From positions 1 to 46,974 of IMG/VR virus record IMGVR_UViG_3300009528_000187: DNA of 46,974 bases; one strand, given 5' to 3'. The notes under the pieces are model-generated. The model was not told the origin of the DNA. It ran no database searches and saw only the letters and a list, made by a program, of their open reading frames with translations. The position numbers were made by a program, and so were the translations under genes. Numbering within the stretch: position 1 is the stretch's first letter; every line of letters begins with the position of its first letter. Positions 1 to 46,974 of the stretch are shown here, in pieces. The stretch is from a virus.

Positions 1-123
1 CTGATGATGATTGCAACTTAAAGCAGATACCGCTATTGAAGAAGATTTGGAAGTGTCCAGTGGGATACAGTAGCCACAATTCGGGCATTTTGCCCACTTC
101 TCTTGCCGTGGCTCTGGGGGCAG
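1..123. repeat. Terminal direct repeat, left copy
   Basis: These 123 bases are identical to the last 123 bases of the window. They lie inside the neuB-like reading frame, which runs on without a break when the ends are joined. This is what a circular or circularly permuted molecule gives when linearised by an assembler. True phage terminal repeats rarely interrupt a gene this way. The unique circle is 46,851 bp. Confidence 0.95.
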
Positions 124-257
124 AGGCGATTGAAGTCCACATCACGCTTGATAGAACAAGTTATGGCACAGACCAACCAGCCTCATTTGAAAAGAGGGGG
201 TTGGAATTAGTAGTTAGAGATGCTAGAAATGTAAGGAGGATAATATGCCGTGGGTAA
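3..257 (+). CDS. neuB: Sialic acid synthase family protein (NeuB/SpsE), 3' part
   Basis: Continuation of the gene that begins at 46332; this segment encodes residues 175-258 and ends at TAA 255-257. It carries GYSSHNSG (about 195-202) and EVHITLDR (218-225). These hold the two histidines that, in characterised NeuB proteins, bind the metal ion. The usual SDHT and EKHFTLD motifs are altered to SSHN and EVHITLD, but both histidines are kept. After the barrel only about 30 residues remain, so the SAF domain is absent. The next small gene starts inside its end. Confidence 0.88.
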   Translation, partial: DDDCNLKQIPLLKKIWKCPVGYSSHNSGILPTSLAVALGAEAIEVHITLDRTSYGTDQPASFEKRGLELVVRDARNVRRIICRG

Positions 258-379
258 ATGCTGACATCACGAATCTTTTTATGGTATTGGATAAAATACT
301 AGCACGATTGGAAAGTATTGATAAGAAGCAAGGTAATGCTAAGCGGACTAAGCGTTCTAAACCTAGAACTGACGAGTAA
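245..379 (+). CDS. Small basic hypothetical protein (44 aa)
   Basis: ATG at 245 is preceded by AAGGAGGA with good spacing, a better ribosome site than most neighbours have. It overlaps the neuB end by 13 nt and the following radical-SAM start. The product has a hydrophobic N-terminal half and a Lys/Arg-rich tail (KRTKRSKPR). No family recognised. The strong ribosome site and overlaps argue it is translated. Confidence 0.5.
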   Translation: MPWVNADITNLFMVLDKILARLESIDKKQGNAKRTKRSKPRTDE

Positions 380-1121
380 ATGCAACAAACGATGTTGGAT
401 GTGTGGGAGACGCAAGATAGAGCGAGACTATCCGCATCTGGCTAACTGGGGGGATATGGATTATGAAATGGCTCAGCGGGTATCTAGTCAGACACCGAGT
501 GGAGTGGTGGTTCAGTTTCACGATAATGGAGAACCTTTGCTCTACCCTCGACTTGGGGAAGCACTTTCTCTATTTAGCAATCAGATTAGGTGCTTGGACA
601 CTAACGGTAAATTGCTCATTGACAAGGCAGAAGAAATCATAGGCAATCTTGATACTATCACCATATCCACCTTTGAGGGGGATGGTGAAGCCGATGAGCA
701 ATGTGAAACTCTGGTAAGGTTTTTAGAAATAAAGGGCGATAGAAAGCCAAGAGTAATAGTGAGGTGCTTGGGAGAAGTTGAATTGGGCAGATATAGGGAG
801 TTGGATTGTCTTATTGCTACTCGTGTTCTTCATAATCCTATGGGTAGTTTTGGTTATAAAAGGAGGACAACGGTTCCTGAAATAGGTATCTGCCTTGATG
901 CCCTATCTCATTTGGTAATTAAAAGAGATGGCAAAGTATCAATGTGCGTCAGGTTTGACCCTGAAGGGCTGGGTATCATTGGAGACGCAACCACAGCGTC
1001 CTTGGGCGAAATCTGGCGTGGTAAACAGCGAAGGCAATGGTTGGGCTATCATATAGAGGGCAGGAGGGATTTAATACCTCTTTGCAGTAGGTGTGAGTTT
1101 TGGGGAGTGCCCGTGGGGTGA
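336..1121 (+). CDS. Radical SAM protein with SPASM-like C-terminus
   Basis: About 261 residues. The CxxxCxxC cluster motif CNKRCWMC sits near residues 16-23 and would bind the 4Fe-4S cluster that cleaves S-adenosylmethionine. The C-terminal part has spaced cysteines (CLD, CVRFDPEG, CSRCEF) like the auxiliary-cluster SPASM/twitch region, with the GIIGD and SLGEIWRG pattern common in that family. ATG 336 is preferred to an upstream TTG at 318. First of three radical-SAM genes in the sugar island. By context it may modify a sugar, but SPASM proteins also act on peptides, so the substrate is open. Confidence 0.82.
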   Translation: MLSGLSVLNLELTSKCNKRCWMCGRRKIERDYPHLANWGDMDYEMAQRVSSQTPSGVVVQFHDNGEPLLYPRLGEALSLFSNQIRCLDTNGKLLIDKAEEIIGNLDTITISTFEGDGEADEQCETLVRFLEIKGDRKPRVIVRCLGEVELGRYRELDCLIATRVLHNPMGSFGYKRRTTVPEIGICLDALSHLVIKRDGKVSMCVRFDPEGLGIIGDATTASLGEIWRGKQRRQWLGYHIEGRRDLIPLCSRCEFWGVPVG

Positions 1122-1129
1122 TAATTGAT

Positions 1130-1291
1130 ATGGCTAAACTTTTGGTGGAAATAGACTTTGCCAAAAGTATGAGTGAGGCTAAGCGCCTAATAAAACAGGG
1201 TGCTGTCGGGATTGATGGGAAAAGAGTGGGGAGATTTGTTTGGTATGAACCTGAAGGAGAAGGCACAAGAATTAAGAAAAACGGTGCTTGA
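1130..1291 (+). CDS. S4-domain-like small protein
   Basis: 53 residues. The segment MSEAKRLIKQGAVGIDGKRV closely resembles the S4 RNA-binding core (alpha-L motif) at the end of tyrosyl-tRNA synthetases and in ribosomal protein S4. No catalytic domain accompanies it. It lies between a radical-SAM gene and a transketolase subunit and overlaps the latter by 47 nt. ATG 1130 is chosen because the S4 motif follows at once. It may be an RNA-binding regulator or a relic of a larger protein; the role is unknown. Confidence 0.65.
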   Translation: MAKLLVEIDFAKSMSEAKRLIKQGAVGIDGKRVGRFVWYEPEGEGTRIKKNGA

Positions 1292-2003
1292 GATGTGCAT
1301 CAAGGCTGGCACGGGGCATCTTACCTCCTGCTTTTCCTGTGTGGAGATAATGGTTGCGTTATTCTACGAGATTATGAAGCCAGAAGATATATTCATTTTA
1401 AGCAAGGGGCACGCCAGCCCTCTATTATACGCCATACTCGCTGATAAGGGATTAATTGACAAGGAGGAGCTATGGAAATTCGCATCAAAGGGTGGGTTGT
1501 TGGGTGTTCACTTAGACCACAATATCACCTCGGCAAGGGTGACGGCTGGTTCTTTGGGACATGGATTGGGCATATCAATCGGCCTTGCATTAAGCAAAAG
1601 ACTAAACAGCGAAAGCGGGATGATTTATTGTTTACTGGGTGATGGCGAATGCTATGAGGGTTCTGTGTGGGAAGCGGCTATGTTTGCAGGGCAAGAGGGG
1701 TTGGATAACTTGACAGCTATCGTGGATTATAACGGCTTAATGGTAACTGAGGTGGTGGATTTAGAATCCCTTAACGCTAAGTGGGAAGCATTTAACTGGA
1801 GTTGCGAACTTGTAGATGGACACGATTTGGAAGCTCTCACTGAAGCATTGAGTATGAAGTGGCCTCTTCCCTCTGTTTACATAGCTGAAACTGTCAAGGG
1901 CAAGGGTATCCCCTTTATGGAATATAAACACTTATGGCACGGAGAAGCACCAAAGGGCGAGGATGCAGAAAGGGCTAGGAGGGAACTTGCGGGAAAGTAT
2001 TAA
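1245..2003 (+). CDS. Transketolase, N-terminal (ThDP-binding) subunit
   Basis: About 252 residues equal to the first half of transketolase. Visible landmarks are GHLTSCFSCVEI (near 23-34), SKGHASPLLYA, TAGSLGHGLGIS, and the thiamine-diphosphate motif starting at GDGECYEG and ending at DYNG. The family moves two-carbon ketol units between sugar phosphates. Partner domains are missing here but appear 6 kb downstream at 8037-8918, so the enzyme is a two-gene (split) type. ATG 1245 leaves the usual short lead before LKEKAQELRKTV. It could supply sedoheptulose 7-phosphate or another ketose for the island; that role is inferred. Confidence 0.88.
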   Translation: MNLKEKAQELRKTVLEMCIKAGTGHLTSCFSCVEIMVALFYEIMKPEDIFILSKGHASPLLYAILADKGLIDKEELWKFASKGGLLGVHLDHNITSARVTAGSLGHGLGISIGLALSKRLNSESGMIYCLLGDGECYEGSVWEAAMFAGQEGLDNLTAIVDYNGLMVTEVVDLESLNAKWEAFNWSCELVDGHDLEALTEALSMKWPLPSVYIAETVKGKGIPFMEYKHLWHGEAPKGEDAERARRELAGKY

Positions 2004-2352
2004 AGAGGTAATTAAAACTTGGGGCAGGGAATTAATCATAGTAAATACTGATGAATACTGTGGGAAATTACTTTGTATTGATAAGGGGGGACAAAGCTCA
2101 TATCACTATCACCGCAGAAAGAAGGAGACATTCTTCGGGTTGAGTGGGCAGACTCGTCTTACTGTGGAGGGTAGAGAGTATATGCTGAATCCGTTTGCCA
2201 GACCAAAGACGATTAAGCCAGGTCAATTACATATGTTCACGGGGATAACCGATGCAGTGCTAGTAGAAATCAGCACGCCACACGATGATAGCGATGTGGT
2301 GAGGGAAACTGAATCAAGGGAGGGCGATAATGGAATGGTCAAATCAGGCTAG
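1987..2352 (+). CDS. Cupin-fold sugar isomerase-like protein
   Basis: About 121 residues, single cupin domain: WGRELII, then SSYHYHRRKKETFF (metal-binding H-x-H and E), KPGQLHMF (later H) and the tail STPHDDSDVVRE. This pattern matches the small cupins linked to N-acetylneuraminate-synthase and D-lyxose isomerase-like loci. The start is taken as TTG 1987 because AGGAGGG lies 3-4 nt before it; an ATG at 1963 would add eight residues. In other genomes such cupins can be fused to NeuB/SpsE, which fits the unfused NeuB here. Isomerase activity is not proven. Confidence 0.75.
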   Translation: MRESIKEVIKTWGRELIIVNTDEYCGKLLCIDKGGQSSYHYHRRKKETFFGLSGQTRLTVEGREYMLNPFARPKTIKPGQLHMFTGITDAVLVEISTPHDDSDVVRETESREGDNGMVKSG

Positions 2353-3466
2353 ATACAATTCGTTTAACTCATACAAGGGCTTAACCTATTATGAGCATTA
2401 CCAGAAAGTCGTGGACTGGTTCAATAAGAAGAAAGATTCCAGGCTACCCCCACCAATAGAGTGTTCACTAGACCCCACCGCCAAGTGCAACTATAACTGC
2501 TATTACTGCAATTCACAGAGATACCTGCGGCAGGACTTGGGTGCAGTCCCAGCAGGCAGGAAGTTAACCAAGAAGTATATGCGGACACTCATTGACTTTC
2601 TGGCAAAGTGGGGAGTGCGTGGTGTCTGCTTGGGTGGTGGTGGTGATTCGCTACTCAGTCAGGATGCGTGGGACTTGCCGTCTTATATCGCCTCTAAGGG
2701 AATGGAATCCTCTGTGGTTACTAATGGCTCAATGTTTAACCCCCACATTATCAGGCAACTGCTCTACTGTCGCTGGGTGGGCTTCTCGGTGGATGCTGGT
2801 GATGCAGAGACTTTCTATAAGGTTCACGGGGTTGACCTGTTTGATAAGGTAATCACGAATATCAGGGCATTGGTGGAAGCCGACATTAAGGAGGGTGGCA
2901 AGCTGGACATAGCCTATAAGGTTCTGGTATTGCCAGAGAACATAGACAGCCTGTATGATGCCTGCAAGTTAGCCAAGAAGATAGGCGTTAAGGATTTCCA
3001 CATCAGACCTGTGGACTTGGAGAGAAAAGACTACCGAATGGCACAGAAGCTCAACCTGGATATACCCAAGATACAGGAGATATTTGCCAAGTGCCACGAG
3101 TTAGAAAACCCATACTTCAGGGTGTTTACTGTGATGCACAAATACGATGAGGAATTCCACGTCAAGCACGATTTTGAACGCTGTTTAGCCTCTCCGTTGG
3201 TTATCCAGTGTTGCACTGATGGGTTGTGTTATGTCTGCGTTGACCACAGGATAGAGGAACGCTTCAAGTTAGGACGACACGAATATAAAGTCGGCAGGAA
3301 ACTAAAGCCTGAAAAGATACTGGATTGGTGGGGTAGTGATGCACACAGGGAACTGCTAAAGAGTATTAAGCCCAGCGAGGAATGCTCCAGATGCACCTGG
3401 TCGGAATACAATCGCCAGATAGAGGATACAGTAATGGAAGATGGATTATGTAGGAGTTTCCCTTGA
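2330..3466 (+). CDS. Radical SAM protein with SPASM-like tail
   Basis: 378 residues. CNYNCYYC near residues 53-60 is the CxxxCxxC cluster site; GGGGDSLL and SSVVTNGS follow as expected for the SAM-binding barrel. The C-terminal third has clustered cysteines (QCCTDGLCYVC, CSRCTW), the sign of auxiliary Fe-S binding. GGAGGG precedes ATG 2330, which lies inside the end of the cupin gene. Second radical-SAM enzyme of the island. Its reaction (epimerisation, dehydration or other) cannot be read from the sequence. Confidence 0.85.
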   Translation: MEWSNQARYNSFNSYKGLTYYEHYQKVVDWFNKKKDSRLPPPIECSLDPTAKCNYNCYYCNSQRYLRQDLGAVPAGRKLTKKYMRTLIDFLAKWGVRGVCLGGGGDSLLSQDAWDLPSYIASKGMESSVVTNGSMFNPHIIRQLLYCRWVGFSVDAGDAETFYKVHGVDLFDKVITNIRALVEADIKEGGKLDIAYKVLVLPENIDSLYDACKLAKKIGVKDFHIRPVDLERKDYRMAQKLNLDIPKIQEIFAKCHELENPYFRVFTVMHKYDEEFHVKHDFERCLASPLVIQCCTDGLCYVCVDHRIEERFKLGRHEYKVGRKLKPEKILDWWGSDAHRELLKSIKPSEECSRCTWSEYNRQIEDTVMEDGLCRSFP

Positions 3467-4431
3467 TTATCAGTAAGACTCCATTTAGAATTAGCTTCTT
3501 CGGTGGTGGCACAGACTATCCCGTGTGGTTTCAGGAACACGGTGGGGCTGTGCTAGGAACAACTATTGATAAATACTGCTACATAATGGCTCGCTACTTA
3601 CCACCGAATTTCAAGGATAAGTATCGGATTGTTCACGCTGCCGAGGAATTCGTTAATACTCTTGAGGAGATACGGCATCCTGCTATCAGGGCTTGCATTA
3701 ACTTTATGGAGATTGATAGGGGGTTGGAGATAATTCACTGGGCTGATATGCCCGCTAGAAAGGGAATGGGAACTAGCTCTGCCTTTGTGGTGGGCTTACT
3801 GAACGCACTCAAGGGTGGGTATGGTAGTAGTCTAGAACTGGCGCAGAATGCCATTGAGGTAGAACAGCGAATACTCAAGGAGAATGTAGGTTGCCAAGAC
3901 CAGTATCTCTCTGCCCTCGGTGGCTTCTCACACCTCGTTTTTGAAAGGAACGGTAAAATTCACAACATTTTCAAAGGCACGGATGATAGATGCTTGGCTA
4001 AATACCTGATGCTATTTGATACTGGCACTTATAGAATTGCCTCGGAGATAGCCGCCGAGCAAATAAGGGTAACGCCGTGGAAGCAAGATGAATTAATGAC
4101 AATGCAGAAGATGGTCTATGAGGCACTGGAAATTCTTGAGAGTGGGGATATATTGGATTTCGGGTTATTGTTGGGGGAAAGCTGGAAATTCAAGCGTAGC
4201 CTCACCAGTAAAATATCCACCCCAAGAATAGATTCCATTTATAAGATTGGCTGTAAGGCTGGTGCTATTGGGGGTAAATTGCTTGGTGCTGGTGGTGGGG
4301 GCTATATGCTTTTCTTTGTAGAACCTGACAAACAGCACAAAGTGAGGTTGGCACTAGCTGATTTACTTTATGTGCCATTCAAGTTTGAGACTCGTGGAAG
4401 TGAGATAATATATGGACTTTGTGATAGTTAA
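3463..4431 (+). CDS. GHMP-family sugar kinase, HddA-like
   Basis: 322 residues with the three GHMP motifs in order: N-terminal PFRISFFGGGTDYP, the phosphate loop PARKGMGTSSAFVVG (near 101-115) and the C-terminal GAGGGGYMLFF. The N-terminal motif and length match D-glycero-D-manno-heptose 7-phosphate kinase and related sugar-phosphate kinases. Start is TTG 3463 with AGGAG 7 nt upstream, overlapping the previous stop (TTGA). With transketolase and the nucleotidyltransferase at 13654 it could form a heptose-like branch. GmhA and GmhB homologues were not seen, so this is only suggestive. Confidence 0.83.
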   Translation: MIISKTPFRISFFGGGTDYPVWFQEHGGAVLGTTIDKYCYIMARYLPPNFKDKYRIVHAAEEFVNTLEEIRHPAIRACINFMEIDRGLEIIHWADMPARKGMGTSSAFVVGLLNALKGGYGSSLELAQNAIEVEQRILKENVGCQDQYLSALGGFSHLVFERNGKIHNIFKGTDDRCLAKYLMLFDTGTYRIASEIAAEQIRVTPWKQDELMTMQKMVYEALEILESGDILDFGLLLGESWKFKRSLTSKISTPRIDSIYKIGCKAGAIGGKLLGAGGGGYMLFFVEPDKQHKVRLALADLLYVPFKFETRGSEIIYGLCDS

Positions 4432-5713
4432 CCCCAGCTTGCCAAACCCAATGGGTGAATTTGCTGCTATTGAGCCGCCAATCTGGTGTGTTATTAATGC
4501 GGGGGTAACACAGCGAGAAGGCAAGTCTGCGGTTATTATTGACGCTGATTTAGAACAACTCACACCCCAGCAGACCGCCCAGAGAATATTAAAACATAAA
4601 CCCAGAGTAACGCTACTATTGGCTATGGGGGCAAACCCCTCTGCATCATCCACCCCCAAGATGGATGCAATCATAGAGATAAGCCACTTGCTGAAGGGTA
4701 AGACAGCGATAGGCATTGGGGGCTTACACGCTGTGGCACTGCCTACTACCACATTAAGGCAGTGTGATGCGGACTTCATTATCACTGCACCGCTTATGCA
4801 AAGCCTGATAGATTTACCCTCGGCAAGTTGGGGCTTATTACCGATGAACAAATACAGGGCACACAACTGGCACTGCCTGGATGGTTCGGATAGGGGGCAT
4901 TATGGTGTGATATATACCAGCTATGGTTGCCCCTTTAATTGCTCTTACTGCAATGTGCATACTATATATGGTGGTAAGGCGATGGTAAAATACCGCAAAC
5001 CACAAGATGTAGTGGATGAGATAGGGCTTCTGGTGAAGAAGTATAGTGTCAGAAACCTCAAGTTTGCCGATGAGTTATTCACTATTAGAGAAGATAGGAT
5101 ACAGCAGTTGTGCGATTTGCTAATCAAACAAAAGTATAATCTTAATATCTGGGCTTACGCTAGGGCGGAGATGGTCAATCCTTGGATGCTGAAGAAGATG
5201 AAGAAGGCAGGGATTAACTGGCTCTGCTACGGCTTTGAGTCTGCCAGTGCCGATGTATTAGAGGGAGTGTCTAAGGGAGACCAATATGGGATGATGAAGC
5301 AGGCAGTTCAGATGACACACGATGCAGGGATTAATATTATTGGCAATTTTATCTTCGGCTTGCCAGAGGATAACCTTGATACAATGAGAGACACTCTTTC
5401 TATGGCAAAGGAATTTAACTGCGAGTATGTCAATTTCTATGTGGCTATGGCATATCCTGGCTCTAAACTATATATGGACGCACTTCAGAGTGGCGTTAAG
5501 CTACCTGAGAAATGGGCGGACTACGGGCAGTTCTCCCCCAATGTCTTACCCCTGCCAACCAAGTATCTCTCGGCAGAAGAGGTATTAAGCTTCAGGGATA
5601 TGGCCTTTCAGGATTACTTCAACGATAAAGTCTATCAAGATTTAATTGGTAGGAAATTCGGAGATAAGGCAGTTAAGCATATTAAGAAGATGCTGGGGGT
5701 AAAGATAAGATGA
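4412..5713 (+). CDS. B12-binding-domain radical SAM protein
   Basis: 433 residues. The first about 150 look like a Rossmann cobalamin-binding domain (VNPSLPNPMGEFAAIEPP, IGIGGLHAVALP), though the DxHxxG B12 base-off motif is not clearly present. The radical-SAM domain follows with YGCPFNCSYCNV (CxxxCxxC, near 170), FADELF, GFESAS, and NFIFGLPEDN. This architecture is that of the BchE-like/class B methyltransferase group. The ATG lies 20 nt inside the kinase gene. Third radical-SAM gene in the island; a C-methylation or ring modification of the sugar is possible but not shown. Confidence 0.82.
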   Translation: MDFVIVNPSLPNPMGEFAAIEPPIWCVINAGVTQREGKSAVIIDADLEQLTPQQTAQRILKHKPRVTLLLAMGANPSASSTPKMDAIIEISHLLKGKTAIGIGGLHAVALPTTTLRQCDADFIITAPLMQSLIDLPSASWGLLPMNKYRAHNWHCLDGSDRGHYGVIYTSYGCPFNCSYCNVHTIYGGKAMVKYRKPQDVVDEIGLLVKKYSVRNLKFADELFTIREDRIQQLCDLLIKQKYNLNIWAYARAEMVNPWMLKKMKKAGINWLCYGFESASADVLEGVSKGDQYGMMKQAVQMTHDAGINIIGNFIFGLPEDNLDTMRDTLSMAKEFNCEYVNFYVAMAYPGSKLYMDALQSGVKLPEKWADYGQFSPNVLPLPTKYLSAEEVLSFRDMAFQDYFNDKVYQDLIGRKFGDKAVKHIKKMLGVKIR

Positions 5714-5949
5714 AAGAATGGCGACCTGACGATTGGGAAGATGCTCACAGTGCTGGTTATGAGTCTAGAAATAGAAAGGAATGTTATGGTGATTGTGCTT
5801 TCTGTGCCTATGAAGCTGGTGCTGATACGATGCTGAAGGCACTAAGGGACAAGGGTGTCTTTACTTATGGTAATCATACTCCTGATATAGAGTTGTGCGA
5901 TGCTCCACAAGTAAGCGGATATTGGTGCTTTATACCAGAGGGGGAATAG
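5710..5949 (+). CDS. Small cysteine-containing hypothetical protein
   Basis: 79 residues, joined to the radical-SAM gene by an ATGA overlap. CYGDCAFCAYEAG gives three cysteines in CxxxCxxC spacing, the same spacing as a radical-SAM cluster but in a protein too small for that fold. The rest shows no recognised domain. It may bind metal or serve as a partner of the upstream enzyme; both ideas are guesses. Confidence 0.6.
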   Translation: MKEWRPDDWEDAHSAGYESRNRKECYGDCAFCAYEAGADTMLKALRDKGVFTYGNHTPDIELCDAPQVSGYWCFIPEGE

Positions 5950-5951
5950 CT

Positions 5952-6905
5952 CTGAATAAGCGAGTGGTATATCTCAACGGTGAGTTCGTTCCTGAAAAAG
6001 AAGCCAGAATATCAATTTATGATTCAGCATTGATGTTTGGCGATATGGTGTTTGAGATGACTCGCTCTTTTAATGGAGTGCAATTCAAGTTAAGGGAACA
6101 TCTTCTGCGATTAAAGGATTCTACGAGAGCATTGCATATTCCGTTACAAATGACTATAGGGGATACAGAGAGCACCATTGAGGAACTCTTGAAACGCAAC
6201 GGGGGATACTTTGATAAAGATGATGAAATTCGCCTGCTAATCAATGTATCTCGTGGGCCACTATCAATATATGGTGAGGTCTTTGATGGCAAATTAGAAC
6301 CAACGATAGTTATCTCTGCCTTCCCCTTGAAGTGGGTTCTCGGCCCGTTGGCTCACTTATATCACACAGGGGTTCACGCTATCATACCAAGCCAGCGAGC
6401 TATACCAGCACATCTATTAGACCCCAAGATTAAATCCCGCAGTAGACTCCACCTGATGATGGCTAATCTGGAGATAGCACGATACAATGACGACAGGGCG
6501 TGGGCTTTACTATTAGACCCAGATGGCTATGTAACAGAGGGAACGGGGGCTAACTTCTTTATAGTTAGAGACGGCAATCTAATCACACCCAAGCCCCACA
6601 ATATTCTAAGAGGAATAAGCAGGGAATATGTTATGAAAGAGCTTGCACTAGAACCTGTATTTCAAAAGAATATTGAGCCGTATTATATCGCCACAGCAGA
6701 CGAGGCGTTCTTTACCGCCACACCATTCTGTATAATGCCAGTTACCAAGTTTAACGGGATGGATATAGGGGATGGCAAGGTTGGGTATTTTACGCAATTA
6801 CTATTAAATGGATGGGGTGAGAAGGTGGGCGTAGATATAGTAGCTCAAGCCGATAATTGGTCTAAAGACATAAAGGGGGCAACGCCATACAGTATAAGGG
6901 GGTAA
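5952..6905 (+). CDS. PLP-dependent class IV aminotransferase (IlvE/D-amino acid type)
   Basis: About 317 residues. VYLNGEFVPEKEARISIYDSALMFGD is split across the usual N-terminal motif; the PLP-lysine region is LDPKIKSRSRLHLMMANLE, and EGTGANFFIV is the phosphate-binding signature. The family transfers amino groups from amino acids to keto acids. No ATG fits the N-terminus: GAGGGGG sits 8 nt before CTG 5952, and GTG 5964 is the alternative. In the island it may supply an amino group or a D-amino acid for sugar decoration. The family is firm, the substrate unknown. Confidence 0.85.
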   Translation: MNKRVVYLNGEFVPEKEARISIYDSALMFGDMVFEMTRSFNGVQFKLREHLLRLKDSTRALHIPLQMTIGDTESTIEELLKRNGGYFDKDDEIRLLINVSRGPLSIYGEVFDGKLEPTIVISAFPLKWVLGPLAHLYHTGVHAIIPSQRAIPAHLLDPKIKSRSRLHLMMANLEIARYNDDRAWALLLDPDGYVTEGTGANFFIVRDGNLITPKPHNILRGISREYVMKELALEPVFQKNIEPYYIATADEAFFTATPFCIMPVTKFNGMDIGDGKVGYFTQLLLNGWGEKVGVDIVAQADNWSKDIKGATPYSIRG

Positions 6906-6908
6906 ATT

Positions 6909-7088
6909 ATGATTAAACAAGGGGAAATAGACAAACTGGATAAGCAATGGTGGGGAGTTGTTGAACACGGTGGTTTTCTAGGAGCTATGCTCTTGTTGGC
7001 TAGGTACCCCTTACCGCCAAAGGTGGTTTTCCACCAAATAGAAATGAATCGGGTAATGAGTGGGTTGGTATATCGTGGTCACCGATGA
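6909..7088 (+). CDS. Hypothetical protein (59 aa)
   Basis: ATG 6909 follows the aminotransferase stop by 3 nt, and its TGA overlaps the next ATG (ATGA), so it sits tightly in the operon. It has a short hydrophobic stretch (GFLGAMLLLARYPLP), not clearly membrane-spanning. No family recognised. Confidence 0.55.
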   Translation: MIKQGEIDKLDKQWWGVVEHGGFLGAMLLLARYPLPPKVVFHQIEMNRVMSGLVYRGHR

Positions 7089-7318
7089 ATAAGACAATAG
7101 CTATTCAATATCTTAAAAGCTTGCCACGAAGTTGGTTGCCATCGAGTAGAGAGGGTGGGAAGTGTGGTGAGCCGAGCAATAGCGAGTTAAGAAGATGGTT
7201 AAGGAAGGGCTCGATAAGGATTAATGGGGCTAATCCGAAGCCTAACGGTGAAATAACCTTCCCAATTACGGAATTAATATTCTTCTTTAGGGGTAATCAG
7301 GTAACAATAATAGAATGA
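7085..7318 (+). CDS. Possible S4-like RNA-binding small protein
   Basis: 77 residues. The segment SNSELRRWLRKGSIRINGANP resembles the helix-turn and loop of an S4 domain (ELRRWLxxGxIxING), followed by a beta-rich tail. The resemblance is weaker than for the protein at 1130. It is translationally coupled to both neighbours by ATGA overlaps. Two S4-like proteins within 6 kb of a sugar island is unusual. Confidence 0.5.
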   Translation: MNKTIAIQYLKSLPRSWLPSSREGGKCGEPSNSELRRWLRKGSIRINGANPKPNGEITFPITELIFFFRGNQVTIIE

Positions 7319-8040
7319 ATAAAACAATAGCCATAGTTCAAGCCAGAATGGGGTCGACTAGACTACCCTGCAAGAGCTTGGCATTGGTCTGGAAGAATAT
7401 GACCTTGTTGGAGATGGTCTTGCGTAGAACGATGCAGGCAAGGACATTAGGCCGTGTGATACTAGCGACTACTATGAGGGCAGAAGACGATTGCCTTGTG
7501 CGATTAGCTGATACCTGCGACATTGGTGTGTTCAGGGGCAGTGAGAATAATGTCCTAAAGAGGTTTAATGATGCTCTCTATGCCTTTCCTGCTGATGCGG
7601 TAGTGAGGGTTTGTGCTGACAACCCCCTAATAGACCCGCAGATGATTGATAAGCTAGTGGAGTTCTATTGGAAATATCGTTGGGATTATATCACGAGCGT
7701 TCCGCCTGCGACAGGTCTCCCCGATGGTGTGGGGGCAGAGATATTCTCGACCACCGCTCTACGGCGGGCAGTAATGAAAACTACGGATAAAGGCTACCTT
7801 GAAAATGTAACCACTTATTTCCAGGCAAGCCGTGAATACAGTGTTGCTTATTTGGGGGCGGGAAAGGGATACCATAGACCAAATTACAGACTAGACATTG
7901 ACTACCCTGAAGACCTGACATTTATTCAGACTCTATTGAAGCACTTGCCCCCAGAGAATGCACCCTACTGGACAACAAAAGAAGTAATAGAGACATTAGA
8001 TAAAGAGCCAGAATTATTAAAACTAAGGAAGGAAAGATGA
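7315..8040 (+). CDS. SpsF-type cytidylyltransferase
   Basis: 241 residues. The start IVQARMGSTRLPCKSL is the nucleotide-binding signature of the SpsF/KdsB/NeuA cytidylyltransferase group, and RVCADNPLIDPQMID is the second motif. These enzymes activate acidic sugars with CTP to CMP-sugars, or act in spore-coat polysaccharide synthesis (SpsF). Together with NeuB/SpsE it gives the two core steps for making and activating a nonulosonic acid. The usual GKSL is CKSL here, a substitution in the loop. Coupled to both neighbours by ATGA overlaps. Confidence 0.87.
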   Translation: MNKTIAIVQARMGSTRLPCKSLALVWKNMTLLEMVLRRTMQARTLGRVILATTMRAEDDCLVRLADTCDIGVFRGSENNVLKRFNDALYAFPADAVVRVCADNPLIDPQMIDKLVEFYWKYRWDYITSVPPATGLPDGVGAEIFSTTALRRAVMKTTDKGYLENVTTYFQASREYSVAYLGAGKGYHRPNYRLDIDYPEDLTFIQTLLKHLPPENAPYWTTKEVIETLDKEPELLKLRKER

Positions 8041-8918
8041 TTAGCCAACGAGATGCCTTCTTTAATAAACTATATGAACTAGCTCAAAAAGATAAGGACA
8101 TCATTATCGTTACTGCTGATTGTGGTACACCAAGCCTTGACCAGTGGCGTGATAACCTACCAGACCAGTTTATCAATGTGGGCATCGCTGAACAGAATAT
8201 GATTTCTATTGCTGCTGGCTTGGCACTGGCGGGGAAGAAACCCTACTGCTATGCTATAATCCCCTTTCTAACCCTGAGATGCCTAGACCAGATTAAGTGT
8301 GATATATGCCTTATGAATCTACCAGTAACCCTTGTGGGTATAGGTGCTGGGTTGGGCTATAACGATTCTGGGCCAACCCACCACGCCACAGAAGACATAG
8401 CCATTATGAGAGTTTTGCCTAATATGCAGATAGCGAGTCCTTCCAACGCAGATAATGCAGAACTTTTAGCACGCCTGTATAATAAGCCCACTTACATCAG
8501 GCTTGATAGACATACACCCGCCAATCCCCCCAGCATTACCGCCGTATATGATGACTCCCACCAGATGTTTTACCCACTCTGGTTAAAACCCTTTACCTTG
8601 CCCAAGGAGGTGCTTGATGCCAAACTTCTCATCACCCTAGAGGAACACCTGCTTGCTGGGGGCTTGGGTAGCATAGTGGCTGAATATCTAGTAGACAATA
8701 ACATTAGAATTCCGTTAAAGCGTATCGGCATTAAAGATGAATACTTCTACAAATATGGTAAGAGAGAGGATATATGGAATGGTGAAGCTGAACTTCAGCG
8801 AATACTTGCCGAATACAGAGAAAAGAATAGACTACCTGAAGAATATTATCGGGGGCAGACCAGTAGCGATACTTCTACCAGGCCCAAGCATCGGCGAGCT
8901 AGAGCAAAGAATAAATGA
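8037..8918 (+). CDS. Transketolase, C-terminal subunit
   Basis: 293 residues. GIAEQNMISIAAGLALAGKKP carries the glutamate that in transketolases and DXP synthase activates thiamine diphosphate; DSGPTHHATEDIAIMRVLPNM and the phosphate-loop region YIRLDRHTP follow. It completes the enzyme whose ThDP half is at 1245-2003. Separate N and C subunits are known in many bacteria and archaea, but usually adjacent; here about 6 kb lie between. The last about 45 residues overlap the next gene in another frame and look poorly constrained (TSSDTSTRPKHRRARAKNK). Confidence 0.86.
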   Translation: MISQRDAFFNKLYELAQKDKDIIIVTADCGTPSLDQWRDNLPDQFINVGIAEQNMISIAAGLALAGKKPYCYAIIPFLTLRCLDQIKCDICLMNLPVTLVGIGAGLGYNDSGPTHHATEDIAIMRVLPNMQIASPSNADNAELLARLYNKPTYIRLDRHTPANPPSITAVYDDSHQMFYPLWLKPFTLPKEVLDAKLLITLEEHLLAGGLGSIVAEYLVDNNIRIPLKRIGIKDEYFYKYGKREDIWNGEAELQRILAEYREKNRLPEEYYRGQTSSDTSTRPKHRRARAKNK

Positions 8919-9543
8919 ACTGGCGAACTGCGATATATGCTATGCCTCCCTCAATGATTTCTGGTTCATTGAAGAACGCATACACAAAGTTCAAATAGTC
9001 CAATCCAGTGCTCCGGATAACCTCGTGCCCACCGAGAAGGATATGGAGTTCCTTGCCCGCCCTGACGATAACCTCTTTATCAGTGAAGAGGTATCCTTCC
9101 ACCATAGCTTGGATACAGTGCTTGAGAACTACAACCAAAAACTCCTGTTCGTTGTTTCGGACAATAGGGGCATATATCCTCGGCAGGTATGGTTTGCACC
9201 CACCCCGCAACAACCCCTCCACTTTCTAGCACTATCGTCTTTCTTCACGCTTACTATGGTTTGCTTGATTGGAGGCGCTTCTATGATTGTTCTCTTCGGC
9301 TGTGATGGGGGCAAGATAGAAAAACAGCCCTTATACTGGGGTGGCAAAGACAACCCCTCTTGGGGCAGGCTTTTGTATGATACGGCTATTCTAAACCAAC
9401 TTGCACAACCCATATTAACACAAGTGTATGCCCTGTATGGTATTGAGCCCAAGAGAATTATCAACTGCTCCCTACAAAGTCATCACACCAGCTTTGAAAA
9501 ACTATCTTATGATGAAACCTTTAAGGTATTAAATGAAAACTAA
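8779..9543 (+). CDS. DUF115/Maf-like protein (possible nonulosonic acid transferase)
   Basis: About 254 residues. GRPVAILLPGPSIGELE at about 26-42 matches the opening of the DUF115 (MAF_flag10/MptE-like) domain, and ASMIVLFGCDGG matches its later G-x-D motif. In flagellated bacteria Maf proteins of this family attach pseudaminic or legionaminic acid to flagellin; other members are pterin pyrophosphokinases. With NeuB and SpsF nearby, a transferase role is attractive but not proven. ATG 8779 overlaps the transketolase gene by 140 nt; an ATG at 8737 is also possible. Confidence 0.65.
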   Translation: MVKLNFSEYLPNTEKRIDYLKNIIGGRPVAILLPGPSIGELEQRINELANCDICYASLNDFWFIEERIHKVQIVQSSAPDNLVPTEKDMEFLARPDDNLFISEEVSFHHSLDTVLENYNQKLLFVVSDNRGIYPRQVWFAPTPQQPLHFLALSSFFTLTMVCLIGGASMIVLFGCDGGKIEKQPLYWGGKDNPSWGRLLYDTAILNQLAQPILTQVYALYGIEPKRIINCSLQSHHTSFEKLSYDETFKVLNEN

Positions 9544-10288
9544 TCTTATATGGGGAAACTCTGGCGATACTGAAACCTCCCTGTGGCATACTGTGGTTGA
9601 CTTACTGCAAAGCCACGAGAGCCAGAATGGATTATTAAAGATAAAACCAGCCAATAAAAACCAGACTGGCTTACTTGACCCAGAATTCAAACAGGAATTG
9701 GCTTGGGCTAATATGGCACTTGAGTGCGACTATTTGAGTTGGAGGCAGGGCAAGGCACTGAGGAAGTTGATGAGACCAAAGGCGTTTATCACACCCGCAG
9801 ATATAAGGGCATTAATTGCCCTTGCTGTGACAGTGGGGAGAGCGGGAATGTTTATGGCAGATATAGGCACTTGGATGGGTGCGTCAGCACTAGCGTTGGC
9901 AACCGTAGCGTTCTTTAATGATGGCAAGGTTTTCTGCGTGGATACGCACAACTGGTGGGGTGATGCCATCTTCACTATGTTTAGACACATAATGAGGCGA
10001 AGGGAACTGTGGGCTAATGTCATATCCCCAGTGATGATGAGCAGTGAGTTGGCTATTGATATATTTAAGGATGAGAGTTTGGACTTAGCCTTCATTGATG
10101 CTGCCCATTCTTACGAGTATGTCTCTATAGACATACCTGGCTGGCTACCCAAAGTTAGAAAGGGTGGGATACTCTGCGGACACGATGCTGATGAAGAACA
10201 CCAAGATGTATTGAAAGTGCTTCACGAGACTTTTGGCGATGACTACCTGGTAATACCTGATACCTCAATATGGTATAAGAAACTATGA
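9533..10288 (+). CDS. Class I SAM-dependent methyltransferase
   Basis: 251 residues. Motif I is ADIGTWMGASALALA (near 108-122), the acidic post-I site is KVFCVDTHNW, and motif IV is LDLAFIDAAHSYEYV, followed by GGILCGHDAD. This is the Methyltransf_24 type often found with glycosyltransferases. The first about 90 residues are distinct from the following paralogue. The ATG overlaps the upstream gene by 11 nt. It likely O- or N-methylates a sugar; the target is unknown. Confidence 0.8.
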   Translation: MKTNLIWGNSGDTETSLWHTVVDLLQSHESQNGLLKIKPANKNQTGLLDPEFKQELAWANMALECDYLSWRQGKALRKLMRPKAFITPADIRALIALAVTVGRAGMFMADIGTWMGASALALATVAFFNDGKVFCVDTHNWWGDAIFTMFRHIMRRRELWANVISPVMMSSELAIDIFKDESLDLAFIDAAHSYEYVSIDIPGWLPKVRKGGILCGHDADEEHQDVLKVLHETFGDDYLVIPDTSIWYKKL

Positions 10289-10953
10289 AAACTGAAAAGA
10301 TAGAAGATGAGAGAGCGTGGAATGAAACTTGGGGGCGTGGCATTGATGCTAATGATGCCAAGGCACTGATTGATTTGACAGACAAAGTTGCCCGCCAGAA
10401 TGTGCTGGTTGCCGAGATTGGTAGCTGGAAGGGATTATCCACCCTCTTTCTTGGCTTACAGGTGCGACCATATAGAGGTAAGGTTTTTGTCATTGACCAC
10501 TGGCGTGGAGACCCTGGCGACCAGGTTATAATAGCCAAGCAACGAGATGTTTTCGGGATATTCAGAAGAAATATGATTATGATGAGTCTTTGGCACACTG
10601 AGGTATTCCCCCTGCTAATGGATTCCCTTACAGCCAGCCAGATATTTGCCGACCACATTCTGGATTTAGTCTTCATTGATGCCGACCACCGCTATGATGC
10701 TGTGAAAGCTGACATAGATAATTGGTTGCCTAAAGTTAAGGTGGGGGGAATTATAAGCGGACACGATTGCCACTGTAAATATACCAACTGTTCCCAGCGA
10801 CAGAAAGAAGAGATTGATGCCAATCTAAACACTAGGAATATTAATCTGGAAATAATAGACTGCCATCCTGGTGTAAGCAGGGCATTGTATGATGCCTTCA
10901 ATGACGAATACTCAATGGCGGATGCCTCTACTGTATGGTATAAGGAACTATGA
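10285..10953 (+). CDS. Class I SAM-dependent methyltransferase, paralogue
   Basis: 222 residues, clearly related to the preceding protein: AEIGSWKGLSTLFLG, KVFVIDHWRGDPGDQ, LDLVFIDADHRYDAV, GGIISGHDCH and a shared C-terminal WYKxL. Tandem duplication with divergence is the likely origin. Joined by an ATGA overlap. The pair may methylate different positions of one glycan. Confidence 0.8.
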   Translation: MKTEKIEDERAWNETWGRGIDANDAKALIDLTDKVARQNVLVAEIGSWKGLSTLFLGLQVRPYRGKVFVIDHWRGDPGDQVIIAKQRDVFGIFRRNMIMMSLWHTEVFPLLMDSLTASQIFADHILDLVFIDADHRYDAVKADIDNWLPKVKVGGIISGHDCHCKYTNCSQRQKEEIDANLNTRNINLEIIDCHPGVSRALYDAFNDEYSMADASTVWYKEL

Positions 10954-12047
10954 AAAAAACAGCCCTTGTTACCACTACTATTAGAATACCTGAAATGTTA
11001 AAGGGGTTCTGGGATAATGCGAACCTTTATCAGCACGACAATATTGAGGCGATAGTTATCGGGGATAAGAAGACGCCTTGCAAAGCCTCGGAGTTCTGTG
11101 CCTCATTACCGCATACCAGATTCCTTACCATAGAAGCACAGGAGAAGGCATTAAAGGATTACCCCGAACTATTGAAAACCATCCCGTATAATTGTGGTGA
11201 CAGGAAGTTACTGGGTATGCTCATCGCTTATCTGGGGGGCTTTGATACTATTATCGCAATAGATGATGATAACTTTGTTACCACGCAAGACTACTTTAGA
11301 TTCCACAAGATGGTGGGCGAGTGGGAAATACTGCCCGTGGTTGAGAACGACAGCGGTTGGTTTAACGCAATCCATTTTGCCATAGAGGAGGGGGAATACA
11401 TACCTTATCATCGGGGATTTCCCCACTCAAAAAGGAAGACCAGTAATTACACCGTGAGGCAGGCTGGAGCAAAAGTGGTTGTTAATGAGGGCTTCTGGCA
11501 GGGCGACCCAGACATTGACGCGACAACACGGCTTTGCTTTACTTTATTTGAAGCCCCCCTCAATGACATTAAGCCGTGCCTCAAGTTTGTCCCACACTTT
11601 GGGCTTCAGCCAGGAACCTGGTGCACCTTCAATAATCAGAATACCGCCTTTGCCCGTGAGGTTATACCAGCCTACTTCACGCCGCCCTGCGCCAAGCGCT
11701 ACTCCGACCTCTGGCCTGCTATGGTTGTCTGCTGTATTGCTGGACATCTGAACCATATAATATCCTACGGCTATCCCATAGTTGAACACAGGCGTAATGA
11801 ACACTCGCTCTGGAAGGATGTGCAGGATGAGAAGGTGGGGGCTAGGGCTACCGAACCTTTGATTGAAATGTTGCGCTCTGCTAAATTCACTGGTGATAAT
11901 TACCACACTTGCCTTGGTGAATTACTAGAACATTTAGAGACACAATCGGATATTATAGGGCAACTTCCCGATGACCAGGGGGATATGTTATTTGGTTTTA
12001 TCAGTGGGATGCAAGTATGGCATCGGGTATTTTCGGGTATGATATAA
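10950..12047 (+). CDS. Reversibly-glycosylated-polypeptide-like glycosyltransferase
   Basis: 365 residues. IIAIDDDNFV is the DDDN-type metal/nucleotide-sugar site, and GFPHSKR, GFWQGDPDIDATTRL, NNQNTAFAREV and RYSDLWPAMV follow in the order seen in the RGP family (UDP-arabinopyranose mutase/STELLO-like). Members interconvert or transfer nucleotide sugars. Last gene of the contiguous sugar block; its stop codon lies inside the extended -10 promoter at 12040. Family by motif order is good; activity is uncertain. Confidence 0.78.
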   Translation: MKKTALVTTTIRIPEMLKGFWDNANLYQHDNIEAIVIGDKKTPCKASEFCASLPHTRFLTIEAQEKALKDYPELLKTIPYNCGDRKLLGMLIAYLGGFDTIIAIDDDNFVTTQDYFRFHKMVGEWEILPVVENDSGWFNAIHFAIEEGEYIPYHRGFPHSKRKTSNYTVRQAGAKVVVNEGFWQGDPDIDATTRLCFTLFEAPLNDIKPCLKFVPHFGLQPGTWCTFNNQNTAFAREVIPAYFTPPCAKRYSDLWPAMVVCCIAGHLNHIISYGYPIVEHRRNEHSLWKDVQDEKVGARATEPLIEMLRSAKFTGDNYHTCLGELLEHLETQSDIIGQLPDDQGDMLFGFISGMQVWHRVFSGMI

Positions 12048-12050
12048 TTA
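12040..12050 (+). promoter_or_regulatory. Extended -10 promoter, tail operon
   Basis: TGATATAATTA: TG-N-TATAAT, overlapping the stop codon of the glycosyltransferase. No -35 box is apparent. The TGNTATAATTRA form recurs at 32658, 33206 and 41957. Predicted transcript start is near 12055, giving a leader of about 105 nt. Confidence 0.6.
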
Positions 12051-12086
12051 AAGGGAAGAGGACTTGCGGGTGAGTGCGTTGTTAGT

Positions 12087-12136
12087 CCCCTCCAAGGCGC
12101 AAGGTCGAGGAGGGGCGACTTGCTTCTAGGCGCCTT
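12087..12136 (+). promoter_or_regulatory. Structured 5' leader, candidate pseudoknot
   Basis: CCCCTCC (12087-12093) can pair with GGAGGGG (12109-12115). AAGGCGC (12094-12100) can pair with GCGCCTT (12130-12136), with an inner CAAGGTCG/CGACTTG stem (one bulge) that presents AGGAGGGG as its loop. The CCCCTCC strand would then bind that loop, an H-type pseudoknot, or the pairings may alternate. It lies between the 12040 promoter and the AGGAGG site of the next gene, so translational control is plausible. Confidence 0.5.
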
Positions 12137-12159
12137 AAAATAAAAAACAGGAGGATAGA

Positions 12160-12603
12160 ATGGCACTTCAAATAAAAGCTGCTAAGAAACTAGACCTGCG
12201 GGGTAGGGGACAATTTCGAGGCTTTGTCTTTTCGCACAAAACCGACAACTACGATGTTATCGGTAGGGATGATTCGTTCAAGATTTTCACTATGACCCAT
12301 ATCAATGCAGACCACACACTCTACTTTAATCTGGATACTGCTGTTAAGAGCAAGAATGCGTGTTTCACCTTCATCAACAAGACTGAGGGCGCACTAATCA
12401 TCTCTGCAATAGACAGAGGGCAAGGAGATTCTATCATAGCCAAGGGTGATGTTGCTGCTAATATGATTAACTATGCCTATATTGCAGCCAACCTTGCCTC
12501 TACCTGCCAGATTTGGTGTGATGGTGTCAACTACTACCACTACGATTTGGGGCCTAACTACAATACTGGCAATGTTGCACTTGAAACATATCTTGTTACT
12601 TAG
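12160..12603 (+). CDS. Putative virion protein (147 aa)
   Basis: No family recognised. It is beta-rich and soluble in appearance, with many aromatic and Asn residues, as in capsid decoration or tail proteins. It is the first gene after its own promoter and structured leader, with a good ribosome site (CAGGAGG). Position at the head of the tail block suggests an abundant structural protein. Confidence 0.7.
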   Translation: MALQIKAAKKLDLRGRGQFRGFVFSHKTDNYDVIGRDDSFKIFTMTHINADHTLYFNLDTAVKSKNACFTFINKTEGALIISAIDRGQGDSIIAKGDVAANMINYAYIAANLASTCQIWCDGVNYYHYDLGPNYNTGNVALETYLVT

Positions 12604-12614
12604 GAGAGCGAGTT

Positions 12615-12821
12615 TTGCCTTTATATGAGTTCAAATGCGAGGGATGCGGGCAGACCTTAGAACAGCTTGCCCGCTCCCCCTCGGACAAGTGGAGTGAGTG
12701 CCCTGAGTGTGGAGGGAAACTAGGACAGTTATTCTCCCCCTTCGCCATCTTTATGGGTGCTGCCCCTTTGTCTTTCCATCACAAATTCGCTTATCCACAT
12801 ACTGATTCTAAGAAACCATAA
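12615..12821 (+). CDS. FmdB-like zinc-ribbon protein
   Basis: 68 residues starting at TTG 12615 (AGGAG upstream). MPLYEFKCEGCGQ, then WSECPECGGKLGQLFS, gives two CxxC pairs in the pattern of the FmdB-type putative regulatory zinc ribbon. It sits among tail genes. Likely binds zinc; function unknown. Confidence 0.75.
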   Translation: MPLYEFKCEGCGQTLEQLARSPSDKWSECPECGGKLGQLFSPFAIFMGAAPLSFHHKFAYPHTDSKKP

Positions 12822-12833
12822 AAGGAGGTTTAT

Positions 12834-13379
12834 ATGTCTGGGAGAGTGATTGTTTCCAAAGTTCTTGAGTTCTCAGAACATCCGTGGGGCGCAAACTTAC
12901 TAACCACTGACGGCGTACAGTGGAGTGCTTCTGTCAATATAACCAACTCGCAAGATGAAGCCCTATATACGGCGGTGAATACTGCTGCTTTCAATATGGT
13001 GCGCTGGGGCGACCCAGGGGGTGCAGGCGTGCTAAAGGGGGCAGAGGTAAATATGACATTCGCTATAAACTGCGACAATGCTACCGCCATAGCCACCTAT
13101 ATCGTAGAGGGCAGAAACCTTGCCAACGCTACTGGCGATGAAACCGATTGGGTTAATCTGGTAGCTGCAACTGCTATAGCTGCTCCAATGAGTATTGACT
13201 TTGCCACCAACACACTAACCTATGCTGGCAGGCTACCGATACAGACCAACTTGAACAAAGTCCCCTTTGAAATCAGGTTGAAGTATAAGGTGAACTGCAA
13301 TTCAGAGTTAGAAGTTGCCCAAATGAGGATGAGAAACTCAGGTGTCTGCAACTATATGTATCAGATTGCTGCGGGATAA
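12834..13379 (+). CDS. Putative virion structural protein (181 aa)
   Basis: AAGGAGG precedes the ATG. Beta-rich sequence with NITNSQDEAL, WGDPGGAG and repeated NAT/ANAT stretches, reminiscent of carbohydrate-binding or tail-module jelly rolls. No family assigned. It overlaps the downstream cupin by one base. Confidence 0.65.
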   Translation: MSGRVIVSKVLEFSEHPWGANLLTTDGVQWSASVNITNSQDEALYTAVNTAAFNMVRWGDPGGAGVLKGAEVNMTFAINCDNATAIATYIVEGRNLANATGDETDWVNLVAATAIAAPMSIDFATNTLTYAGRLPIQTNLNKVPFEIRLKYKVNCNSELEVAQMRMRNSGVCNYMYQIAAG

Positions 13380-13672
13380 TGAGTGAGGTCGTTCTTCGCA
13401 AGAAAGACGAAAGATACGAGATACACGACTTGCACTTGGGTGATTTGACCCTGTCGGTAACTTACTTGAACGCAGGACAGAACACGATAGGGCATCTTCA
13501 CTCACAGGAGGAGGGATACTATATTGCCAGTGGGTTGGGTAGGATGATGGTAAACGACAGGATAACGCAAGTAAGTGGGGGTCAATTTATGGTCGTGCCC
13601 CCAAACACTTATCATCGTATCTTTAATGACGGCTTGTTGTCGTTGGTGTTCATATGTGCGTGGGAAAAATAA
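13379..13672 (+). CDS. Small cupin protein
   Basis: 97 residues, one cupin: IGHLHSQEEGYYIASGLG (metal ligands H, H and E), then VPPNTYHRI (second-motif H). This is the mannose-6-phosphate isomerase/cupin_2 type that often works on sugars. It is fused by overlap to the nucleotidyltransferase gene, so the two may act in the same pathway. It is embedded among virion genes although its job is metabolic. Confidence 0.75.
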   Translation: MSEVVLRKKDERYEIHDLHLGDLTLSVTYLNAGQNTIGHLHSQEEGYYIASGLGRMMVNDRITQVSGGQFMVVPPNTYHRIFNDGLLSLVFICAWEK

Positions 13673-14070
13673 TAGCGGTGGGAGGGGGATTTGACCCCTT
13701 GCATATCGGGCACATAAGGCACTTACAAGAAGCCAGAAAGCTAGGAACTTGGTTGGTGGTATTGGTGAGTAATGATGAGGATATGATACGCAAGAAGGGT
13801 TACTGCTTTATGCCACTAGAGGAGAGGATGGAGATATTAAGAGAACTAAGGTGTGTGGATGAAGTCTGGGAAACTTGGGACAAGGATGGCACACAAGCTG
13901 AAACCTTGCGGGCAATCTGCCCCGATGTATATGCCAAGGGTGGTGATAGGACACCAGACAATATGCCTGTTAATGAAATAGAAGCCTGTGCTGAAATAGG
14001 CTGTGAGATAGTTTATGGAGTAGGAGAAAAAATACAGTCCAGTTCTGAATTAGTGAGGAAAATTAAATGA
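13654..14070 (+). CDS. HxGH-type nucleotidyltransferase (RfaE/TagD-like)
   Basis: 138 residues. GGGFDPLHIGHIRHL holds the HxGH site of the cytidylyltransferase-like superfamily; KGGDRTPDN and QSSSELV match the adenylyltransferase half of HldE (RfaE) and glycerol-3-phosphate cytidylyltransferases. It would activate a sugar or polyol phosphate with CTP or ATP. With the kinase at 3463 it could complete a heptose-like activation route. The gene overlaps both neighbours. Confidence 0.8.
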   Translation: MCVGKIIAVGGGFDPLHIGHIRHLQEARKLGTWLVVLVSNDEDMIRKKGYCFMPLEERMEILRELRCVDEVWETWDKDGTQAETLRAICPDVYAKGGDRTPDNMPVNEIEACAEIGCEIVYGVGEKIQSSSELVRKIK

Positions 14071-14948
14071 CAACTACTGCATTAGTATTAAGCGAACACC
14101 TTAGCAAGGCTACTGGAGATTGGCTTCAAGTAGCAGTTACCGCCAATATCGGGGCTAACACACTTATTATATCTTCTAGTCTCAATGAACACGATGGCGG
14201 CAGCGATACTTACTTTGAAGGCTGGTGGGTTTATGTAGAAGATTACCTAAATGAAACCATAAGCAGGAAGGTTGAGCATTACTACACTGCCAATTACACG
14301 CTAGATGTTTACGGGGCAAACCTTACCGAAGACGCTCTCAATGTTTCCACTATCAGGCTCAGTCGGTATAGCTGGGCGAAAAAGCTGGAAGCAACCAATG
14401 ATGCTCTAAAGGAAATCTACCCCATCCTGCATAAGAGGGTGGTAGACCAGACCACTATATCCAACAGTGACCTCTATACTTATCCGATGCCCAGTTCTCT
14501 GACAGACGGTGCTGTTCATTCTGTTCTGGTGAACGCCTATACCAATCCCGCTGACGCTGCTGCTGAGGATACTTGGCGGGAGGTATGGAATTGGGACATC
14601 GTTAATGAGGGCAATTCTATCCGCCTGCCCGTTTTATTTGATGACGGGCATAAGATAAAACTGACTGGGATTGCACCGCTGGAAGCTGTAACCACTGCTG
14701 CCAGCGTGGTAAATATAGCGGGTAAGGAACTGGAACTACTCACGGCTTATGCCAAGTATAAGCTCTATTCCCAGATGGCAGACCCCGCTGCCAGTGAAGA
14801 TGTAGATAGGTATGAAAGGGCAGCATCCAAGGCTTACGGCGAATATGCGATGCTTGTTCCCAAGTTAAGAATGATTAGCCCCAGCAGACCATTAAGAATA
14901 AAGGGCATAGAGCAGGGGTGGACACCCCTACTTTATACAACCAGGTAA
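14067..14948 (+). CDS. Putative head-tail connector/adaptor protein
   Basis: 293 residues. A beta-rich N-terminal third (FEGWWVYVED, SRKVEHYYTANYT) precedes a helical part (KKLEATNDALKEIYPILHKR) and another helical segment near the end (ELELLTAYAKYKLYSQM). This layout resembles phage adaptor proteins that sit under the portal. The call rests on position and overall shape, not on a named motif. Confidence 0.5.
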   Translation: MTTTALVLSEHLSKATGDWLQVAVTANIGANTLIISSSLNEHDGGSDTYFEGWWVYVEDYLNETISRKVEHYYTANYTLDVYGANLTEDALNVSTIRLSRYSWAKKLEATNDALKEIYPILHKRVVDQTTISNSDLYTYPMPSSLTDGAVHSVLVNAYTNPADAAAEDTWREVWNWDIVNEGNSIRLPVLFDDGHKIKLTGIAPLEAVTTAASVVNIAGKELELLTAYAKYKLYSQMADPAASEDVDRYERAASKAYGEYAMLVPKLRMISPSRPLRIKGIEQGWTPLLYTTR

Positions 14949-14949
14949 T

Positions 14950-15255
14950 ATGAAGGCTAAGACTTCGGGTAGCATAGTTGTTTCTTGGGGGGCTGAACAC
15001 GGAAGTAAGGGCAAGTTAATATCAAGGCAGGCAAGCGTTGAAGCTCCAAGCATAAACTGCGTGAGGCTTTCTTGTTTGTGGAAGTTTGCTGTTAAATCTT
15101 TAGCCTATGTTCTGGCAATGCTCTACCATAAATACCGAGTTGAATATGCTGAGAAGAATAGAAATAAAGAAATTCCCGTTAAATATAGAACGGGTGAAGA
15201 AGCTCCTGAGAGCGTGTTGGGGCTAATATTCCAAATTATTAAACTAAGGAGGTAA
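14950..15255 (+). CDS. Hypothetical protein (101 aa)
   Basis: Basic protein with one hydrophobic stretch (FAVKSLAYVLAMLYHKYR) that could span or touch a membrane. Lies between putative connector and tail genes. No family recognised. AGGTAAT precedes the ATG. Confidence 0.5.
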   Translation: MKAKTSGSIVVSWGAEHGSKGKLISRQASVEAPSINCVRLSCLWKFAVKSLAYVLAMLYHKYRVEYAEKNRNKEIPVKYRTGEEAPESVLGLIFQIIKLRR

Positions 15256-15259
15256 GAAA

Positions 15260-15679
15260 ATGGCTCAATCGGAGAAACCAACATATCAGGGTTATATTGA
15301 AGTAGCGAAGAGGATGAGTGTTGCTGGCGATGGCACTGGCAGTTGCGTCAACAGTGTAGTTGGCTATATTGATACCTGTAGCGCTGCTGCTGAAGCCTCA
15401 ACCTATGCTTCCCCCGCGGCAACAATGTGTAATGCGGCGGGCTTTGCTCTAGTTGATGCTGATATTGTCAACACCATAACCACTGCTAACACCGATGACA
15501 CAACGGGGGTTTTCCATGTGTTCACAGCCACCGCCGCTAACACAATCACGGGCTTTGGTATTTGCAACGATGACGATGATGTGCTATTTGCCGAGTGTTG
15601 CTTCGCTGCGGGTGTACCCTGTGAAACCGATGACACCCTGACAGTATCAATGGCGATGCAATTCAAGCTTGGGAGCTAG
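15260..15679 (+). CDS. Putative virion protein, Cys/Ala-rich (139 aa)
   Basis: AAGGAGG precedes the ATG. Sequence is rich in Ala, Thr, Asp and Cys (eight or more cysteines), beta-prone, with a FHVFTATAANTITGFGICNDD stretch. Cysteine content is high for a cytosolic protein and may mean disulphides in the virion. No family recognised. Confidence 0.6.
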   Translation: MAQSEKPTYQGYIEVAKRMSVAGDGTGSCVNSVVGYIDTCSAAAEASTYASPAATMCNAAGFALVDADIVNTITTANTDDTTGVFHVFTATAANTITGFGICNDDDDVLFAECCFAAGVPCETDDTLTVSMAMQFKLGS

Positions 15680-15681
15680 GC

Positions 15682-17253
15682 TTGATAGAACAAATAGCCA
15701 AAACTACATTCCAGAAGGCTATGCCCTCTGGCGATAGGGTTTTGATTGGCAATATAGACTCTAAAAACTTCAAGCCACATCTTAAACTCAATCGCTGGGG
15801 TGGTGAGTGCTTTATTAAGGTAGGCTTGCCTGTAACAGAGAGGTCACTACCAATAATTGAGGGCGATAAGATTACTTGGGAAGGTAGAAACAGGCATATC
15901 ATAATGTATCCCCTTGCCCCTACTAAGCAGATGGAGTTGGGTGGGTATGAATATGAGGTAGTGCTTGAGAAGAAGCCTAAGACTAACAAGATTATTCTGG
16001 ATATTCAAAGTCAGGGATTGCGGTTTGACATCCAGCCTCCCTTGACCCAACAGGAAATAGAGGACGGCTACTTTAGGCCAGATAATGTAGTCGGTGCTTA
16101 TGTGGTCTCCCACATTACGAAAGGTGGGTTAGTCACCTCGAGAGACGCAGCCAGGGGCATAACGACTGGGCACGGCTTTGTGATCTATCGCCCAAAGGTT
16201 ATAGATGCTAAGGGAAATTGGGCTTGGGCAGAACAGTATATTAGTCAAGGGAAGCAGATAATAACAACCCCTTGGGAGTTTCTTGAGAACGCTTCTTACC
16301 CAATACGACACATTGCTGGGGATACCTTTGGTTATAGCACAAAGGGTAGCAGTGCTACAGCTATGCGTGGAAGAATACGGCTCACTCGTGGAGCACCTGC
16401 TGGAGGGAACGGCACAGGGGATAGCGTTGGGGCATATATGACTGTTTCAGCTACCTATTTAGGCAGACCCGTTAAGGGTAATATCTACGATGATGGCGAT
16501 GATGAGGATGATGTTACTACAAACCTACACGCTGATGGAGCAACTGAGGAAAAAACAGTGCCCGATGGTGCTTGGGATGACTTGGAAACATTCAACTTTT
16601 CCTCGCCCCCATCATTTACGAACGGGGTATATTATAGGGTAACTGTTTGGGGGGATGATGATGACCGCAACGGCGACCCAGGCGGTTCTCTAAATATCCG
16701 CTATAATTCTGTTGGGGGCGAGCATTATTACTATCAGATTCTAGCCTACAATGGATGGCCTGACCCTAATAGCCTCAGCCACTCCACTGGTAACATACAA
16801 TCTATCTACTGCACCTATACACCAGGAGTGGGAGGAGAAGAAAAGGGGCCGATTGTTTCCAGTGTAATCGTGGGGGTCTTACCTAGTGCCACAAGACTAT
16901 TAGCCTGCGAAAGGGATAGCTCGGTTATAATCGGGGACTTGGTTAGTGCTACTAGAGCACTCACCTCTATCAGAACAGCTTCGGTGATAAATGGGGTTGT
17001 AGCCAGTGCTTCTAGGTTTGTGGCTTCTACTCGAACTGCCAATGTGATTACAGGGATTGTAGCCACAACCACAAGAACCCTAGCTTCCATAAGAACCGCC
17101 TCTGTTATAATAGGGGTAGGGGCTATTGCATCACAGGCTAGACACTTTATCGGACACCTTACAGGATTTATAATAGATAGAACTTACAGCCTCGGTAAGG
17201 GAGCAGATTATGATATTGTGCCCAGAGATATATACTTTAAGGACAATGAATAA
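15682..17253 (+). CDS. Tail fibre-like protein with C-terminal 20-residue repeats
   Basis: 523 residues, TTG start with GGGAG upstream. The middle region (near 225-380) is a beta-sandwich-like segment (GNIYDDGDDEDDV, VYYRVTVWGDDDD). The C-terminal part carries about five copies of a 20-residue repeat with core SVIIGxxxSASRxLA, ending in a cap QARHFIGHLTGF. The neighbouring protein at 17869 has more copies of the same repeat and the same cap. A trimeric fibre or receptor-binding role is likely; no known family was recognised. Confidence 0.6.
   Translation: MIEQIAKTTFQKAMPSGDRVLIGNIDSKNFKPHLKLNRWGGECFIKVGLPVTERSLPIIEGDKITWEGRNRHIIMYPLAPTKQMELGGYEYEVVLEKKPKTNKIILDIQSQGLRFDIQPPLTQQEIEDGYFRPDNVVGAYVVSHITKGGLVTSRDAARGITTGHGFVIYRPKVIDAKGNWAWAEQYISQGKQIITTPWEFLENASYPIRHIAGDTFGYSTKGSSATAMRGRIRLTRGAPAGGNGTGDSVGAYMTVSATYLGRPVKGNIYDDGDDEDDVTTNLHADGATEEKTVPDGAWDDLETFNFSSPPSFTNGVYYRVTVWGDDDDRNGDPGGSLNIRYNSVGGEHYYYQILAYNGWPDPNSLSHSTGNIQSIYCTYTPGVGGEEKGPIVSSVIVGVLPSATRLLACERDSSVIIGDLVSATRALTSIRTASVINGVVASASRFVASTRTANVITGIVATTTRTLASIRTASVIIGVGAIASQARHFIGHLTGFIIDRTYSLGKGADYDIVPRDIYFKDNE
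16846..17175 (+). repeat. Degenerate 60-bp tandem repeats (fibre protein 1)
   Basis: About five units of 20 codons encoding x-R-x-[AS]-S-V-I-I-G-x-x-x-S-A-[ST]-R-x-L-A-x. The repeat is clear at protein level and diverged at DNA level, so it has been kept by selection rather than by recent duplication. Confidence 0.8.
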
Positions 17254-17844
17254 ATGGCTGACACAAAACTTAGTGCCCTAACGGAGCTGGCAGCTACACC
17301 CGCCAGTGATGATGAGGTATATATTCGTGATGTCTCAGAGGCGGCAGCAACAGAGTCCAAGCGGATTACAATAGCTAATATAGTGGCTGCTGCTGTGGCC
17401 GCTGCTGAAGCTGCTGGACTAGCCTTAGCTTCAGGCAAGAATATCAAGGTAATTTCTGCTCTCACTTCTGATGATACTCAGTCTGGTCTTACTGCTCTAA
17501 TGACTGCAGAGATTGCGATTTATCGTCGTCAGCTTGTTTATGTGGGTGCTGACGGTAAAATGGAGCGAGCAGCAAGAGACAGCGCAGCTACAATACCAGT
17601 TATAGCTATAACTACTGAGACTATAGCCGAAGATGCTGTTGGAGAGTTCCTATTACAAGGCTACTTTAGATATGATACCTGGGATGGCTTTACCCCTGGA
17701 GCCATTCTTTATTGTGGTCTTGCTGGTAATGTATCCGAAACAAGGCCTTCTGCATCAGGCGACCAAGTGCAGGTTATTGGAGTAGCTATTACATCAAAGA
17801 TAATATACTTCAATCCGAGCCTTGTGCTAGAGGAGATACCTTAA
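17254..17844 (+). CDS. Phage tail/decoration protein (196 aa)
   Basis: The opening MADTKLSALTELAATPASDD with VYIRDVSE is a pattern I know from the N-terminus of many phage tail-fibre or head-decoration proteins. A long Ala-rich helix follows (IVAAAVAAAEAAGLALA). The C-terminus is beta-rich (GFTPGAILYCG, QVQVIGVAIT), typical of virion surface proteins. Lies between the two repeat proteins. Confidence 0.65.
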   Translation: MADTKLSALTELAATPASDDEVYIRDVSEAAATESKRITIANIVAAAVAAAEAAGLALASGKNIKVISALTSDDTQSGLTALMTAEIAIYRRQLVYVGADGKMERAARDSAATIPVIAITTETIAEDAVGEFLLQGYFRYDTWDGFTPGAILYCGLAGNVSETRPSASGDQVQVIGVAITSKIIYFNPSLVLEEIP

Positions 17845-17868
17845 AGAAGGAATGGGGATTGAATAGTT

Positions 17869-18561
17869 GTGGCTTTCGTTACGGCACGGCTAGAGTTAGA
17901 GGCTGGCACCGATGTTTTGCTACTGGAAACGGGCGATGCCTTACTACTTGAAATCGCTGGGTATGTAGAAACCGCATCAGTAATAATCGGAATTGCCACC
18001 TCAGCTTCAAGAACATTAGCTTATGATAGAGATAGTTCAACCATAATTGGTAATTTAGTATCCGCCTCTAGGGCAATCACTATATCAAGGGCAAGCTCTA
18101 CGATAGTAGGGATTGATGCCTCAGCCTCAAGGGTATTGGCTTTTGATAGAGACGGCTCCACAATAGTGGGGGTATTAACATCTGCCTCAAGGGCGTTAGC
18201 CTACACGAGAGCAGCCTCAGTAATAAGTGGGATTGTAGCCAGTGCATCAAGGATTATTACATTTACTCGCACTGCTTCAGTTATTGTAGGGAATCTTGCG
18301 TCAGCTACAAAAAGTTGGGGCGGAACGAGAACGGCTTCGGTGATAGTTGGAGTGCTAGCCACCGCATCAAGAACATTGGCTTTTACCCGAATCGCTAGTG
18401 TTATAATAGGGATAAGGACTCTTGCATCACGGGCAAGGCACTTTATTGGGATTCTTACTGGATATACAATAGTGCATCAGGGGGACGAGGGCACAGTTAA
18501 AATGGCAGGTCATTATACTTCAATCGTGCCTGAATCTGTAGATTTTGAGGATGTAGATTAA
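17869..18561 (+). CDS. 20-residue-repeat fibre protein
   Basis: 230 residues from GTG 17869. After a short head (LEAGTDVLLLETGDALLLE) nearly the whole protein is eight copies of the same 20-residue unit found in the protein at 15682. It then ends with RARHFIGILTGYTI, the same cap, and an acidic tail. The regular alternation of Arg/Asp and Val-Ile-Gly suggests a beta-solenoid or triple-beta fibre. Probably a tail fibre; the source of variation is unknown. Confidence 0.6.
   Translation: MAFVTARLELEAGTDVLLLETGDALLLEIAGYVETASVIIGIATSASRTLAYDRDSSTIIGNLVSASRAITISRASSTIVGIDASASRVLAFDRDGSTIVGVLTSASRALAYTRAASVISGIVASASRIITFTRTASVIVGNLASATKSWGGTRTASVIVGVLATASRTLAFTRIASVIIGIRTLASRARHFIGILTGYTIVHQGDEGTVKMAGHYTSIVPESVDFEDVD
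17959..18470 (+). repeat. Degenerate 60-bp tandem repeats (fibre protein 2)
   Basis: Eight units of about 20 codons, consensus [FY]TR-[TA]-ASVIVG-x-x-x-SASR-x-LA. Same unit and end cap as at 16846-17175. Confidence 0.8.
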
Positions 18562-20895
18562 ATGGCAACATACACTAAAAGCAAATATGATATAGGTCTA
18601 CTCAGGTCAGATGGCTCAACCAAGGTTGGGTTTATGCTTGCCCAGAGAAATGGTGCCCCCCTCTACAGCGTTTTTGATGATGAATATCTAGCTGCCCAGT
18701 TCTTTACTGGTGTGCCAGGTTACGGCTCGCTGCCTGCTGAAAAAGAAATCGCAATGAGGCAGGATGACTGGCGGTCTGGCTTTGGCTTAGAGCACTACGA
18801 CTCTGCCGACCCCAAGAGATATTACTCCTCTATTGGTATGGATATGCGCCACAGGGGAATGGCTATTGCGGGCTGGGCTACAAATAGCATTGCAGTGCCA
18901 ATGGGTAGGAACTTGGTGCGTCCGACTGCTACTGCTGACCCCGCTAGTGCTTGGACAGATGATGCGGCTACCTATGATGCCACCCTCTCATCCTTTGCCT
19001 TTAATACAGCAGAGGTGGGTTCAACTGGTTGGTCGCCCTACTTCTACTTGAATGCAGGGAGCGTAGCCAATTGTTCGGGTGCCAAAGTTTATGTTGGTAG
19101 GTCTGATGCGGTGGTAAATGGAATGCAGGTAGGTTTATATAATGGCAGTGTTTTCCATACCGTGTATGATGGTGACCTTAATGCTTCAGTATTAAATACT
19201 TGGGTAAGCGGGATGCTTGATGGTATTAATACCGCTATCTCTAATGCTAGAATTCGCTTCTACCTTGCAGCACCATCACACAATGCCTACATTAATGAGT
19301 TCGCCTTTATACAATCCAATATAGCCCCCGCTTCTGTGAATGCCTTTGCCAACTTTGATGATAAGTTCTTTGCAGCAGCAGGCAAGACACTATACAGGCT
19401 CAACGCTGCGGGCGATGACCTTGACCTTATTGATGGCTTCCCTGAAATTATAACTGCCCTTGAACCCTTTACTGACAACAGATTATACATCGGGCAAGGG
19501 AATACCTGTCCCCTCTGGTATATGTCCACCTCTAATGTTATTGACCAAACCACATTAGCCAATACCTCCTGGCAATTCCTTAAAACAGTTCACACTACAA
19601 CCCCCACATTATATGGAAATGATAGCCCTTATACCATCCGCTCAAGTGCTGACCCTGTGAATACTGTCCCAGGAGACCCTGTAACAGTGGGTAGCTCATA
19701 CTTTGATATTACAGACCTAATCAGCCACGCTGGTGCTTTGTATATGATGAAAGAGGATATGCCGTATTACCTTGATAGTTCTGGTAATGTTCAAAATGAC
19801 TTAGCACCAGAGCTTGCCTCAGAGCAAGCAACTACCAGTGGCAAGAATGCCCATATCTGGCAGAATAAACTTTACATCCCTGCTGGCGACCAAACCCTAA
19901 TAGAGTATGATGCTGGCGCAATTACCTATCTCAATCCATCAGATTACTCTACGGGCTTGAGTAAGTTTGTTGGTAGAGTGCAAGCACTAGCTTCAGACGG
20001 TCACTATCTATTCGCCGTAGTGGATAATGGTATGGGTGAAGTTGAAATACTAGCGGGTAGGTGGGAGGTTGTGGATGGCACAACTAAGTGGGTATGGCAT
20101 CCAATATCCGAAATCACTCACTGGTCTTTCACTATTAGTGCTCAAGGAGCTTTTGTATCCACGGTTGTTCGAAAGGCGCTTTGGATAGCTCCCATAAGTT
20201 CTACCGCTGGCTTGTATTATATGCCTCTCCCAGTAGGATATGGCAATGTAACCAGCGATACCAACCGCAACTTCAAATCTGGGGGTTATATGTGGACACC
20301 CTGGCTTCACGGTAACTTCAGGGGAGACGATAAGGCATTCATTAAGGTTATCAGCGAACTGGGACATACCTATAATGATGATGTTTACTTTGATGTGCAT
20401 TATAGAACATTGGAAAATAAGGCTTGGACACAGGTTGGTTTGGCTAAAGGCACCAGTGCCTCAATGGTAAATACATTATATATACCTGCCGATGGTGCTG
20501 GCACAAACCCTGTGTCCACAATGATTCAGCTTAATTACTGCGCAATTACGAATGTTACAACTGCAACCCCCATACTATTGGGTTATGATGTAAGGGGTAT
20601 CCTGTATCCACCCCGCAGAAGCATCATAGCTTGCACAGTAAGGGGGGTTAATGAACTCACCCTTAAAGACGGCACAAGGGATGTGGGTTCACAGGCAGTT
20701 ATCAATGCCTCGCTGTATGAAGCCAAGAACGCAACCTGGCCTGTTACATTCTACGATATGGATGGCGATACCAAGTATGTTAAGTTCCTGCCCTTACCCA
20801 GCGGCGTGCCAAGGTGGACTTTAGTTAAAGATGAAAAGGGCAGGGTGCAAGAAAAGCACTATAATCTGCTTTTACAAGAAGTGCAACTAAGCTAA
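18562..20895 (+). CDS. Large beta-rich tail protein (nozzle/tubular-B-like)
   Basis: 777 residues starting 1 nt after the previous stop. Repeated blade-like segments (KTLYRLNAAGDDLDLIDG, NRLYIGQGN, HIWQNKLYIPAG) suggest a beta-propeller. A late jelly-roll-like part (WTPWLHGNFRGDDKAF) and DVHYRTLENKAW follow. Length and fold match the tail nozzle proteins of short-tailed phages. Inferred from shape; no motif is diagnostic. Confidence 0.5.
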   Translation: MATYTKSKYDIGLLRSDGSTKVGFMLAQRNGAPLYSVFDDEYLAAQFFTGVPGYGSLPAEKEIAMRQDDWRSGFGLEHYDSADPKRYYSSIGMDMRHRGMAIAGWATNSIAVPMGRNLVRPTATADPASAWTDDAATYDATLSSFAFNTAEVGSTGWSPYFYLNAGSVANCSGAKVYVGRSDAVVNGMQVGLYNGSVFHTVYDGDLNASVLNTWVSGMLDGINTAISNARIRFYLAAPSHNAYINEFAFIQSNIAPASVNAFANFDDKFFAAAGKTLYRLNAAGDDLDLIDGFPEIITALEPFTDNRLYIGQGNTCPLWYMSTSNVIDQTTLANTSWQFLKTVHTTTPTLYGNDSPYTIRSSADPVNTVPGDPVTVGSSYFDITDLISHAGALYMMKEDMPYYLDSSGNVQNDLAPELASEQATTSGKNAHIWQNKLYIPAGDQTLIEYDAGAITYLNPSDYSTGLSKFVGRVQALASDGHYLFAVVDNGMGEVEILAGRWEVVDGTTKWVWHPISEITHWSFTISAQGAFVSTVVRKALWIAPISSTAGLYYMPLPVGYGNVTSDTNRNFKSGGYMWTPWLHGNFRGDDKAFIKVISELGHTYNDDVYFDVHYRTLENKAWTQVGLAKGTSASMVNTLYIPADGAGTNPVSTMIQLNYCAITNVTTATPILLGYDVRGILYPPRRSIIACTVRGVNELTLKDGTRDVGSQAVINASLYEAKNATWPVTFYDMDGDTKYVKFLPLPSGVPRWTLVKDEKGRVQEKHYNLLLQEVQLS

Positions 20896-20911
20896 AGGAG
20901 GATAACCGAAG

Positions 20912-21058
20912 ATGAATTGTCCTCACTGTGCAAAATTGGGGTTTGAAATGCCGATGAAGAAAGATGGGCATCTATGGAGATGTCGCCTTTGTGGATATAC
21001 AACTGAAGAGGAGAGAGTTAATGAAGGCACTGAACAAGAAAACCCCTCAATGGTTTAA
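20912..21058 (+). CDS. Zinc-ribbon miniprotein (48 aa)
   Basis: AAAGGAGG lies upstream of ATG 20912. CPHC at residues 3-6 and CRLCGY near 24-29 form two CxxC pairs, a zinc ribbon. The second half is acidic. Overlaps the next membrane protein by 38 nt. No function known. Confidence 0.6.
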   Translation: MNCPHCAKLGFEMPMKKDGHLWRCRLCGYTTEEERVNEGTEQENPSMV

Positions 21059-21176
21059 GGACTGGCGCAACAATGAGTTCTGGCATATGGCGGTAGAAGT
21101 CAGAGCCACCACAATTATAATCACTATCATATTCGCCATTGAGATTGCGATTGCCATTAAGGTTCTTTGGGGTTAG
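21021..21176 (+). CDS. Single-span membrane miniprotein (51 aa), holin candidate
   Basis: Charged, amphipathic N-terminus (MKALNKKTPQWFKDWRNN) followed by one strong hydrophobic span (TTIIITIIFAIEIAIAI). Last gene before the 21.25 kb terminator, where some phages carry lysis genes. A holin role is possible only by position and shape. Confidence 0.5.
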   Translation: MKALNKKTPQWFKDWRNNEFWHMAVEVRATTIIITIIFAIEIAIAIKVLWG

Positions 21177-21244
21177 CAGAGGCTATCACCTAATGCACTG
21201 TAGGGCATAGGGAGGACAATGGAATAGGAAGGCAGTATGATGGG

Positions 21245-21277
21245 GGGTTGGTTTATCCAGCCCATTATTTTTTATTT
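21245..21277 (+). terminator. Rho-independent terminator of tail operon
   Basis: GGGTTGG (21245-21251) / CCAGCCC (21257-21263), loop TTTAT, then ATTATTTTTTATTT. One G-T pair in the stem. It ends the long late block. Confidence 0.75.
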
Positions 21278-21516
21278 ACTAGACAATTAGTATTAAATGG
21301 GGGTGATAATTTTCGTGCCTAGAATAGCCCGCTTTCCGTGCATTTCCTTATTTTGCACATAGTTTCACTTAAATGAATATGCAAGCAAATGTATGTGATT
21401 ACCCAATGAGCAATTATAATGTGTAAAGAACTGCCCTAAATTGCTGTCAATGCTTGTCAAGAGGCTTGCGTAAAATAACTTTAGGGTGTAGAATTTAACT
21501 AGCAACTTGGGGGTAT
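21278..21516. other. Intergenic region before accessory genes
   Basis: Part of a 340-base gap. Apart from the terminator before it and the promoter at 21466, I see AT-rich sequence with a TATAAT-like box near 21417 that lacks a good -35. No gene was found on either strand that I would defend. Confidence 0.6.
21466..21494 (+). promoter_or_regulatory. Sigma-70-type promoter
   Basis: TTGCGT (21466-21471), 17-nt spacer, TAGAAT (21489-21494). It lies about 23 nt before the HTH gene at 21517. Confidence 0.5.
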
Positions 21517-21978
21517 ATGATGGCACAGCATAAAGTTGATATTGAGAAGGCATTAGGGCTACTACAGGCTGGTAACACTACTCAAGAAGTAGCAAACAAC
21601 TTCAATGTAAGCCGTCAAGCAGTAGAAATTCACCGCAGTAGATTTATTAAACAGGGCTTGCTACAACCAGGTAGAGGTGGCAGGCGAACCAAGCAAAGCC
21701 CCATACACTTAACACTTGAGCAGGGCATTGACATAATGACAGATGCTTTCCGAAAAGCGAGGGACTATCCCGAACTAGAAGCGGAGCTTGAAAAATATAA
21801 GCGGGGCTATAATAATCTCCTAGAGACTATGAAATCCCTTAAACAGGGTGAGAAGAAGCGGTCAGGGCAGGAAGCTGCCTTTGCTTTAGCGGTGCAACAG
21901 GGCGAAATAAACCCTCTTAACAAAAAAGACTTGACATATCATATATTATCGTATAGACTAGACCGTAGGCACAATTAG
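21517..21978 (+). CDS. HTH DNA-binding protein
   Basis: 153 residues. Residues about 20-45 (NTTQEVANNFNVSRQAVEIH) form a helix-turn-helix of the kind in response-regulator/terminase-small-subunit proteins. A helical middle (ELEAELEKYKRGYNNLLE) may dimerise. First gene of the accessory block, with its own promoter and terminator, so possibly a regulator of that block. Confidence 0.7.
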   Translation: MMAQHKVDIEKALGLLQAGNTTQEVANNFNVSRQAVEIHRSRFIKQGLLQPGRGGRRTKQSPIHLTLEQGIDIMTDAFRKARDYPELEAELEKYKRGYNNLLETMKSLKQGEKKRSGQEAAFALAVQQGEINPLNKKDLTYHILSYRLDRRHN

Positions 21979-22007
21979 ATAACATAACTAAAGCCTGCGG
22001 TTTTTTT
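21963..22007 (+). terminator. Rho-independent terminator
   Basis: CCGTAGGC (21963-21970) pairs with GCCTGCGG (21993-22000), one G-T pair, followed by seven T. The 22-nt loop is long for a terminator. It begins within the HTH gene's last codons. Confidence 0.6.
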
Positions 22008-22031
22008 ATGCCTAGTTTAACATAAGTAACG

Positions 22032-22235
22032 ATGATGATTAAGCGAGCAATCAAGGAAACGATAACGGATGCACTGCTAATAGGGATGGCGGCTGACTTG
22101 CTGTATCTCTATTTTGCGGGTGCTTGGTATGACCCTTATCTCCCTATTCTAATAATAGAACTTGTGATGCTAGTTGCGATAATTGGATTTGGCATTTATC
22201 GAGTTATTATGTTTGCGAAGAATGCGACTAAATAG
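22032..22235 (+). CDS. Two-span membrane protein (67 aa)
   Basis: Hydrophobic stretches DALLIGMAADLLYLYFAG and ILIIELVMLVAIIGFGIYRVIMF flank a short loop with Pro and Asp. Charged N- and C-termini. Size fits a holin or small inner-membrane protein; nothing more specific can be said. Confidence 0.55.
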   Translation: MMIKRAIKETITDALLIGMAADLLYLYFAGAWYDPYLPILIIELVMLVAIIGFGIYRVIMFAKNATK

Positions 22236-22250
22236 CTTTTTCATTGACCT

Positions 22251-22319
22251 TGCTTGCTGGTGTCCATCTAAATAATATATCGGCCTACACTGTGGGGAAG
22301 AGAGCCGAGCCAGCAAGCA
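22251..22319 (+). ncRNA. Candidate structured RNA
   Basis: TGCTTGCTGG (22251-22260) is the exact inverse complement of CCAGCAAGCA (22310-22319). Inside, TCGGC (22280-22284) pairs with GCCGA (22304-22308). The two stems would stack with one base between them on the 3' side and a 19-nt bulge on the 5' side. It lies in a gap between genes. Confidence 0.4.
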
Positions 22320-22416
22320 TAAAATAGCGACAGAACAGCATTATAAATTAAATACAGTAGGGGTACAATTAAGGTGAGGCATAAGCAACGCTTCAATATG
22401 GCAAGGGAGGTGCGAA

Positions 22417-22809
22417 ATGGGTCAATCGTTAAGCATAAGGTTCAAGGGGCGTGAGGGTGAAGTCCTGCAAAAGCTTGAGATGTTTGGGTGGTCATTCGTC
22501 TGTGAGTCGGAGAAGGTCGGTTTTGAGGCATTCCAGAGATGGTATCAAGCGCAACCAGGCAATGAGAGTAGAACTATCCTTAATATGCCTAATCGGTTGG
22601 GCGCTACGAGGACTAATAGGGGAGCGATTGAACAGATGGTATCTACGATTCTTAATGCTTGGTATGAAACTCGCAAGGAGAATGAACATTTGAGGGCGGA
22701 ACTGGAGCAAGAACGCAAACTACGGCAGGTACAGAACAGCTTTGGTGAAGCCTCTGTAGTAGAAACCTTTTCAAATGTTCTGTTGGAGGCAAAAATCAAG
22801 CCTTATTAA
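22417..22809 (+). CDS. Hypothetical coiled-coil protein (130 aa)
   Basis: GGGAGGTG precedes the ATG. Residues about 85-108 form a charged heptad helix (RKENEHLRAELEQERKLRQ). The N-terminal half (LSIRFKGREGEVLQKL, FGWSFVCESEKVG) is not recognised. The gene is followed at once by a small HTH gene. Confidence 0.65.
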   Translation: MGQSLSIRFKGREGEVLQKLEMFGWSFVCESEKVGFEAFQRWYQAQPGNESRTILNMPNRLGATRTNRGAIEQMVSTILNAWYETRKENEHLRAELEQERKLRQVQNSFGEASVVETFSNVLLEAKIKPY

Positions 22810-22989
22810 ATGAGTATGAATAGAGAAGAATACAAGAAGCGCAATCAGATTATTCGTGCTAGGGCTAAAACTACCAGTCAGGCACAGATAGGGCGAGAGT
22901 ATGGCTTTAGCAGACAAAGAGCGTGGCAAATCGTTCACGGGCCAAAGCGCAGTTTGTTTATGCGGTTAATAAAATTCTTAAGGGGGTGA
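22810..22989 (+). CDS. Small HTH protein (59 aa)
   Basis: ATG overlaps the previous stop region. The middle, TTSQAQIGREYGFSRQRAWQIV, reads as a helix-turn-helix of the Trp-repressor/sigma-region-4 kind, with basic flanks. Likely a DNA-binding regulator. Confidence 0.6.
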   Translation: MSMNREEYKKRNQIIRARAKTTSQAQIGREYGFSRQRAWQIVHGPKRSLFMRLIKFLRG

Positions 22990-22992
22990 ATT

Positions 22993-23388
22993 ATGGCTAA
23001 ACACAAAGAGTCTATGAGCTTTTATAGCGATGGGAAAGTATTCGCTAAGAAGCGAGAACACGGCAATATATCAGGTGAGTATGAACTGTTAAATGATGCA
23101 GTTGAGAACAATGTTAGAACTATAACGCTCAAACTTTGTGATAAGGCAGAGCATCTAACTAGGGTGAAGGAACTAGCAAAATTGATGTGCGAGAAAATGG
23201 GGGAACAGGGGAGGGCTTTTAAGCAACTACTTGAGGACACCCTAATTGATTATAAGGATGAAGAAGTCATAAGAATGCTCGGCAAGGTTAAGGATGAAGA
23301 ACCCGTTAAGGCTCGCAAGGGCTGTTTCCAAGTAATTATAGGCGATGGTCGCAAATTGGATAGCGAGGTCATACAACTTAGGGATTAG
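22993..23388 (+). CDS. Hypothetical protein (131 aa)
   Basis: AAGGGGGTG lies before the ATG. Helix-rich and highly charged in the second half (TRVKELAKLMCEKMGEQ). No family recognised. Sits in the rightward accessory operon. Confidence 0.6.
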   Translation: MAKHKESMSFYSDGKVFAKKREHGNISGEYELLNDAVENNVRTITLKLCDKAEHLTRVKELAKLMCEKMGEQGRAFKQLLEDTLIDYKDEEVIRMLGKVKDEEPVKARKGCFQVIIGDGRKLDSEVIQLRD

Positions 23389-23397
23389 GGGCAAGGA

Positions 23398-23547
23398 ATG
23401 GCAAATAGACCCCTCTGTTATAAGTGCCACAAAGAAGTAGGGGCTGTATCAAGATTATTAAAGGTTAAAGAGCCTCATAAGAGACCACGAAATGAGGTTT
23501 TCTGCAGGAAGTGTGCGAGAGGGATATTAAATTCTAGGGGGGAATAA
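23398..23547 (+). CDS. Zinc-ribbon miniprotein (49 aa)
   Basis: CYKC near residues 7-10 and CRKC near 36-39 are separated by a basic strand (LLKVKEPHKRPR). The ATG follows AAGG. Probably a zinc-binding nucleic-acid-associated peptide. Confidence 0.55.
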   Translation: MANRPLCYKCHKEVGAVSRLLKVKEPHKRPRNEVFCRKCARGILNSRGE

Positions 23548-23549
23548 TT

Positions 23550-23759
23550 ATGAAATGCCCACTACTTAATATAGGCGTTAGTTTACATCCAGGTGTATAT
23601 GATAAAACGGCTACTGACTGTATCAAAAAGAAGTGTGGTTGGTGGGATAAACAGCAGGATTGTTGCGTGATATGCACCATTGCGGGCGAGTTAGATGCTC
23701 TTCACTATTTCGCCAAGGGCATAAGAGACAGAATGCCCAAAGACTTAGCACCGAGGTGA
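23550..23759 (+). CDS. Cysteine-rich small protein (69 aa)
   Basis: Seven cysteines, including CIKKKCGWW and CCVIC, arranged as a possible metal site. AGGGGGG lies before the ATG. No family recognised. Confidence 0.55.
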   Translation: MKCPLLNIGVSLHPGVYDKTATDCIKKKCGWWDKQQDCCVICTIAGELDALHYFAKGIRDRMPKDLAPR

Positions 23760-23762
23760 GAA

Positions 23763-23960
23763 ATGAACTATTACTTTGACGATAGGTTCTTTGTGGCAAG
23801 GGGCGAGGAGTTAGAAGAAATGACAATCAAAGATGGCGATAGGCTCATAGCTCAATTAAGGTCAAGGGCTTTAGTTAATAAGACGGTTAGCCTTGAGATA
23901 TTCTTAAAGCACACCAATCCTATCTACTGGCATTTTTATCAGAAGGAGAATAAGAACTAA
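23763..23960 (+). CDS. Hypothetical protein (65 aa)
   Basis: Starts 3 nt after the previous stop with GAGG as ribosome site. Aromatic, acidic N-terminus (MNYYFDDRFF) and a Lys-rich end. No family recognised. Confidence 0.5.
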   Translation: MNYYFDDRFFVARGEELEEMTIKDGDRLIAQLRSRALVNKTVSLEIFLKHTNPIYWHFYQKENKN

Positions 23961-24023
23961 TGAACTCATTAAGAGATAACAGCGTGCTTTTGACTGCAAT
24001 AAGTGGGAATTAAAGGAGGGAAT

Positions 24024-24185
24024 ATGGAAATCAAATTAGACTGGGAACAATGGAAGTTATTGAAGGAATTATTGAGAGTCGCCGAAATGCTAGAGATGAA
24101 AACAACTACTGGTTCAGCGAGATTGGATGACAAGGATACCGAGATTGATATTCACGAGAACATAACCATCACGCTTCCAGGCTGA
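24024..24185 (+). CDS. Hypothetical protein (53 aa)
   Basis: AAAGGAGGG lies 5-6 nt before ATG 24024 and decides this start over an upstream ATG at 24003. An amphipathic helix (WEQWKLLKELLRVAEML) is followed by a beta-prone tail. No family recognised. Confidence 0.55.
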   Translation: MEIKLDWEQWKLLKELLRVAEMLEMKTTTGSARLDDKDTEIDIHENITITLPG

Positions 24186-24186
24186 A

Positions 24187-24393
24187 ATGAAAATTCTCGT
24201 AGGCTACAAGACAAATAATGAGCAGACAAGGGTTTTCAGAATCATAAAGGATAATGGCGATGGCACTTATCAGGCTTGTTCTTTTATGGTAATGGACAGG
24301 CTTGATGGCACAAAATACTTATCAGAAGGAATAACAAAGAAGAGAAGCCTTCATTCTATAAGAGAAGAAGACATAGGAGATGTGGGATTATGA
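24187..24393 (+). CDS. Hypothetical protein (68 aa)
   Basis: Begins one base after the previous stop and overlaps the YopX gene by 4 nt. A beta-rich, charged little domain (RVFRIIKDNGDGTYQA). No family recognised. Confidence 0.55.
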   Translation: MKILVGYKTNNEQTRVFRIIKDNGDGTYQACSFMVMDRLDGTKYLSEGITKKRSLHSIREEDIGDVGL

Positions 24394-24758
24394 GAGAGAT
24401 AAAGTTTAGGGCTTGGTATGAGCCAACAAAAGAAATGCTCCTTGATGTTTCTGTGGCTTCGGTAGGGTGGATTTACAAGGACGGGCGGTTTGATACACAT
24501 AATGACTATGTTATGCAATACACAGGACTCAAAGACAAGGACGGAGTTGAGATATATGAGGGAGACATTGTTTACACTGGTGGTTTGAATTGTGTTGCGG
24601 AGTGGCTAATTGGCGAAGCTCGCTTTCACTTGAGAAGACAGGGCATTCAATCTATCCCTCAATCTACACACTTGGACAATGTTCATAAGGCACAGTATAA
24701 AGTCATCGGTAACATATATGAAAATCCAGAGCTATTAAAAGAAGCGGAGGTGAAGTGA
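24390..24758 (+). CDS. YopX family protein
   Basis: 122 residues. The start REIKFRAWYEPTKEML and MQYTGLKDKDGVEIYEGDIV are the hallmark motifs of the YopX family, common in phages of many bacteria; KVIGNIYENPELL closes the domain. Role unknown, generally in early or accessory regions. Confidence 0.9.
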   Translation: MREIKFRAWYEPTKEMLLDVSVASVGWIYKDGRFDTHNDYVMQYTGLKDKDGVEIYEGDIVYTGGLNCVAEWLIGEARFHLRRQGIQSIPQSTHLDNVHKAQYKVIGNIYENPELLKEAEVK

Positions 24759-25228
24759 TGGCAAAATCTGCATATGTTGAAAAGGTAGATGAACAGAAAA
24801 ACGATGATGGTAGCTTCAAGAGATTGCTTGTATATTGGCAGGGTAAGAATAGCCCTGATGGTGTTATTGACAAGGATATGATTCAAACCATAAGAACGGC
24901 TTTGGCGAATAATCTGCCTTGTGCAAGAGAATACGAAAAGAAGGGTAACTACTTTAATCTAACAAAGGTAGGTATGGAACGCAATCCTGAACACGATACC
25001 CTCCCCAGTCCAGAGGCATCAGTAGTAACAAAACCAGAGAAACCACAAGTAGCACCACAAGCAGTCGGTATGATTACTAAGGAAATCGGCGACAACATCA
25101 GGGCAGGCACGCTCTCTACCATATTTGGAGCAGAGATTGCTAATAGTCTTTTGGTGTGGTATCGCAGTCAAACACTGGGCATCACCCAGATTAACTTTGA
25201 TGGAAAAGACCTGCCCAAATTCAAGTAA
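24758..25228 (+). CDS. Hypothetical protein (156 aa)
   Basis: The ATG overlaps the YopX stop (TGATG). The first half is beta-rich and looks like a small OB-like fold (FKRLLVYWQGKNS, YFNLTKV). A Pro/Glu linker follows, then a helical end (TLSTIFGAEIANSLLVWYRSQ). A role near DNA metabolism is possible, given the ATPase downstream; not recognised. Confidence 0.6.
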   Translation: MAKSAYVEKVDEQKNDDGSFKRLLVYWQGKNSPDGVIDKDMIQTIRTALANNLPCAREYEKKGNYFNLTKVGMERNPEHDTLPSPEASVVTKPEKPQVAPQAVGMITKEIGDNIRAGTLSTIFGAEIANSLLVWYRSQTLGITQINFDGKDLPKFK

Positions 25229-25238
25229 GGAGGCTTAA

Positions 25239-25475
25239 ATGAGCAAGATAATATCAGATAAAGAGATTAAGGAACTCGCAATACATCCGCCTTATGGGTT
25301 TGAAGACTTGAAGTGGATAGCTAAAGCCCAGCGAGACAGTTCAAATAGGGAATGGATAGATGAGGTTGGTAAAATGATAACGCAACTTCTATCTCAAATG
25401 TTTATTGACGCTGAATACCACGATTTTGTTAGGGGGCGTTGGCAAGCCCTAAAACAGAAAGTAACAGGAGAATGA
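25239..25475 (+). CDS. Hypothetical protein (78 aa)
   Basis: AAGGAGG precedes the ATG. Mostly helical, with aromatic residues (YGFEDLKWIAKAQ, FVRGRWQALKQK). Coupled to the next gene, whose ATG follows the stop directly. Confidence 0.55.
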   Translation: MSKIISDKEIKELAIHPPYGFEDLKWIAKAQRDSSNREWIDEVGKMITQLLSQMFIDAEYHDFVRGRWQALKQKVTGE

Positions 25476-25847
25476 ATGAAACAAGCACCCAAAGGATACA
25501 ACCTGACACTAGCTTTCAATGAGATTCTCTATCTTGGAGTAAGACTGAAGTCCTTAGAGGATTTAGTGGATGCCATCTTTGATTTTCAATGTGATTTCCT
25601 TTGTGAACAGGAAGAAGCCACTAAAAGAGCATTCGGCTTTGCTTTTAAAAGAACCCTAAAACTTGAAGAGGAACATCGCAAGCTAAAGAAGAAACTTAAT
25701 TATGCTCACCTTGATAAGAGACTTAAAGAACTCGGAGGGGAAATAGAGGGTTTGCATCTACATTACACCCAAAGCACCCTCCCCACTCTATCAGAATTAA
25801 AAGAACTCCAGGATAAGAAGGTTGATAAGCAATACACCATTAAATAA
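25476..25847 (+). CDS. Coiled-coil hypothetical protein (123 aa)
   Basis: Long amphipathic helices (EEEHRKLKKKL, LDKRLKELGGEIEGL) after an N-terminal segment with two cysteines (FQCDFLCEQEEA). No family recognised. The gene ends before the GTTAG-repeat region. Confidence 0.55.
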   Translation: MKQAPKGYNLTLAFNEILYLGVRLKSLEDLVDAIFDFQCDFLCEQEEATKRAFGFAFKRTLKLEEEHRKLKKKLNYAHLDKRLKELGGEIEGLHLHYTQSTLPTLSELKELQDKKVDKQYTIK

Positions 25848-25876
25848 TTTATTTATATAAGGGGTAGGTCGGCACT

Positions 25877-25975
25877 ATGTTAACAAGGTTTTGGGGCATA
25901 ATCGGTAGAATATGGGCCATTTTAGCCTTGATGTTAGTAGTGTTAGTAGTGTTAGTTCTTGTTAGTAATTGTTAG
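25877..25975 (+). CDS. Possible membrane micropeptide (32 aa)
   Basis: ATG 25877 to TAG 25973. The residues after a short basic head are almost all Leu, Val, Ile and Ala (AILALMLVVLVVLVLV), a perfect single span, ending SNC. Its coding stretch includes the GTTAG repeats, so the repeat array may simply be translated. The ribosome site is GGGGTAGG, weak. Confidence 0.3.
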   Translation: MLTRFWGIIGRIWAILALMLVVLVVLVLVSNC

Positions 25976-26001
25976 TCTGTTAGGATTGTTAGTATTGTTA
26001 G
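25933..26001 (+). repeat. Iteron-like GTTAG array
   Basis: Eight GTTAG copies start at 25933, 25942, 25951, 25961, 25971, 25979, 25988 and 25997, a spacing of 8-10 nt, about one helical turn. The array lies immediately before the RecA-fold ATPase gene. Binding-site or replication-origin function is plausible. Confidence 0.5.
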
Positions 26002-26010
26002 GAGATATGG

Positions 26011-26874
26011 ATGCCTGAGATTACACGCTACGACATAGAGATGTGGATAAAGACAGTGGCTACTGGGGAGTTTCACTATAAGAATGTGTTGGGGCTTGGT
26101 GGAGTGCTTACCCCGAAAGAGGATAACAAGCTCAGGGGCATAATCTTTGAATTGTGTAGGGCTAACATTTGTGAGTCAATCGGTAGGAGAGATGGTTTTT
26201 ATAGGCCTGTGGGGGATGGGGTTCAGCCCTTAGATTTTACAACCTTGAGACCAAGGGATTTCCCCGTGATACTGCCGTTTAATTTAAGGAAGTATGTCTT
26301 TATCTACCCAGACACAACCATAATATATGCTGGCTCAAAGAGTTCGGGGAAGACGGGGCTTATCTACGCAACCATAGCACTCAATATAGGCAAAATAAAA
26401 ATGAAGCTGTTGAGCAATATGGAGGGGGGGAAAGAGCAGATATATGATAGGTTTAAGGCTATGAATATTGACCTGGCAACGCTACCCAAGTTTATCTATC
26501 CAGTTAATGCTCATTTCCACGACCACATAAAGGATAAGGATACCCTGTATCTGATTGATTATATAGATGCACCAGAGGGGGATGATTTCTATTTAATAGG
26601 CGCTCAAATAAAGAAAATTGACCGCAAACTTCAAGGGCTAAACAGCATTGCCATTATAGCCTTACAGAAACCATCAATGAGGGATACTGCCTTTGGTGGT
26701 GAGCAGACATTGAAAGTAGCCTCATTATATATCGCAATGGATAGCCACAAATTAAAAATCGTGGATGCTAAAGTGCCCGCCAACAAGAAAGTCCACCCCA
26801 AGAATATGCAGTGGACATTCCAATATGACGATGAAGGCACGAGCTTCACCAATGTAGAGAAGTGCTATGAATAA
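26011..26874 (+). CDS. RecA-fold ATPase (possible replication helicase/loader)
   Basis: 287 residues. Walker A is GSKSSGKTG (near 108-116), Walker B is DTLYLIDYID, and IIALQKP is a sensor-like strand. It resembles the ATPase core of DnaB/RepA-like helicases. The N-terminal 100 residues include a possible winged-helix part (TRYDIEMWIKTV). ATG 26011 has TTAGGAG upstream. The only replication-type enzyme recognised; the role is inferred from motifs and the GTTAG array before it. Confidence 0.65.
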   Translation: MPEITRYDIEMWIKTVATGEFHYKNVLGLGGVLTPKEDNKLRGIIFELCRANICESIGRRDGFYRPVGDGVQPLDFTTLRPRDFPVILPFNLRKYVFIYPDTTIIYAGSKSSGKTGLIYATIALNIGKIKMKLLSNMEGGKEQIYDRFKAMNIDLATLPKFIYPVNAHFHDHIKDKDTLYLIDYIDAPEGDDFYLIGAQIKKIDRKLQGLNSIAIIALQKPSMRDTAFGGEQTLKVASLYIAMDSHKLKIVDAKVPANKKVHPKNMQWTFQYDDEGTSFTNVEKCYE

Positions 26875-26901
26875 ACCAACTAAAGCACAAAGGAGATAGA
26901 G

Positions 26902-27201
26902 ATGGATAAAGAGGCACAGATTTATGATTTATTACTGGAGATTTTGACCACACCTTGTTTGCAGTCAAAGCAAGGTGAGGCATACCGATTGGCGAAGCTC
27001 CTTTATGGCGGGGGCTACCGCAAGCTACCCAAAGATAAACCACCCTTGTTGGGCGAGGAAAAGGTTTTTGAGCTTTTAGGCATAACTGAATTGCCGAAAG
27101 CAGATGAGGCCATCATTATGCTTCATCAAGATGTTGCATTTGTTGGGAAGATAGCTCAAGCCCAAAGGGAAGCAGATATTAAGCATTATGAAACTGACTA
27201 A
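26902..27201 (+). CDS. Hypothetical protein (99 aa)
   Basis: AAAGGAG lies well placed before the ATG. Helix-rich; GGGYRKLPKDKPPLLGEEK suggests a small adaptor. Overlaps the next gene by 14 nt. No family recognised. Confidence 0.55.
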   Translation: MDKEAQIYDLLLEILTTPCLQSKQGEAYRLAKLLYGGGYRKLPKDKPPLLGEEKVFELLGITELPKADEAIIMLHQDVAFVGKIAQAQREADIKHYETD

Positions 27202-27376
27202 AGAGCAAATCGCCAAAGCCTCTAAAATAGCCGTTAAGAATGAGAGGGAAGCGGTGAAGGGTTTTGACGGGCAGAAACTTGGCAGGTGGAAGGCGTATTG
27301 GGACAGCATAATTTTCACACCCAGTCTAAAAAGAGAAGATAGTAGGGAATGCTTAAAGAGGAGTAAGGGGAAATGA
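27188..27376 (+). CDS. Basic hypothetical protein (62 aa)
   Basis: Strongly basic and mostly helical (MKLTKEQIAKASKIAVK, RWKAYWDSI). May bind nucleic acid. It overlaps its neighbours at both ends. Confidence 0.5.
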   Translation: MKLTKEQIAKASKIAVKNEREAVKGFDGQKLGRWKAYWDSIIFTPSLKREDSRECLKRSKGK

Positions 27377-27531
27377 AACCTAAAAATCAAGGCATTAAAG
27401 TTACCATTAGTTCTGGTGGGCGTAGCGTTGAAACTACCCCTGAGAAAATGAGACAACTGGCAGAACTGTTAAAGCACAAAAGCCCGCAAGAAGTTAGGGA
27501 ATACTTAAAGAAACAGAAGGGGGATAAGTGA
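27373..27531 (+). CDS. Hypothetical protein (52 aa)
   Basis: ATGA overlap with the gene before and GTGA overlap with the gene after. Basic; a terminal helix (EKMRQLAELLKHKSPQEVREY). No family recognised, but the tight overlaps support translation. Confidence 0.5.
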   Translation: MKPKNQGIKVTISSGGRSVETTPEKMRQLAELLKHKSPQEVREYLKKQKGDK

Positions 27532-27899
27532 AAGTAAAGATTGACCCACTTGATACGCTCTTCAGTAAATATATCAAACAAAAGGCGGGTGGCAAGTGTG
27601 AGTTCTGTGGGCAAAGTCCTAGTTCTATGGGGTATCACACTCATCACGGGGTAGCTGGAAGGCGATACTTAAACACACGATGGAAAGAGGATAACTGCGT
27701 GGCTCTGTGTCTAGCTTGCCATAACCTTTTAGGGGATTTCCCTAGTATAAACCAAGACTTCTTTAGGAAACGGATAGGCACTAAGCGAATGGAAGAACTG
27801 GAGGTGGTTGCTCGCACCTACAATAAGATGACCAAAGAGAGAAAGGAAGCCATCACCCTTTACTACAAGGAGAAACTGAATGACAGGCAACCTAAATAG
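27528..27899 (+). CDS. NinG/Rap-like HNH-type nuclease
   Basis: 123 residues from GTG 27528. CEFCGQSPSSMGYHTHHGVAGRRYL, split by the His pair, then RWKEDNCVALCLACHNLLG, gives two CxxC pairs and HH. This is the pattern of lambda NinG (Rap), a recombination endonuclease acting on branched DNA. The related HNH fold cannot be excluded. Its position in the replication block fits a recombination role. Confidence 0.7.
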   Translation: MKVKIDPLDTLFSKYIKQKAGGKCEFCGQSPSSMGYHTHHGVAGRRYLNTRWKEDNCVALCLACHNLLGDFPSINQDFFRKRIGTKRMEELEVVARTYNKMTKERKEAITLYYKEKLNDRQPK

Positions 27900-28104
27900 A
27901 AAGTGTCCTCGTGGTTGTTGTGATGGTGACTTATTCTTGGAAGCCGACCCATTTGAAAAATTGATTATACACTGCACCCTTTGCACAAGGAGATGGGATG
28001 CTGAAACTGGCAAGTTATTAACCTCAGTAGAAGCACCGAGTTTAAGGGGGCTAAATAAACTAATCCATTCTAAGGCATTGGGGATATTAAACGATGGAGG
28101 TTAG
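27880..28104 (+). CDS. Zinc-ribbon small protein (74 aa)
   Basis: The N-terminus has CPRGCCDGD and later CTLCTRRW, a zinc-ribbon-like arrangement. It overlaps the nuclease gene by 20 nt. No family recognised. Confidence 0.55.
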   Translation: MTGNLNRKCPRGCCDGDLFLEADPFEKLIIHCTLCTRRWDAETGKLLTSVEAPSLRGLNKLIHSKALGILNDGG

Positions 28105-28106
28105 AG

Positions 28107-28124
28107 ATGGCTAATGAAGATTAA
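28107..28124 (+). promoter_or_regulatory. Five-codon ORF overlapping the next start
   Basis: GGAGG stands 8 nt before ATG 28107, which encodes MANED and a stop. The next gene's ATG (28114) lies inside it. The stronger ribosome site serves the mini-ORF, so the gene at 28114 may need reinitiation. Confidence 0.35.
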
Positions 28125-28326
28125 CAATAAATGCTGTTGTTGTGGTGGGGTTGTAGAGGCTACTTATGAAAAGGGGGATGAGGTGGCAAGGGCTTTCGCA
28201 GAAGTATGTGATGTATGCCCTGAATGTTTTAAGGCAGGTTGCAGGGTTTTAACTGGAGAAAAATGCAAAGTAACGGGTAGAAGGCAGGTTCAATTATCAG
28301 ATGGTGATAGGGCTGTAAGAGATTAA
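28114..28326 (+). CDS. Zinc-binding small protein (70 aa)
   Basis: Opens with NKCCCCGGVVEA and later CDVCPECFKAGC, at least eight cysteines in CxxC pairs. Likely a zinc-ribbon pair. Its ATG is preceded by the five-codon ORF described above. Confidence 0.55.
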   Translation: MKINNKCCCCGGVVEATYEKGDEVARAFAEVCDVCPECFKAGCRVLTGEKCKVTGRRQVQLSDGDRAVRD

Positions 28327-28348
28327 CAGATAGTAGGGCTTTGAGATA

Positions 28349-28924
28349 ATGGAGACTGCTAAAATAATACTAGATTTATGTGGTGGCACGGGGGCTTGGA
28401 GTCAGCCCTATGCTGACGCTGGCTATGATGTAAGGCTTATTACTCTACCTGAATATGATGTTAGGGAATATGAACCACCGCTAAATGTTTATGGAATACT
28501 TGCTGCTCCACCCTGTAATTGCTTTAGCAGGGTAGGGGCAAGGTGGTGGGCAAGGCAGGACTCACAGGGTAAAACGGCTGAGGCAATGGATGTGTTCAGG
28601 GCTTGTTATAGGTTGTGCCAAGAAGCTCAAGTATTTTGGGCTTTAGAGAACCCACCTGGCAGACAGGGGGGGTTAATGCCTGAAATACCGAGACCATCTT
28701 GGCAATTCCAACCTTATTATTTTGGCGATGCTTGGGTAAAGCAGACTTATCTGTGGGGGCGTTTCAATATACCATTCCCGACTGAGATGTGTAAACCAGA
28801 AGCAACTATTCGGATGCCCTCTGGACACACTGTCGGTAAAATCTCTCGTATGTCTGGGAATACGCACCACAGAGCCATTACACCGCCAGGATTTGCTAGG
28901 GCATTTTATGAGGCGAACAAATGA
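28349..28924 (+). CDS. Compact C5-cytosine methyltransferase-like protein
   Basis: 191 residues. LDLCGGTGAWSQPYADAGY is motif I (SAM binding), LAAPPCNCFSRVG holds the PC dipeptide of motif IV, and ALENPPGR corresponds to the ENV motif VI of cytosine-5 DNA methyltransferases. No clear target-recognition domain remains, and the protein is shorter than the usual 300 residues or more. It may modify phage DNA against restriction, but activity in this compact form is uncertain. Confidence 0.65.
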   Translation: METAKIILDLCGGTGAWSQPYADAGYDVRLITLPEYDVREYEPPLNVYGILAAPPCNCFSRVGARWWARQDSQGKTAEAMDVFRACYRLCQEAQVFWALENPPGRQGGLMPEIPRPSWQFQPYYFGDAWVKQTYLWGRFNIPFPTEMCKPEATIRMPSGHTVGKISRMSGNTHHRAITPPGFARAFYEANK

Positions 28925-28986
28925 CAGATAAAGATTGCAAAACTTGTAACAAGAGAAAGCAGAGGAGGGTTTATGCCATTACCTAA
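28921..28986 (+). CDS. Possible micropeptide with CxxC (21 aa)
   Basis: ATG 28921 overlaps the previous stop; CKTC at 6-9 and a basic tail. It ends just inside the next gene. Real only if the ATGA overlap is used. Confidence 0.25.
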   Translation: MTDKDCKTCNKRKQRRVYAIT

Positions 28987-29956
28987 ACTTGGCACGCCTC
29001 AATGGGCACAAGAGATAAGGTTCTTTCAGCAAGCTGGTTTAGTGGAACGGGCTGAACGGGCTAGAGCGCTGAATATGCAACCGCCCTCTTATGATAGGAG
29101 GATGAGAGAACGGGGGATACGCCGAAAGCCTGATATACCCATTGAAACAATCAGAAAGCCCATTATCATAAGGCATTCAGGTGCTAATGTTCCGCTAAAA
29201 TTACAAACCAAATCTGGCATCAAGACACTTGCTATTCTAGGGGATACACATAATCCGTTTCAGGATAAGCCAATCCTAGCTGTTACGGAGCGGTTTCTCG
29301 GTGAATTACAGCCAGATTATCTTATCTATAATGGTGATGTCAGCGACTTCTATCAGGTATCCAAGTTTGATAAGAACCCAGCTAGGTTGGATAAACTCCA
29401 AGATGATTTAGACAATACTGGGGATATGTTTGCTAGGCATCGCAAACTGTTGCCCAATGCTGAGATAATTCTAGTTGAGGGCAATCACGAATACCGCTGG
29501 CAAAAGTTTTTGTGGTCGTCTGCCCCTGCTGTTGCTTCACTGGATTGCTTGAGTATGGCAGAACTTTATCACCTCAAGGAATATGAAATCCAGCTTATTA
29601 GTTATGAGCAAGGCTTAATGATAAACGGCATCTTCCTTGTCTTGCACGGAGATATAGCCAGTATTCACTCTGGATATACCGCTAAGAGAATGTATGAGAA
29701 GCACGGGGGCTGTGGTATCTGTGGGCATTGCCATCGTGGCGGTAGTTTCTATAAGAGGGATAGATTTGGCACCTGGGGATGGTGGGAAGGCTTTTGCCTA
29801 TGCCAACTCAATCCTGATTGGATACAGAACCCTAACTGGGTGCAAGGCTTCTCGCTAGTTCACTTTACTGAAAGGGCAAGATTCTATGTAGAGCAGATTC
29901 CCATTCTCGGCAGTGCCTTTATGTATGGTGGCAAGCTGTATGAGGCTGGTGAGTGA
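28973..29956 (+). CDS. Calcineurin-like metallophosphoesterase
   Basis: 327 residues. GDTHNPF, YNGDVSDF, EGNHEYRW, LHGDIAS and GHCHRGG appear in order, the full set of dinuclear metal ligands (GDxH, GDxxD, GNHE, H, GHxH). An N-terminal extension of about 80 residues looks DNA-binding-like (ERAERARALNMQPPSYDRRMRERG). AGGAGG lies in front of the ATG. Family is clear; the substrate (nucleic acid, nucleotide or protein) is not. Confidence 0.88.
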   Translation: MPLPKLGTPQWAQEIRFFQQAGLVERAERARALNMQPPSYDRRMRERGIRRKPDIPIETIRKPIIIRHSGANVPLKLQTKSGIKTLAILGDTHNPFQDKPILAVTERFLGELQPDYLIYNGDVSDFYQVSKFDKNPARLDKLQDDLDNTGDMFARHRKLLPNAEIILVEGNHEYRWQKFLWSSAPAVASLDCLSMAELYHLKEYEIQLISYEQGLMINGIFLVLHGDIASIHSGYTAKRMYEKHGGCGICGHCHRGGSFYKRDRFGTWGWWEGFCLCQLNPDWIQNPNWVQGFSLVHFTERARFYVEQIPILGSAFMYGGKLYEAGE

Positions 29957-30144
29957 TGGGATATATAATTGGCTTACTCGGAATGTGGATATTCAGCGAT
30001 GGTGTATTGAGCATCACGCTCTATTATCACGCCCCAAGTTATGAGGGTAGCAAGAAGCAGACTTGGGGTAGAGACCACTGGGTGAGGGCTATCAGAATGG
30101 CCTGTGGTATAATTCTTATGGTTATTGGAGCAAGCATAAATTGA
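29956..30144 (+). CDS. Two-span membrane miniprotein (62 aa)
   Basis: ATG overlaps the previous stop. Two hydrophobic segments (YIIGLLGMWIF and MACGIILMVIGAS) flank a polar part (YEGSKKQTWGRDHW). Holin or accessory membrane protein; not recognised. Confidence 0.55.
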   Translation: MGYIIGLLGMWIFSDGVLSITLYYHAPSYEGSKKQTWGRDHWVRAIRMACGIILMVIGASIN

Positions 30145-30154
30145 GGAGGTAGAA

Positions 30155-30226
30155 ATGAAGAAGACACCTTTCCCTGGGTTGGGTTGGGGGGATAAATTCG
30201 GTATTCCCCCTGATATGTGCTCGTAA
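30155..30226 (+). CDS. Micropeptide (23 aa)
   Basis: GAGGAGG lies 6-8 nt before ATG 30155, one of the better ribosome sites here. Gly/Pro-rich product, MKKTPFPGLGWGD then KFGIPPDMCS. The stop overlaps the next ATG (TAATG). Confidence 0.4.
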   Translation: MKKTPFPGLGWGDKFGIPPDMCS

Positions 30227-30459
30227 TGAAAGTCGTAGAGATAACTTGGCTTGATGCTGCTTGCGAGTCGGCTCAATTGGATTTAGAACACGCTAAAAAT
30301 GTGAAGCCGATGTTGCGCCACAATGTAGGCTATTTGTTAAGCAAAAACAAGGATGGTGTTCGCATTTGCTTTGGAGATATAGGAGAAGGACACCACCAAG
30401 TCTATGAGAATACTCTAGTCGTGCCCCTTAAAGATGTTCAGAAAATCAGGGAACTATGA
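30226..30459 (+). CDS. Hypothetical protein (77 aa)
   Basis: Coupled to the micropeptide before it. Alpha/beta; includes SKNKDGVRICFGDIGEGHHQVYE, split across two strands. No family recognised. Confidence 0.5.
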   Translation: MKVVEITWLDAACESAQLDLEHAKNVKPMLRHNVGYLLSKNKDGVRICFGDIGEGHHQVYENTLVVPLKDVQKIREL

Positions 30460-30554
30460 TTAACCTTGAACTACTGATAGAGATGCACATCTGTGCGGGT
30501 TATTGCATCTTAATTCACTGGCTCTGGGATAAGTGGAGGCATCGCAAGGGTTAA
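30456..30554 (+). CDS. Micropeptide with hydrophobic span (32 aa)
   Basis: ATGA overlap with the previous gene. LLIEMHICAGYCILIHWLW could cross a membrane, with a basic tail (DKWRHRKG). Last rightward gene before the convergent junction. Confidence 0.4.
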   Translation: MINLELLIEMHICAGYCILIHWLWDKWRHRKG

Positions 30555-30587
30555 TCCTTATTTATTCAATCTTATTAAGGTTCTGGT

Positions 30588-30669
30588 GGGGGAGCCAGCC
30601 ACCTACCTCTGTCCTGCCACACACCCGTAGGGCTGGCACTGCTTATTATGGCTGTCCCTCTACTCCCCC
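30588..30669. terminator. Nested inverted repeats at convergent junction
   Basis: GGGGGAG (30588-30594) pairs with CTCCCCC (30663-30669), and inside GCCAGCC (30594-30600) with GGCTGGC (30631-30637), sharing one base. It lies between the last rightward gene and the first leftward gene. TTTATTT follows on the + strand. Two-way termination is the simplest role; a structured RNA is possible. Confidence 0.5.
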
Positions 30670-30675
30670 GTTTAT

Positions 30676-30792
30676 TTAATCCTTCTTAGGCCAGCGTTCC
30701 CCACAATGTCTACAAATATATTCATTAGTTCTAGCCAGGTATTCAATCCTAGACGACCAATTACATCTTGGACACTTGAGTTCTTGAGTCAT
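30676..30792 (-). CDS. Zinc-ribbon miniprotein (38 aa)
   Basis: CPRC at 7-10 and CRHCGERW at 27-34, a complete zinc ribbon in 38 residues. GGAG lies before its ATG, and its start overlaps the stop of the gene before (TAATG). Confidence 0.6.
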   Translation of the reverse strand: MTQELKCPRCNWSSRIEYLARTNEYICRHCGERWPKKD

Positions 30793-30983
30793 TATTTATT
30801 CTCCTTTATTAAGCCTTTCTTGGTCAGTTTACCTAGGGTTTCTTGAGGTAGTGCCGTAATGTTTTGGAAGTTATCGGTGGTTATATGCTCATACATAATA
30901 CTTTGTATGGCAGCTAACTCATTCGGGCTATAATCTCGCACCACATTAAAAACCCCGACACCTTTAGTAGTTAATCTAATCAT
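30792..30983 (-). CDS. Hypothetical protein (63 aa)
   Basis: Helical (SPNELAAIQSIMYEHI). ATGA overlap with the upstream zinc ribbon. No family recognised. Confidence 0.55.
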   Translation of the reverse strand: MIRLTTKGVGVFNVVRDYSPNELAAIQSIMYEHITTDNFQNITALPQETLGKLTKKGLIKENK

Positions 30984-31117
30984 TTCTCACCCCCCTTACT
31001 CCTCTTAGCTTTATTCCAATAAGGACTACGGCACTTGGCACAGGTAACAGGTGAAGGAACCCTGGGTATCCATACATAGCCACAGCGTTTACATTCTAGC
31101 GTAGGTAATTTAACCAT
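30980..31117 (-). CDS. Zinc-ribbon miniprotein (45 aa)
   Basis: CKRCGYVWIPR, then CAKCRSPYW, the recurring zinc-ribbon form C-x2-CGYxWxPR-x-CxxCxSPYW known from many bacterial, archaeal and phage genomes. AAGGAG lies before its ATG, with overlaps on both sides. Confidence 0.7.
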   Translation of the reverse strand: MVKLPTLECKRCGYVWIPRVPSPVTCAKCRSPYWNKAKRSKGGEK

Positions 31118-31266
31118 TATAACTCCTTCTTTAATAGTGGCTTGAACTCTCCCTTAATTAAGTTGAGAGAGAAGTCTACCAATTCTTCGGGGGAGCGAAG
31201 CATCAAGAAGCACAACTTTCTCCCCACTTGCTCTAGTAGCTTCCTTTTCTCTTCTTGTTTAGTCAT
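31117..31266 (-). CDS. Hypothetical protein (49 aa)
   Basis: Helical and charged (KQEEKRKLLEQVGRKL). The weak G-rich ribosome site lies in the end of the preceding gene. No family recognised. Confidence 0.5.
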   Translation of the reverse strand: MTKQEEKRKLLEQVGRKLCFLMLRSPEELVDFSLNLIKGEFKPLLKKEL

Positions 31267-31436
31267 TATTTGCCCCCCCCTTTAGGGTAACAAAGATGTT
31301 TCATTTTGCGACCATCAAATCTATCTTCTGGTTTTCCATACTTCCGATAGTAATGTAAGTTACCGCACTCTCCACATAGAGTCCTATAAAACCAGTGGAA
31401 CTGCCTTTGGGGAGAAGCAACGGCATAATTTTTCAT
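31266..31436 (-). CDS. Small Cys/His protein (56 aa)
   Basis: CGECGNLHYYRKYGKPEDRF and a later KHLCYPKGGGK could form a half-ribbon. AGGAGGG lies upstream of the ATG, with a leftward promoter-like element at 31465. No family recognised. Confidence 0.5.
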   Translation of the reverse strand: MKNYAVASPQRQFHWFYRTLCGECGNLHYYRKYGKPEDRFDGRKMKHLCYPKGGGK

Positions 31437-31464
31437 CTTACTTAACCCTCCTTACTTTATTTAC

Positions 31465-31477
31465 CTAAACTATAATG
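31465..31477 (-). promoter_or_regulatory. Leftward repeated element A
   Basis: On the minus strand CATTATAGTTTAG, with TATAGT as a -10 box. TTTACT 16 nt upstream is a weak -35. Confidence 0.5.
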
Positions 31478-31480
31478 GCG

Positions 31481-31627
31481 CTAAACTTCTAGTAAATCCT
31501 CTGTTTTAATTCTAGCCCAATATTTATGCCCATTCTCGCATTCAAATGTTACATCCTGATAATCCTGAAATTCCCGCATTGGGTCTAGTATGGGCTTTAA
31601 TTCCTGTTTGCACTTTGGGCATTCCAT
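31481..31627 (-). CDS. Zinc-finger-like miniprotein (48 aa)
   Basis: CPKC at 3-6 and ECENGHKYW near 29-37, a zinc-ribbon variant with His. GGAGG upstream. It overlaps the next upstream gene by 31 nt. Confidence 0.5.
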   Translation of the reverse strand: MECPKCKQELKPILDPMREFQDYQDVTFECENGHKYWARIKTEDLLEV

Positions 31628-31752
31628 TCCCTTGCCTCCTTTACTTTTTGGTAGCAGTCATCGCAGAAATCTCTAAACCTCTCTACTTCTCTAGTTATAA
31701 CAGGAACCCTCCAAGCTCGCCTGATTTCCTGCTTGCAACTCCAACACTTCAT
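31597..31752 (-). CDS. Zinc-ribbon miniprotein (51 aa)
   Basis: CWSC at 3-6 and CDDC at 30-33 with a basic strand between. AAGGAGG before the ATG. Element B lies upstream. Confidence 0.55.
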   Translation of the reverse strand: MKCWSCKQEIRRAWRVPVITREVERFRDFCDDCYQKVKEAREWNAQSANRN

Positions 31753-31776
31753 TTTAACCTCCTTCTCTATTACTGA

Positions 31777-31789
31777 TTAAACTATGATG
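31777..31789 (-). promoter_or_regulatory. Leftward repeated element B
   Basis: On the minus strand CATCATAGTTTAA. No good -35 box. It starts within the end of the coiled-coil gene. Confidence 0.45.
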
Positions 31790-32000
31790 ATGCTTTATTC
31801 TCTTCTTCAGAAAGGGCTTCCTCAAGCTGGAGAGCAAGGCGGTTAATCTCTGGTAGCACATCAGCTATATCATTAACCTTGCGGTAGATGCCCTCTATAT
31901 CATCCCATTCCTCATCTGCATACCCTCGGAGTTGGTTGAGGTGTCCCTCCAATCGGTTAAGTCGGGAATGAATAGCCTTGCGATAATCTTCTGGCTCCAT
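31782..32000 (-). CDS. Coiled-coil protein (72 aa)
   Basis: Two charged heptad helices (HSRLNRLEGHLNQLRG and LPEINRLALQLEEALSEEE). AAGGAGG lies in front of the ATG and element C further upstream. Likely a small oligomeric regulator; not recognised. Confidence 0.55.
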   Translation of the reverse strand: MEPEDYRKAIHSRLNRLEGHLNQLRGYADEEWDDIEGIYRKVNDIADVLPEINRLALQLEEALSEEENKASS

Positions 32001-32025
32001 TTCTTACCTCCTTATAATTGATTAT

Positions 32026-32058
32026 CTAAACTATGATGACTAGCTCATACATTTCCAA
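32026..32058 (-). promoter_or_regulatory. Leftward repeated element C / promoter
   Basis: On the minus strand TTGGAA-17-CATAGT, the -10 lying within CATCATAGTTTAG (32026-32038). A fair sigma-70 match. Confidence 0.55.
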
Positions 32059-32291
32059 GTGGCATCAATTAGCCTTGGCAGTGGTAGGTTCATATACTTC
32101 TCTTGGTTCTCAGGTTTGAGGTTCTCAAATACTTGAACGATTGCAGATGCCGTGAAAGTGTCAAGCCATACCCAGCCCCTGCTATGCCCTTGAAAAGCGT
32201 TGTCCTTGCAGTCGTATTGATTCCCTCTTCTATGCTTGATTTGTTGCACCCCTTCATCTAGTGCCTTCTTTGCTGCCTCATAAACTGTCAT
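32040..32291 (-). CDS. Hypothetical protein (83 aa)
   Basis: GGGGGTG lies before the ATG. Alpha/beta, with DCKDNAFQGHSRGWVWLDT and a Lys/Asn-rich end. First gene of the leftward operon, driven by the strong promoter at 32319. No family recognised. Confidence 0.6.
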   Translation of the reverse strand: MTVYEAAKKALDEGVQQIKHRRGNQYDCKDNAFQGHSRGWVWLDTFTASAIVQVFENLKPENQEKYMNLPLPRLIDATWKCMS

Positions 32292-32314
32292 TGCTCACCC
32301 CCTTCATTTACTGT

Positions 32315-32347
32315 CTAAACTATAACACACACAAACAGTATTGTCAA
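32315..32347 (-). promoter_or_regulatory. Strong leftward sigma-70 promoter with element D
   Basis: On the minus strand TTGACA (32342-32347), a 17-nt spacer and TATAGT (32319-32324), followed by TTTAG. Best sigma-70 match in the window. It heads the leftward gene run. Confidence 0.75.
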
Positions 32348-32440
32348 GCTTTTATTACCCTACATAACACAGCATCTTGCGCCTAGTATGATTATTTATA
32401 GAGAGCATACTTGCATTGTTAAACACCACGCCAAAGCACG

Positions 32441-32526
32441 CAAGCCCGCTTGAATCAGGCTCCAACTTCGTATAATAGCTATTATGTCTAGTTGTTTGAG
32501 CCTAATCTATGGGAAAGGGCTTATTC
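32441..32526. repeat. Nested inverted repeats with AT palindrome
   Basis: AAGCCC near 32442 pairs with GGGCTT near 32516-32521; inside, AGGCTC pairs with GAGCCT; in the centre ATAATAGCTATTAT is a perfect 14-base palindrome. Could be an RNA structure or an operator set. Confidence 0.4.
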
Positions 32527-32597
32527 TCCAGGTCTCTCAATACGAAGGGGCTATTCAAAGTGCCTCACTCGCAAAGGTAAGATTTAACCCCAAGTAA
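32484..32597 (+). CDS. Possible leaderless small ORF (37 aa)
   Basis: A TATAAT box (32471-32476) ends 7 nt before the ATG, so transcription would begin at about the start codon. There is no ribosome site. The product shows no family. Kept because two other genes show the same arrangement. Confidence 0.25.
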   Translation: MSSCLSLIYGKGLILQVSQYEGAIQSASLAKVRFNPK

Positions 32598-32636
32598 CCA
32601 TTTTCTAATAATAATGACCAGGTTGACATAAGATAC

Positions 32637-32666
32637 TTGCATTAGATAGTTGGGTTATGGTATAAT
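32637..32666 (+). promoter_or_regulatory. Rightward promoter of the 32673 gene
   Basis: TTGCAT (32637-32642), 18-nt spacer, TATAAT (32661-32666), with TGG before the -10 (TGGTATAATTGA). The gene's ATG lies 6 nt downstream. Confidence 0.65.
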
Positions 32667-32672
32667 TGAGAT

Positions 32673-32909
32673 ATGTTACAAGGTGGGGCAAAGAAGGACT
32701 ATCAGCCTGGATATATGAGGGATAGGAGGGCTAAATTGAGACTAGAAGGCACTATATTAGACCCTCCGACATCAAATCCTGTGCAACCCAAAACTATTAT
32801 ACCTAGATGGACGCTACATCCCAATCGGCTCGGCAGCCCAGATAGAGGGAATGAGCCCGTATTGGTTTTAGAGATAGACGCTGATGGCAATGCTATTTAT
32901 GAAGGTTAA
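32673..32909 (+). CDS. Hypothetical protein, probably leaderless (78 aa)
   Basis: The -10 box TATAAT ends 6 nt before the ATG, which leaves no room for a ribosome site. The expected transcript start coincides with the ATG. The N-terminus has YMRDRRAKLRLEG (basic); the end is LVLEIDADGNAIYEG. No family recognised. Confidence 0.55.
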   Translation: MLQGGAKKDYQPGYMRDRRAKLRLEGTILDPPTSNPVQPKTIIPRWTLHPNRLGSPDRGNEPVLVLEIDADGNAIYEG

Positions 32910-33013
32910 AGCCAGCTACCCTTACCACCGCTGTCGTATGACGGCGTGTAACGGAGAGGGCAGGTAAGTAGATGCAGCTTCACTTCGGTGATAATGATGG
33001 CTACTAGCTGGCT
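32910..33013 (+). ncRNA. Candidate multi-stem RNA
   Basis: Outer stem AGCCAGCTA (32910-32918)/TAGCTGGCT (33005-33013), exact. Inner stems: CTTACC (32921-32926)/GGTAAG (32963-32968), CGCTGTC-GTAT-GACGGCG (32929-32946, one wobble) and TCAC-TTCG-GTGA (32980-32991). An 11-bp direct repeat GCTATTTATGA occurs at 32892 and 33011. Lies between the leaderless gene and a micropeptide. Could be a riboswitch-like leader or a separate RNA; it matches no class I know. Confidence 0.5.
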
Positions 33014-33030
33014 ATTTATGAGGAGGGATG

Positions 33031-33129
33031 ATGGATAATATTTATAGCTCAAATGTTGCGAGTGGGGGGTTTGTCTACTACTTTTATAGCGAGGCACACA
33101 CCCCTTGGCTTACAAGTGAGTTGCCATAA
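33031..33129 (+). CDS. Micropeptide (32 aa)
   Basis: GAGGAGGG precedes two consecutive ATG codons (33028, 33031); the second has better spacing. Aromatic-rich (FVYYFYSEAHTPWL). It lies directly after the multi-stem RNA, so may be its regulated reading frame. Confidence 0.4.
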   Translation: MDNIYSSNVASGGFVYYFYSEAHTPWLTSELP

Positions 33130-33145
33130 CAATAGTAGTGCAAAT

Positions 33146-33202
33146 GGGCTAGGGTGAACGGTGAGACACTAGTTAACTCAGAGCATCTAGTAGCTCTAGC
33201 CC
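33146..33202 (+). repeat. Inverted repeat before promoter
   Basis: GGGCTAG (33146-33152) / CTAGCCC (33196-33202), exact 7 bp; AGAGC/GCTCT and ACTAG/CTAGT fit inside it. It stands just upstream of the promoter at 33206. Confidence 0.4.
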
Positions 33203-33205
33203 GTA

Positions 33206-33217
33206 TGTTATAATTAA
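33206..33217 (+). promoter_or_regulatory. Extended -10 promoter, head operon
   Basis: TGTTATAATTAA with no good -35 box. About 24 nt upstream of the first gene of the packaging block. Confidence 0.6.
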
Positions 33218-33240
33218 GTATAAGACACAAGGAGGTTAAT

Positions 33241-33384
33241 ATGAGTGAACCTGGAAAGAAGAGGACTGGGTGGGAGGACACTACTCCTCACGCACCCGCA
33301 CCAGTAAAGAAGTCCCCTAACGGTATGGATAAAGAGCACAAGGTTACAAGAACGGTTAAACCTTACCCTACTTTGCAGAAGTGA
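33241..33384 (+). CDS. Small basic protein (47 aa)
   Basis: AAGGAGG with good spacing. Pro/Lys-rich and probably disordered. First gene after the promoter at 33206. Unrecognised. Confidence 0.5.
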   Translation: MSEPGKKRTGWEDTTPHAPAPVKKSPNGMDKEHKVTRTVKPYPTLQK

Positions 33385-33557
33385 GGCTGTCTCATATCAG
33401 GTTACTATACAGGTTAGTTGAGAAATTAGAGGGTGATGGGCATGAAGTCGTTTTGACGATTAGGGCACACCATCACAAGCAATTAATTGTAGTGGTAAAC
33501 TTGCATAGTGGGGATATAGAGCAACTTACCGATATTAGGAAGGTAGAGGGAGGATAA
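33381..33557 (+). CDS. Hypothetical protein (58 aa)
   Basis: GTG 33381 overlaps the previous stop (GTGA). Short helix then a beta-hairpin (EVVLTIRAHHHKQLIVVVNL). No family recognised. Confidence 0.5.
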   Translation: MRLSHIRLLYRLVEKLEGDGHEVVLTIRAHHHKQLIVVVNLHSGDIEQLTDIRKVEGG

Positions 33558-33682
33558 TGCCTCTAACTAAAAAGGGCAAGAAGATAAAGGCTTCTATGAA
33601 GAAGCAATATGGTGCCAAGAAGGGCACGAAGGTTTTCTATGCCAGCCAGAACAAGGGTGTTATTAAGGGAACTCATAGATGA
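33557..33682 (+). CDS. Basic phage miniprotein (41 aa)
   Basis: The pattern SMKKQYGAKKGTKVFYAS with NKGVIKG matches a small Lys-rich protein I know from many phages next to their packaging or structural genes. One-base overlap with the gene before and an ATGA overlap with the terminase small subunit. Function unknown. Confidence 0.7.
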   Translation: MPLTKKGKKIKASMKKQYGAKKGTKVFYASQNKGVIKGTHR

Positions 33683-34140
33683 TTCCACAAGAGAAGATAG
33701 ATAACATACGGCTGTGGTTGGGTCTTACCAAGGCACAGCGTGCGAGAAGGGGCTTACCGAAGACCGTTACGGCGATGACCAGGGAGTGGGGGGTTTCTAG
33801 GGAGACTATCAGGCGACTTTCTATGAATACGGTTGCCAGGGTGGAATCCGAGGAAGTAACCAAACAGCAAGAGATTGAGGAAGTAATCGCCAATCTCAGG
33901 GTATTATCCAAACACAATTCCCAGGCAGCTAAAACGCTACTCCAATTTCACGGCGTGCTTACCGAAAAGCAGGAGGTAACCCACAAACTTGATGGCAGTC
34001 TCATTACAAGAGAAATCCTTAGAATTAGACGAGAACTCCAAGATTCAGGAATGGCTACGGTGTTCACTGAGCCCCGAATACTTTCTGAGGAATCATTGCT
34101 TCCTCCAGGACAGAGCGAAGAAGGCTACAATCAGGTTTGA
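33679..34140 (+). CDS. Terminase small subunit-like protein
   Basis: 153 residues with a helix-turn-helix (TVTAMTREWGVSRETIRRL, near 29-47) that would bind packaging DNA, and a helical middle (EVTKQQEIEEVIANLRVL). It directly precedes the large subunit and overlaps it by 149 nt. TerS is assigned by position and HTH, since small subunits vary greatly. Confidence 0.65.
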   Translation: MIPQEKIDNIRLWLGLTKAQRARRGLPKTVTAMTREWGVSRETIRRLSMNTVARVESEEVTKQQEIEEVIANLRVLSKHNSQAAKTLLQFHGVLTEKQEVTHKLDGSLITREILRIRRELQDSGMATVFTEPRILSEESLLPPGQSEEGYNQV

Positions 34141-35500
34141 ACCCTGGCCCCATTTAATTGACCTGATTCACCTGTTTCTGGAAGAGAAGCTCATTATTAT
34201 CCTGAAAGCTAGGCAACTGGGTATCAGTTATCTGGTGGCTGGCTACTGTCTCTGGATGGCTAAATTTAACGAGAATGTTAAAGTCCTCTTTCTCTCTCAA
34301 GGGGAGGAAGAGGCTTTTGATTTACTGGCTAAATGTATCTTTATAGACAACCACCTGCCCGACTATCTTAAAACCACCAGATACCCAGACCAGAAAGGGG
34401 TTATCGGGTTTCCTGATAGTGGTGGTGAGATGAAAGCTCTGCCCTCCACTGAGAAGGCAGGTCGTTCTACAGATGCCTCTATTGTGGTCTGTGATGAGTG
34501 GGAGTTCCATCCCTATGCCGAGCAGAACTTCGCTGCCCTGAAACCCACCATCGATGCCGTAGGTGCCCAGTTCATAGGATTGTCTACTGCTGACAAGACC
34601 AAACTGATAGAGAAATCCTTTTTCAAGCAAAAATACAAAGGGGCTATGGCAGGGGACAGTAATTTCAAGCATCGCTTTCTATCCTGGGAATTGAGACCAG
34701 GGCGGACTCAGGAGTGGTTTGCTGACACTGTTAGAGACTTGCGCCCTTGGCAAATAGAGCAGGAATACCCATCATCAGAAGACCAAGCCCTAGCTACCTT
34801 GGGCAGTATTAGGTTCTTTGATGCCGATGCAGTAGATAGATTGTATCGAGATGTGGATGAGCCGATGGATATTGATGTTTTCAAGAAGTGGCCTTCGGTG
34901 AGAATTTATAAACTGCCTGTGGTCGGGAATAAATACTGCCTCTTTACCGACCCATCAGACGGCAAGGAAGACCCACACGCTACAATCGTGATAGACGGCG
35001 TTACCTTTGAGCAGGTAGCTGAATCTCACGGCAAGGTGCCTGCCGATGAAGCGGCTGATATTCACGATGCGCTGGTCAGGTTTTACAATAATGCCTTTAA
35101 CGACTTTGAGAAAAACGCCTTTGCTGGAGGCAAATTTCAGGAAACAATTGAAAACTTAGGAACTCCCAATAGGCATTATCAGAACAAGAAAAACAAGGAG
35201 GGTTGGTGGACTGGTAAACCCCAAAGAAAGTTGATGATTTGGGGATTGGAGGAGGCTATTAGACATAATCTTATCAGGGTGCATTCTAAGGAGTGCATCG
35301 TGGAGTTCGGTCAGTTTATGAAACCTGAAGGGGAAGAGCCTCAAGCACCAACAGGGGGACACGATGATTACATCTTTGCCTGGGGTGGAGTTTGGCAAAT
35401 AAGAAAGGATATGCCAGTTGGCGAGTCCAGGATTATATCAATGAAATACCGTGAAGGCGAAACGGGGGGTAGTTTATGGCCAAGACGATTGATGAGATAA
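33992..35500 (+). CDS. Terminase large subunit
   Basis: About 502 residues. SPEYFLRNHCFLQD and FEPWPHLIDLIHLF open the ATPase; LKARQLGIS is the Walker A variant typical of phage terminases, IVVCDEWEFH the Walker B. The nuclease half has FTDPSDGKEDPHATIVI and GGHDDYIFAWG with acidic residues for metal. It packages DNA through the portal. The start is ATG 33992; no later in-frame ATG precedes the conserved part. It overlaps the small subunit by 149 nt, an unusually long overlap. Confidence 0.9.
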   Translation: MAVSLQEKSLELDENSKIQEWLRCSLSPEYFLRNHCFLQDRAKKATIRFEPWPHLIDLIHLFLEEKLIIILKARQLGISYLVAGYCLWMAKFNENVKVLFLSQGEEEAFDLLAKCIFIDNHLPDYLKTTRYPDQKGVIGFPDSGGEMKALPSTEKAGRSTDASIVVCDEWEFHPYAEQNFAALKPTIDAVGAQFIGLSTADKTKLIEKSFFKQKYKGAMAGDSNFKHRFLSWELRPGRTQEWFADTVRDLRPWQIEQEYPSSEDQALATLGSIRFFDADAVDRLYRDVDEPMDIDVFKKWPSVRIYKLPVVGNKYCLFTDPSDGKEDPHATIVIDGVTFEQVAESHGKVPADEAADIHDALVRFYNNAFNDFEKNAFAGGKFQETIENLGTPNRHYQNKKNKEGWWTGKPQRKLMIWGLEEAIRHNLIRVHSKECIVEFGQFMKPEGEEPQAPTGGHDDYIFAWGGVWQIRKDMPVGESRIISMKYREGETGGSLWPRRLMR

Positions 35501-37194
35501 GACGAATTAAGGACTATTATACAGGGGACTTATATGTAGCACTGAGGGCCGAACAGAGCGAAGACCAGTCCTATATAGAAGACTCCTTTGCCGTGCCTGA
35601 AGTGAGGGCACCACATAAGGTTATACGCTCTGGTATCGGCTATCAGGTAGTGAGTGCACCAGGGGAGCAAATCATCACCGCTAACCCTCAAGCCTTTGTC
35701 TCCGTTGCCCTCAAGACGAATGAGAAGTCTGCCGACAATATGAGCAGGGAAATAAACGAAAACTGGATATATAATCTCAAGAGGCAATTACCTAACATTT
35801 TCAAGGAATCCGTGAAGAATAAGTTGGCACGAGGAGAGAGTTACATTAAGGTTGTGCATAACGAGTTGTGGGTGACTGGCAAGCAATTAAGGTATGGAAT
35901 GCCAGTGATTTTTATGGCACCTGACCCGATGGTTATCTATGGCTCCCCAGAAGAAGATGATTGTGGCTGGACACCCAATATTGGCGTGCCAAACGCAGTT
36001 GTGGTGTTTTATGAAAGACAACCCCTAGATGTAGTAGCACGCTATCCCAGTTGGGAAAATCCAGATAAGAAAGAAAAGAAGGATATGGTGCAGTGGTTTG
36101 AATACTGGGATAAGGATGTTAGATATTTTGAAGCTAACGGCGTAGCGATGCTGAAGGGTGGGGTACAACCCAATCCCTACGGCTTTGTCCCCTTTGTTAG
36201 AAAGTATTCGGGCTTTGGCAAGCGCTCCCCACAGGGTCGCTTACAGGACTTGATAGTGAGTGATATTCGCAGGTCTAGGGACTTAATCAAGCAGGAATGT
36301 GCGATTAGAAGCGACATTGCCTCTATAATGCATATGTTTGCCCATAAGCCCATTACAATCGTTATTCCTGATACGGCAACTATTAATGAAGAAGCCCTAA
36401 AGAACCTTGATTTTGGCGAATACGCCCTGAATATTCTACCCCTACCAGAAAGCACCATAACCAAGGTGGATTATGGTTTGAACACTATCCTACCCTCCCC
36501 CGAAGCCTTCCAGCACTTGAGGGATATACGGAGTGATATTCAGCAAAGGCATCCGTTTATAATGTCAGGCTTCCCCCTTGGCACCAGTGGTAGGCAACAG
36601 GATATATCCCAAATGGCTGCTATGAGGCGTTTTGATACTATCGTTGAAAACACGGAAGACGAGTTTGCCACAGCCTTTGAGATGGGAATGAAGATATGCA
36701 ATAAGATTCCCAGTTTACGGCCAGACAGTTTAAGAAAGGTTGACTTAACGATTGATTATAAGTGTGAGGTCAAGCTCAAGGCTGAAGACCCGATTGAGCA
36801 GGATAGATTGGCGACACTGGGTAGCAGACTCTATGGAACAGACCCCACCAATCGCCAGATAGACCTGAAAACTAACTTGGTTCAATATCAGGGATATACG
36901 CCAGAGAAGGCAGACGAAATCATAGACGATATGCTGGTGGATATGATTACCTTTGGAAGCCCTGAAGTAGCTGAACTGATGGCACTCAAGGTTGCTGAGA
37001 AGGCTGGAATGCGGGAGGAACTGGCATTAATAAAAGAAGCACAGCAACAGGCAGGTGGGGGAACTACACCGACTGAAGCGAGGCGAAGCAGGGGTGAGAC
37101 AAAGACTGGGACTGGCAGGGAGATGATTGATGAGGCTTTGAGAAACCGTGGGGCAAGGAAACCCCCAGAAAGATATTTTAGGGGGAGCAGATGA
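35476..37194 (+). CDS. Portal protein
   Basis: 572 residues. The N-terminal YYTGD, the long body with KPITIVIPDTATIN and HPFIMSGFPLGTSGRQQ, and its position right after the terminase mark it as portal. It forms the 12-fold DNA gate at a capsid vertex. The C-terminus is basic and low-complexity (RRSRGETKTGTG). The ATG overlaps the terminase by 25 nt. Confidence 0.85.
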   Translation: MAKTIDEIRRIKDYYTGDLYVALRAEQSEDQSYIEDSFAVPEVRAPHKVIRSGIGYQVVSAPGEQIITANPQAFVSVALKTNEKSADNMSREINENWIYNLKRQLPNIFKESVKNKLARGESYIKVVHNELWVTGKQLRYGMPVIFMAPDPMVIYGSPEEDDCGWTPNIGVPNAVVVFYERQPLDVVARYPSWENPDKKEKKDMVQWFEYWDKDVRYFEANGVAMLKGGVQPNPYGFVPFVRKYSGFGKRSPQGRLQDLIVSDIRRSRDLIKQECAIRSDIASIMHMFAHKPITIVIPDTATINEEALKNLDFGEYALNILPLPESTITKVDYGLNTILPSPEAFQHLRDIRSDIQQRHPFIMSGFPLGTSGRQQDISQMAAMRRFDTIVENTEDEFATAFEMGMKICNKIPSLRPDSLRKVDLTIDYKCEVKLKAEDPIEQDRLATLGSRLYGTDPTNRQIDLKTNLVQYQGYTPEKADEIIDDMLVDMITFGSPEVAELMALKVAEKAGMREELALIKEAQQQAGGGTTPTEARRSRGETKTGTGREMIDEALRNRGARKPPERYFRGSR

Positions 37195-37448
37195 GGGAAA
37201 ACCCATTTGATAGGATAGTTGATAAGACAATGGCTCGTGTGGAGCGGGTTTCCAACAAGATTGGCAGGGACTTCAAGAATATGAAGCCCTTTGATAAAGA
37301 ACCCGTATCTGACGAGGATATGCTGGCTTCTTACGATATGCTCACACCTGAAGATATGGGTTCTTTAATTCAATATCACGGGGAGGAAGCCCTAAACGAA
37401 TTTATCGGAGAAATGGAGATGAAAAAGAGGGGAAGTTATTATGGCTGA
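37191..37448 (+). CDS. Hypothetical structural-region protein (85 aa)
   Basis: ATGA overlap with the portal gene. Helical and acidic (EPVSDEDMLASYDMLTPED). No family recognised; likely a virion assembly factor by position. Confidence 0.5.
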   Translation: MRENPFDRIVDKTMARVERVSNKIGRDFKNMKPFDKEPVSDEDMLASYDMLTPEDMGSLIQYHGEEALNEFIGEMEMKKRGSYYG

Positions 37449-38640
37449 TGGTGAATCCCGACAACTCTTAGAAGAGTATTTAACCAGATTACAGCGTTGG
37501 CTTGAACTGAAAGTCGCAAGGGGCGAAATTACTCAGCAAACCTATCAGCAAATGATGATGGATGCTGGGCGTGCTGTTAATGAACCAGGTAGGTGGGGTT
37601 GGGGTTATCGTTGGTATGACAAGAATATTGACCAACTACTTGAGCAGGGAGACATTTCACTCCCCTACTTTGATGAGATAATGGTCAAGCGTGGGGATTA
37701 CTGGCTGTGGGAAGAGGAGATGCGTTCACAGCAAACATCACTTCGGCAAGCAGGGATAAAAACCCAGCAAGCCCAAGCCAAGGCTCAAACCACTAAGGAA
37801 GGTTATATTCCCTACCTTGATGCCTATTTAAGAAAGAAGGGTGGAATAAGTCCTGCGGAACGACAGGAAATACTCGCCGATGCTTCTCAACAAATTGAAA
37901 TGGGTGTTCCCCCACAAAGAAATCGCTATTATACCGATGTGAGAAGCTGGTTAAAAGAGCAAGGTCAGGAATTTGGAGCTTTGGTGGCTATAACACACCA
38001 GCAAAACTTATCGGCTCAAAGAAAGTGGTTTGCAGAGATGGAGACAAAGAAACTCCAAGAGCGGGCAGATGTTTATGGACGAGGGCAGATAGCCGAATGG
38101 GGTGGTGCTGGTGGTGGCTTAATACAGAAGAGACAGGCTGAATTAGGGGCTTTCAAACAATGGCAGCCGAGGGCATTAGGTCAATTAGAAGAACCAGTAG
38201 ATTGGATTGAAAGGTGGAGGGTTGAACATATGATGCCACCCTTCTTGCCAGGGCAGGCTGGTGCGTATCTTACCCCTGAAGCTCAGAAGTATTGGGGGGC
38301 AACTGGGCCAGAAGCTCCAAGTTGGTTAGCACAATTAGTTCCTGGATTAGAGGCAGGGCAAAGATTACCGAGAGAACCTAGATACCCATTACCCAGTCTC
38401 TCTAAAGAAAGCGACCTCCAATATGGGCAACTCACCGCCCCTACACCAAGCTGGCGGTGGTTTGAAGAAACACCCTGGTCAACTAGAGAGAAATACAGGG
38501 GTTATGCCCAGTGGGCTGGCAGGTCTTGGCAGGACATAATGGAAGAGGCTACCAAGGGAAGAAGGTCTTATTTGGAAACGCTACCTCAAATGCCGAGAGG
38601 TGCAGGTGCGACAAGGTGGCGACCTGCAGGGCAGAGGTAA
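37441..38640 (+). CDS. Putative virion-associated protein (399 aa)
   Basis: Helical and Gln/Trp-rich; repeats of the form RGEITQQTYQQMMMDAG and KGGISPAERQEILADAS suggest two related modules. No membrane span and no known domain. Lies between portal and the 1028-residue protein, where many short-tailed phages place internal proteins. Confidence 0.5.
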   Translation: MADGESRQLLEEYLTRLQRWLELKVARGEITQQTYQQMMMDAGRAVNEPGRWGWGYRWYDKNIDQLLEQGDISLPYFDEIMVKRGDYWLWEEEMRSQQTSLRQAGIKTQQAQAKAQTTKEGYIPYLDAYLRKKGGISPAERQEILADASQQIEMGVPPQRNRYYTDVRSWLKEQGQEFGALVAITHQQNLSAQRKWFAEMETKKLQERADVYGRGQIAEWGGAGGGLIQKRQAELGAFKQWQPRALGQLEEPVDWIERWRVEHMMPPFLPGQAGAYLTPEAQKYWGATGPEAPSWLAQLVPGLEAGQRLPREPRYPLPSLSKESDLQYGQLTAPTPSWRWFEETPWSTREKYRGYAQWAGRSWQDIMEEATKGRRSYLETLPQMPRGAGATRWRPAGQR

Positions 38641-38641
38641 A

Positions 38642-41600
38642 ATGACATACTGGGTATCCAAGGACTGGAAAACACTCATCCCCTATAGAGAAGAGGAAGA
38701 AGAGAAGTCTTGGTGGGAACAATTATTTCCACCAGGGGATGTCGGTGTTTCTGCAAGGATGACTGCTACTACCCCTTATCCTATACAGCCTTTAGGGGAG
38801 GAAGAGCAATTAAGGGAGAAGGCAAGGCAAGCTGGGGAATCTCACTATTGGTCTGAAGCAGAAAAGGCGTGGAAGTTGGTAGAGGCACCTGAAGAAGTTC
38901 CGTTCTCTCGTATGCCCTTTGCACAACAAATAGACCCCTTGGGGGAAGTTGCTCCATTTAAGCAGATAGGGGAAGCAATGACCTCGCCTGAAGCCGAGAC
39001 TACCAAGGACATCTTGAGTCTTATTGGTTTGGTGGGGACTCTGGGTGTTGGTGGTTATCAGGTGGTTAGGGCGAGTTGGCTTGCTTTCTTGAGGGCATCC
39101 CTTACGAGGGCTTTCCAATCTCGTGCAGCCGAAAGGGGAGTGCAGATTTCAAGAGCCGAAGCAGAGCTTTTAGCCAGACAAGTGGTTCACGGGGAGTTTC
39201 GGGCCATACAGAAAGCTGCCCCAGGGGTGACAATAGAAAGGTCTACACGATTTAGAAAGACTTGGTTAACCAAGGAAGCCCTGAGACAGATGTTCAGGTT
39301 GACTAAAGATGGATATAAAATGCCTGACCCTACCAAAGCTCAAATAGCAGCCAGAGATGCCTCTGATGTAGCTGATGATATTATTGGGGCACTTATCCCT
39401 CGTGGCACTCAAACAGGTGCTATGGCAATGGGGGGTAAACCATCCCCTAAACCCTTTAGTGAACTTACTCAATTACCAGTAGGTATTACAAAAGTTCCTG
39501 AAGTTTTAACGCCACTAGAAGGGGGTGTGGCTTATCTGCCTCCAACATTGGATGTGGCTACTAATGCCCAGAAAGTATATGCTCATAAAATAGCCGAGCG
39601 GAAACACTTCACGGAAAAGGCACGCAGAAAGTTAGCCAAACTCTATACGGGCAAGCGTTCTATGCTGGATATGACTGAGGAAGAAGCCCAGACCTTTATT
39701 GAAGTGCTAGAGGCATTACCTAAAGCCCGTTATGAAATTAGGGCAGGTAAAAAGGTTTTTGTTGCCCCAACTATACCTCGCACTAAAGCAGTCGTGCCTG
39801 AGAACTTTTTCAATCTTAAATTCAAAGAACCTACCCCTATCAGGTTTTTCACCTCACAAGAGTATTATACACAGGTATTAGGAATAAAACCCTTGGTGAG
39901 ACCTCTTGAGTTAGCCAAACAGCGTTTTGATTTAGAGCATCAAGCCTTTGCCAATGCAGTAGAAATGAAAATAGAAAGCCTGAATAAGATTGCTGGTACA
40001 TCTACGGCAGAAAAGATAGCCAGTAAGGTTAAGAATGTGCCCACTAAGGCTGAAAGGGCAATGAGAGATTTGCTCAATGAGTTTGAAGACCCCCCAGCCT
40101 TTCTAAGCGCCGAAGAGAGGGAAATCTTTACCTGGTTTAGAAACCTGAATAAGACAATGCTAAGTGGGCAGAACGAAGTCAGGGCACTGCTCGGTATAGA
40201 CCCCATCCCATACCGCAGGGCTTATGTGAGGCATATAGCCGAGGGGATGGCATTGGAGATGTTGCAGGGCATACACCCATTCCCAGAAGGATTGAAATAC
40301 TGGTCAGAAAGACTTGTAGGCAAGAAAGTCTTCAACCCGATGGAATACCAAAGACAGGTAGCTGACGATTTGGAGCAGTATTTCACTAGGGACTTGGCGT
40401 TTGCAACTAAATCAATGCTCTGGACAGGATTAAAGGAAATCCACCTATCACGCCCCCTGCTGGCTTTTACAGAGCAACTAACAGCTTTCACTAAAGATTT
40501 ACCTGCTTATGAAAACTTGTCGGTGGAGGAAATCGCTAGGGTTAGAAAGATGTCTGTTATGCCTGCATCTACTAGAAAGTGGCTTGAGAATTATGTGAAT
40601 CAAGTCATTAAAGGGCAACCCACTGGGTTGGATATGGAGATTAACAGGATATTTATGGGTGAGGGAATGAGGGGTGTGGTTAATAAGATGCTGGTTCCCT
40701 TTGGCAGAAGTGTGGGGCGCCTTCCACTTACGAAGTTGGGACAGATACTGGGTAGAACCATTATGGCGGCTGTGCTGGGGCCATTAAGGGTTAAGCTAAT
40801 TATAAGAAACAAGCACCAGCTAATGCAGAACCTAGCCCTCTATACTCTCAGAGCTAACATTAAGGGGGTGCTTATGCCCTCTACCGTTCAGATGGAGGAG
40901 TTCTTTGCCCAGAGCACCTTTCTGAAAGGTTACACTGGACTTGAGGAGTTGCCTGCTGGATTGATGAATAAAATTGAGAAACTTTGGCACGGAGCATATA
41001 GGTGGTCGGCTGTATCCAATGCCCATACTGCTATGAAGGTGGCTTATTGGGATACCCTGGATTTGATTACTAATTCTAAATACAAAACCCTCGGTTGGGC
41101 TGACCCACAGCGAACCTATAAAGAACCCAAGGAATTTCTTTATCCTAGCGAAAAACAAAAAATGCTGTATGAAATGGAGTGGGGGGCTGGCGCTACGCAG
41201 TATTCCTACATAGCAATGGGAATGCCCGAAATATTCCGACATAAGGTTTTAGTCCCGCTCACAAGGCTACAATCCTGGTGGATGAACTACTTCTTCAGGT
41301 TTCATAGGGAGGCTATGACCAGAGCACTCACAGGGAAAACGGGTTATGGTGCTAGATTGCCTTGGAGCAGGCGTTTAGCTTATTTGAAATATCTCATACT
41401 TGGTGGAGGGATTCTTACAGCCTTGGGCTATAAGAGGTCGTTCTTATTGGGTGTGGTGCCTGATACTATGTCCCCCGCCATGCAAATGGCAATGGGGCTT
41501 TATGGTTATGTAACCGCTGATAGCGATTACGAGCGGAAGAAATCTCTAAAAAACATATATTATTCTTGGAAGGCGTTTGTGCCTGGCTCATTGACCTTCG

Positions 41601-41728
41601 GTGATTTTTATGATGTTTGGACGGGTAAAAAGCCGTTAGTATCATTGTTCTTCTATAAGGGTGGTTTGCCTTATCCTCAAGAGGAAAAGGGGAAGAAATT
41701 CAGACCGCCTACCCTACGACCTAAATAA
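38642..41728 (+). CDS. Very large virion-internal candidate (1028 aa)
   Basis: ATG 38642 is chosen (GAGG upstream). It has a hydrophobic segment (LSLIGLVGTLGVGGYQVV) near residue 125, a helix-rich middle with many EK/ER pairs, and a C-terminal hydrophobic part (YLKYLILGGGILTALGY, MQMAMGLYGYVTAD). The end resembles the C-terminus of large polyvalent phage proteins that I associate with ejected internal proteins. No catalytic motif seen. The longest gene of the window. Confidence 0.5.
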   Translation: MTYWVSKDWKTLIPYREEEEEKSWWEQLFPPGDVGVSARMTATTPYPIQPLGEEEQLREKARQAGESHYWSEAEKAWKLVEAPEEVPFSRMPFAQQIDPLGEVAPFKQIGEAMTSPEAETTKDILSLIGLVGTLGVGGYQVVRASWLAFLRASLTRAFQSRAAERGVQISRAEAELLARQVVHGEFRAIQKAAPGVTIERSTRFRKTWLTKEALRQMFRLTKDGYKMPDPTKAQIAARDASDVADDIIGALIPRGTQTGAMAMGGKPSPKPFSELTQLPVGITKVPEVLTPLEGGVAYLPPTLDVATNAQKVYAHKIAERKHFTEKARRKLAKLYTGKRSMLDMTEEEAQTFIEVLEALPKARYEIRAGKKVFVAPTIPRTKAVVPENFFNLKFKEPTPIRFFTSQEYYTQVLGIKPLVRPLELAKQRFDLEHQAFANAVEMKIESLNKIAGTSTAEKIASKVKNVPTKAERAMRDLLNEFEDPPAFLSAEEREIFTWFRNLNKTMLSGQNEVRALLGIDPIPYRRAYVRHIAEGMALEMLQGIHPFPEGLKYWSERLVGKKVFNPMEYQRQVADDLEQYFTRDLAFATKSMLWTGLKEIHLSRPLLAFTEQLTAFTKDLPAYENLSVEEIARVRKMSVMPASTRKWLENYVNQVIKGQPTGLDMEINRIFMGEGMRGVVNKMLVPFGRSVGRLPLTKLGQILGRTIMAAVLGPLRVKLIIRNKHQLMQNLALYTLRANIKGVLMPSTVQMEEFFAQSTFLKGYTGLEELPAGLMNKIEKLWHGAYRWSAVSNAHTAMKVAYWDTLDLITNSKYKTLGWADPQRTYKEPKEFLYPSEKQKMLYEMEWGAGATQYSYIAMGMPEIFRHKVLVPLTRLQSWWMNYFFRFHREAMTRALTGKTGYGARLPWSRRLAYLKYLILGGGILTALGYKRSFLLGVVPDTMSPAMQMAMGLYGYVTADSDYERKKSLKNIYYSWKAFVPGSLTFGDFYDVWTGKKPLVSLFFYKGGLPYPQEEKGKKFRPPTLRPK

Positions 41729-41730
41729 TT

Positions 41731-41913
41731 TTATTTCTTGAGGCTTAATCGCTCATCAATCCATCCAACTATACAAGCGAAAATCACAAAAAGGGCAAGG
41801 GCAAAAACGCTCTGGCAGAGCCAAGCAAAATTATTTGGATGAGGAACAAATAGGGCTAAAAGCAATACGGTGGTGGCTACACTCAACCAGATTAAATATG
41901 GTTTCTTCCTCAT
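41731..41913 (-). CDS. Leaderless two-span membrane protein (60 aa)
   Basis: Minus strand, alone among rightward genes. LIWLSVATTVLLLALFVP and LCQSVFALALFVIFACIV are strong spans, with a basic N-terminus. TATAAT (41920-41925) lies 6 nt before the ATG, so the transcript is probably leaderless. A holin-like or exclusion protein is possible. Confidence 0.55.
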   Translation of the reverse strand: MRKKPYLIWLSVATTVLLLALFVPHPNNFAWLCQSVFALALFVIFACIVGWIDERLSLKK

Positions 41914-41919
41914 ATAACT

Positions 41920-41925
41920 ATTATA
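41920..41925 (-). promoter_or_regulatory. -10 box of a leaderless gene
   Basis: TATAAT on the minus strand, 6 nt before ATG 41913. No convincing -35. Confidence 0.45.
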
Positions 41926-41956
41926 CAACGGGTTGTCAAGTCGCTAAAAGGGCGTG

Positions 41957-41968
41957 TGCTATAATTGA
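41957..41968 (+). promoter_or_regulatory. Extended -10 promoter, scaffold/capsid
   Basis: TGCTATAATTGA, same form as at 12040, 32658 and 33206. It stands 52 nt before the scaffold gene. A small hairpin TGATA/TATCA follows at about 41966-41980. Confidence 0.6.
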
Positions 41969-42019
41969 TATAGGGTATCATCACTCGGAAGATACACTAT
42001 AGGAGGTTAACAAAAGAAT

Positions 42020-42778
42020 ATGCCACAGGAAGAGAAGAAGACTGAAGAGACTTCTACTCCAGAGGAACAGCTTGCATCTCTACAAACTGAACTCACAGAG
42101 ACTAAAGAGAAGCTGGCGGAAACCGAGAAGGGTTTATCCACAGCACATCGGACACTCACTGCGAAAGATAAAGAGGGCAAGCAAAGGGCAAGTCTCGAAT
42201 CCCAGATAGAAAGCATTGGGGACAGAGTAAAGATACTTGCTTCCATTATTGCGCAAGGTGGTGGGCAGACGGAAACTGCATTTGAGGAAACCGTTGCTGC
42301 AAACAGACCAGACCTTCTCAAGACCTATGAGGACTTGGAAAGAAAACACGAAGAAAAGCGTAAGCAAACCGACTTTGAGGGTCGGGTTAATGAATATGAG
42401 GGTAAAGTATCTGGCTTGGGACTTACACGCAAGGATGACGAATACTGGGATGTTTTTGACTTGGTAAGCAAGGGGCGATTTGATAGGGCTGATATGAAGC
42501 TCGAAAGGATTGCTGAAACCAAGGATAAGAAACCCGCAGAATCATCTGAGGCGAGTGAGACTGAACTGGAAAAACGCATAGAAGAGGGGGTGCGCAAGAG
42601 GATGGAAGATGAGGGCTTGCTCAAGACTGAAACTGGTGGGCCTTCGGGGTCTGCTGGTGGCAAGACATATACCAAAAAGCAAGTTGGGGATATGTCTCAA
42701 AAAGAATATCGAGATGCCTTCCCCAGTGATGACGACTTCTGGACAGCCGTTGCTGAGGGAAGGGTTAAAGAAGAATAA
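42020..42778 (+). CDS. Scaffold/assembly protein
   Basis: 252 residues, highly charged and helical, with long coiled-coil parts (LQTELTETKEKLAETEKG, EETVAANRPDLLKTYEDLERK) and an acidic middle. It lies directly before the major capsid gene, which with its composition marks it as scaffold. AGGAGG lies about 15 nt before the ATG. Confidence 0.75.
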   Translation: MPQEEKKTEETSTPEEQLASLQTELTETKEKLAETEKGLSTAHRTLTAKDKEGKQRASLESQIESIGDRVKILASIIAQGGGQTETAFEETVAANRPDLLKTYEDLERKHEEKRKQTDFEGRVNEYEGKVSGLGLTRKDDEYWDVFDLVSKGRFDRADMKLERIAETKDKKPAESSEASETELEKRIEEGVRKRMEDEGLLKTETGGPSGSAGGKTYTKKQVGDMSQKEYRDAFPSDDDFWTAVAEGRVKEE

Positions 42779-42842
42779 AGGTCGAGTGGAGCGGTGAGCG
42801 TGTAAGCTCTAGTTAAACTAAATATAAGGTGATAAAGAAACA

Positions 42843-43694
42843 ATGGCAATAAGTGCGAAACTTATGACCAATGTCAATGTCGCAAACTGGATTCCGACAA
42901 TTTGGTCAAAACAGGTGCTTGCAGCCGTTGAACATTCGTTAGTTACTGGTGCGCTGGTTGACCGCTCTTATGAGCAGTATGCTAGGGCAGGCGGGAGTAG
43001 AATTGTTGTGCCTAATCTGGCAAACCTTACTGCTGCTGCTGTTAATACTGACCAGGATTTAACCCTTTATGGAGCAACCCAGGGTGCTACCAACATTGAT
43101 GTAAACTACTTCTTCGATGTTGGCGTGGGTCTATCTGACATAGAGGACTTACAGATTAACCCTGACTATATGGAGAAGGTGAAGGGCAAAGTAGCCTATT
43201 CATTGGCACAGGTGATTGACTGGAACACTAACGCATTGTTCGCTGGCTTTGATACTGCTGTAGGCACTACTGGTTCGGCTCTTACTGAGGACGACCTGAT
43301 TGAAGCTTACGAGAACCTGAACGAGGCAGATGCGCCCTTTACTGACAGGGCGTGGGTCTTTGACCCAGAATCCATTACTGACCTACTGAAACAGGACTAC
43401 TTCATCAGAATGGATTATGTCCCTGGTAGCGTGGTTTCACAGGGTTTCCAAGGCAGGCAAATCTTTGGTTCGCCAGTATACATTTCCACGAACCTGACTG
43501 TTTACGGCTCAACCAATGAGCATATGTCGGGATATTTCCAGAGAGAGGCGATTGCGTTGGTGATGCAGATGCAACCCAAGTTTGAGGTTGCCCGTCTACC
43601 GCTACAGCATTCTGATGCTATCATCGGTTTGTGTGCGTATGGCTTGATGGAAATGCGGGGCACCTTCGGAGTCCTGATTAACTGTAGAAGCTAG
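42843..43694 (+). CDS. Major capsid protein
   Basis: 283 residues. IPTIWSKQVLAAVEHSLVTGALVD, split here by length rule, and GGSRIVVPNL, DVGVGLSDIEDLQ, and AWVFDPESITDLLKQDYF match the P22/N4-gp56-like group of HK97-fold coat proteins. It follows the scaffold gene and would form the shell. The leader 42779-42842 includes a GAGC/GCTC hairpin. Confidence 0.8.
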   Translation: MAISAKLMTNVNVANWIPTIWSKQVLAAVEHSLVTGALVDRSYEQYARAGGSRIVVPNLANLTAAAVNTDQDLTLYGATQGATNIDVNYFFDVGVGLSDIEDLQINPDYMEKVKGKVAYSLAQVIDWNTNALFAGFDTAVGTTGSALTEDDLIEAYENLNEADAPFTDRAWVFDPESITDLLKQDYFIRMDYVPGSVVSQGFQGRQIFGSPVYISTNLTVYGSTNEHMSGYFQREAIALVMQMQPKFEVARLPLQHSDAIIGLCAYGLMEMRGTFGVLINCRS

Positions 43695-43700
43695 ATTATC

Positions 43701-43726
43701 GGGGGAGGGGGGACTCCCCCTCCCCC
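43701..43726 (+). terminator. GC hairpin after the capsid gene
   Basis: GGGGGAGGGG (43701-43710), loop GGACTC, CCCCTCCCCC (43717-43726): ten G-C-rich pairs without a T run. It probably lowers, rather than stops, transcription into the sugar genes, or protects the capsid mRNA end. Confidence 0.55.
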
Positions 43727-43741
43727 TTCACTTGAAAGGAA

Positions 43742-45229
43742 GTGAGTGTGGGTAAACCTAAATTTGATTTAGCTCTCATTATTGTCTCTCACCGTGTAAT
43801 TTCCGCAGCTACGGTTCACAGCTTAGAGAATCTACGCAATTCCACCAAGATAAGCTACACTCTCGCCCTCTTTATCGGTGATGCACTTATCAGCAGAGGG
43901 CGCAGTCAAGCCTGCTCCAGATTCCTCACGGAAATAGATGCCCCCTATATGATTTTCATTGATGACGACATTACTTTTACCCCTGAAGATATAGGCAAAA
44001 TCTATCATCATCTCACTCAAGGCTACGATATTATCGGTGGCATTTACCCCGTCAGGGGTGCCTCCCAGTTATCCTCTTACGGCTTTGGCGGGAATCTGAT
44101 GATTGATGGGCAAATCCGAGAGATAGAGTATCTGGCTACTGGTTTTATGGGCATCTCAAGGCGCATTTTAGAGAAGATGCGTGATGAACTTAAAATGCCG
44201 TGGGTTAATCCCAGTGATTGGGCACAGTGCTGGCCGTTCTTTGAGGCTAAGAGATGTCTTACTGACAGGGGATTAACCAGAACAACCAAGGCTTTCACAA
44301 AGAAATACGGGGTTTCCCTTCTGGATTTTGGCCAACTGATGAAGCATCTTGGCGTTCTTTCCAGACCAAAGGGCGACCCTATTTATATTTCTGAGGATTG
44401 GGACTTCTGCGAAAAGGCTCGCCAGATAGGGTGCAAGATATATGCAGATACCTCCGTGCAATTAGGTCATATGAGAGAACAGGTTTTCACCGCAGTGGAT
44501 GTGCGCCAGATACAAACCAAGGAAACAATGGAAAAGGAATTTTATGGTGCTATTAACCATCAATCCGACCTTATGCAAAAGGTTGATGAGGACTTGAGTG
44601 AATTCCTGCATAGACCGATTGGTAAAATCCGAGAGCAACTCCCTACTGCTACATGGGAGTTGAGGAAGCAATGGCTCGTATATAAGGGCACCACGGAGGA
44701 TTATTACAAAGACAACCTTTTGTATCTATTAGACCTGGCAGCCTTTAATCTCCGCCCCCTGTATTATCAGAATAGAATCGGGCAGTTGGTAAACATCTCA
44801 AAACTTAAAGTTCTGGACATTGGCTGTGGTATTGGCACGACGGTATTTATGATGGCAGAGCAGGGCAACGAAGTAGTGGGTTGGGATATTAATCAAAAGT
44901 GTATTGAATTTTGCAATTACAAGAAAAAGAAGTATAATTTAGGTGGGAAGTTTACCACAGAGAAACCCGACTACAGCCAGTTTGATTTGATAGTTGCGGT
45001 GGATGTGTTGGAGCATATTGAGGACTTGCAGGGTTTCTTGGTAGATTTGGGCAAGAATATGAAATACGGTGCCAAGTTTTACCACTCAGATTACTTCGGG
45101 AAAGATGATAAACCCGATGACAATGTTTGGCCGATGCACTTTACAGAAAACAAAGAGCACTTGCGTAAGTGGCTTGAAAATGCTAAACTAATTTCATGGG
45201 ATGATTCTTGGGCAATTAAATCAAAGTGA
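43742..45229 (+). CDS. Glycosyltransferase-methyltransferase fusion
   Basis: 495 residues. The N-terminal GT-A half has SRGRSQACSRFL and IFIDDDITFTPEDIG (a DDD metal site). The C-terminal half is a class I methyltransferase: LDIGCGIGTTVFMMAEQG (motif I, near 358), WDINQKCIEF and FDLIVAVDVLEHIEDL. The start is GTG 43742 or 43748. The fusion suggests transfer and methylation of the same sugar. First gene after the capsid hairpin. Confidence 0.82.
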   Translation: MSVGKPKFDLALIIVSHRVISAATVHSLENLRNSTKISYTLALFIGDALISRGRSQACSRFLTEIDAPYMIFIDDDITFTPEDIGKIYHHLTQGYDIIGGIYPVRGASQLSSYGFGGNLMIDGQIREIEYLATGFMGISRRILEKMRDELKMPWVNPSDWAQCWPFFEAKRCLTDRGLTRTTKAFTKKYGVSLLDFGQLMKHLGVLSRPKGDPIYISEDWDFCEKARQIGCKIYADTSVQLGHMREQVFTAVDVRQIQTKETMEKEFYGAINHQSDLMQKVDEDLSEFLHRPIGKIREQLPTATWELRKQWLVYKGTTEDYYKDNLLYLLDLAAFNLRPLYYQNRIGQLVNISKLKVLDIGCGIGTTVFMMAEQGNEVVGWDINQKCIEFCNYKKKKYNLGGKFTTEKPDYSQFDLIVAVDVLEHIEDLQGFLVDLGKNMKYGAKFYHSDYFGKDDKPDDNVWPMHFTENKEHLRKWLENAKLISWDDSWAIKSK

Positions 45230-45236
45230 GGGAGAA

Positions 45237-45578
45237 ATGGATACCAGCGAAACTTATATCAAGATGTGTGATTGTGGAGAAATACAAAATATATGGAATC
45301 CTGAAGGTTTGGATTTTACACATCGCAGACTAGGCAAGCAGTATAAACACGGAACTATGCTTTGGCTCCCACGCCAAGACCAGTTGCAGGAAATGGTAGG
45401 AATAACACGGACTAGACTCATAACTGAGTTTGGCACATTTGCAGTTTGCCACGAGGTCAGGGGTGTTCTAGCACTTAACTATTATCGCTCAATGGAGCAA
45501 CTCTGGCTTGCCTTTGTGATGAAAGAGAAACACGATAAAGTGTGGGATGGTGAATCGTGGATGAAAAAGAGCAAGTAG
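45237..45578 (+). CDS. Hypothetical protein (113 aa)
   Basis: GAGGGAG lies before ATG 45237. KMCDCGEIQNIW gives a short Cys motif; the rest (RRLGKQYKHGTMLWLPRQDQ, ALNYYRSMEQLW) is unrecognised. It overlaps the following glycosyltransferase by 22 nt. Confidence 0.55.
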   Translation: MDTSETYIKMCDCGEIQNIWNPEGLDFTHRRLGKQYKHGTMLWLPRQDQLQEMVGITRTRLITEFGTFAVCHEVRGVLALNYYRSMEQLWLAFVMKEKHDKVWDGESWMKKSK

Positions 45579-46339
45579 ATATTATTCTTGGCACACATAA
45601 CCACATAGAGTTAACGGCACCTTGCGTTGTAGCACTCTATGAATATACCGAGATTCCCTTTCGGTTGACAGTAGTGGATGATTCCACTGATGGCGTAACC
45701 CCCATATACTTTGAGAAACTGCAAGAAAAGAAAGGGAATATCAAATATATCAGACCCAGGAAGAAAATCACCAGCACCAATATGGTGATTAATATTGGTC
45801 TAAAAAACACCGATAGCGAGTTTGTGGTTTTCCTCGGCAACAGCACCATTGTTGAACCCAAATGGCTTAACGCTGCTTGGGGCGTTATTCATCAGCATCA
45901 AGACATAGGCATAATAGGCTTTAAGGAAGTATATCCCCAGGGACACATTGAGCACGCAGGAATACACTTCGAGCCAGGTATGCCACATCACACTAATTTT
46001 GGCGTGGGTGAACCTGCTCACAGGTGGACACATATAGCCGATGTGCCACTGGTGGGTGGTTGCCTCGTCTTATTCCGCAGATTAGCTGTCCCAGTAGGGG
46101 GCTTTGATGAAGATTACTATATTGGCTTTAGGGGCTATGACGATTTAGATAACTGCTTTCAGATGCACGAGAACGGGTGGCGCGTCGTATATTGCGGTCT
46201 AGGAACTGCGATACACAGGGCACAGGCGACACAAAGGGCTGATACTGAATTAGAGCAATACGCCAGAGAATACGATGAGAACCGCTTTCGCTTTTTGGCG
46301 AGGTGGGGAGTGCCACCCTTGGGAAAGAAAGATGAATGA
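45557..46339 (+). CDS. Family 2 glycosyltransferase
   Basis: 260 residues. VDIILGTHNHIELTAPCV with LTVVDDSTDGV is the GT2 start; FLGNSTIVEPKWL is the DxD-like position (here GNS), and VPLVGGCLVLFRR with GFDEDYYIGFRGYDDLD matches the acceptor-side motif of rhamnosyltransferase-like GT2 enzymes. The DxD is replaced by NS, so the metal site may differ. Overlaps the NeuB gene start. Confidence 0.82.
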   Translation: MDEKEQVDIILGTHNHIELTAPCVVALYEYTEIPFRLTVVDDSTDGVTPIYFEKLQEKKGNIKYIRPRKKITSTNMVINIGLKNTDSEFVVFLGNSTIVEPKWLNAAWGVIHQHQDIGIIGFKEVYPQGHIEHAGIHFEPGMPHHTNFGVGEPAHRWTHIADVPLVGGCLVLFRRLAVPVGGFDEDYYIGFRGYDDLDNCFQMHENGWRVVYCGLGTAIHRAQATQRADTELEQYAREYDENRFRFLARWGVPPLGKKDE

Positions 46340-46974
46340 TATTTTTATAATAGCCGAGATTGGGATAAATCACAATGGCGATATAAAGATAGCCAAGCAA
46401 CTCATTGATATGGCTAAAGATTGTGGTTGCGATGCTGTAAAGTTTCAGAAGAGGACTATTGATAAGGTTTACACGCAAGAATTCCTTGACTCCCCCAGAG
46501 AAAGCCCTTGGGGAACTACGCAGAGAGAGCAGAAAGAGGGTTTGGAGTTCGGGCTAGATGAATATATGGAGATAGACAAATACTGCAAGAAGCGCAAGAT
46601 AGATTGGTTTGCCTCTGCTTGGGATATAGATAGCCAGTTCTTCTTAAAGCAATTTAATTTGAAGTATAACAAGGTTGCTTCAGCAATGATAGGCGACAAA
46701 GAACTCCTGCGTATGATAGCTAGAGAGGGGAAACATACTTTTATCTCACTAGGAAAAGCAACATCTGATGATAAATGCTTTACTACGGGTTTATTTGGTG
46801 TCCGTAATTGCCCATTCACTCTAATGCACTGCATACCCAAGTATCCCTGCCCTGATGATGATTGCAACTTAAAGCAGATACCGCTATTGAAGAAGATTTG
46901 GAAGTGTCCAGTGGGATACAGTAGCCACAATTCGGGCATTTTGCCCACTTCTCTTGCCGTGGCTCTGGGGGCAG
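46332..46974 (+). CDS. neuB: Sialic acid synthase family protein (NeuB/SpsE), 5' part
   Basis: N-terminal part of a 258-residue NeuB-type synthase completed at bases 3-257. The family condenses phosphoenolpyruvate with an N-acyl amino sugar (or its phosphate) to give a nonulosonic acid in the cytoplasm. Visible landmarks are the barrel start IAEIGINHNG (residues 8-16), VKFQKR (36-41) and HCIPKYP (167-172). The ATG overlaps the stop of the upstream glycosyltransferase by several bases, so the two are probably co-translated. The protein stops soon after the barrel and has no C-terminal SAF (antifreeze-like) domain, which usual NeuB proteins carry. Family assignment is firm; the substrate cannot be told. 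Confidence 0.9.
   Translation, partial: MNDIFIIAEIGINHNGDIKIAKQLIDMAKDCGCDAVKFQKRTIDKVYTQEFLDSPRESPWGTTQREQKEGLEFGLDEYMEIDKYCKKRKIDWFASAWDIDSQFFLKQFNLKYNKVASAMIGDKELLRMIAREGKHTFISLGKATSDDKCFTTGLFGVRNCPFTLMHCIPKYPCPDDDCNLKQIPLLKKIWKCPVGYSSHNSGILPTSLAVALGA
46852..46974. repeat. Terminal direct repeat, right copy
   Basis: Exact copy of bases 1-123. Joining the copies restores one uninterrupted neuB-like gene, which is internal proof that the ends belong together. Confidence 0.95.

Follow-up and report, generated by a model that had tools for sequence, protein, structure and literature searches.

Gene content and organisation of the locus

The window, i.e. the whole analysed stretch of 46,974 nucleotides (IMG/VR record IMGVR_UViG_3300009528_000187) from a virus of bacteria or archaea, has an exact 123-bp direct repeat at its two ends, giving a closed genome of 46,851 bp in which both a head protein and a terminase were found by PHROG comparison. 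A scan of the whole record revealed exactly three radical-SAM (rSAM) genes, starting at 336, 2330 and 4412, as a sequence-only reading of this phage locus had proposed. All three lie among sugar genes (Table 1), which supports the sugar-related role suggested by the same reading, and they are split over two separate modules, here called A (rSAM1) and B (rSAM2 and B12-rSAM). The neuB gene of module A spans the genome junction (46332-46974 plus 3-257). In the window, module A genes are interrupted by those of module B; that they nevertheless act jointly is suggested by the other loci compared (numbered with the prefix L).

Table 1. Features of the sugar-gene block and its borders in the window
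Feature	Position	Strand	Evidence and remarks
Direct end repeat	1..123	.	Exact match, identical to 46852-46974
NeuB C-terminal part, module A	3..257	+	PF03102 3.2e-21 for this part alone
rSAM1, twitch radical SAM protein, proposed alcohol dehydrogenase, module A	336..1121	+	Pfam, alignment, AlphaFold/Foldseek, SDR alternation
ThDP enzyme N-terminal subunit, transketolase N type	1200..2003	+	PF00456 7.8e-26; true start probably near 1245
Cupin, sugar-isomerase-like, module B	1963..2352	+	PF07883 2.4e-7; SIS protein instead in L300
rSAM2, twitch-type radical SAM, module B	2330..3466	+	Radical_SAM 9.2e-18
GHMP kinase, module B	3463..4431	+	Nearest D-glycero-D-manno-heptose 7-phosphate kinase; NF049969 1.7e-34, 119.8 bits vs. 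cut-off 600
B12-binding-domain radical SAM protein (B12-rSAM), module B	4412..5713	+	Radical_SAM 1.2e-17, 65.1 bits
Class IV aminotransferase, module A	5895..6905	+	PF01063 6.7e-44; family alignment A5; relatives begin near 5952
SpsF-like cytidylyltransferase, module A	7315..8040	+	PF02348 2.8e-24
ThDP enzyme C-terminal subunit, transketolase pyrimidine + C type	8037..8918	+	PF02779 1.8e-33
Possible transferase	8737..9543	+	35% identity to N-terminal part of L028 protein; no Pfam match
Two Methyltransf_24-type methyltransferases	9533-10288, 10285-10953	+	PF13578 3.2e-16, 6.6e-19
Glycosyltransferase-like (RGP family)	10950..12047	+	PF03214 3.4e-6
HldE-C-like nucleotidyltransferase, probable module B member	13654..14070	+	TIGR02199 4.9e-23, 81.6 bits vs. 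cut-off 181.5
Major head protein, left border of the cassette	42843..43694	+	PHROG 267 1.4e-27; 63% identical to L110
Glycosyltransferase-like + methyltransferase fusion	43742..45229	+	PHROG 1574, 22502, 12406; 58% to L110
GT2-like glycosyltransferase	45557..46339	+	GT assignment by sequence; no PHROG match
NeuB family synthase, N-terminal part, module A	46332..46974	+	Joined reading PF03102 4e-58, no SAF

The cassette is bordered by the major head protein on one side and by tail-region genes on the other. L110, whose head protein matches that of the window, has a class III aminotransferase variant of module A at the equivalent place, and in L219/L297 module B immediately precedes homologues of 14067 and 18562. 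Structural genes surround the sugar cassettes of the window, L110, L219, L008, L020 and L223. PHROGs gave no name to the rSAM1 family nor to most structural proteins. As for the other genes of the block, the GT2-like glycosyltransferase is common to phages with either module (35-53% identity in L110, L298, L217, L300, L297 and L223), and the L028 relative of the possible transferase is a 628-aa GT2-domain protein adjoining rSAM1.

Distribution of the radical-SAM genes

The three genes had been considered rare in phages. This holds for 50,697 annotated phage records, from which they are nearly absent (one relative of rSAM1, three of rSAM2 and none of B12-rSAM), but not for IMG/VR, with 19 loci for rSAM1 and 135 matching stretches for B12-rSAM. 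A single-sequence virus scan gave few relatives of rSAM1 and B12-rSAM and none of rSAM2, so that alignments were needed. Virus and cellular relatives of rSAM1 are interleaved, with about 12 virus/cell changes. Such common gene traffic would suit the view that the record is defective or mis-binned and carries the genes as a passive island of host origin, a reading made very improbable by the exact end repeat closing the genome, the presence of head protein and terminase, the intact reading frames and the occurrence of the modules in many other virus contigs.

That phages may carry radical-SAM genes within a variable region of sugar genes has already been reported, namely for the host-recognition clusters of pelagimyophages (PMC7029224). 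These clusters resemble the present one in having rSAM cassettes in the phage sugar-gene region; they differ in their hosts, and the passages concerned give no module structure, partner set or reaction.

rSAM1 and its nearest solved relatives

The rSAM1 reading frame covers 318-1121, and the ATG at 336 agrees with the start in relatives. Pfam assigned SPASM (3.6e-10) and, under the 29.5-bit cut-off, Radical_SAM (8.5e-5, 23.2 bits). Across 19 sequences, C22, C26 and C29 of the CxxxCxxC core are invariant, as are C192, C210, C256 and C259 of the auxiliary region (C-x17-C-x45-C-x2-C), the last three inside the stretch aligned with BtrN. The tail of rSAM2 likewise has four invariant cysteines (C-x17-C-x48-C-x2-C, 6 sequences). 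The two tails had been called SPASM-like, but both look twitch-type, with one predicted auxiliary cluster each.

The rSAM1 family profile matched BtrN at 1.2e-17, spanning the core and the auxiliary-cluster region. With the AlphaFold model (pLDDT 90.4), the best Foldseek matches were BtrN (2e-11) and SpeY (2.9e-8), which occupy ranks 1-4 and 6 (TM 0.53-0.61); against BtrN, the TM-score is only 0.57-0.61 and the rmsd 5.9 A. Among the rSAM genes of the locus, NCBIfam matches to viperin (22.6 and 54.3 bits vs. a cut-off of 180) were rejected, the similarity being confined to the core. Like the twitch rSAM alcohol dehydrogenases BtrN (butirosin) and SpeY (spectinomycin), rSAM1 has the core, followed by one predicted auxiliary-cluster domain with four cysteines, and these are its best matches in both sequence and fold. 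BtrN carries an auxiliary cluster with four Cys ligands and performs a two-electron oxidation (PMC9012708), and its pathway includes an aminotransferase (PMC9012708 and its reference 29), as module A does alongside rSAM1. However, rSAM1 has NeuB and a cytidylyltransferase as its partners in the place of aminocyclitol enzymes, the identity over the fold alignment is ~19%, and rSAM1 is found in phages. Concerning SPASM/twitch enzymes in general, similarity predicts function poorly (PMC6231123).

Partners and recurrence of module A

Searching through rSAM1 yielded 19 virus and 52 cellular loci. NeuB is present in 16/19 and 47/52 of them, respectively, and NeuA-type genes in 14/19 and 46/52; in the window, as in L070, L202 and L206, the SpsF-like cytidylyltransferase occupies the place of NeuA. 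The third function is provided by a class III aminotransferase with VOC, a class IV aminotransferase or a short-chain dehydrogenase (SDR), and in none of the 71 loci do the two aminotransferase classes occur together at a distance of up to six genes from rSAM1.

With NeuB and NeuA/PseF-type genes at its core, module A resembles the CMP-nonulosonate pathways (sialic, legionaminic and pseudaminic acid), but the module NeuBs are without SAF and the rSAM/aminotransferase step is extra. The SAF domain was found neither in the window NeuB nor in eight module NeuBs, and only in the second NeuB of L042. The NeuB of L005 falls below the equivalog cut-offs for both NeuB (255.8 vs. 399.65 bits) and PseI (189.6 vs. 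340.25); for the window gene, this test covered the 84-aa part only. No hexosamine epimerase or dehydratase was identified among the scanned cassette ORFs. As SAF and the hexosamine steps are missing, we rejected a conventional pathway to sialic or pseudaminic acid.

Another comparison is offered by the Shewanella sfmABCDE operon for flagellin modification, with the NeuB-type SfmA (290 aa), the TPP enzyme SfmB and the PtmA-like SDR SfmC (PMC3765264). By its description, it is alike in that a short NeuB works together with a TPP enzyme and an SDR towards a nonulosonic-acid-like flagellin sugar (PMC3765264); it differs in lacking rSAM and aminotransferase genes and in its target, flagellin. No description of a NeuB-rSAM module was found in the open-access literature searched.

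Alternation of rSAM1 with short-chain dehydrogenases

For this comparison, the aminotransferase and not rSAM1 served to collect virus modules, which were then dereplicated at 90%. Of these, 22 modules had rSAM1, 26 an SDR, none both and 4 neither (Fisher p = 1.1e-10, relatedness ignored). On quick trees with some branches open, the two were swapped in at least four changes for the class IV and at least three for the class III aminotransferase. The exclusion does not extend to modules without aminotransferase, where rSAM1 and SDR occur together in 8 cellular and 3 virus loci; the two are therefore not interchangeable everywhere. When 237 and 369 genomes were sampled by means of the class IV aminotransferase, just 4 and 1 were recovered, so that the exclusion could not be assessed in cells without bias; in one of them, L216, the short stretch covered includes a TIM-barrel gene but lacks rSAM1.

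Since BtrN and SpeY are the nearest solved relatives and SDRs, which are ordinary dehydrogenases, take the place of the oxygen-sensitive rSAM1 in otherwise equal modules, dehydrogenation is the leading reaction for rSAM1, rather than the deoxygenation, epimerisation or C-methylation named in the sequence-only reading, and we consider it probable that the enzyme is a sugar-alcohol dehydrogenase. A TIM-barrel gene of xylose-isomerase-like type usually accompanies the SDR in its modules (PF01261 in L185), so the function replaced there may exceed oxidation. This gene, usually adjoining the SDR, fits epimerisation as well as oxidation: rSAM1 might be a radical epimerase of the NeoN/AviX12 type inverting a sugar carbon, with the SDR and TIM-barrel pair achieving the same by oxidising, epimerising and then reducing the sugar. 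There are radical epimerases with sugar substrates, and where paired with an SDR, rSAM1 could be one half of an epimerisation. We nevertheless regard an epimerase as unlikely, given the dehydrogenases nearest to rSAM1, the keto or aldehyde substrate needed by the module aminotransferase, which epimerisation would not give, and the several SDR modules without a detected TIM-barrel gene, in which the SDR alone keeps the exclusion.

Module B

All or part of module B was seen again in some nine further virus contigs, rSAM2 and B12-rSAM being accompanied by a GHMP kinase, cupin/SIS, ThDP pair or HldE-C in L304, L299, L297, L306, L305 and L300. HldE-C-like genes lie inside the modules of L223/L306 and L247/L305. 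The expected B12 domain of the 4412 protein was recovered at 1.7e-6 (28.3 bits), just under the Pfam cut-off of 32.1, and the B12-rSAM profile is nearest to AprD4 (8e-19), followed by OxsB, TsrM-type and TokK. For rSAM2, DesII and BlsE, both acting on sugar nucleotides, are among the solved structures nearest to a low-confidence model (pLDDT 66). Either enzyme may conceivably catalyse a deoxygenation or C-methylation.

Peptides are frequent substrates of SPASM/twitch proteins, the weak matches include SkfB and SuiB, and a 79-aa Cys-containing ORF (5710-5949) follows B12-rSAM, all of which would suit the maturation of peptides (RiPPs) or of a virion protein, also considered in the sequence-only reading. 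This ORF is without match in the loci screened for it. Across the 71 loci, the neighbourhood of rSAM1 contains no conserved small ORF, with a single cluster of three zinc-ribbon-like members, no RRE/PqqD-type domain was reported by Pfam, and the partners are sugar enzymes throughout. Clustering with peptide maturases beside a precursor was not observed, and peptide maturation seems most unlikely.

The isomerase-like cupin/SIS, HddA-like kinase and HldE-C-like nucleotidyltransferase recall the NDP-heptose pathway (GmhA, HddA, HldE/HddC), which has nothing equivalent to rSAM2, B12-rSAM or the split ThDP enzyme. All heptose kinase and nucleotidyltransferase homologies are below curated cut-offs, i.e. 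related but not equivalog-level. Whether the product of module B is a heptose-like sugar is, in our estimate, an even call.

Proposed pathways and their target

That the three rSAM enzymes serve two phage-borne sugar pathways appears highly likely. From the gene sets we infer the reactions, their order and the target, virion or host surface. In module A, NeuB would couple PEP with an aldehyde sugar, the product would be activated with CMP, and an amino group would be added. rSAM1 would, in the manner of BtrN, oxidise a sugar hydroxyl to the ketone needed for transamination, with the 5'-deoxyadenosyl radical abstracting H from the C-OH carbon and the second electron passing to the single auxiliary [4Fe-4S] cluster. 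In module B, the cupin or SIS isomerase, the GHMP kinase and the HldE-C-like nucleotidyltransferase would give a nucleotide-activated heptose-like sugar, modified further by rSAM2, B12-rSAM and the ThDP enzyme. Glycosyltransferases of the block would then put the sugars onto the virion or host surface. Taken with its reactions, step order and target, this explanation stands at roughly equal odds of being right or wrong.

As for the target, cellular copies of module A sit in surface-polysaccharide loci with LIC12162-type and BFO_1060-type transferases, and marine SAR11 phage clusters with rSAM cassettes have been read as host O-chain modification (PMC7029224). The cassette might thus alter the host surface polysaccharide (lysogenic conversion or superinfection exclusion) and not the virion, a serious contender that we hold to be somewhat short of an even chance, the location among structural genes fitting late expression and virion decoration.

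Anoxic conditions, also proposed from the sequence, are no more than a plausible setting: most of the named host bins belong to lineages known as anaerobes. Tentatively, module A may represent an undescribed CMP-activated amino-ulosonate pathway of anaerobic bacteria, some archaea and phages, in which an rSAM dehydrogenase and an NAD-type SDR are exchangeable for one step, and module B a second undescribed pathway, in which a ThDP enzyme and two radical enzymes would yield a heptose that is branched or deoxygenated; the products of both modules would decorate the virion.

Phage rSAM genes are usually labelled just 'radical SAM protein', and the two modules offer testable enzymes for phage radical sugar chemistry, the exchange between rSAM1 and SDR being a rare outside check on the function of a twitch enzyme. 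If right, the explanation leads one to expect that phage particles, or the cell surfaces of uncultured anaerobes, bear unknown amino sugars, and would mean that phages exchange whole sugar modules at one site among their structural genes.

Genome and extent of the cassette

The 46,974-bp window is an entire virus record. A 123-bp exact direct repeat at both ends indicates a closed genome of 46,851 bp, in which the two NeuB halves at the ends are one gene; matches to head protein and terminase mark it as a tailed phage. On the circle, the cassette extends from just past the head protein to ca. 14070, the point from which window genes match the tail region of another phage contig (L219/L297). 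The sequence-only reading of three radical SAM (rSAM) genes in one phage locus was borne out, since the whole-record scan found exactly three.

Two small S4-type ORFs each precede one half of the split ThDP (thiamine-diphosphate) enzyme block, and a third, Cys-containing ORF lies between B12-rSAM and the aminotransferase. None of them had a match in the collected loci compared, and no family was found for the third.

Features of the window cassette and of two other loci
Feature	Locus	Position	Remark
rSAM1	window	336-1121	
S4-type ORF	window	1100-1291	Pfam S4, 1.2e-7
rSAM2	window	2330-3466	
B12-rSAM	window	4412-5713	
Cys-containing ORF	window	5710-5949	79 aa
S4-like ORF	window	7085-7318	PHROG 28515 (function not known); S4-like by eye
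Head protein	window	42843-43694	
NeuB	window	46332-46974 and 3-257 (across junction)	258 aa; joined reading PF03102, 4e-58
NeuB	L110	6467-7177	236 aa
B12-rSAM relative	L001	6369-8801	Intein (Pfam Intein_splicing, 4.9e-12) and HNH endonuclease

Module A

Relatives of rSAM1 occur at 19 virus loci, including the window, and close cellular relatives (48-65% identity) at 52 loci, mostly in bins of Omnitrophota, Elusimicrobia, Lentisphaerae, and deltaproteobacterial and related groups. Counting one locus per contig, rSAM1 is accompanied by NeuB in 16 of the 19 virus and 47 of the 52 cellular loci, by NeuA-type genes in 14 and 46, by VOC in 9 and 28, and by class III and class IV aminotransferases in 8 and 25 and in 4 and 12, respectively. 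The third function is provided by a class III aminotransferase with VOC, a class IV aminotransferase or a short-chain dehydrogenase (SDR), nearly exclusively of one another. Of these variants the window has the class IV aminotransferase; where NeuA would stand it carries an SpsF-like cytidylyltransferase, as do L070, L202 and L206.

The SAF domain of canonical sialic acid synthase is absent from all module NeuBs tested. In Shewanella, SfmA, shown by experiment to be required, is also a NeuB of 290 aa (PMC3765264). Most module NeuBs (median 285 aa) are longer than those of the window and of L110, a related virus locus whose NeuB also lacks residues mid-barrel, so that these two may not be active.

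In L041, L058 and L073, the cluster contains at least two rSAM1-like genes or an additional module, and some of these copies are on very long branches. Many genes of the cassette have relatives in the cellular locus L028 (Candidatus Scalindua bin), namely rSAM1, both types of aminotransferase, B12-rSAM, transketolase N and C, Methyltransf_24 and the window protein at 8737-9543.

Exchange of rSAM1 and SDR

Gene replacement gives evidence on rSAM1 that does not depend on its similarity to known enzymes. Virus loci were gathered by alignments of the two aminotransferases, independently of rSAM1, and only modules with NeuA or NeuB were counted, near copies being removed. As a whole, 22 had rSAM1, 26 SDR, none both and four neither (Fisher 1.1e-10, shared descent ignored). 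The label changes at least four times on the class IV and at least three times on the class III aminotransferase tree, which indicates that the swap arose several times, in two backgrounds. Judging from these sequences, the simplest reading would be that rSAM1 and SDR are two routes from an alcohol to the ketone substrate of the aminotransferase. Two observations call for caution: a xylose-isomerase-like TIM-barrel gene often accompanies SDR, and in modules without aminotransferase rSAM1 and SDR co-occur. Simple replacement does not explain the latter; an oxidation and a subsequent reduction, yielding an epimer, would fit.

A 19-sequence rSAM1 profile retrieved BtrN from the PDB (1.2e-17), the core and the auxiliary-cluster region each matching separately, and the AlphaFold model (mean pLDDT 90.4) best matched BtrN and SpeY. 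The family has four invariant Cys outside the core. BtrN is a twitch enzyme (one auxiliary cluster, with four Cys ligands) that converts an aminocyclitol alcohol into a ketone by two-electron oxidation (PMC9012708). Similarity is a poor guide to function in the SPASM/twitch subfamily (PMC6231123); by similarity, rSAM1 is a putative BtrN/SpeY-like dehydrogenase. The earlier proposal of sugar or peptide modification is well supported as to a sugar pathway, whereas for rSAM1 the suggested deoxygenation, epimerisation or C-methylation should be revised towards dehydrogenation, given this likeness and the exchange with SDR.

Module B

The B12-rSAM alignment was extended by relatives from L028 and a Nanoarchaeota bin (L079), both adjoining transketolase-like N and C genes. 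Scanning viruses with it revealed contigs with consecutive rSAM2, GHMP kinase, cupin and B12-rSAM genes; the list below was compiled after extending the rSAM2 alignment, with Pfam support.

Module B genes on virus contigs
Contig	Genes
L297, L299	rSAM2, GHMP, cupin, B12, split E1-type ThDP pair
L298	rSAM2, B12
L300	rSAM2, SIS, GHMP, B12, transketolase C + N
L301	rSAM2 alone
L302	B12, transketolase N + C, rSAM2; also rSAM1
L304	GHMP, rSAM2, cupin, B12
L305	ThDP pair, rSAM2, HldE-C-like, B12
L306	ThDP pair, rSAM2, HldE-C-like, GHMP, B12

Among known families, the GHMP kinase comes closest to heptose 7-phosphate kinase, and the nucleotidyltransferase comes closest to HldE-C. Both score below the curated cut-offs, so that 'NDP-heptose-like' is used by analogy. 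rSAM2 has its own four Cys with twitch spacing; its profile and a weak model (pLDDT 66) lean to SkfB, BlsE and DesII, the last two being sugar-nucleotide enzymes. For the B12-rSAM profile, AprD4 is nearest. The intein of the L001 relative is inserted within the CxxxCxxC motif binding the radical SAM cluster.

Gene traffic and genomic position

On the rSAM1 tree, virus and cell sequences are intermixed, with about 12 changes, four of them forced by well-supported branches. L110, which resembles the window in head protein (63%), glycosyltransferase (GT)-methyltransferase fusion (58%) and GT2-like gene (53%), carries module A at the corresponding position, in its class III variant. On L219/L297, module B stands immediately upstream of homologues of window genes 14067 and 18562. 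Module A genes lie close to terminase or portal genes in L008 and L020, and close to a weak head-protein match in L223. The exchange of sugar modules at one structural-gene site suggests virion decoration, but it is nearly as likely that the cassette alters the host surface, a role proposed for rSAM cassettes of marine phages (PMC7029224).

Follow-up and report, generated by a model that had tools for sequence, protein, structure and literature searches.

A putative phage route to a CMP-activated acidic sugar built around a short NeuB-family synthase

A circular virus genome carries, directly behind its major head gene, a long cassette of sugar genes by which the virus appears to code for a route to a CMP-activated acidic sugar, to be attached to the virion or to the surface of the infected cell, and we place the probability of this reading, which is drawn from sequence, at roughly 0.6. 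What is directly established is the gene content, the intact catalytic residues of a short NeuB, and a linkage of synthase, cytidylyltransferase and aminotransferase genes that recurs in both viruses and bacteria. In the proposed route NeuB would, as its family suggests, join PEP and an aldose into a 3-deoxy-ulosonic (nonulosonate-like) acid, the SpsF-type enzyme would, likewise by family, couple this product to CMP, a class IV aminotransferase (AT4) would, to judge from its context, probably add an amino group to the sugar, and at least one of the cassette transferases (DUF115-like, family 2 or RGP-like) would attach the sugar to the virion or the infected-cell surface, an acceptor that is likewise suggested by context. 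Family-level support is high for the NeuB and SpsF steps; our confidence is moderate for amination by AT4, the amino group being a reasonable inference, and low to moderate for transfer by one of the several candidate transferases. A first-pass annotation of the same DNA had proposed a NeuB, an SpsF-like cytidylyltransferase and a DUF115/Maf-like protein as the synthesis, activation and transfer steps for a sialic-acid-like sugar. That observation is real, was described in part correctly and is widespread.

Organization of the cassette

The window, by which we mean the whole stretch of DNA analysed here, is a 46,974-bp virus record with the same 123 bases at its start and its end (1-123 and 46852-46974), and it is therefore circular. 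It also codes for a large terminase subunit in addition to the major head protein. From 43742, through the contig ends, to 14070 the genes of the cassette share one direction, many overlap by a few bases, and their GC content is level with that of the remaining genome. The same arrangement of head gene followed by cassette in the same direction is found in a related virus, L056 (63% head-protein identity with the window). A host among the Omnitrophota was considered and dropped, a search for the head protein in that group having given one weak match of 20% identity. The features are as follows.

42843..43694, + strand: major head protein (phrog_267, E 1.4e-27), immediately upstream of the cassette
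43742..45229, + strand: fusion of glycosyltransferase family 2 and methyltransferase (PF13489 E 1.4e-13, PF00535 E 1.2e-5); L056 orthologue 58% identical
45557..46339, + strand: glycosyltransferase family 2 (PF00535 E 3.7e-8); orthologue in L056
46332..46974, + strand: N-terminal part of neuB, SAF-less (PF03102 E 4e-58 for the joined frame); resumes at 124 past the 123-bp end repeat
1..257, + strand: C-terminal part of neuB, containing the His220/Asp231 motif; 1-123 repeats 46852-46974
318..1121, + strand: radical SAM/SPASM protein, rSAM1 (SPASM E 3.6e-10), immediately 3' of neuB
1239..2003, + strand: transketolase N-terminal (ThDP) subunit (PF00456 E 7.8e-26), with a GDGE...N motif in the sequence
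1963..2352, + strand: small cupin, sugar-isomerase-like (Cupin_2 E 2.4e-7)
2330..3466, + strand: second radical SAM protein (PF04055 E 9.2e-18)
3463..4431, + strand: GHMP sugar kinase, heptose-7-phosphate kinase (HddA)-like (NF049969 E 1.7e-34, below cut-off; PDB 3k85/4n3o)
4412..5713, + strand: B12-binding radical SAM protein (PF04055 E 1.2e-17; PF02310 below cut-off); L173 relative at E 4e-105
5952..6905, + strand: class IV aminotransferase, AT4 (PF01063 E 6.7e-44; PDB 5mqz E 6.4e-45), last recognised gene before spsF
7315..8040, + strand: spsF-type cytidylyltransferase, 241 aa (CTP_transf_3, PF02348 E 2.8e-24; PDB 6oew E 3.9e-21)
8037..8918, + strand: transketolase C-terminal subunit (PF02779 E 1.8e-33)
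8779..9543, + strand: MptE-like/DUF115-fold protein, putative glycosyltransferase, 254 aa (AlphaFold and Foldseek); relatives in L061, L173 and L177
9533..10288, + strand: methyltransferase (Methyltransf_24, E 3.2e-16)
10285..10953, + strand: methyltransferase (Methyltransf_24, E 6.6e-19)
10950..12047, + strand: RGP-like (reversibly glycosylated polypeptide) protein (PF03214 E 3.4e-6)
13654..14070, + strand: HIGH-motif nucleotidyltransferase (CTP_transf_like, PF01467 E 3.7e-16), candidate partner of the GHMP kinase

All three genes of the first-pass annotation are borne out by their reading frames, by family matches for NeuB and SpsF and by the predicted fold of the protein encoded at 8779. 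The interval given for them there, 9543..46332, has the right ends but as a span covers the wrong arc, since the genes lie on the complementary one, at 46332-46974, 1-257 and 7315-9543.

A NeuB synthase lacking the SAF domain

Removal of one copy of the end repeat leaves a single open frame that runs from the ATG at 46332 through the junction to 257 and codes for 258 residues matching Pfam NeuB (PF03102) over 235 of the 241 profile positions, so that a neuB gene across the contig ends, as had been proposed, is indeed intact; the junction is furthermore taken to be genuine because a false one would not be expected to give back a full-length enzyme. The closest PDB chain is 6ncs (290 aa, annotated as a sialic acid synthetase; E 2.7e-40). 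Like the N-acetylneuraminate synthase NeuB of Neisseria meningitidis, with which it would share its PEP chemistry by homology, the phage enzyme has the catalytic residues of the barrel: Neisseria Glu25, Lys53, Lys129, Ser213, His215, Glu234 and His236 correspond to E9, K37, K114, S197, H199, E218 and H220, and the position of Asp247 to D231, slightly past the aligned stretch. These eight residues are invariant among 13 aligned sequences, the equivalents of Ser154 and Tyr186 are also retained in the alignment, and the active-site columns including these two are invariant or nearly so in the same set. The metal and PEP residues had been set beforehand as a test of the assignment, and the metal and most of the PEP residues are present, Asn184 of the Neisseria active site being replaced by Pro169.

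The phage enzyme differs from its Neisseria counterpart in that it stops after the NeuB domain and so has neither the C-terminal SAF (antifreeze-like) domain nor Arg314, which in Neisseria is provided by that domain and places the N-acetyl group of ManNAc, the R314A variant being inactive (PMC6795526). It also falls below the NCBIfam equivalog cut-off for N-acetylneuraminate synthase (195.1 bits vs 399.65) and under the NCBIfam cut-off for Pse synthase. With the SAF domain and Arg314 missing, the product is best named a nonulosonate-like acid and not sialic acid; thus the 'sialic-acid-like' sugar of the first-pass annotation stands as regards synthesis by a NeuB-family enzyme and has to be weakened as regards the sugar itself. 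By sequence, NeuB probably yields a nonulosonate-type 3-deoxy-ulosonic acid, which need not be an acetamido sugar. No HexNAc epimerase, diamino-sugar enzyme or other usual enzyme of HexNAc-precursor synthesis was recognised among the cassette genes scanned, and the aldose would therefore come from the host or from an unrecognised step.

Cytidylyltransferase and aminotransferase

The SpsF-like cytidylyltransferase with a visible active-site motif that had been placed at 7315 is found as described, with its CTP_transf_3 domain and a QARxGSxRLPxK loop at residues 9-20, and the nearest solved structure, 6oew, is itself a cytidylyltransferase. The nearest NCBIfam models are CMP-Kdo synthetases, although the protein scores below their cut-offs. 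Together with the missing SAF domain and Arg314, and with the fact that the related Kdo8P synthase likewise has no SAF domain (PMC6795526), this lends weight to the alternative that the product of NeuB is a 3-deoxy-ulosonic acid that is shorter or carries no acetyl group (Kdo-, Kdn- or heptulosonate-like) instead of a nonulosonate of the sialic, legionaminic or pseudaminic type. However, an acetamido group could be bound by other residues, the closest structure is annotated as a sialic acid synthetase, and NeuA-type partners predominate in the other viruses, and we consider this alternative a serious one at somewhat under even odds.

The general scheme of a NeuB-family synthase with an SpsF-type cytidylyltransferase is shared with the legionaminic acid pathway of Bacillus subtilis (SpsE/SpsF), where spsF, a putative cytidylyltransferase gene, is needed if the spore surface is to carry legionaminic acid (PMC7439481). 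The phage cassette nevertheless departs from the sps system in that equivalents of SpsC, SpsD, SpsG and SpsM were not recognised in the phage, its NeuB is SAF-less, it has a class IV aminotransferase instead and the genes are phage-borne. A distance of approximately 7 kb separates NeuB from SpsF in the window, which counts against a joint route. The rSAM1 next to neuB has an orthologue in L056 (65% identical) and relatives in two bacterial NeuB operons, those of L116 and L177.

Neighbourhoods of short NeuB in viruses and bacteria

Viral contigs queried with single sequences (NeuB, SpsF, the 8779 protein) returned nothing usable, and viral relatives were found instead by alignment queries, which showed that at least 551 virus-contig stretches in IMG/VR code for a relative of the short NeuB. 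In a sample of 83 virus loci with a short NeuB (the window and 82 others), a CTP_transf_3 protein accompanies NeuB at a distance of up to eight genes in 74; the cytidylyltransferase belongs to the NeuA cluster in 67 loci and to the SpsF cluster in seven, and no locus has both. The chance of seven SpsF loci without NeuA under independence is about 3e-6, a value that serves as a guide only, given the relatedness of the loci and the use of single linkage in forming the clusters. The NeuA cluster also takes in some proteins with a QARxxSxRxPxK motif, as seen on motif sorting, and the exclusivity is therefore claimed for clusters and not as a sharp biochemical divide; in bacteria it fails, as five of eight SpsF loci also contain NeuA. 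Of the 83 virus loci, 44 have an aminotransferase (class III, class IV or DegT family) near NeuB, 33 have one no more than two genes away from the cytidylyltransferase, and 42 have a cupin relative. In L056, neuB and rSAM1 are separated by a NeuA and a class III aminotransferase, both missing from this place in the window.

In bacteria, L116 is an Omnitrophota contig with an overlapping operon NeuB-AT4-rSAM1-SpsF within 3.4 kb, the four proteins being 57, 57, 50 and 35% identical, respectively, to those of the window. On sequence grounds, the best-supported unit is this set of four, and not the triad of the first-pass annotation, whose genes are present but which was incomplete. It missed the aminotransferase, the radical SAM partners and the probable heptose-like route, and besides AT4 and rSAM1 the cassette also contains the split transketolase, the cupin, the GHMP kinase and several glycosyl- and methyltransferases. 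The link between synthase and cytidylyltransferase, earlier no more than surmised, is on the other hand strengthened by neighbourhood comparison, as the two occur together in the 74 virus loci, in the L116 operon and in the window cassette.

In L116 and L177 the bacterial versions belong to surface-polysaccharide clusters that have ABC exporters, which gives substance to the idea that the phage cassette alters the host cell surface, by receptor masking or superinfection exclusion, and not the virion. That the cassette comes immediately behind the major head gene suggests, on the contrary, late expression together with virion proteins, and no exporter was recognised among the window genes scanned. 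An effect confined to the host surface is accordingly a credible explanation, to which we give slightly less than an even chance, and the main reading of an acidic sugar route accommodates either surface.

In the NeuB tree, which comes from a short search, the window groups with L005 and L056 (support 99), the SpsF carriers sit in at least four places, and the virus and bacterium labels change 14 times, at least six of these changes being forced by well-supported branches. It follows that neuB has passed repeatedly between viruses and bacteria. NeuB cassettes furthermore differ greatly in content among viruses, as might be expected if the genes were passenger cargo or decaying, without a joint function. 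This seems very improbable, however, since the frames and the NeuB catalytic residues are intact, the genes overlap in one direction at an even GC content, and the same partners recur in many virus loci scattered over the NeuB tree.

A probable second route, of the heptose type

The transketolase, the cupin, the GHMP kinase and the HIGH-motif nucleotidyltransferase are, as judged by family, probably not steps of the NeuB route but parts of a separate route of the heptose type, in which the split transketolase and the cupin could serve in the supply and isomerisation of a ketose. The GHMP kinase is close to solved heptose kinases, as in the GDP-heptose pathway with HddA and GmhA, and shares 52% identity with a kinase close to GmhA in the bacterial stretch L173. 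The phage set differs from that pathway in that its kinase does not reach the HddA equivalog cut-off (119.8 bits vs 600), that the transketolase is split and accompanied by a cupin, and that no GmhA was recognised in the window cassette.

The MptE-like protein encoded at 8779

The 8779 protein gave no match in Pfam, in NCBIfam or in single-sequence searches of the PDB, and does not reach the gathering score of PF01973, which one of four relatives matches at E 0.0037. An alternative ATG at 8737 would lengthen the protein; the relatives align from 8779. A four-sequence AlphaFold model has a pLDDT of 72.4 and a pTM of 0.79, and a two-sequence model (pLDDT 47.7) was set aside. In Foldseek searches with the former, the nearest solved structure is 8sd5, an archaeal pterin diphosphokinase (E 2.3e-4, probability 1.00, TM 0.42-0.48), 19 viral models match at E 0.001 or better, several of them named MptE-like, and a viral sialyltransferase is found as a weak match at rank 30. 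Whether the protein aligns with pterin enzymes or with transferases had been raised as a test, and the nearest solved structure is a pterin enzyme, while phage MptE-like/DUF115 proteins are also among the matches. By its predicted fold the protein belongs to the DUF115/MptE-like neighbourhood. MptE-like/DUF115 (PF01973) is the superfamily in which the Maf flagellin transferases are placed; however, no Maf entry is found among the sequence matches or the 50 Foldseek matches listed, and of the earlier designation 'DUF115/Maf-like' only the first half is claimed here.

Relatives of the protein are rare, being found in one virus (L061), in 1 of 237 genomes of a phylum sample, in two strong matches among 197 genomes of a class sample, one of which is the genome already in the phylum sample, and in none of 301 genomes of another phylum. 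A cyanophage protein downstream of NeuB in L002 was also considered as a relative and dropped at an alignment E of 5.8. In L061 the relative lies immediately 5' of NeuB, in L177 it comes after rSAM1 at the end of a NeuB-NeuA-SDR-VOC-methyltransferase-rSAM1 operon, and in L173 it comes after GmhA, a B12 radical SAM protein and, directly before it, a GHMP kinase, in a stretch without a NeuB match. This context favours a role in glycan synthesis, and the putative transferase function is read from the gene neighbourhood in L061 and L177. Given L173, on the other hand, the protein may serve the heptose-like route, or another reaction, and not transfer of the NeuB product. The pterin diphosphokinase as best solved fold points the same way, whereas L061, L177 and about 14 virus loci in which NeuB has upstream of it a cluster with a tested member matching PF01973 point towards the NeuB product, and we regard a function outside the NeuB route as possible but tentative.

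Implications

Phages are known to carry glycosyltransferases, and other cassettes with a short NeuB (L002, cyanophage AG-345-L05; L003, LR756508; L056) resemble that of the window in combining a SAF-less NeuB, a cytidylyltransferase, an aminotransferase and transferases in varying sets; they differ in that L003 has GT29-like sialyltransferases and in that most use enzymes of the NeuA cluster and not SpsF. In the open literature searched we found no report of nonulosonate or sialic acid synthesis by a phage or virus, and as most subscription papers and all preprints lie outside this scope the novelty is provisional. The part of PMC6292376 that brings together 'nonulosonic acid' and phage is the title of a reference and not such a report.

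A broader proposal would be that phages widely make a novel amino-ulosonic acid by means of a SAF-less NeuB, a swappable NeuA or SpsF and a swappable aminotransferase of class III, class IV or the DegT family, that their virions are coated with it, and that the module is mobile and common to viruses and uncultured bacteria; in this full form we hold the proposal unlikely. The exchange of NeuA for SpsF and of three aminotransferase families points to a pathway that may have an undescribed sugar as its product, and since the module is found in hundreds of virus contigs and many bacterial phyla, its biochemistry is directly testable with short enzymes. If the main reading is true, a phage with an acidic sugar of its own making could control the charge and antigenicity of its surface, hide receptors or mimic host glycans. 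Relatives of NeuB are found in hundreds of environmental virus contigs, for the most part next to an activating enzyme, and a coat of self-made acidic sugars may therefore be widespread among phages though little studied.

In the 484-kb phage LR756508.1, four GT29-like proteins flank NeuB (L003 11253-16074), and the single one of these that was scanned matches the Pfam sialyltransferase family Glyco_transf_29 at 2.2e-30. In three other phage loci an HNH-like frame follows the start of neuB (L005 about 10001-10765; L067 410-775; L074), and one neuB match contains a stop; together these features suggest an intron or homing endonuclease within the phage neuB gene.

The bacterial stretch L173 carries a glycan cluster at 1-4516 with genes for an HMGL-like protein, a ThDP enzyme of the two-subunit E1 type and a fused cytidylyltransferase-cupin protein, all of which lie upstream of the relative of the window's putative glycosyltransferase (8779..9543), and it is possible that this cluster encodes a branched-sugar pathway.

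In the window itself, two small open frames (about 1130-1290 and 7085-7318) appear from their sequence to resemble stand-alone S4-type RNA-binding domains. Several small unassigned proteins are encoded at 12160-14948, between the sugar cassette and the long downstream genes; they are possibly components of the virion and candidate acceptors for the sugar.
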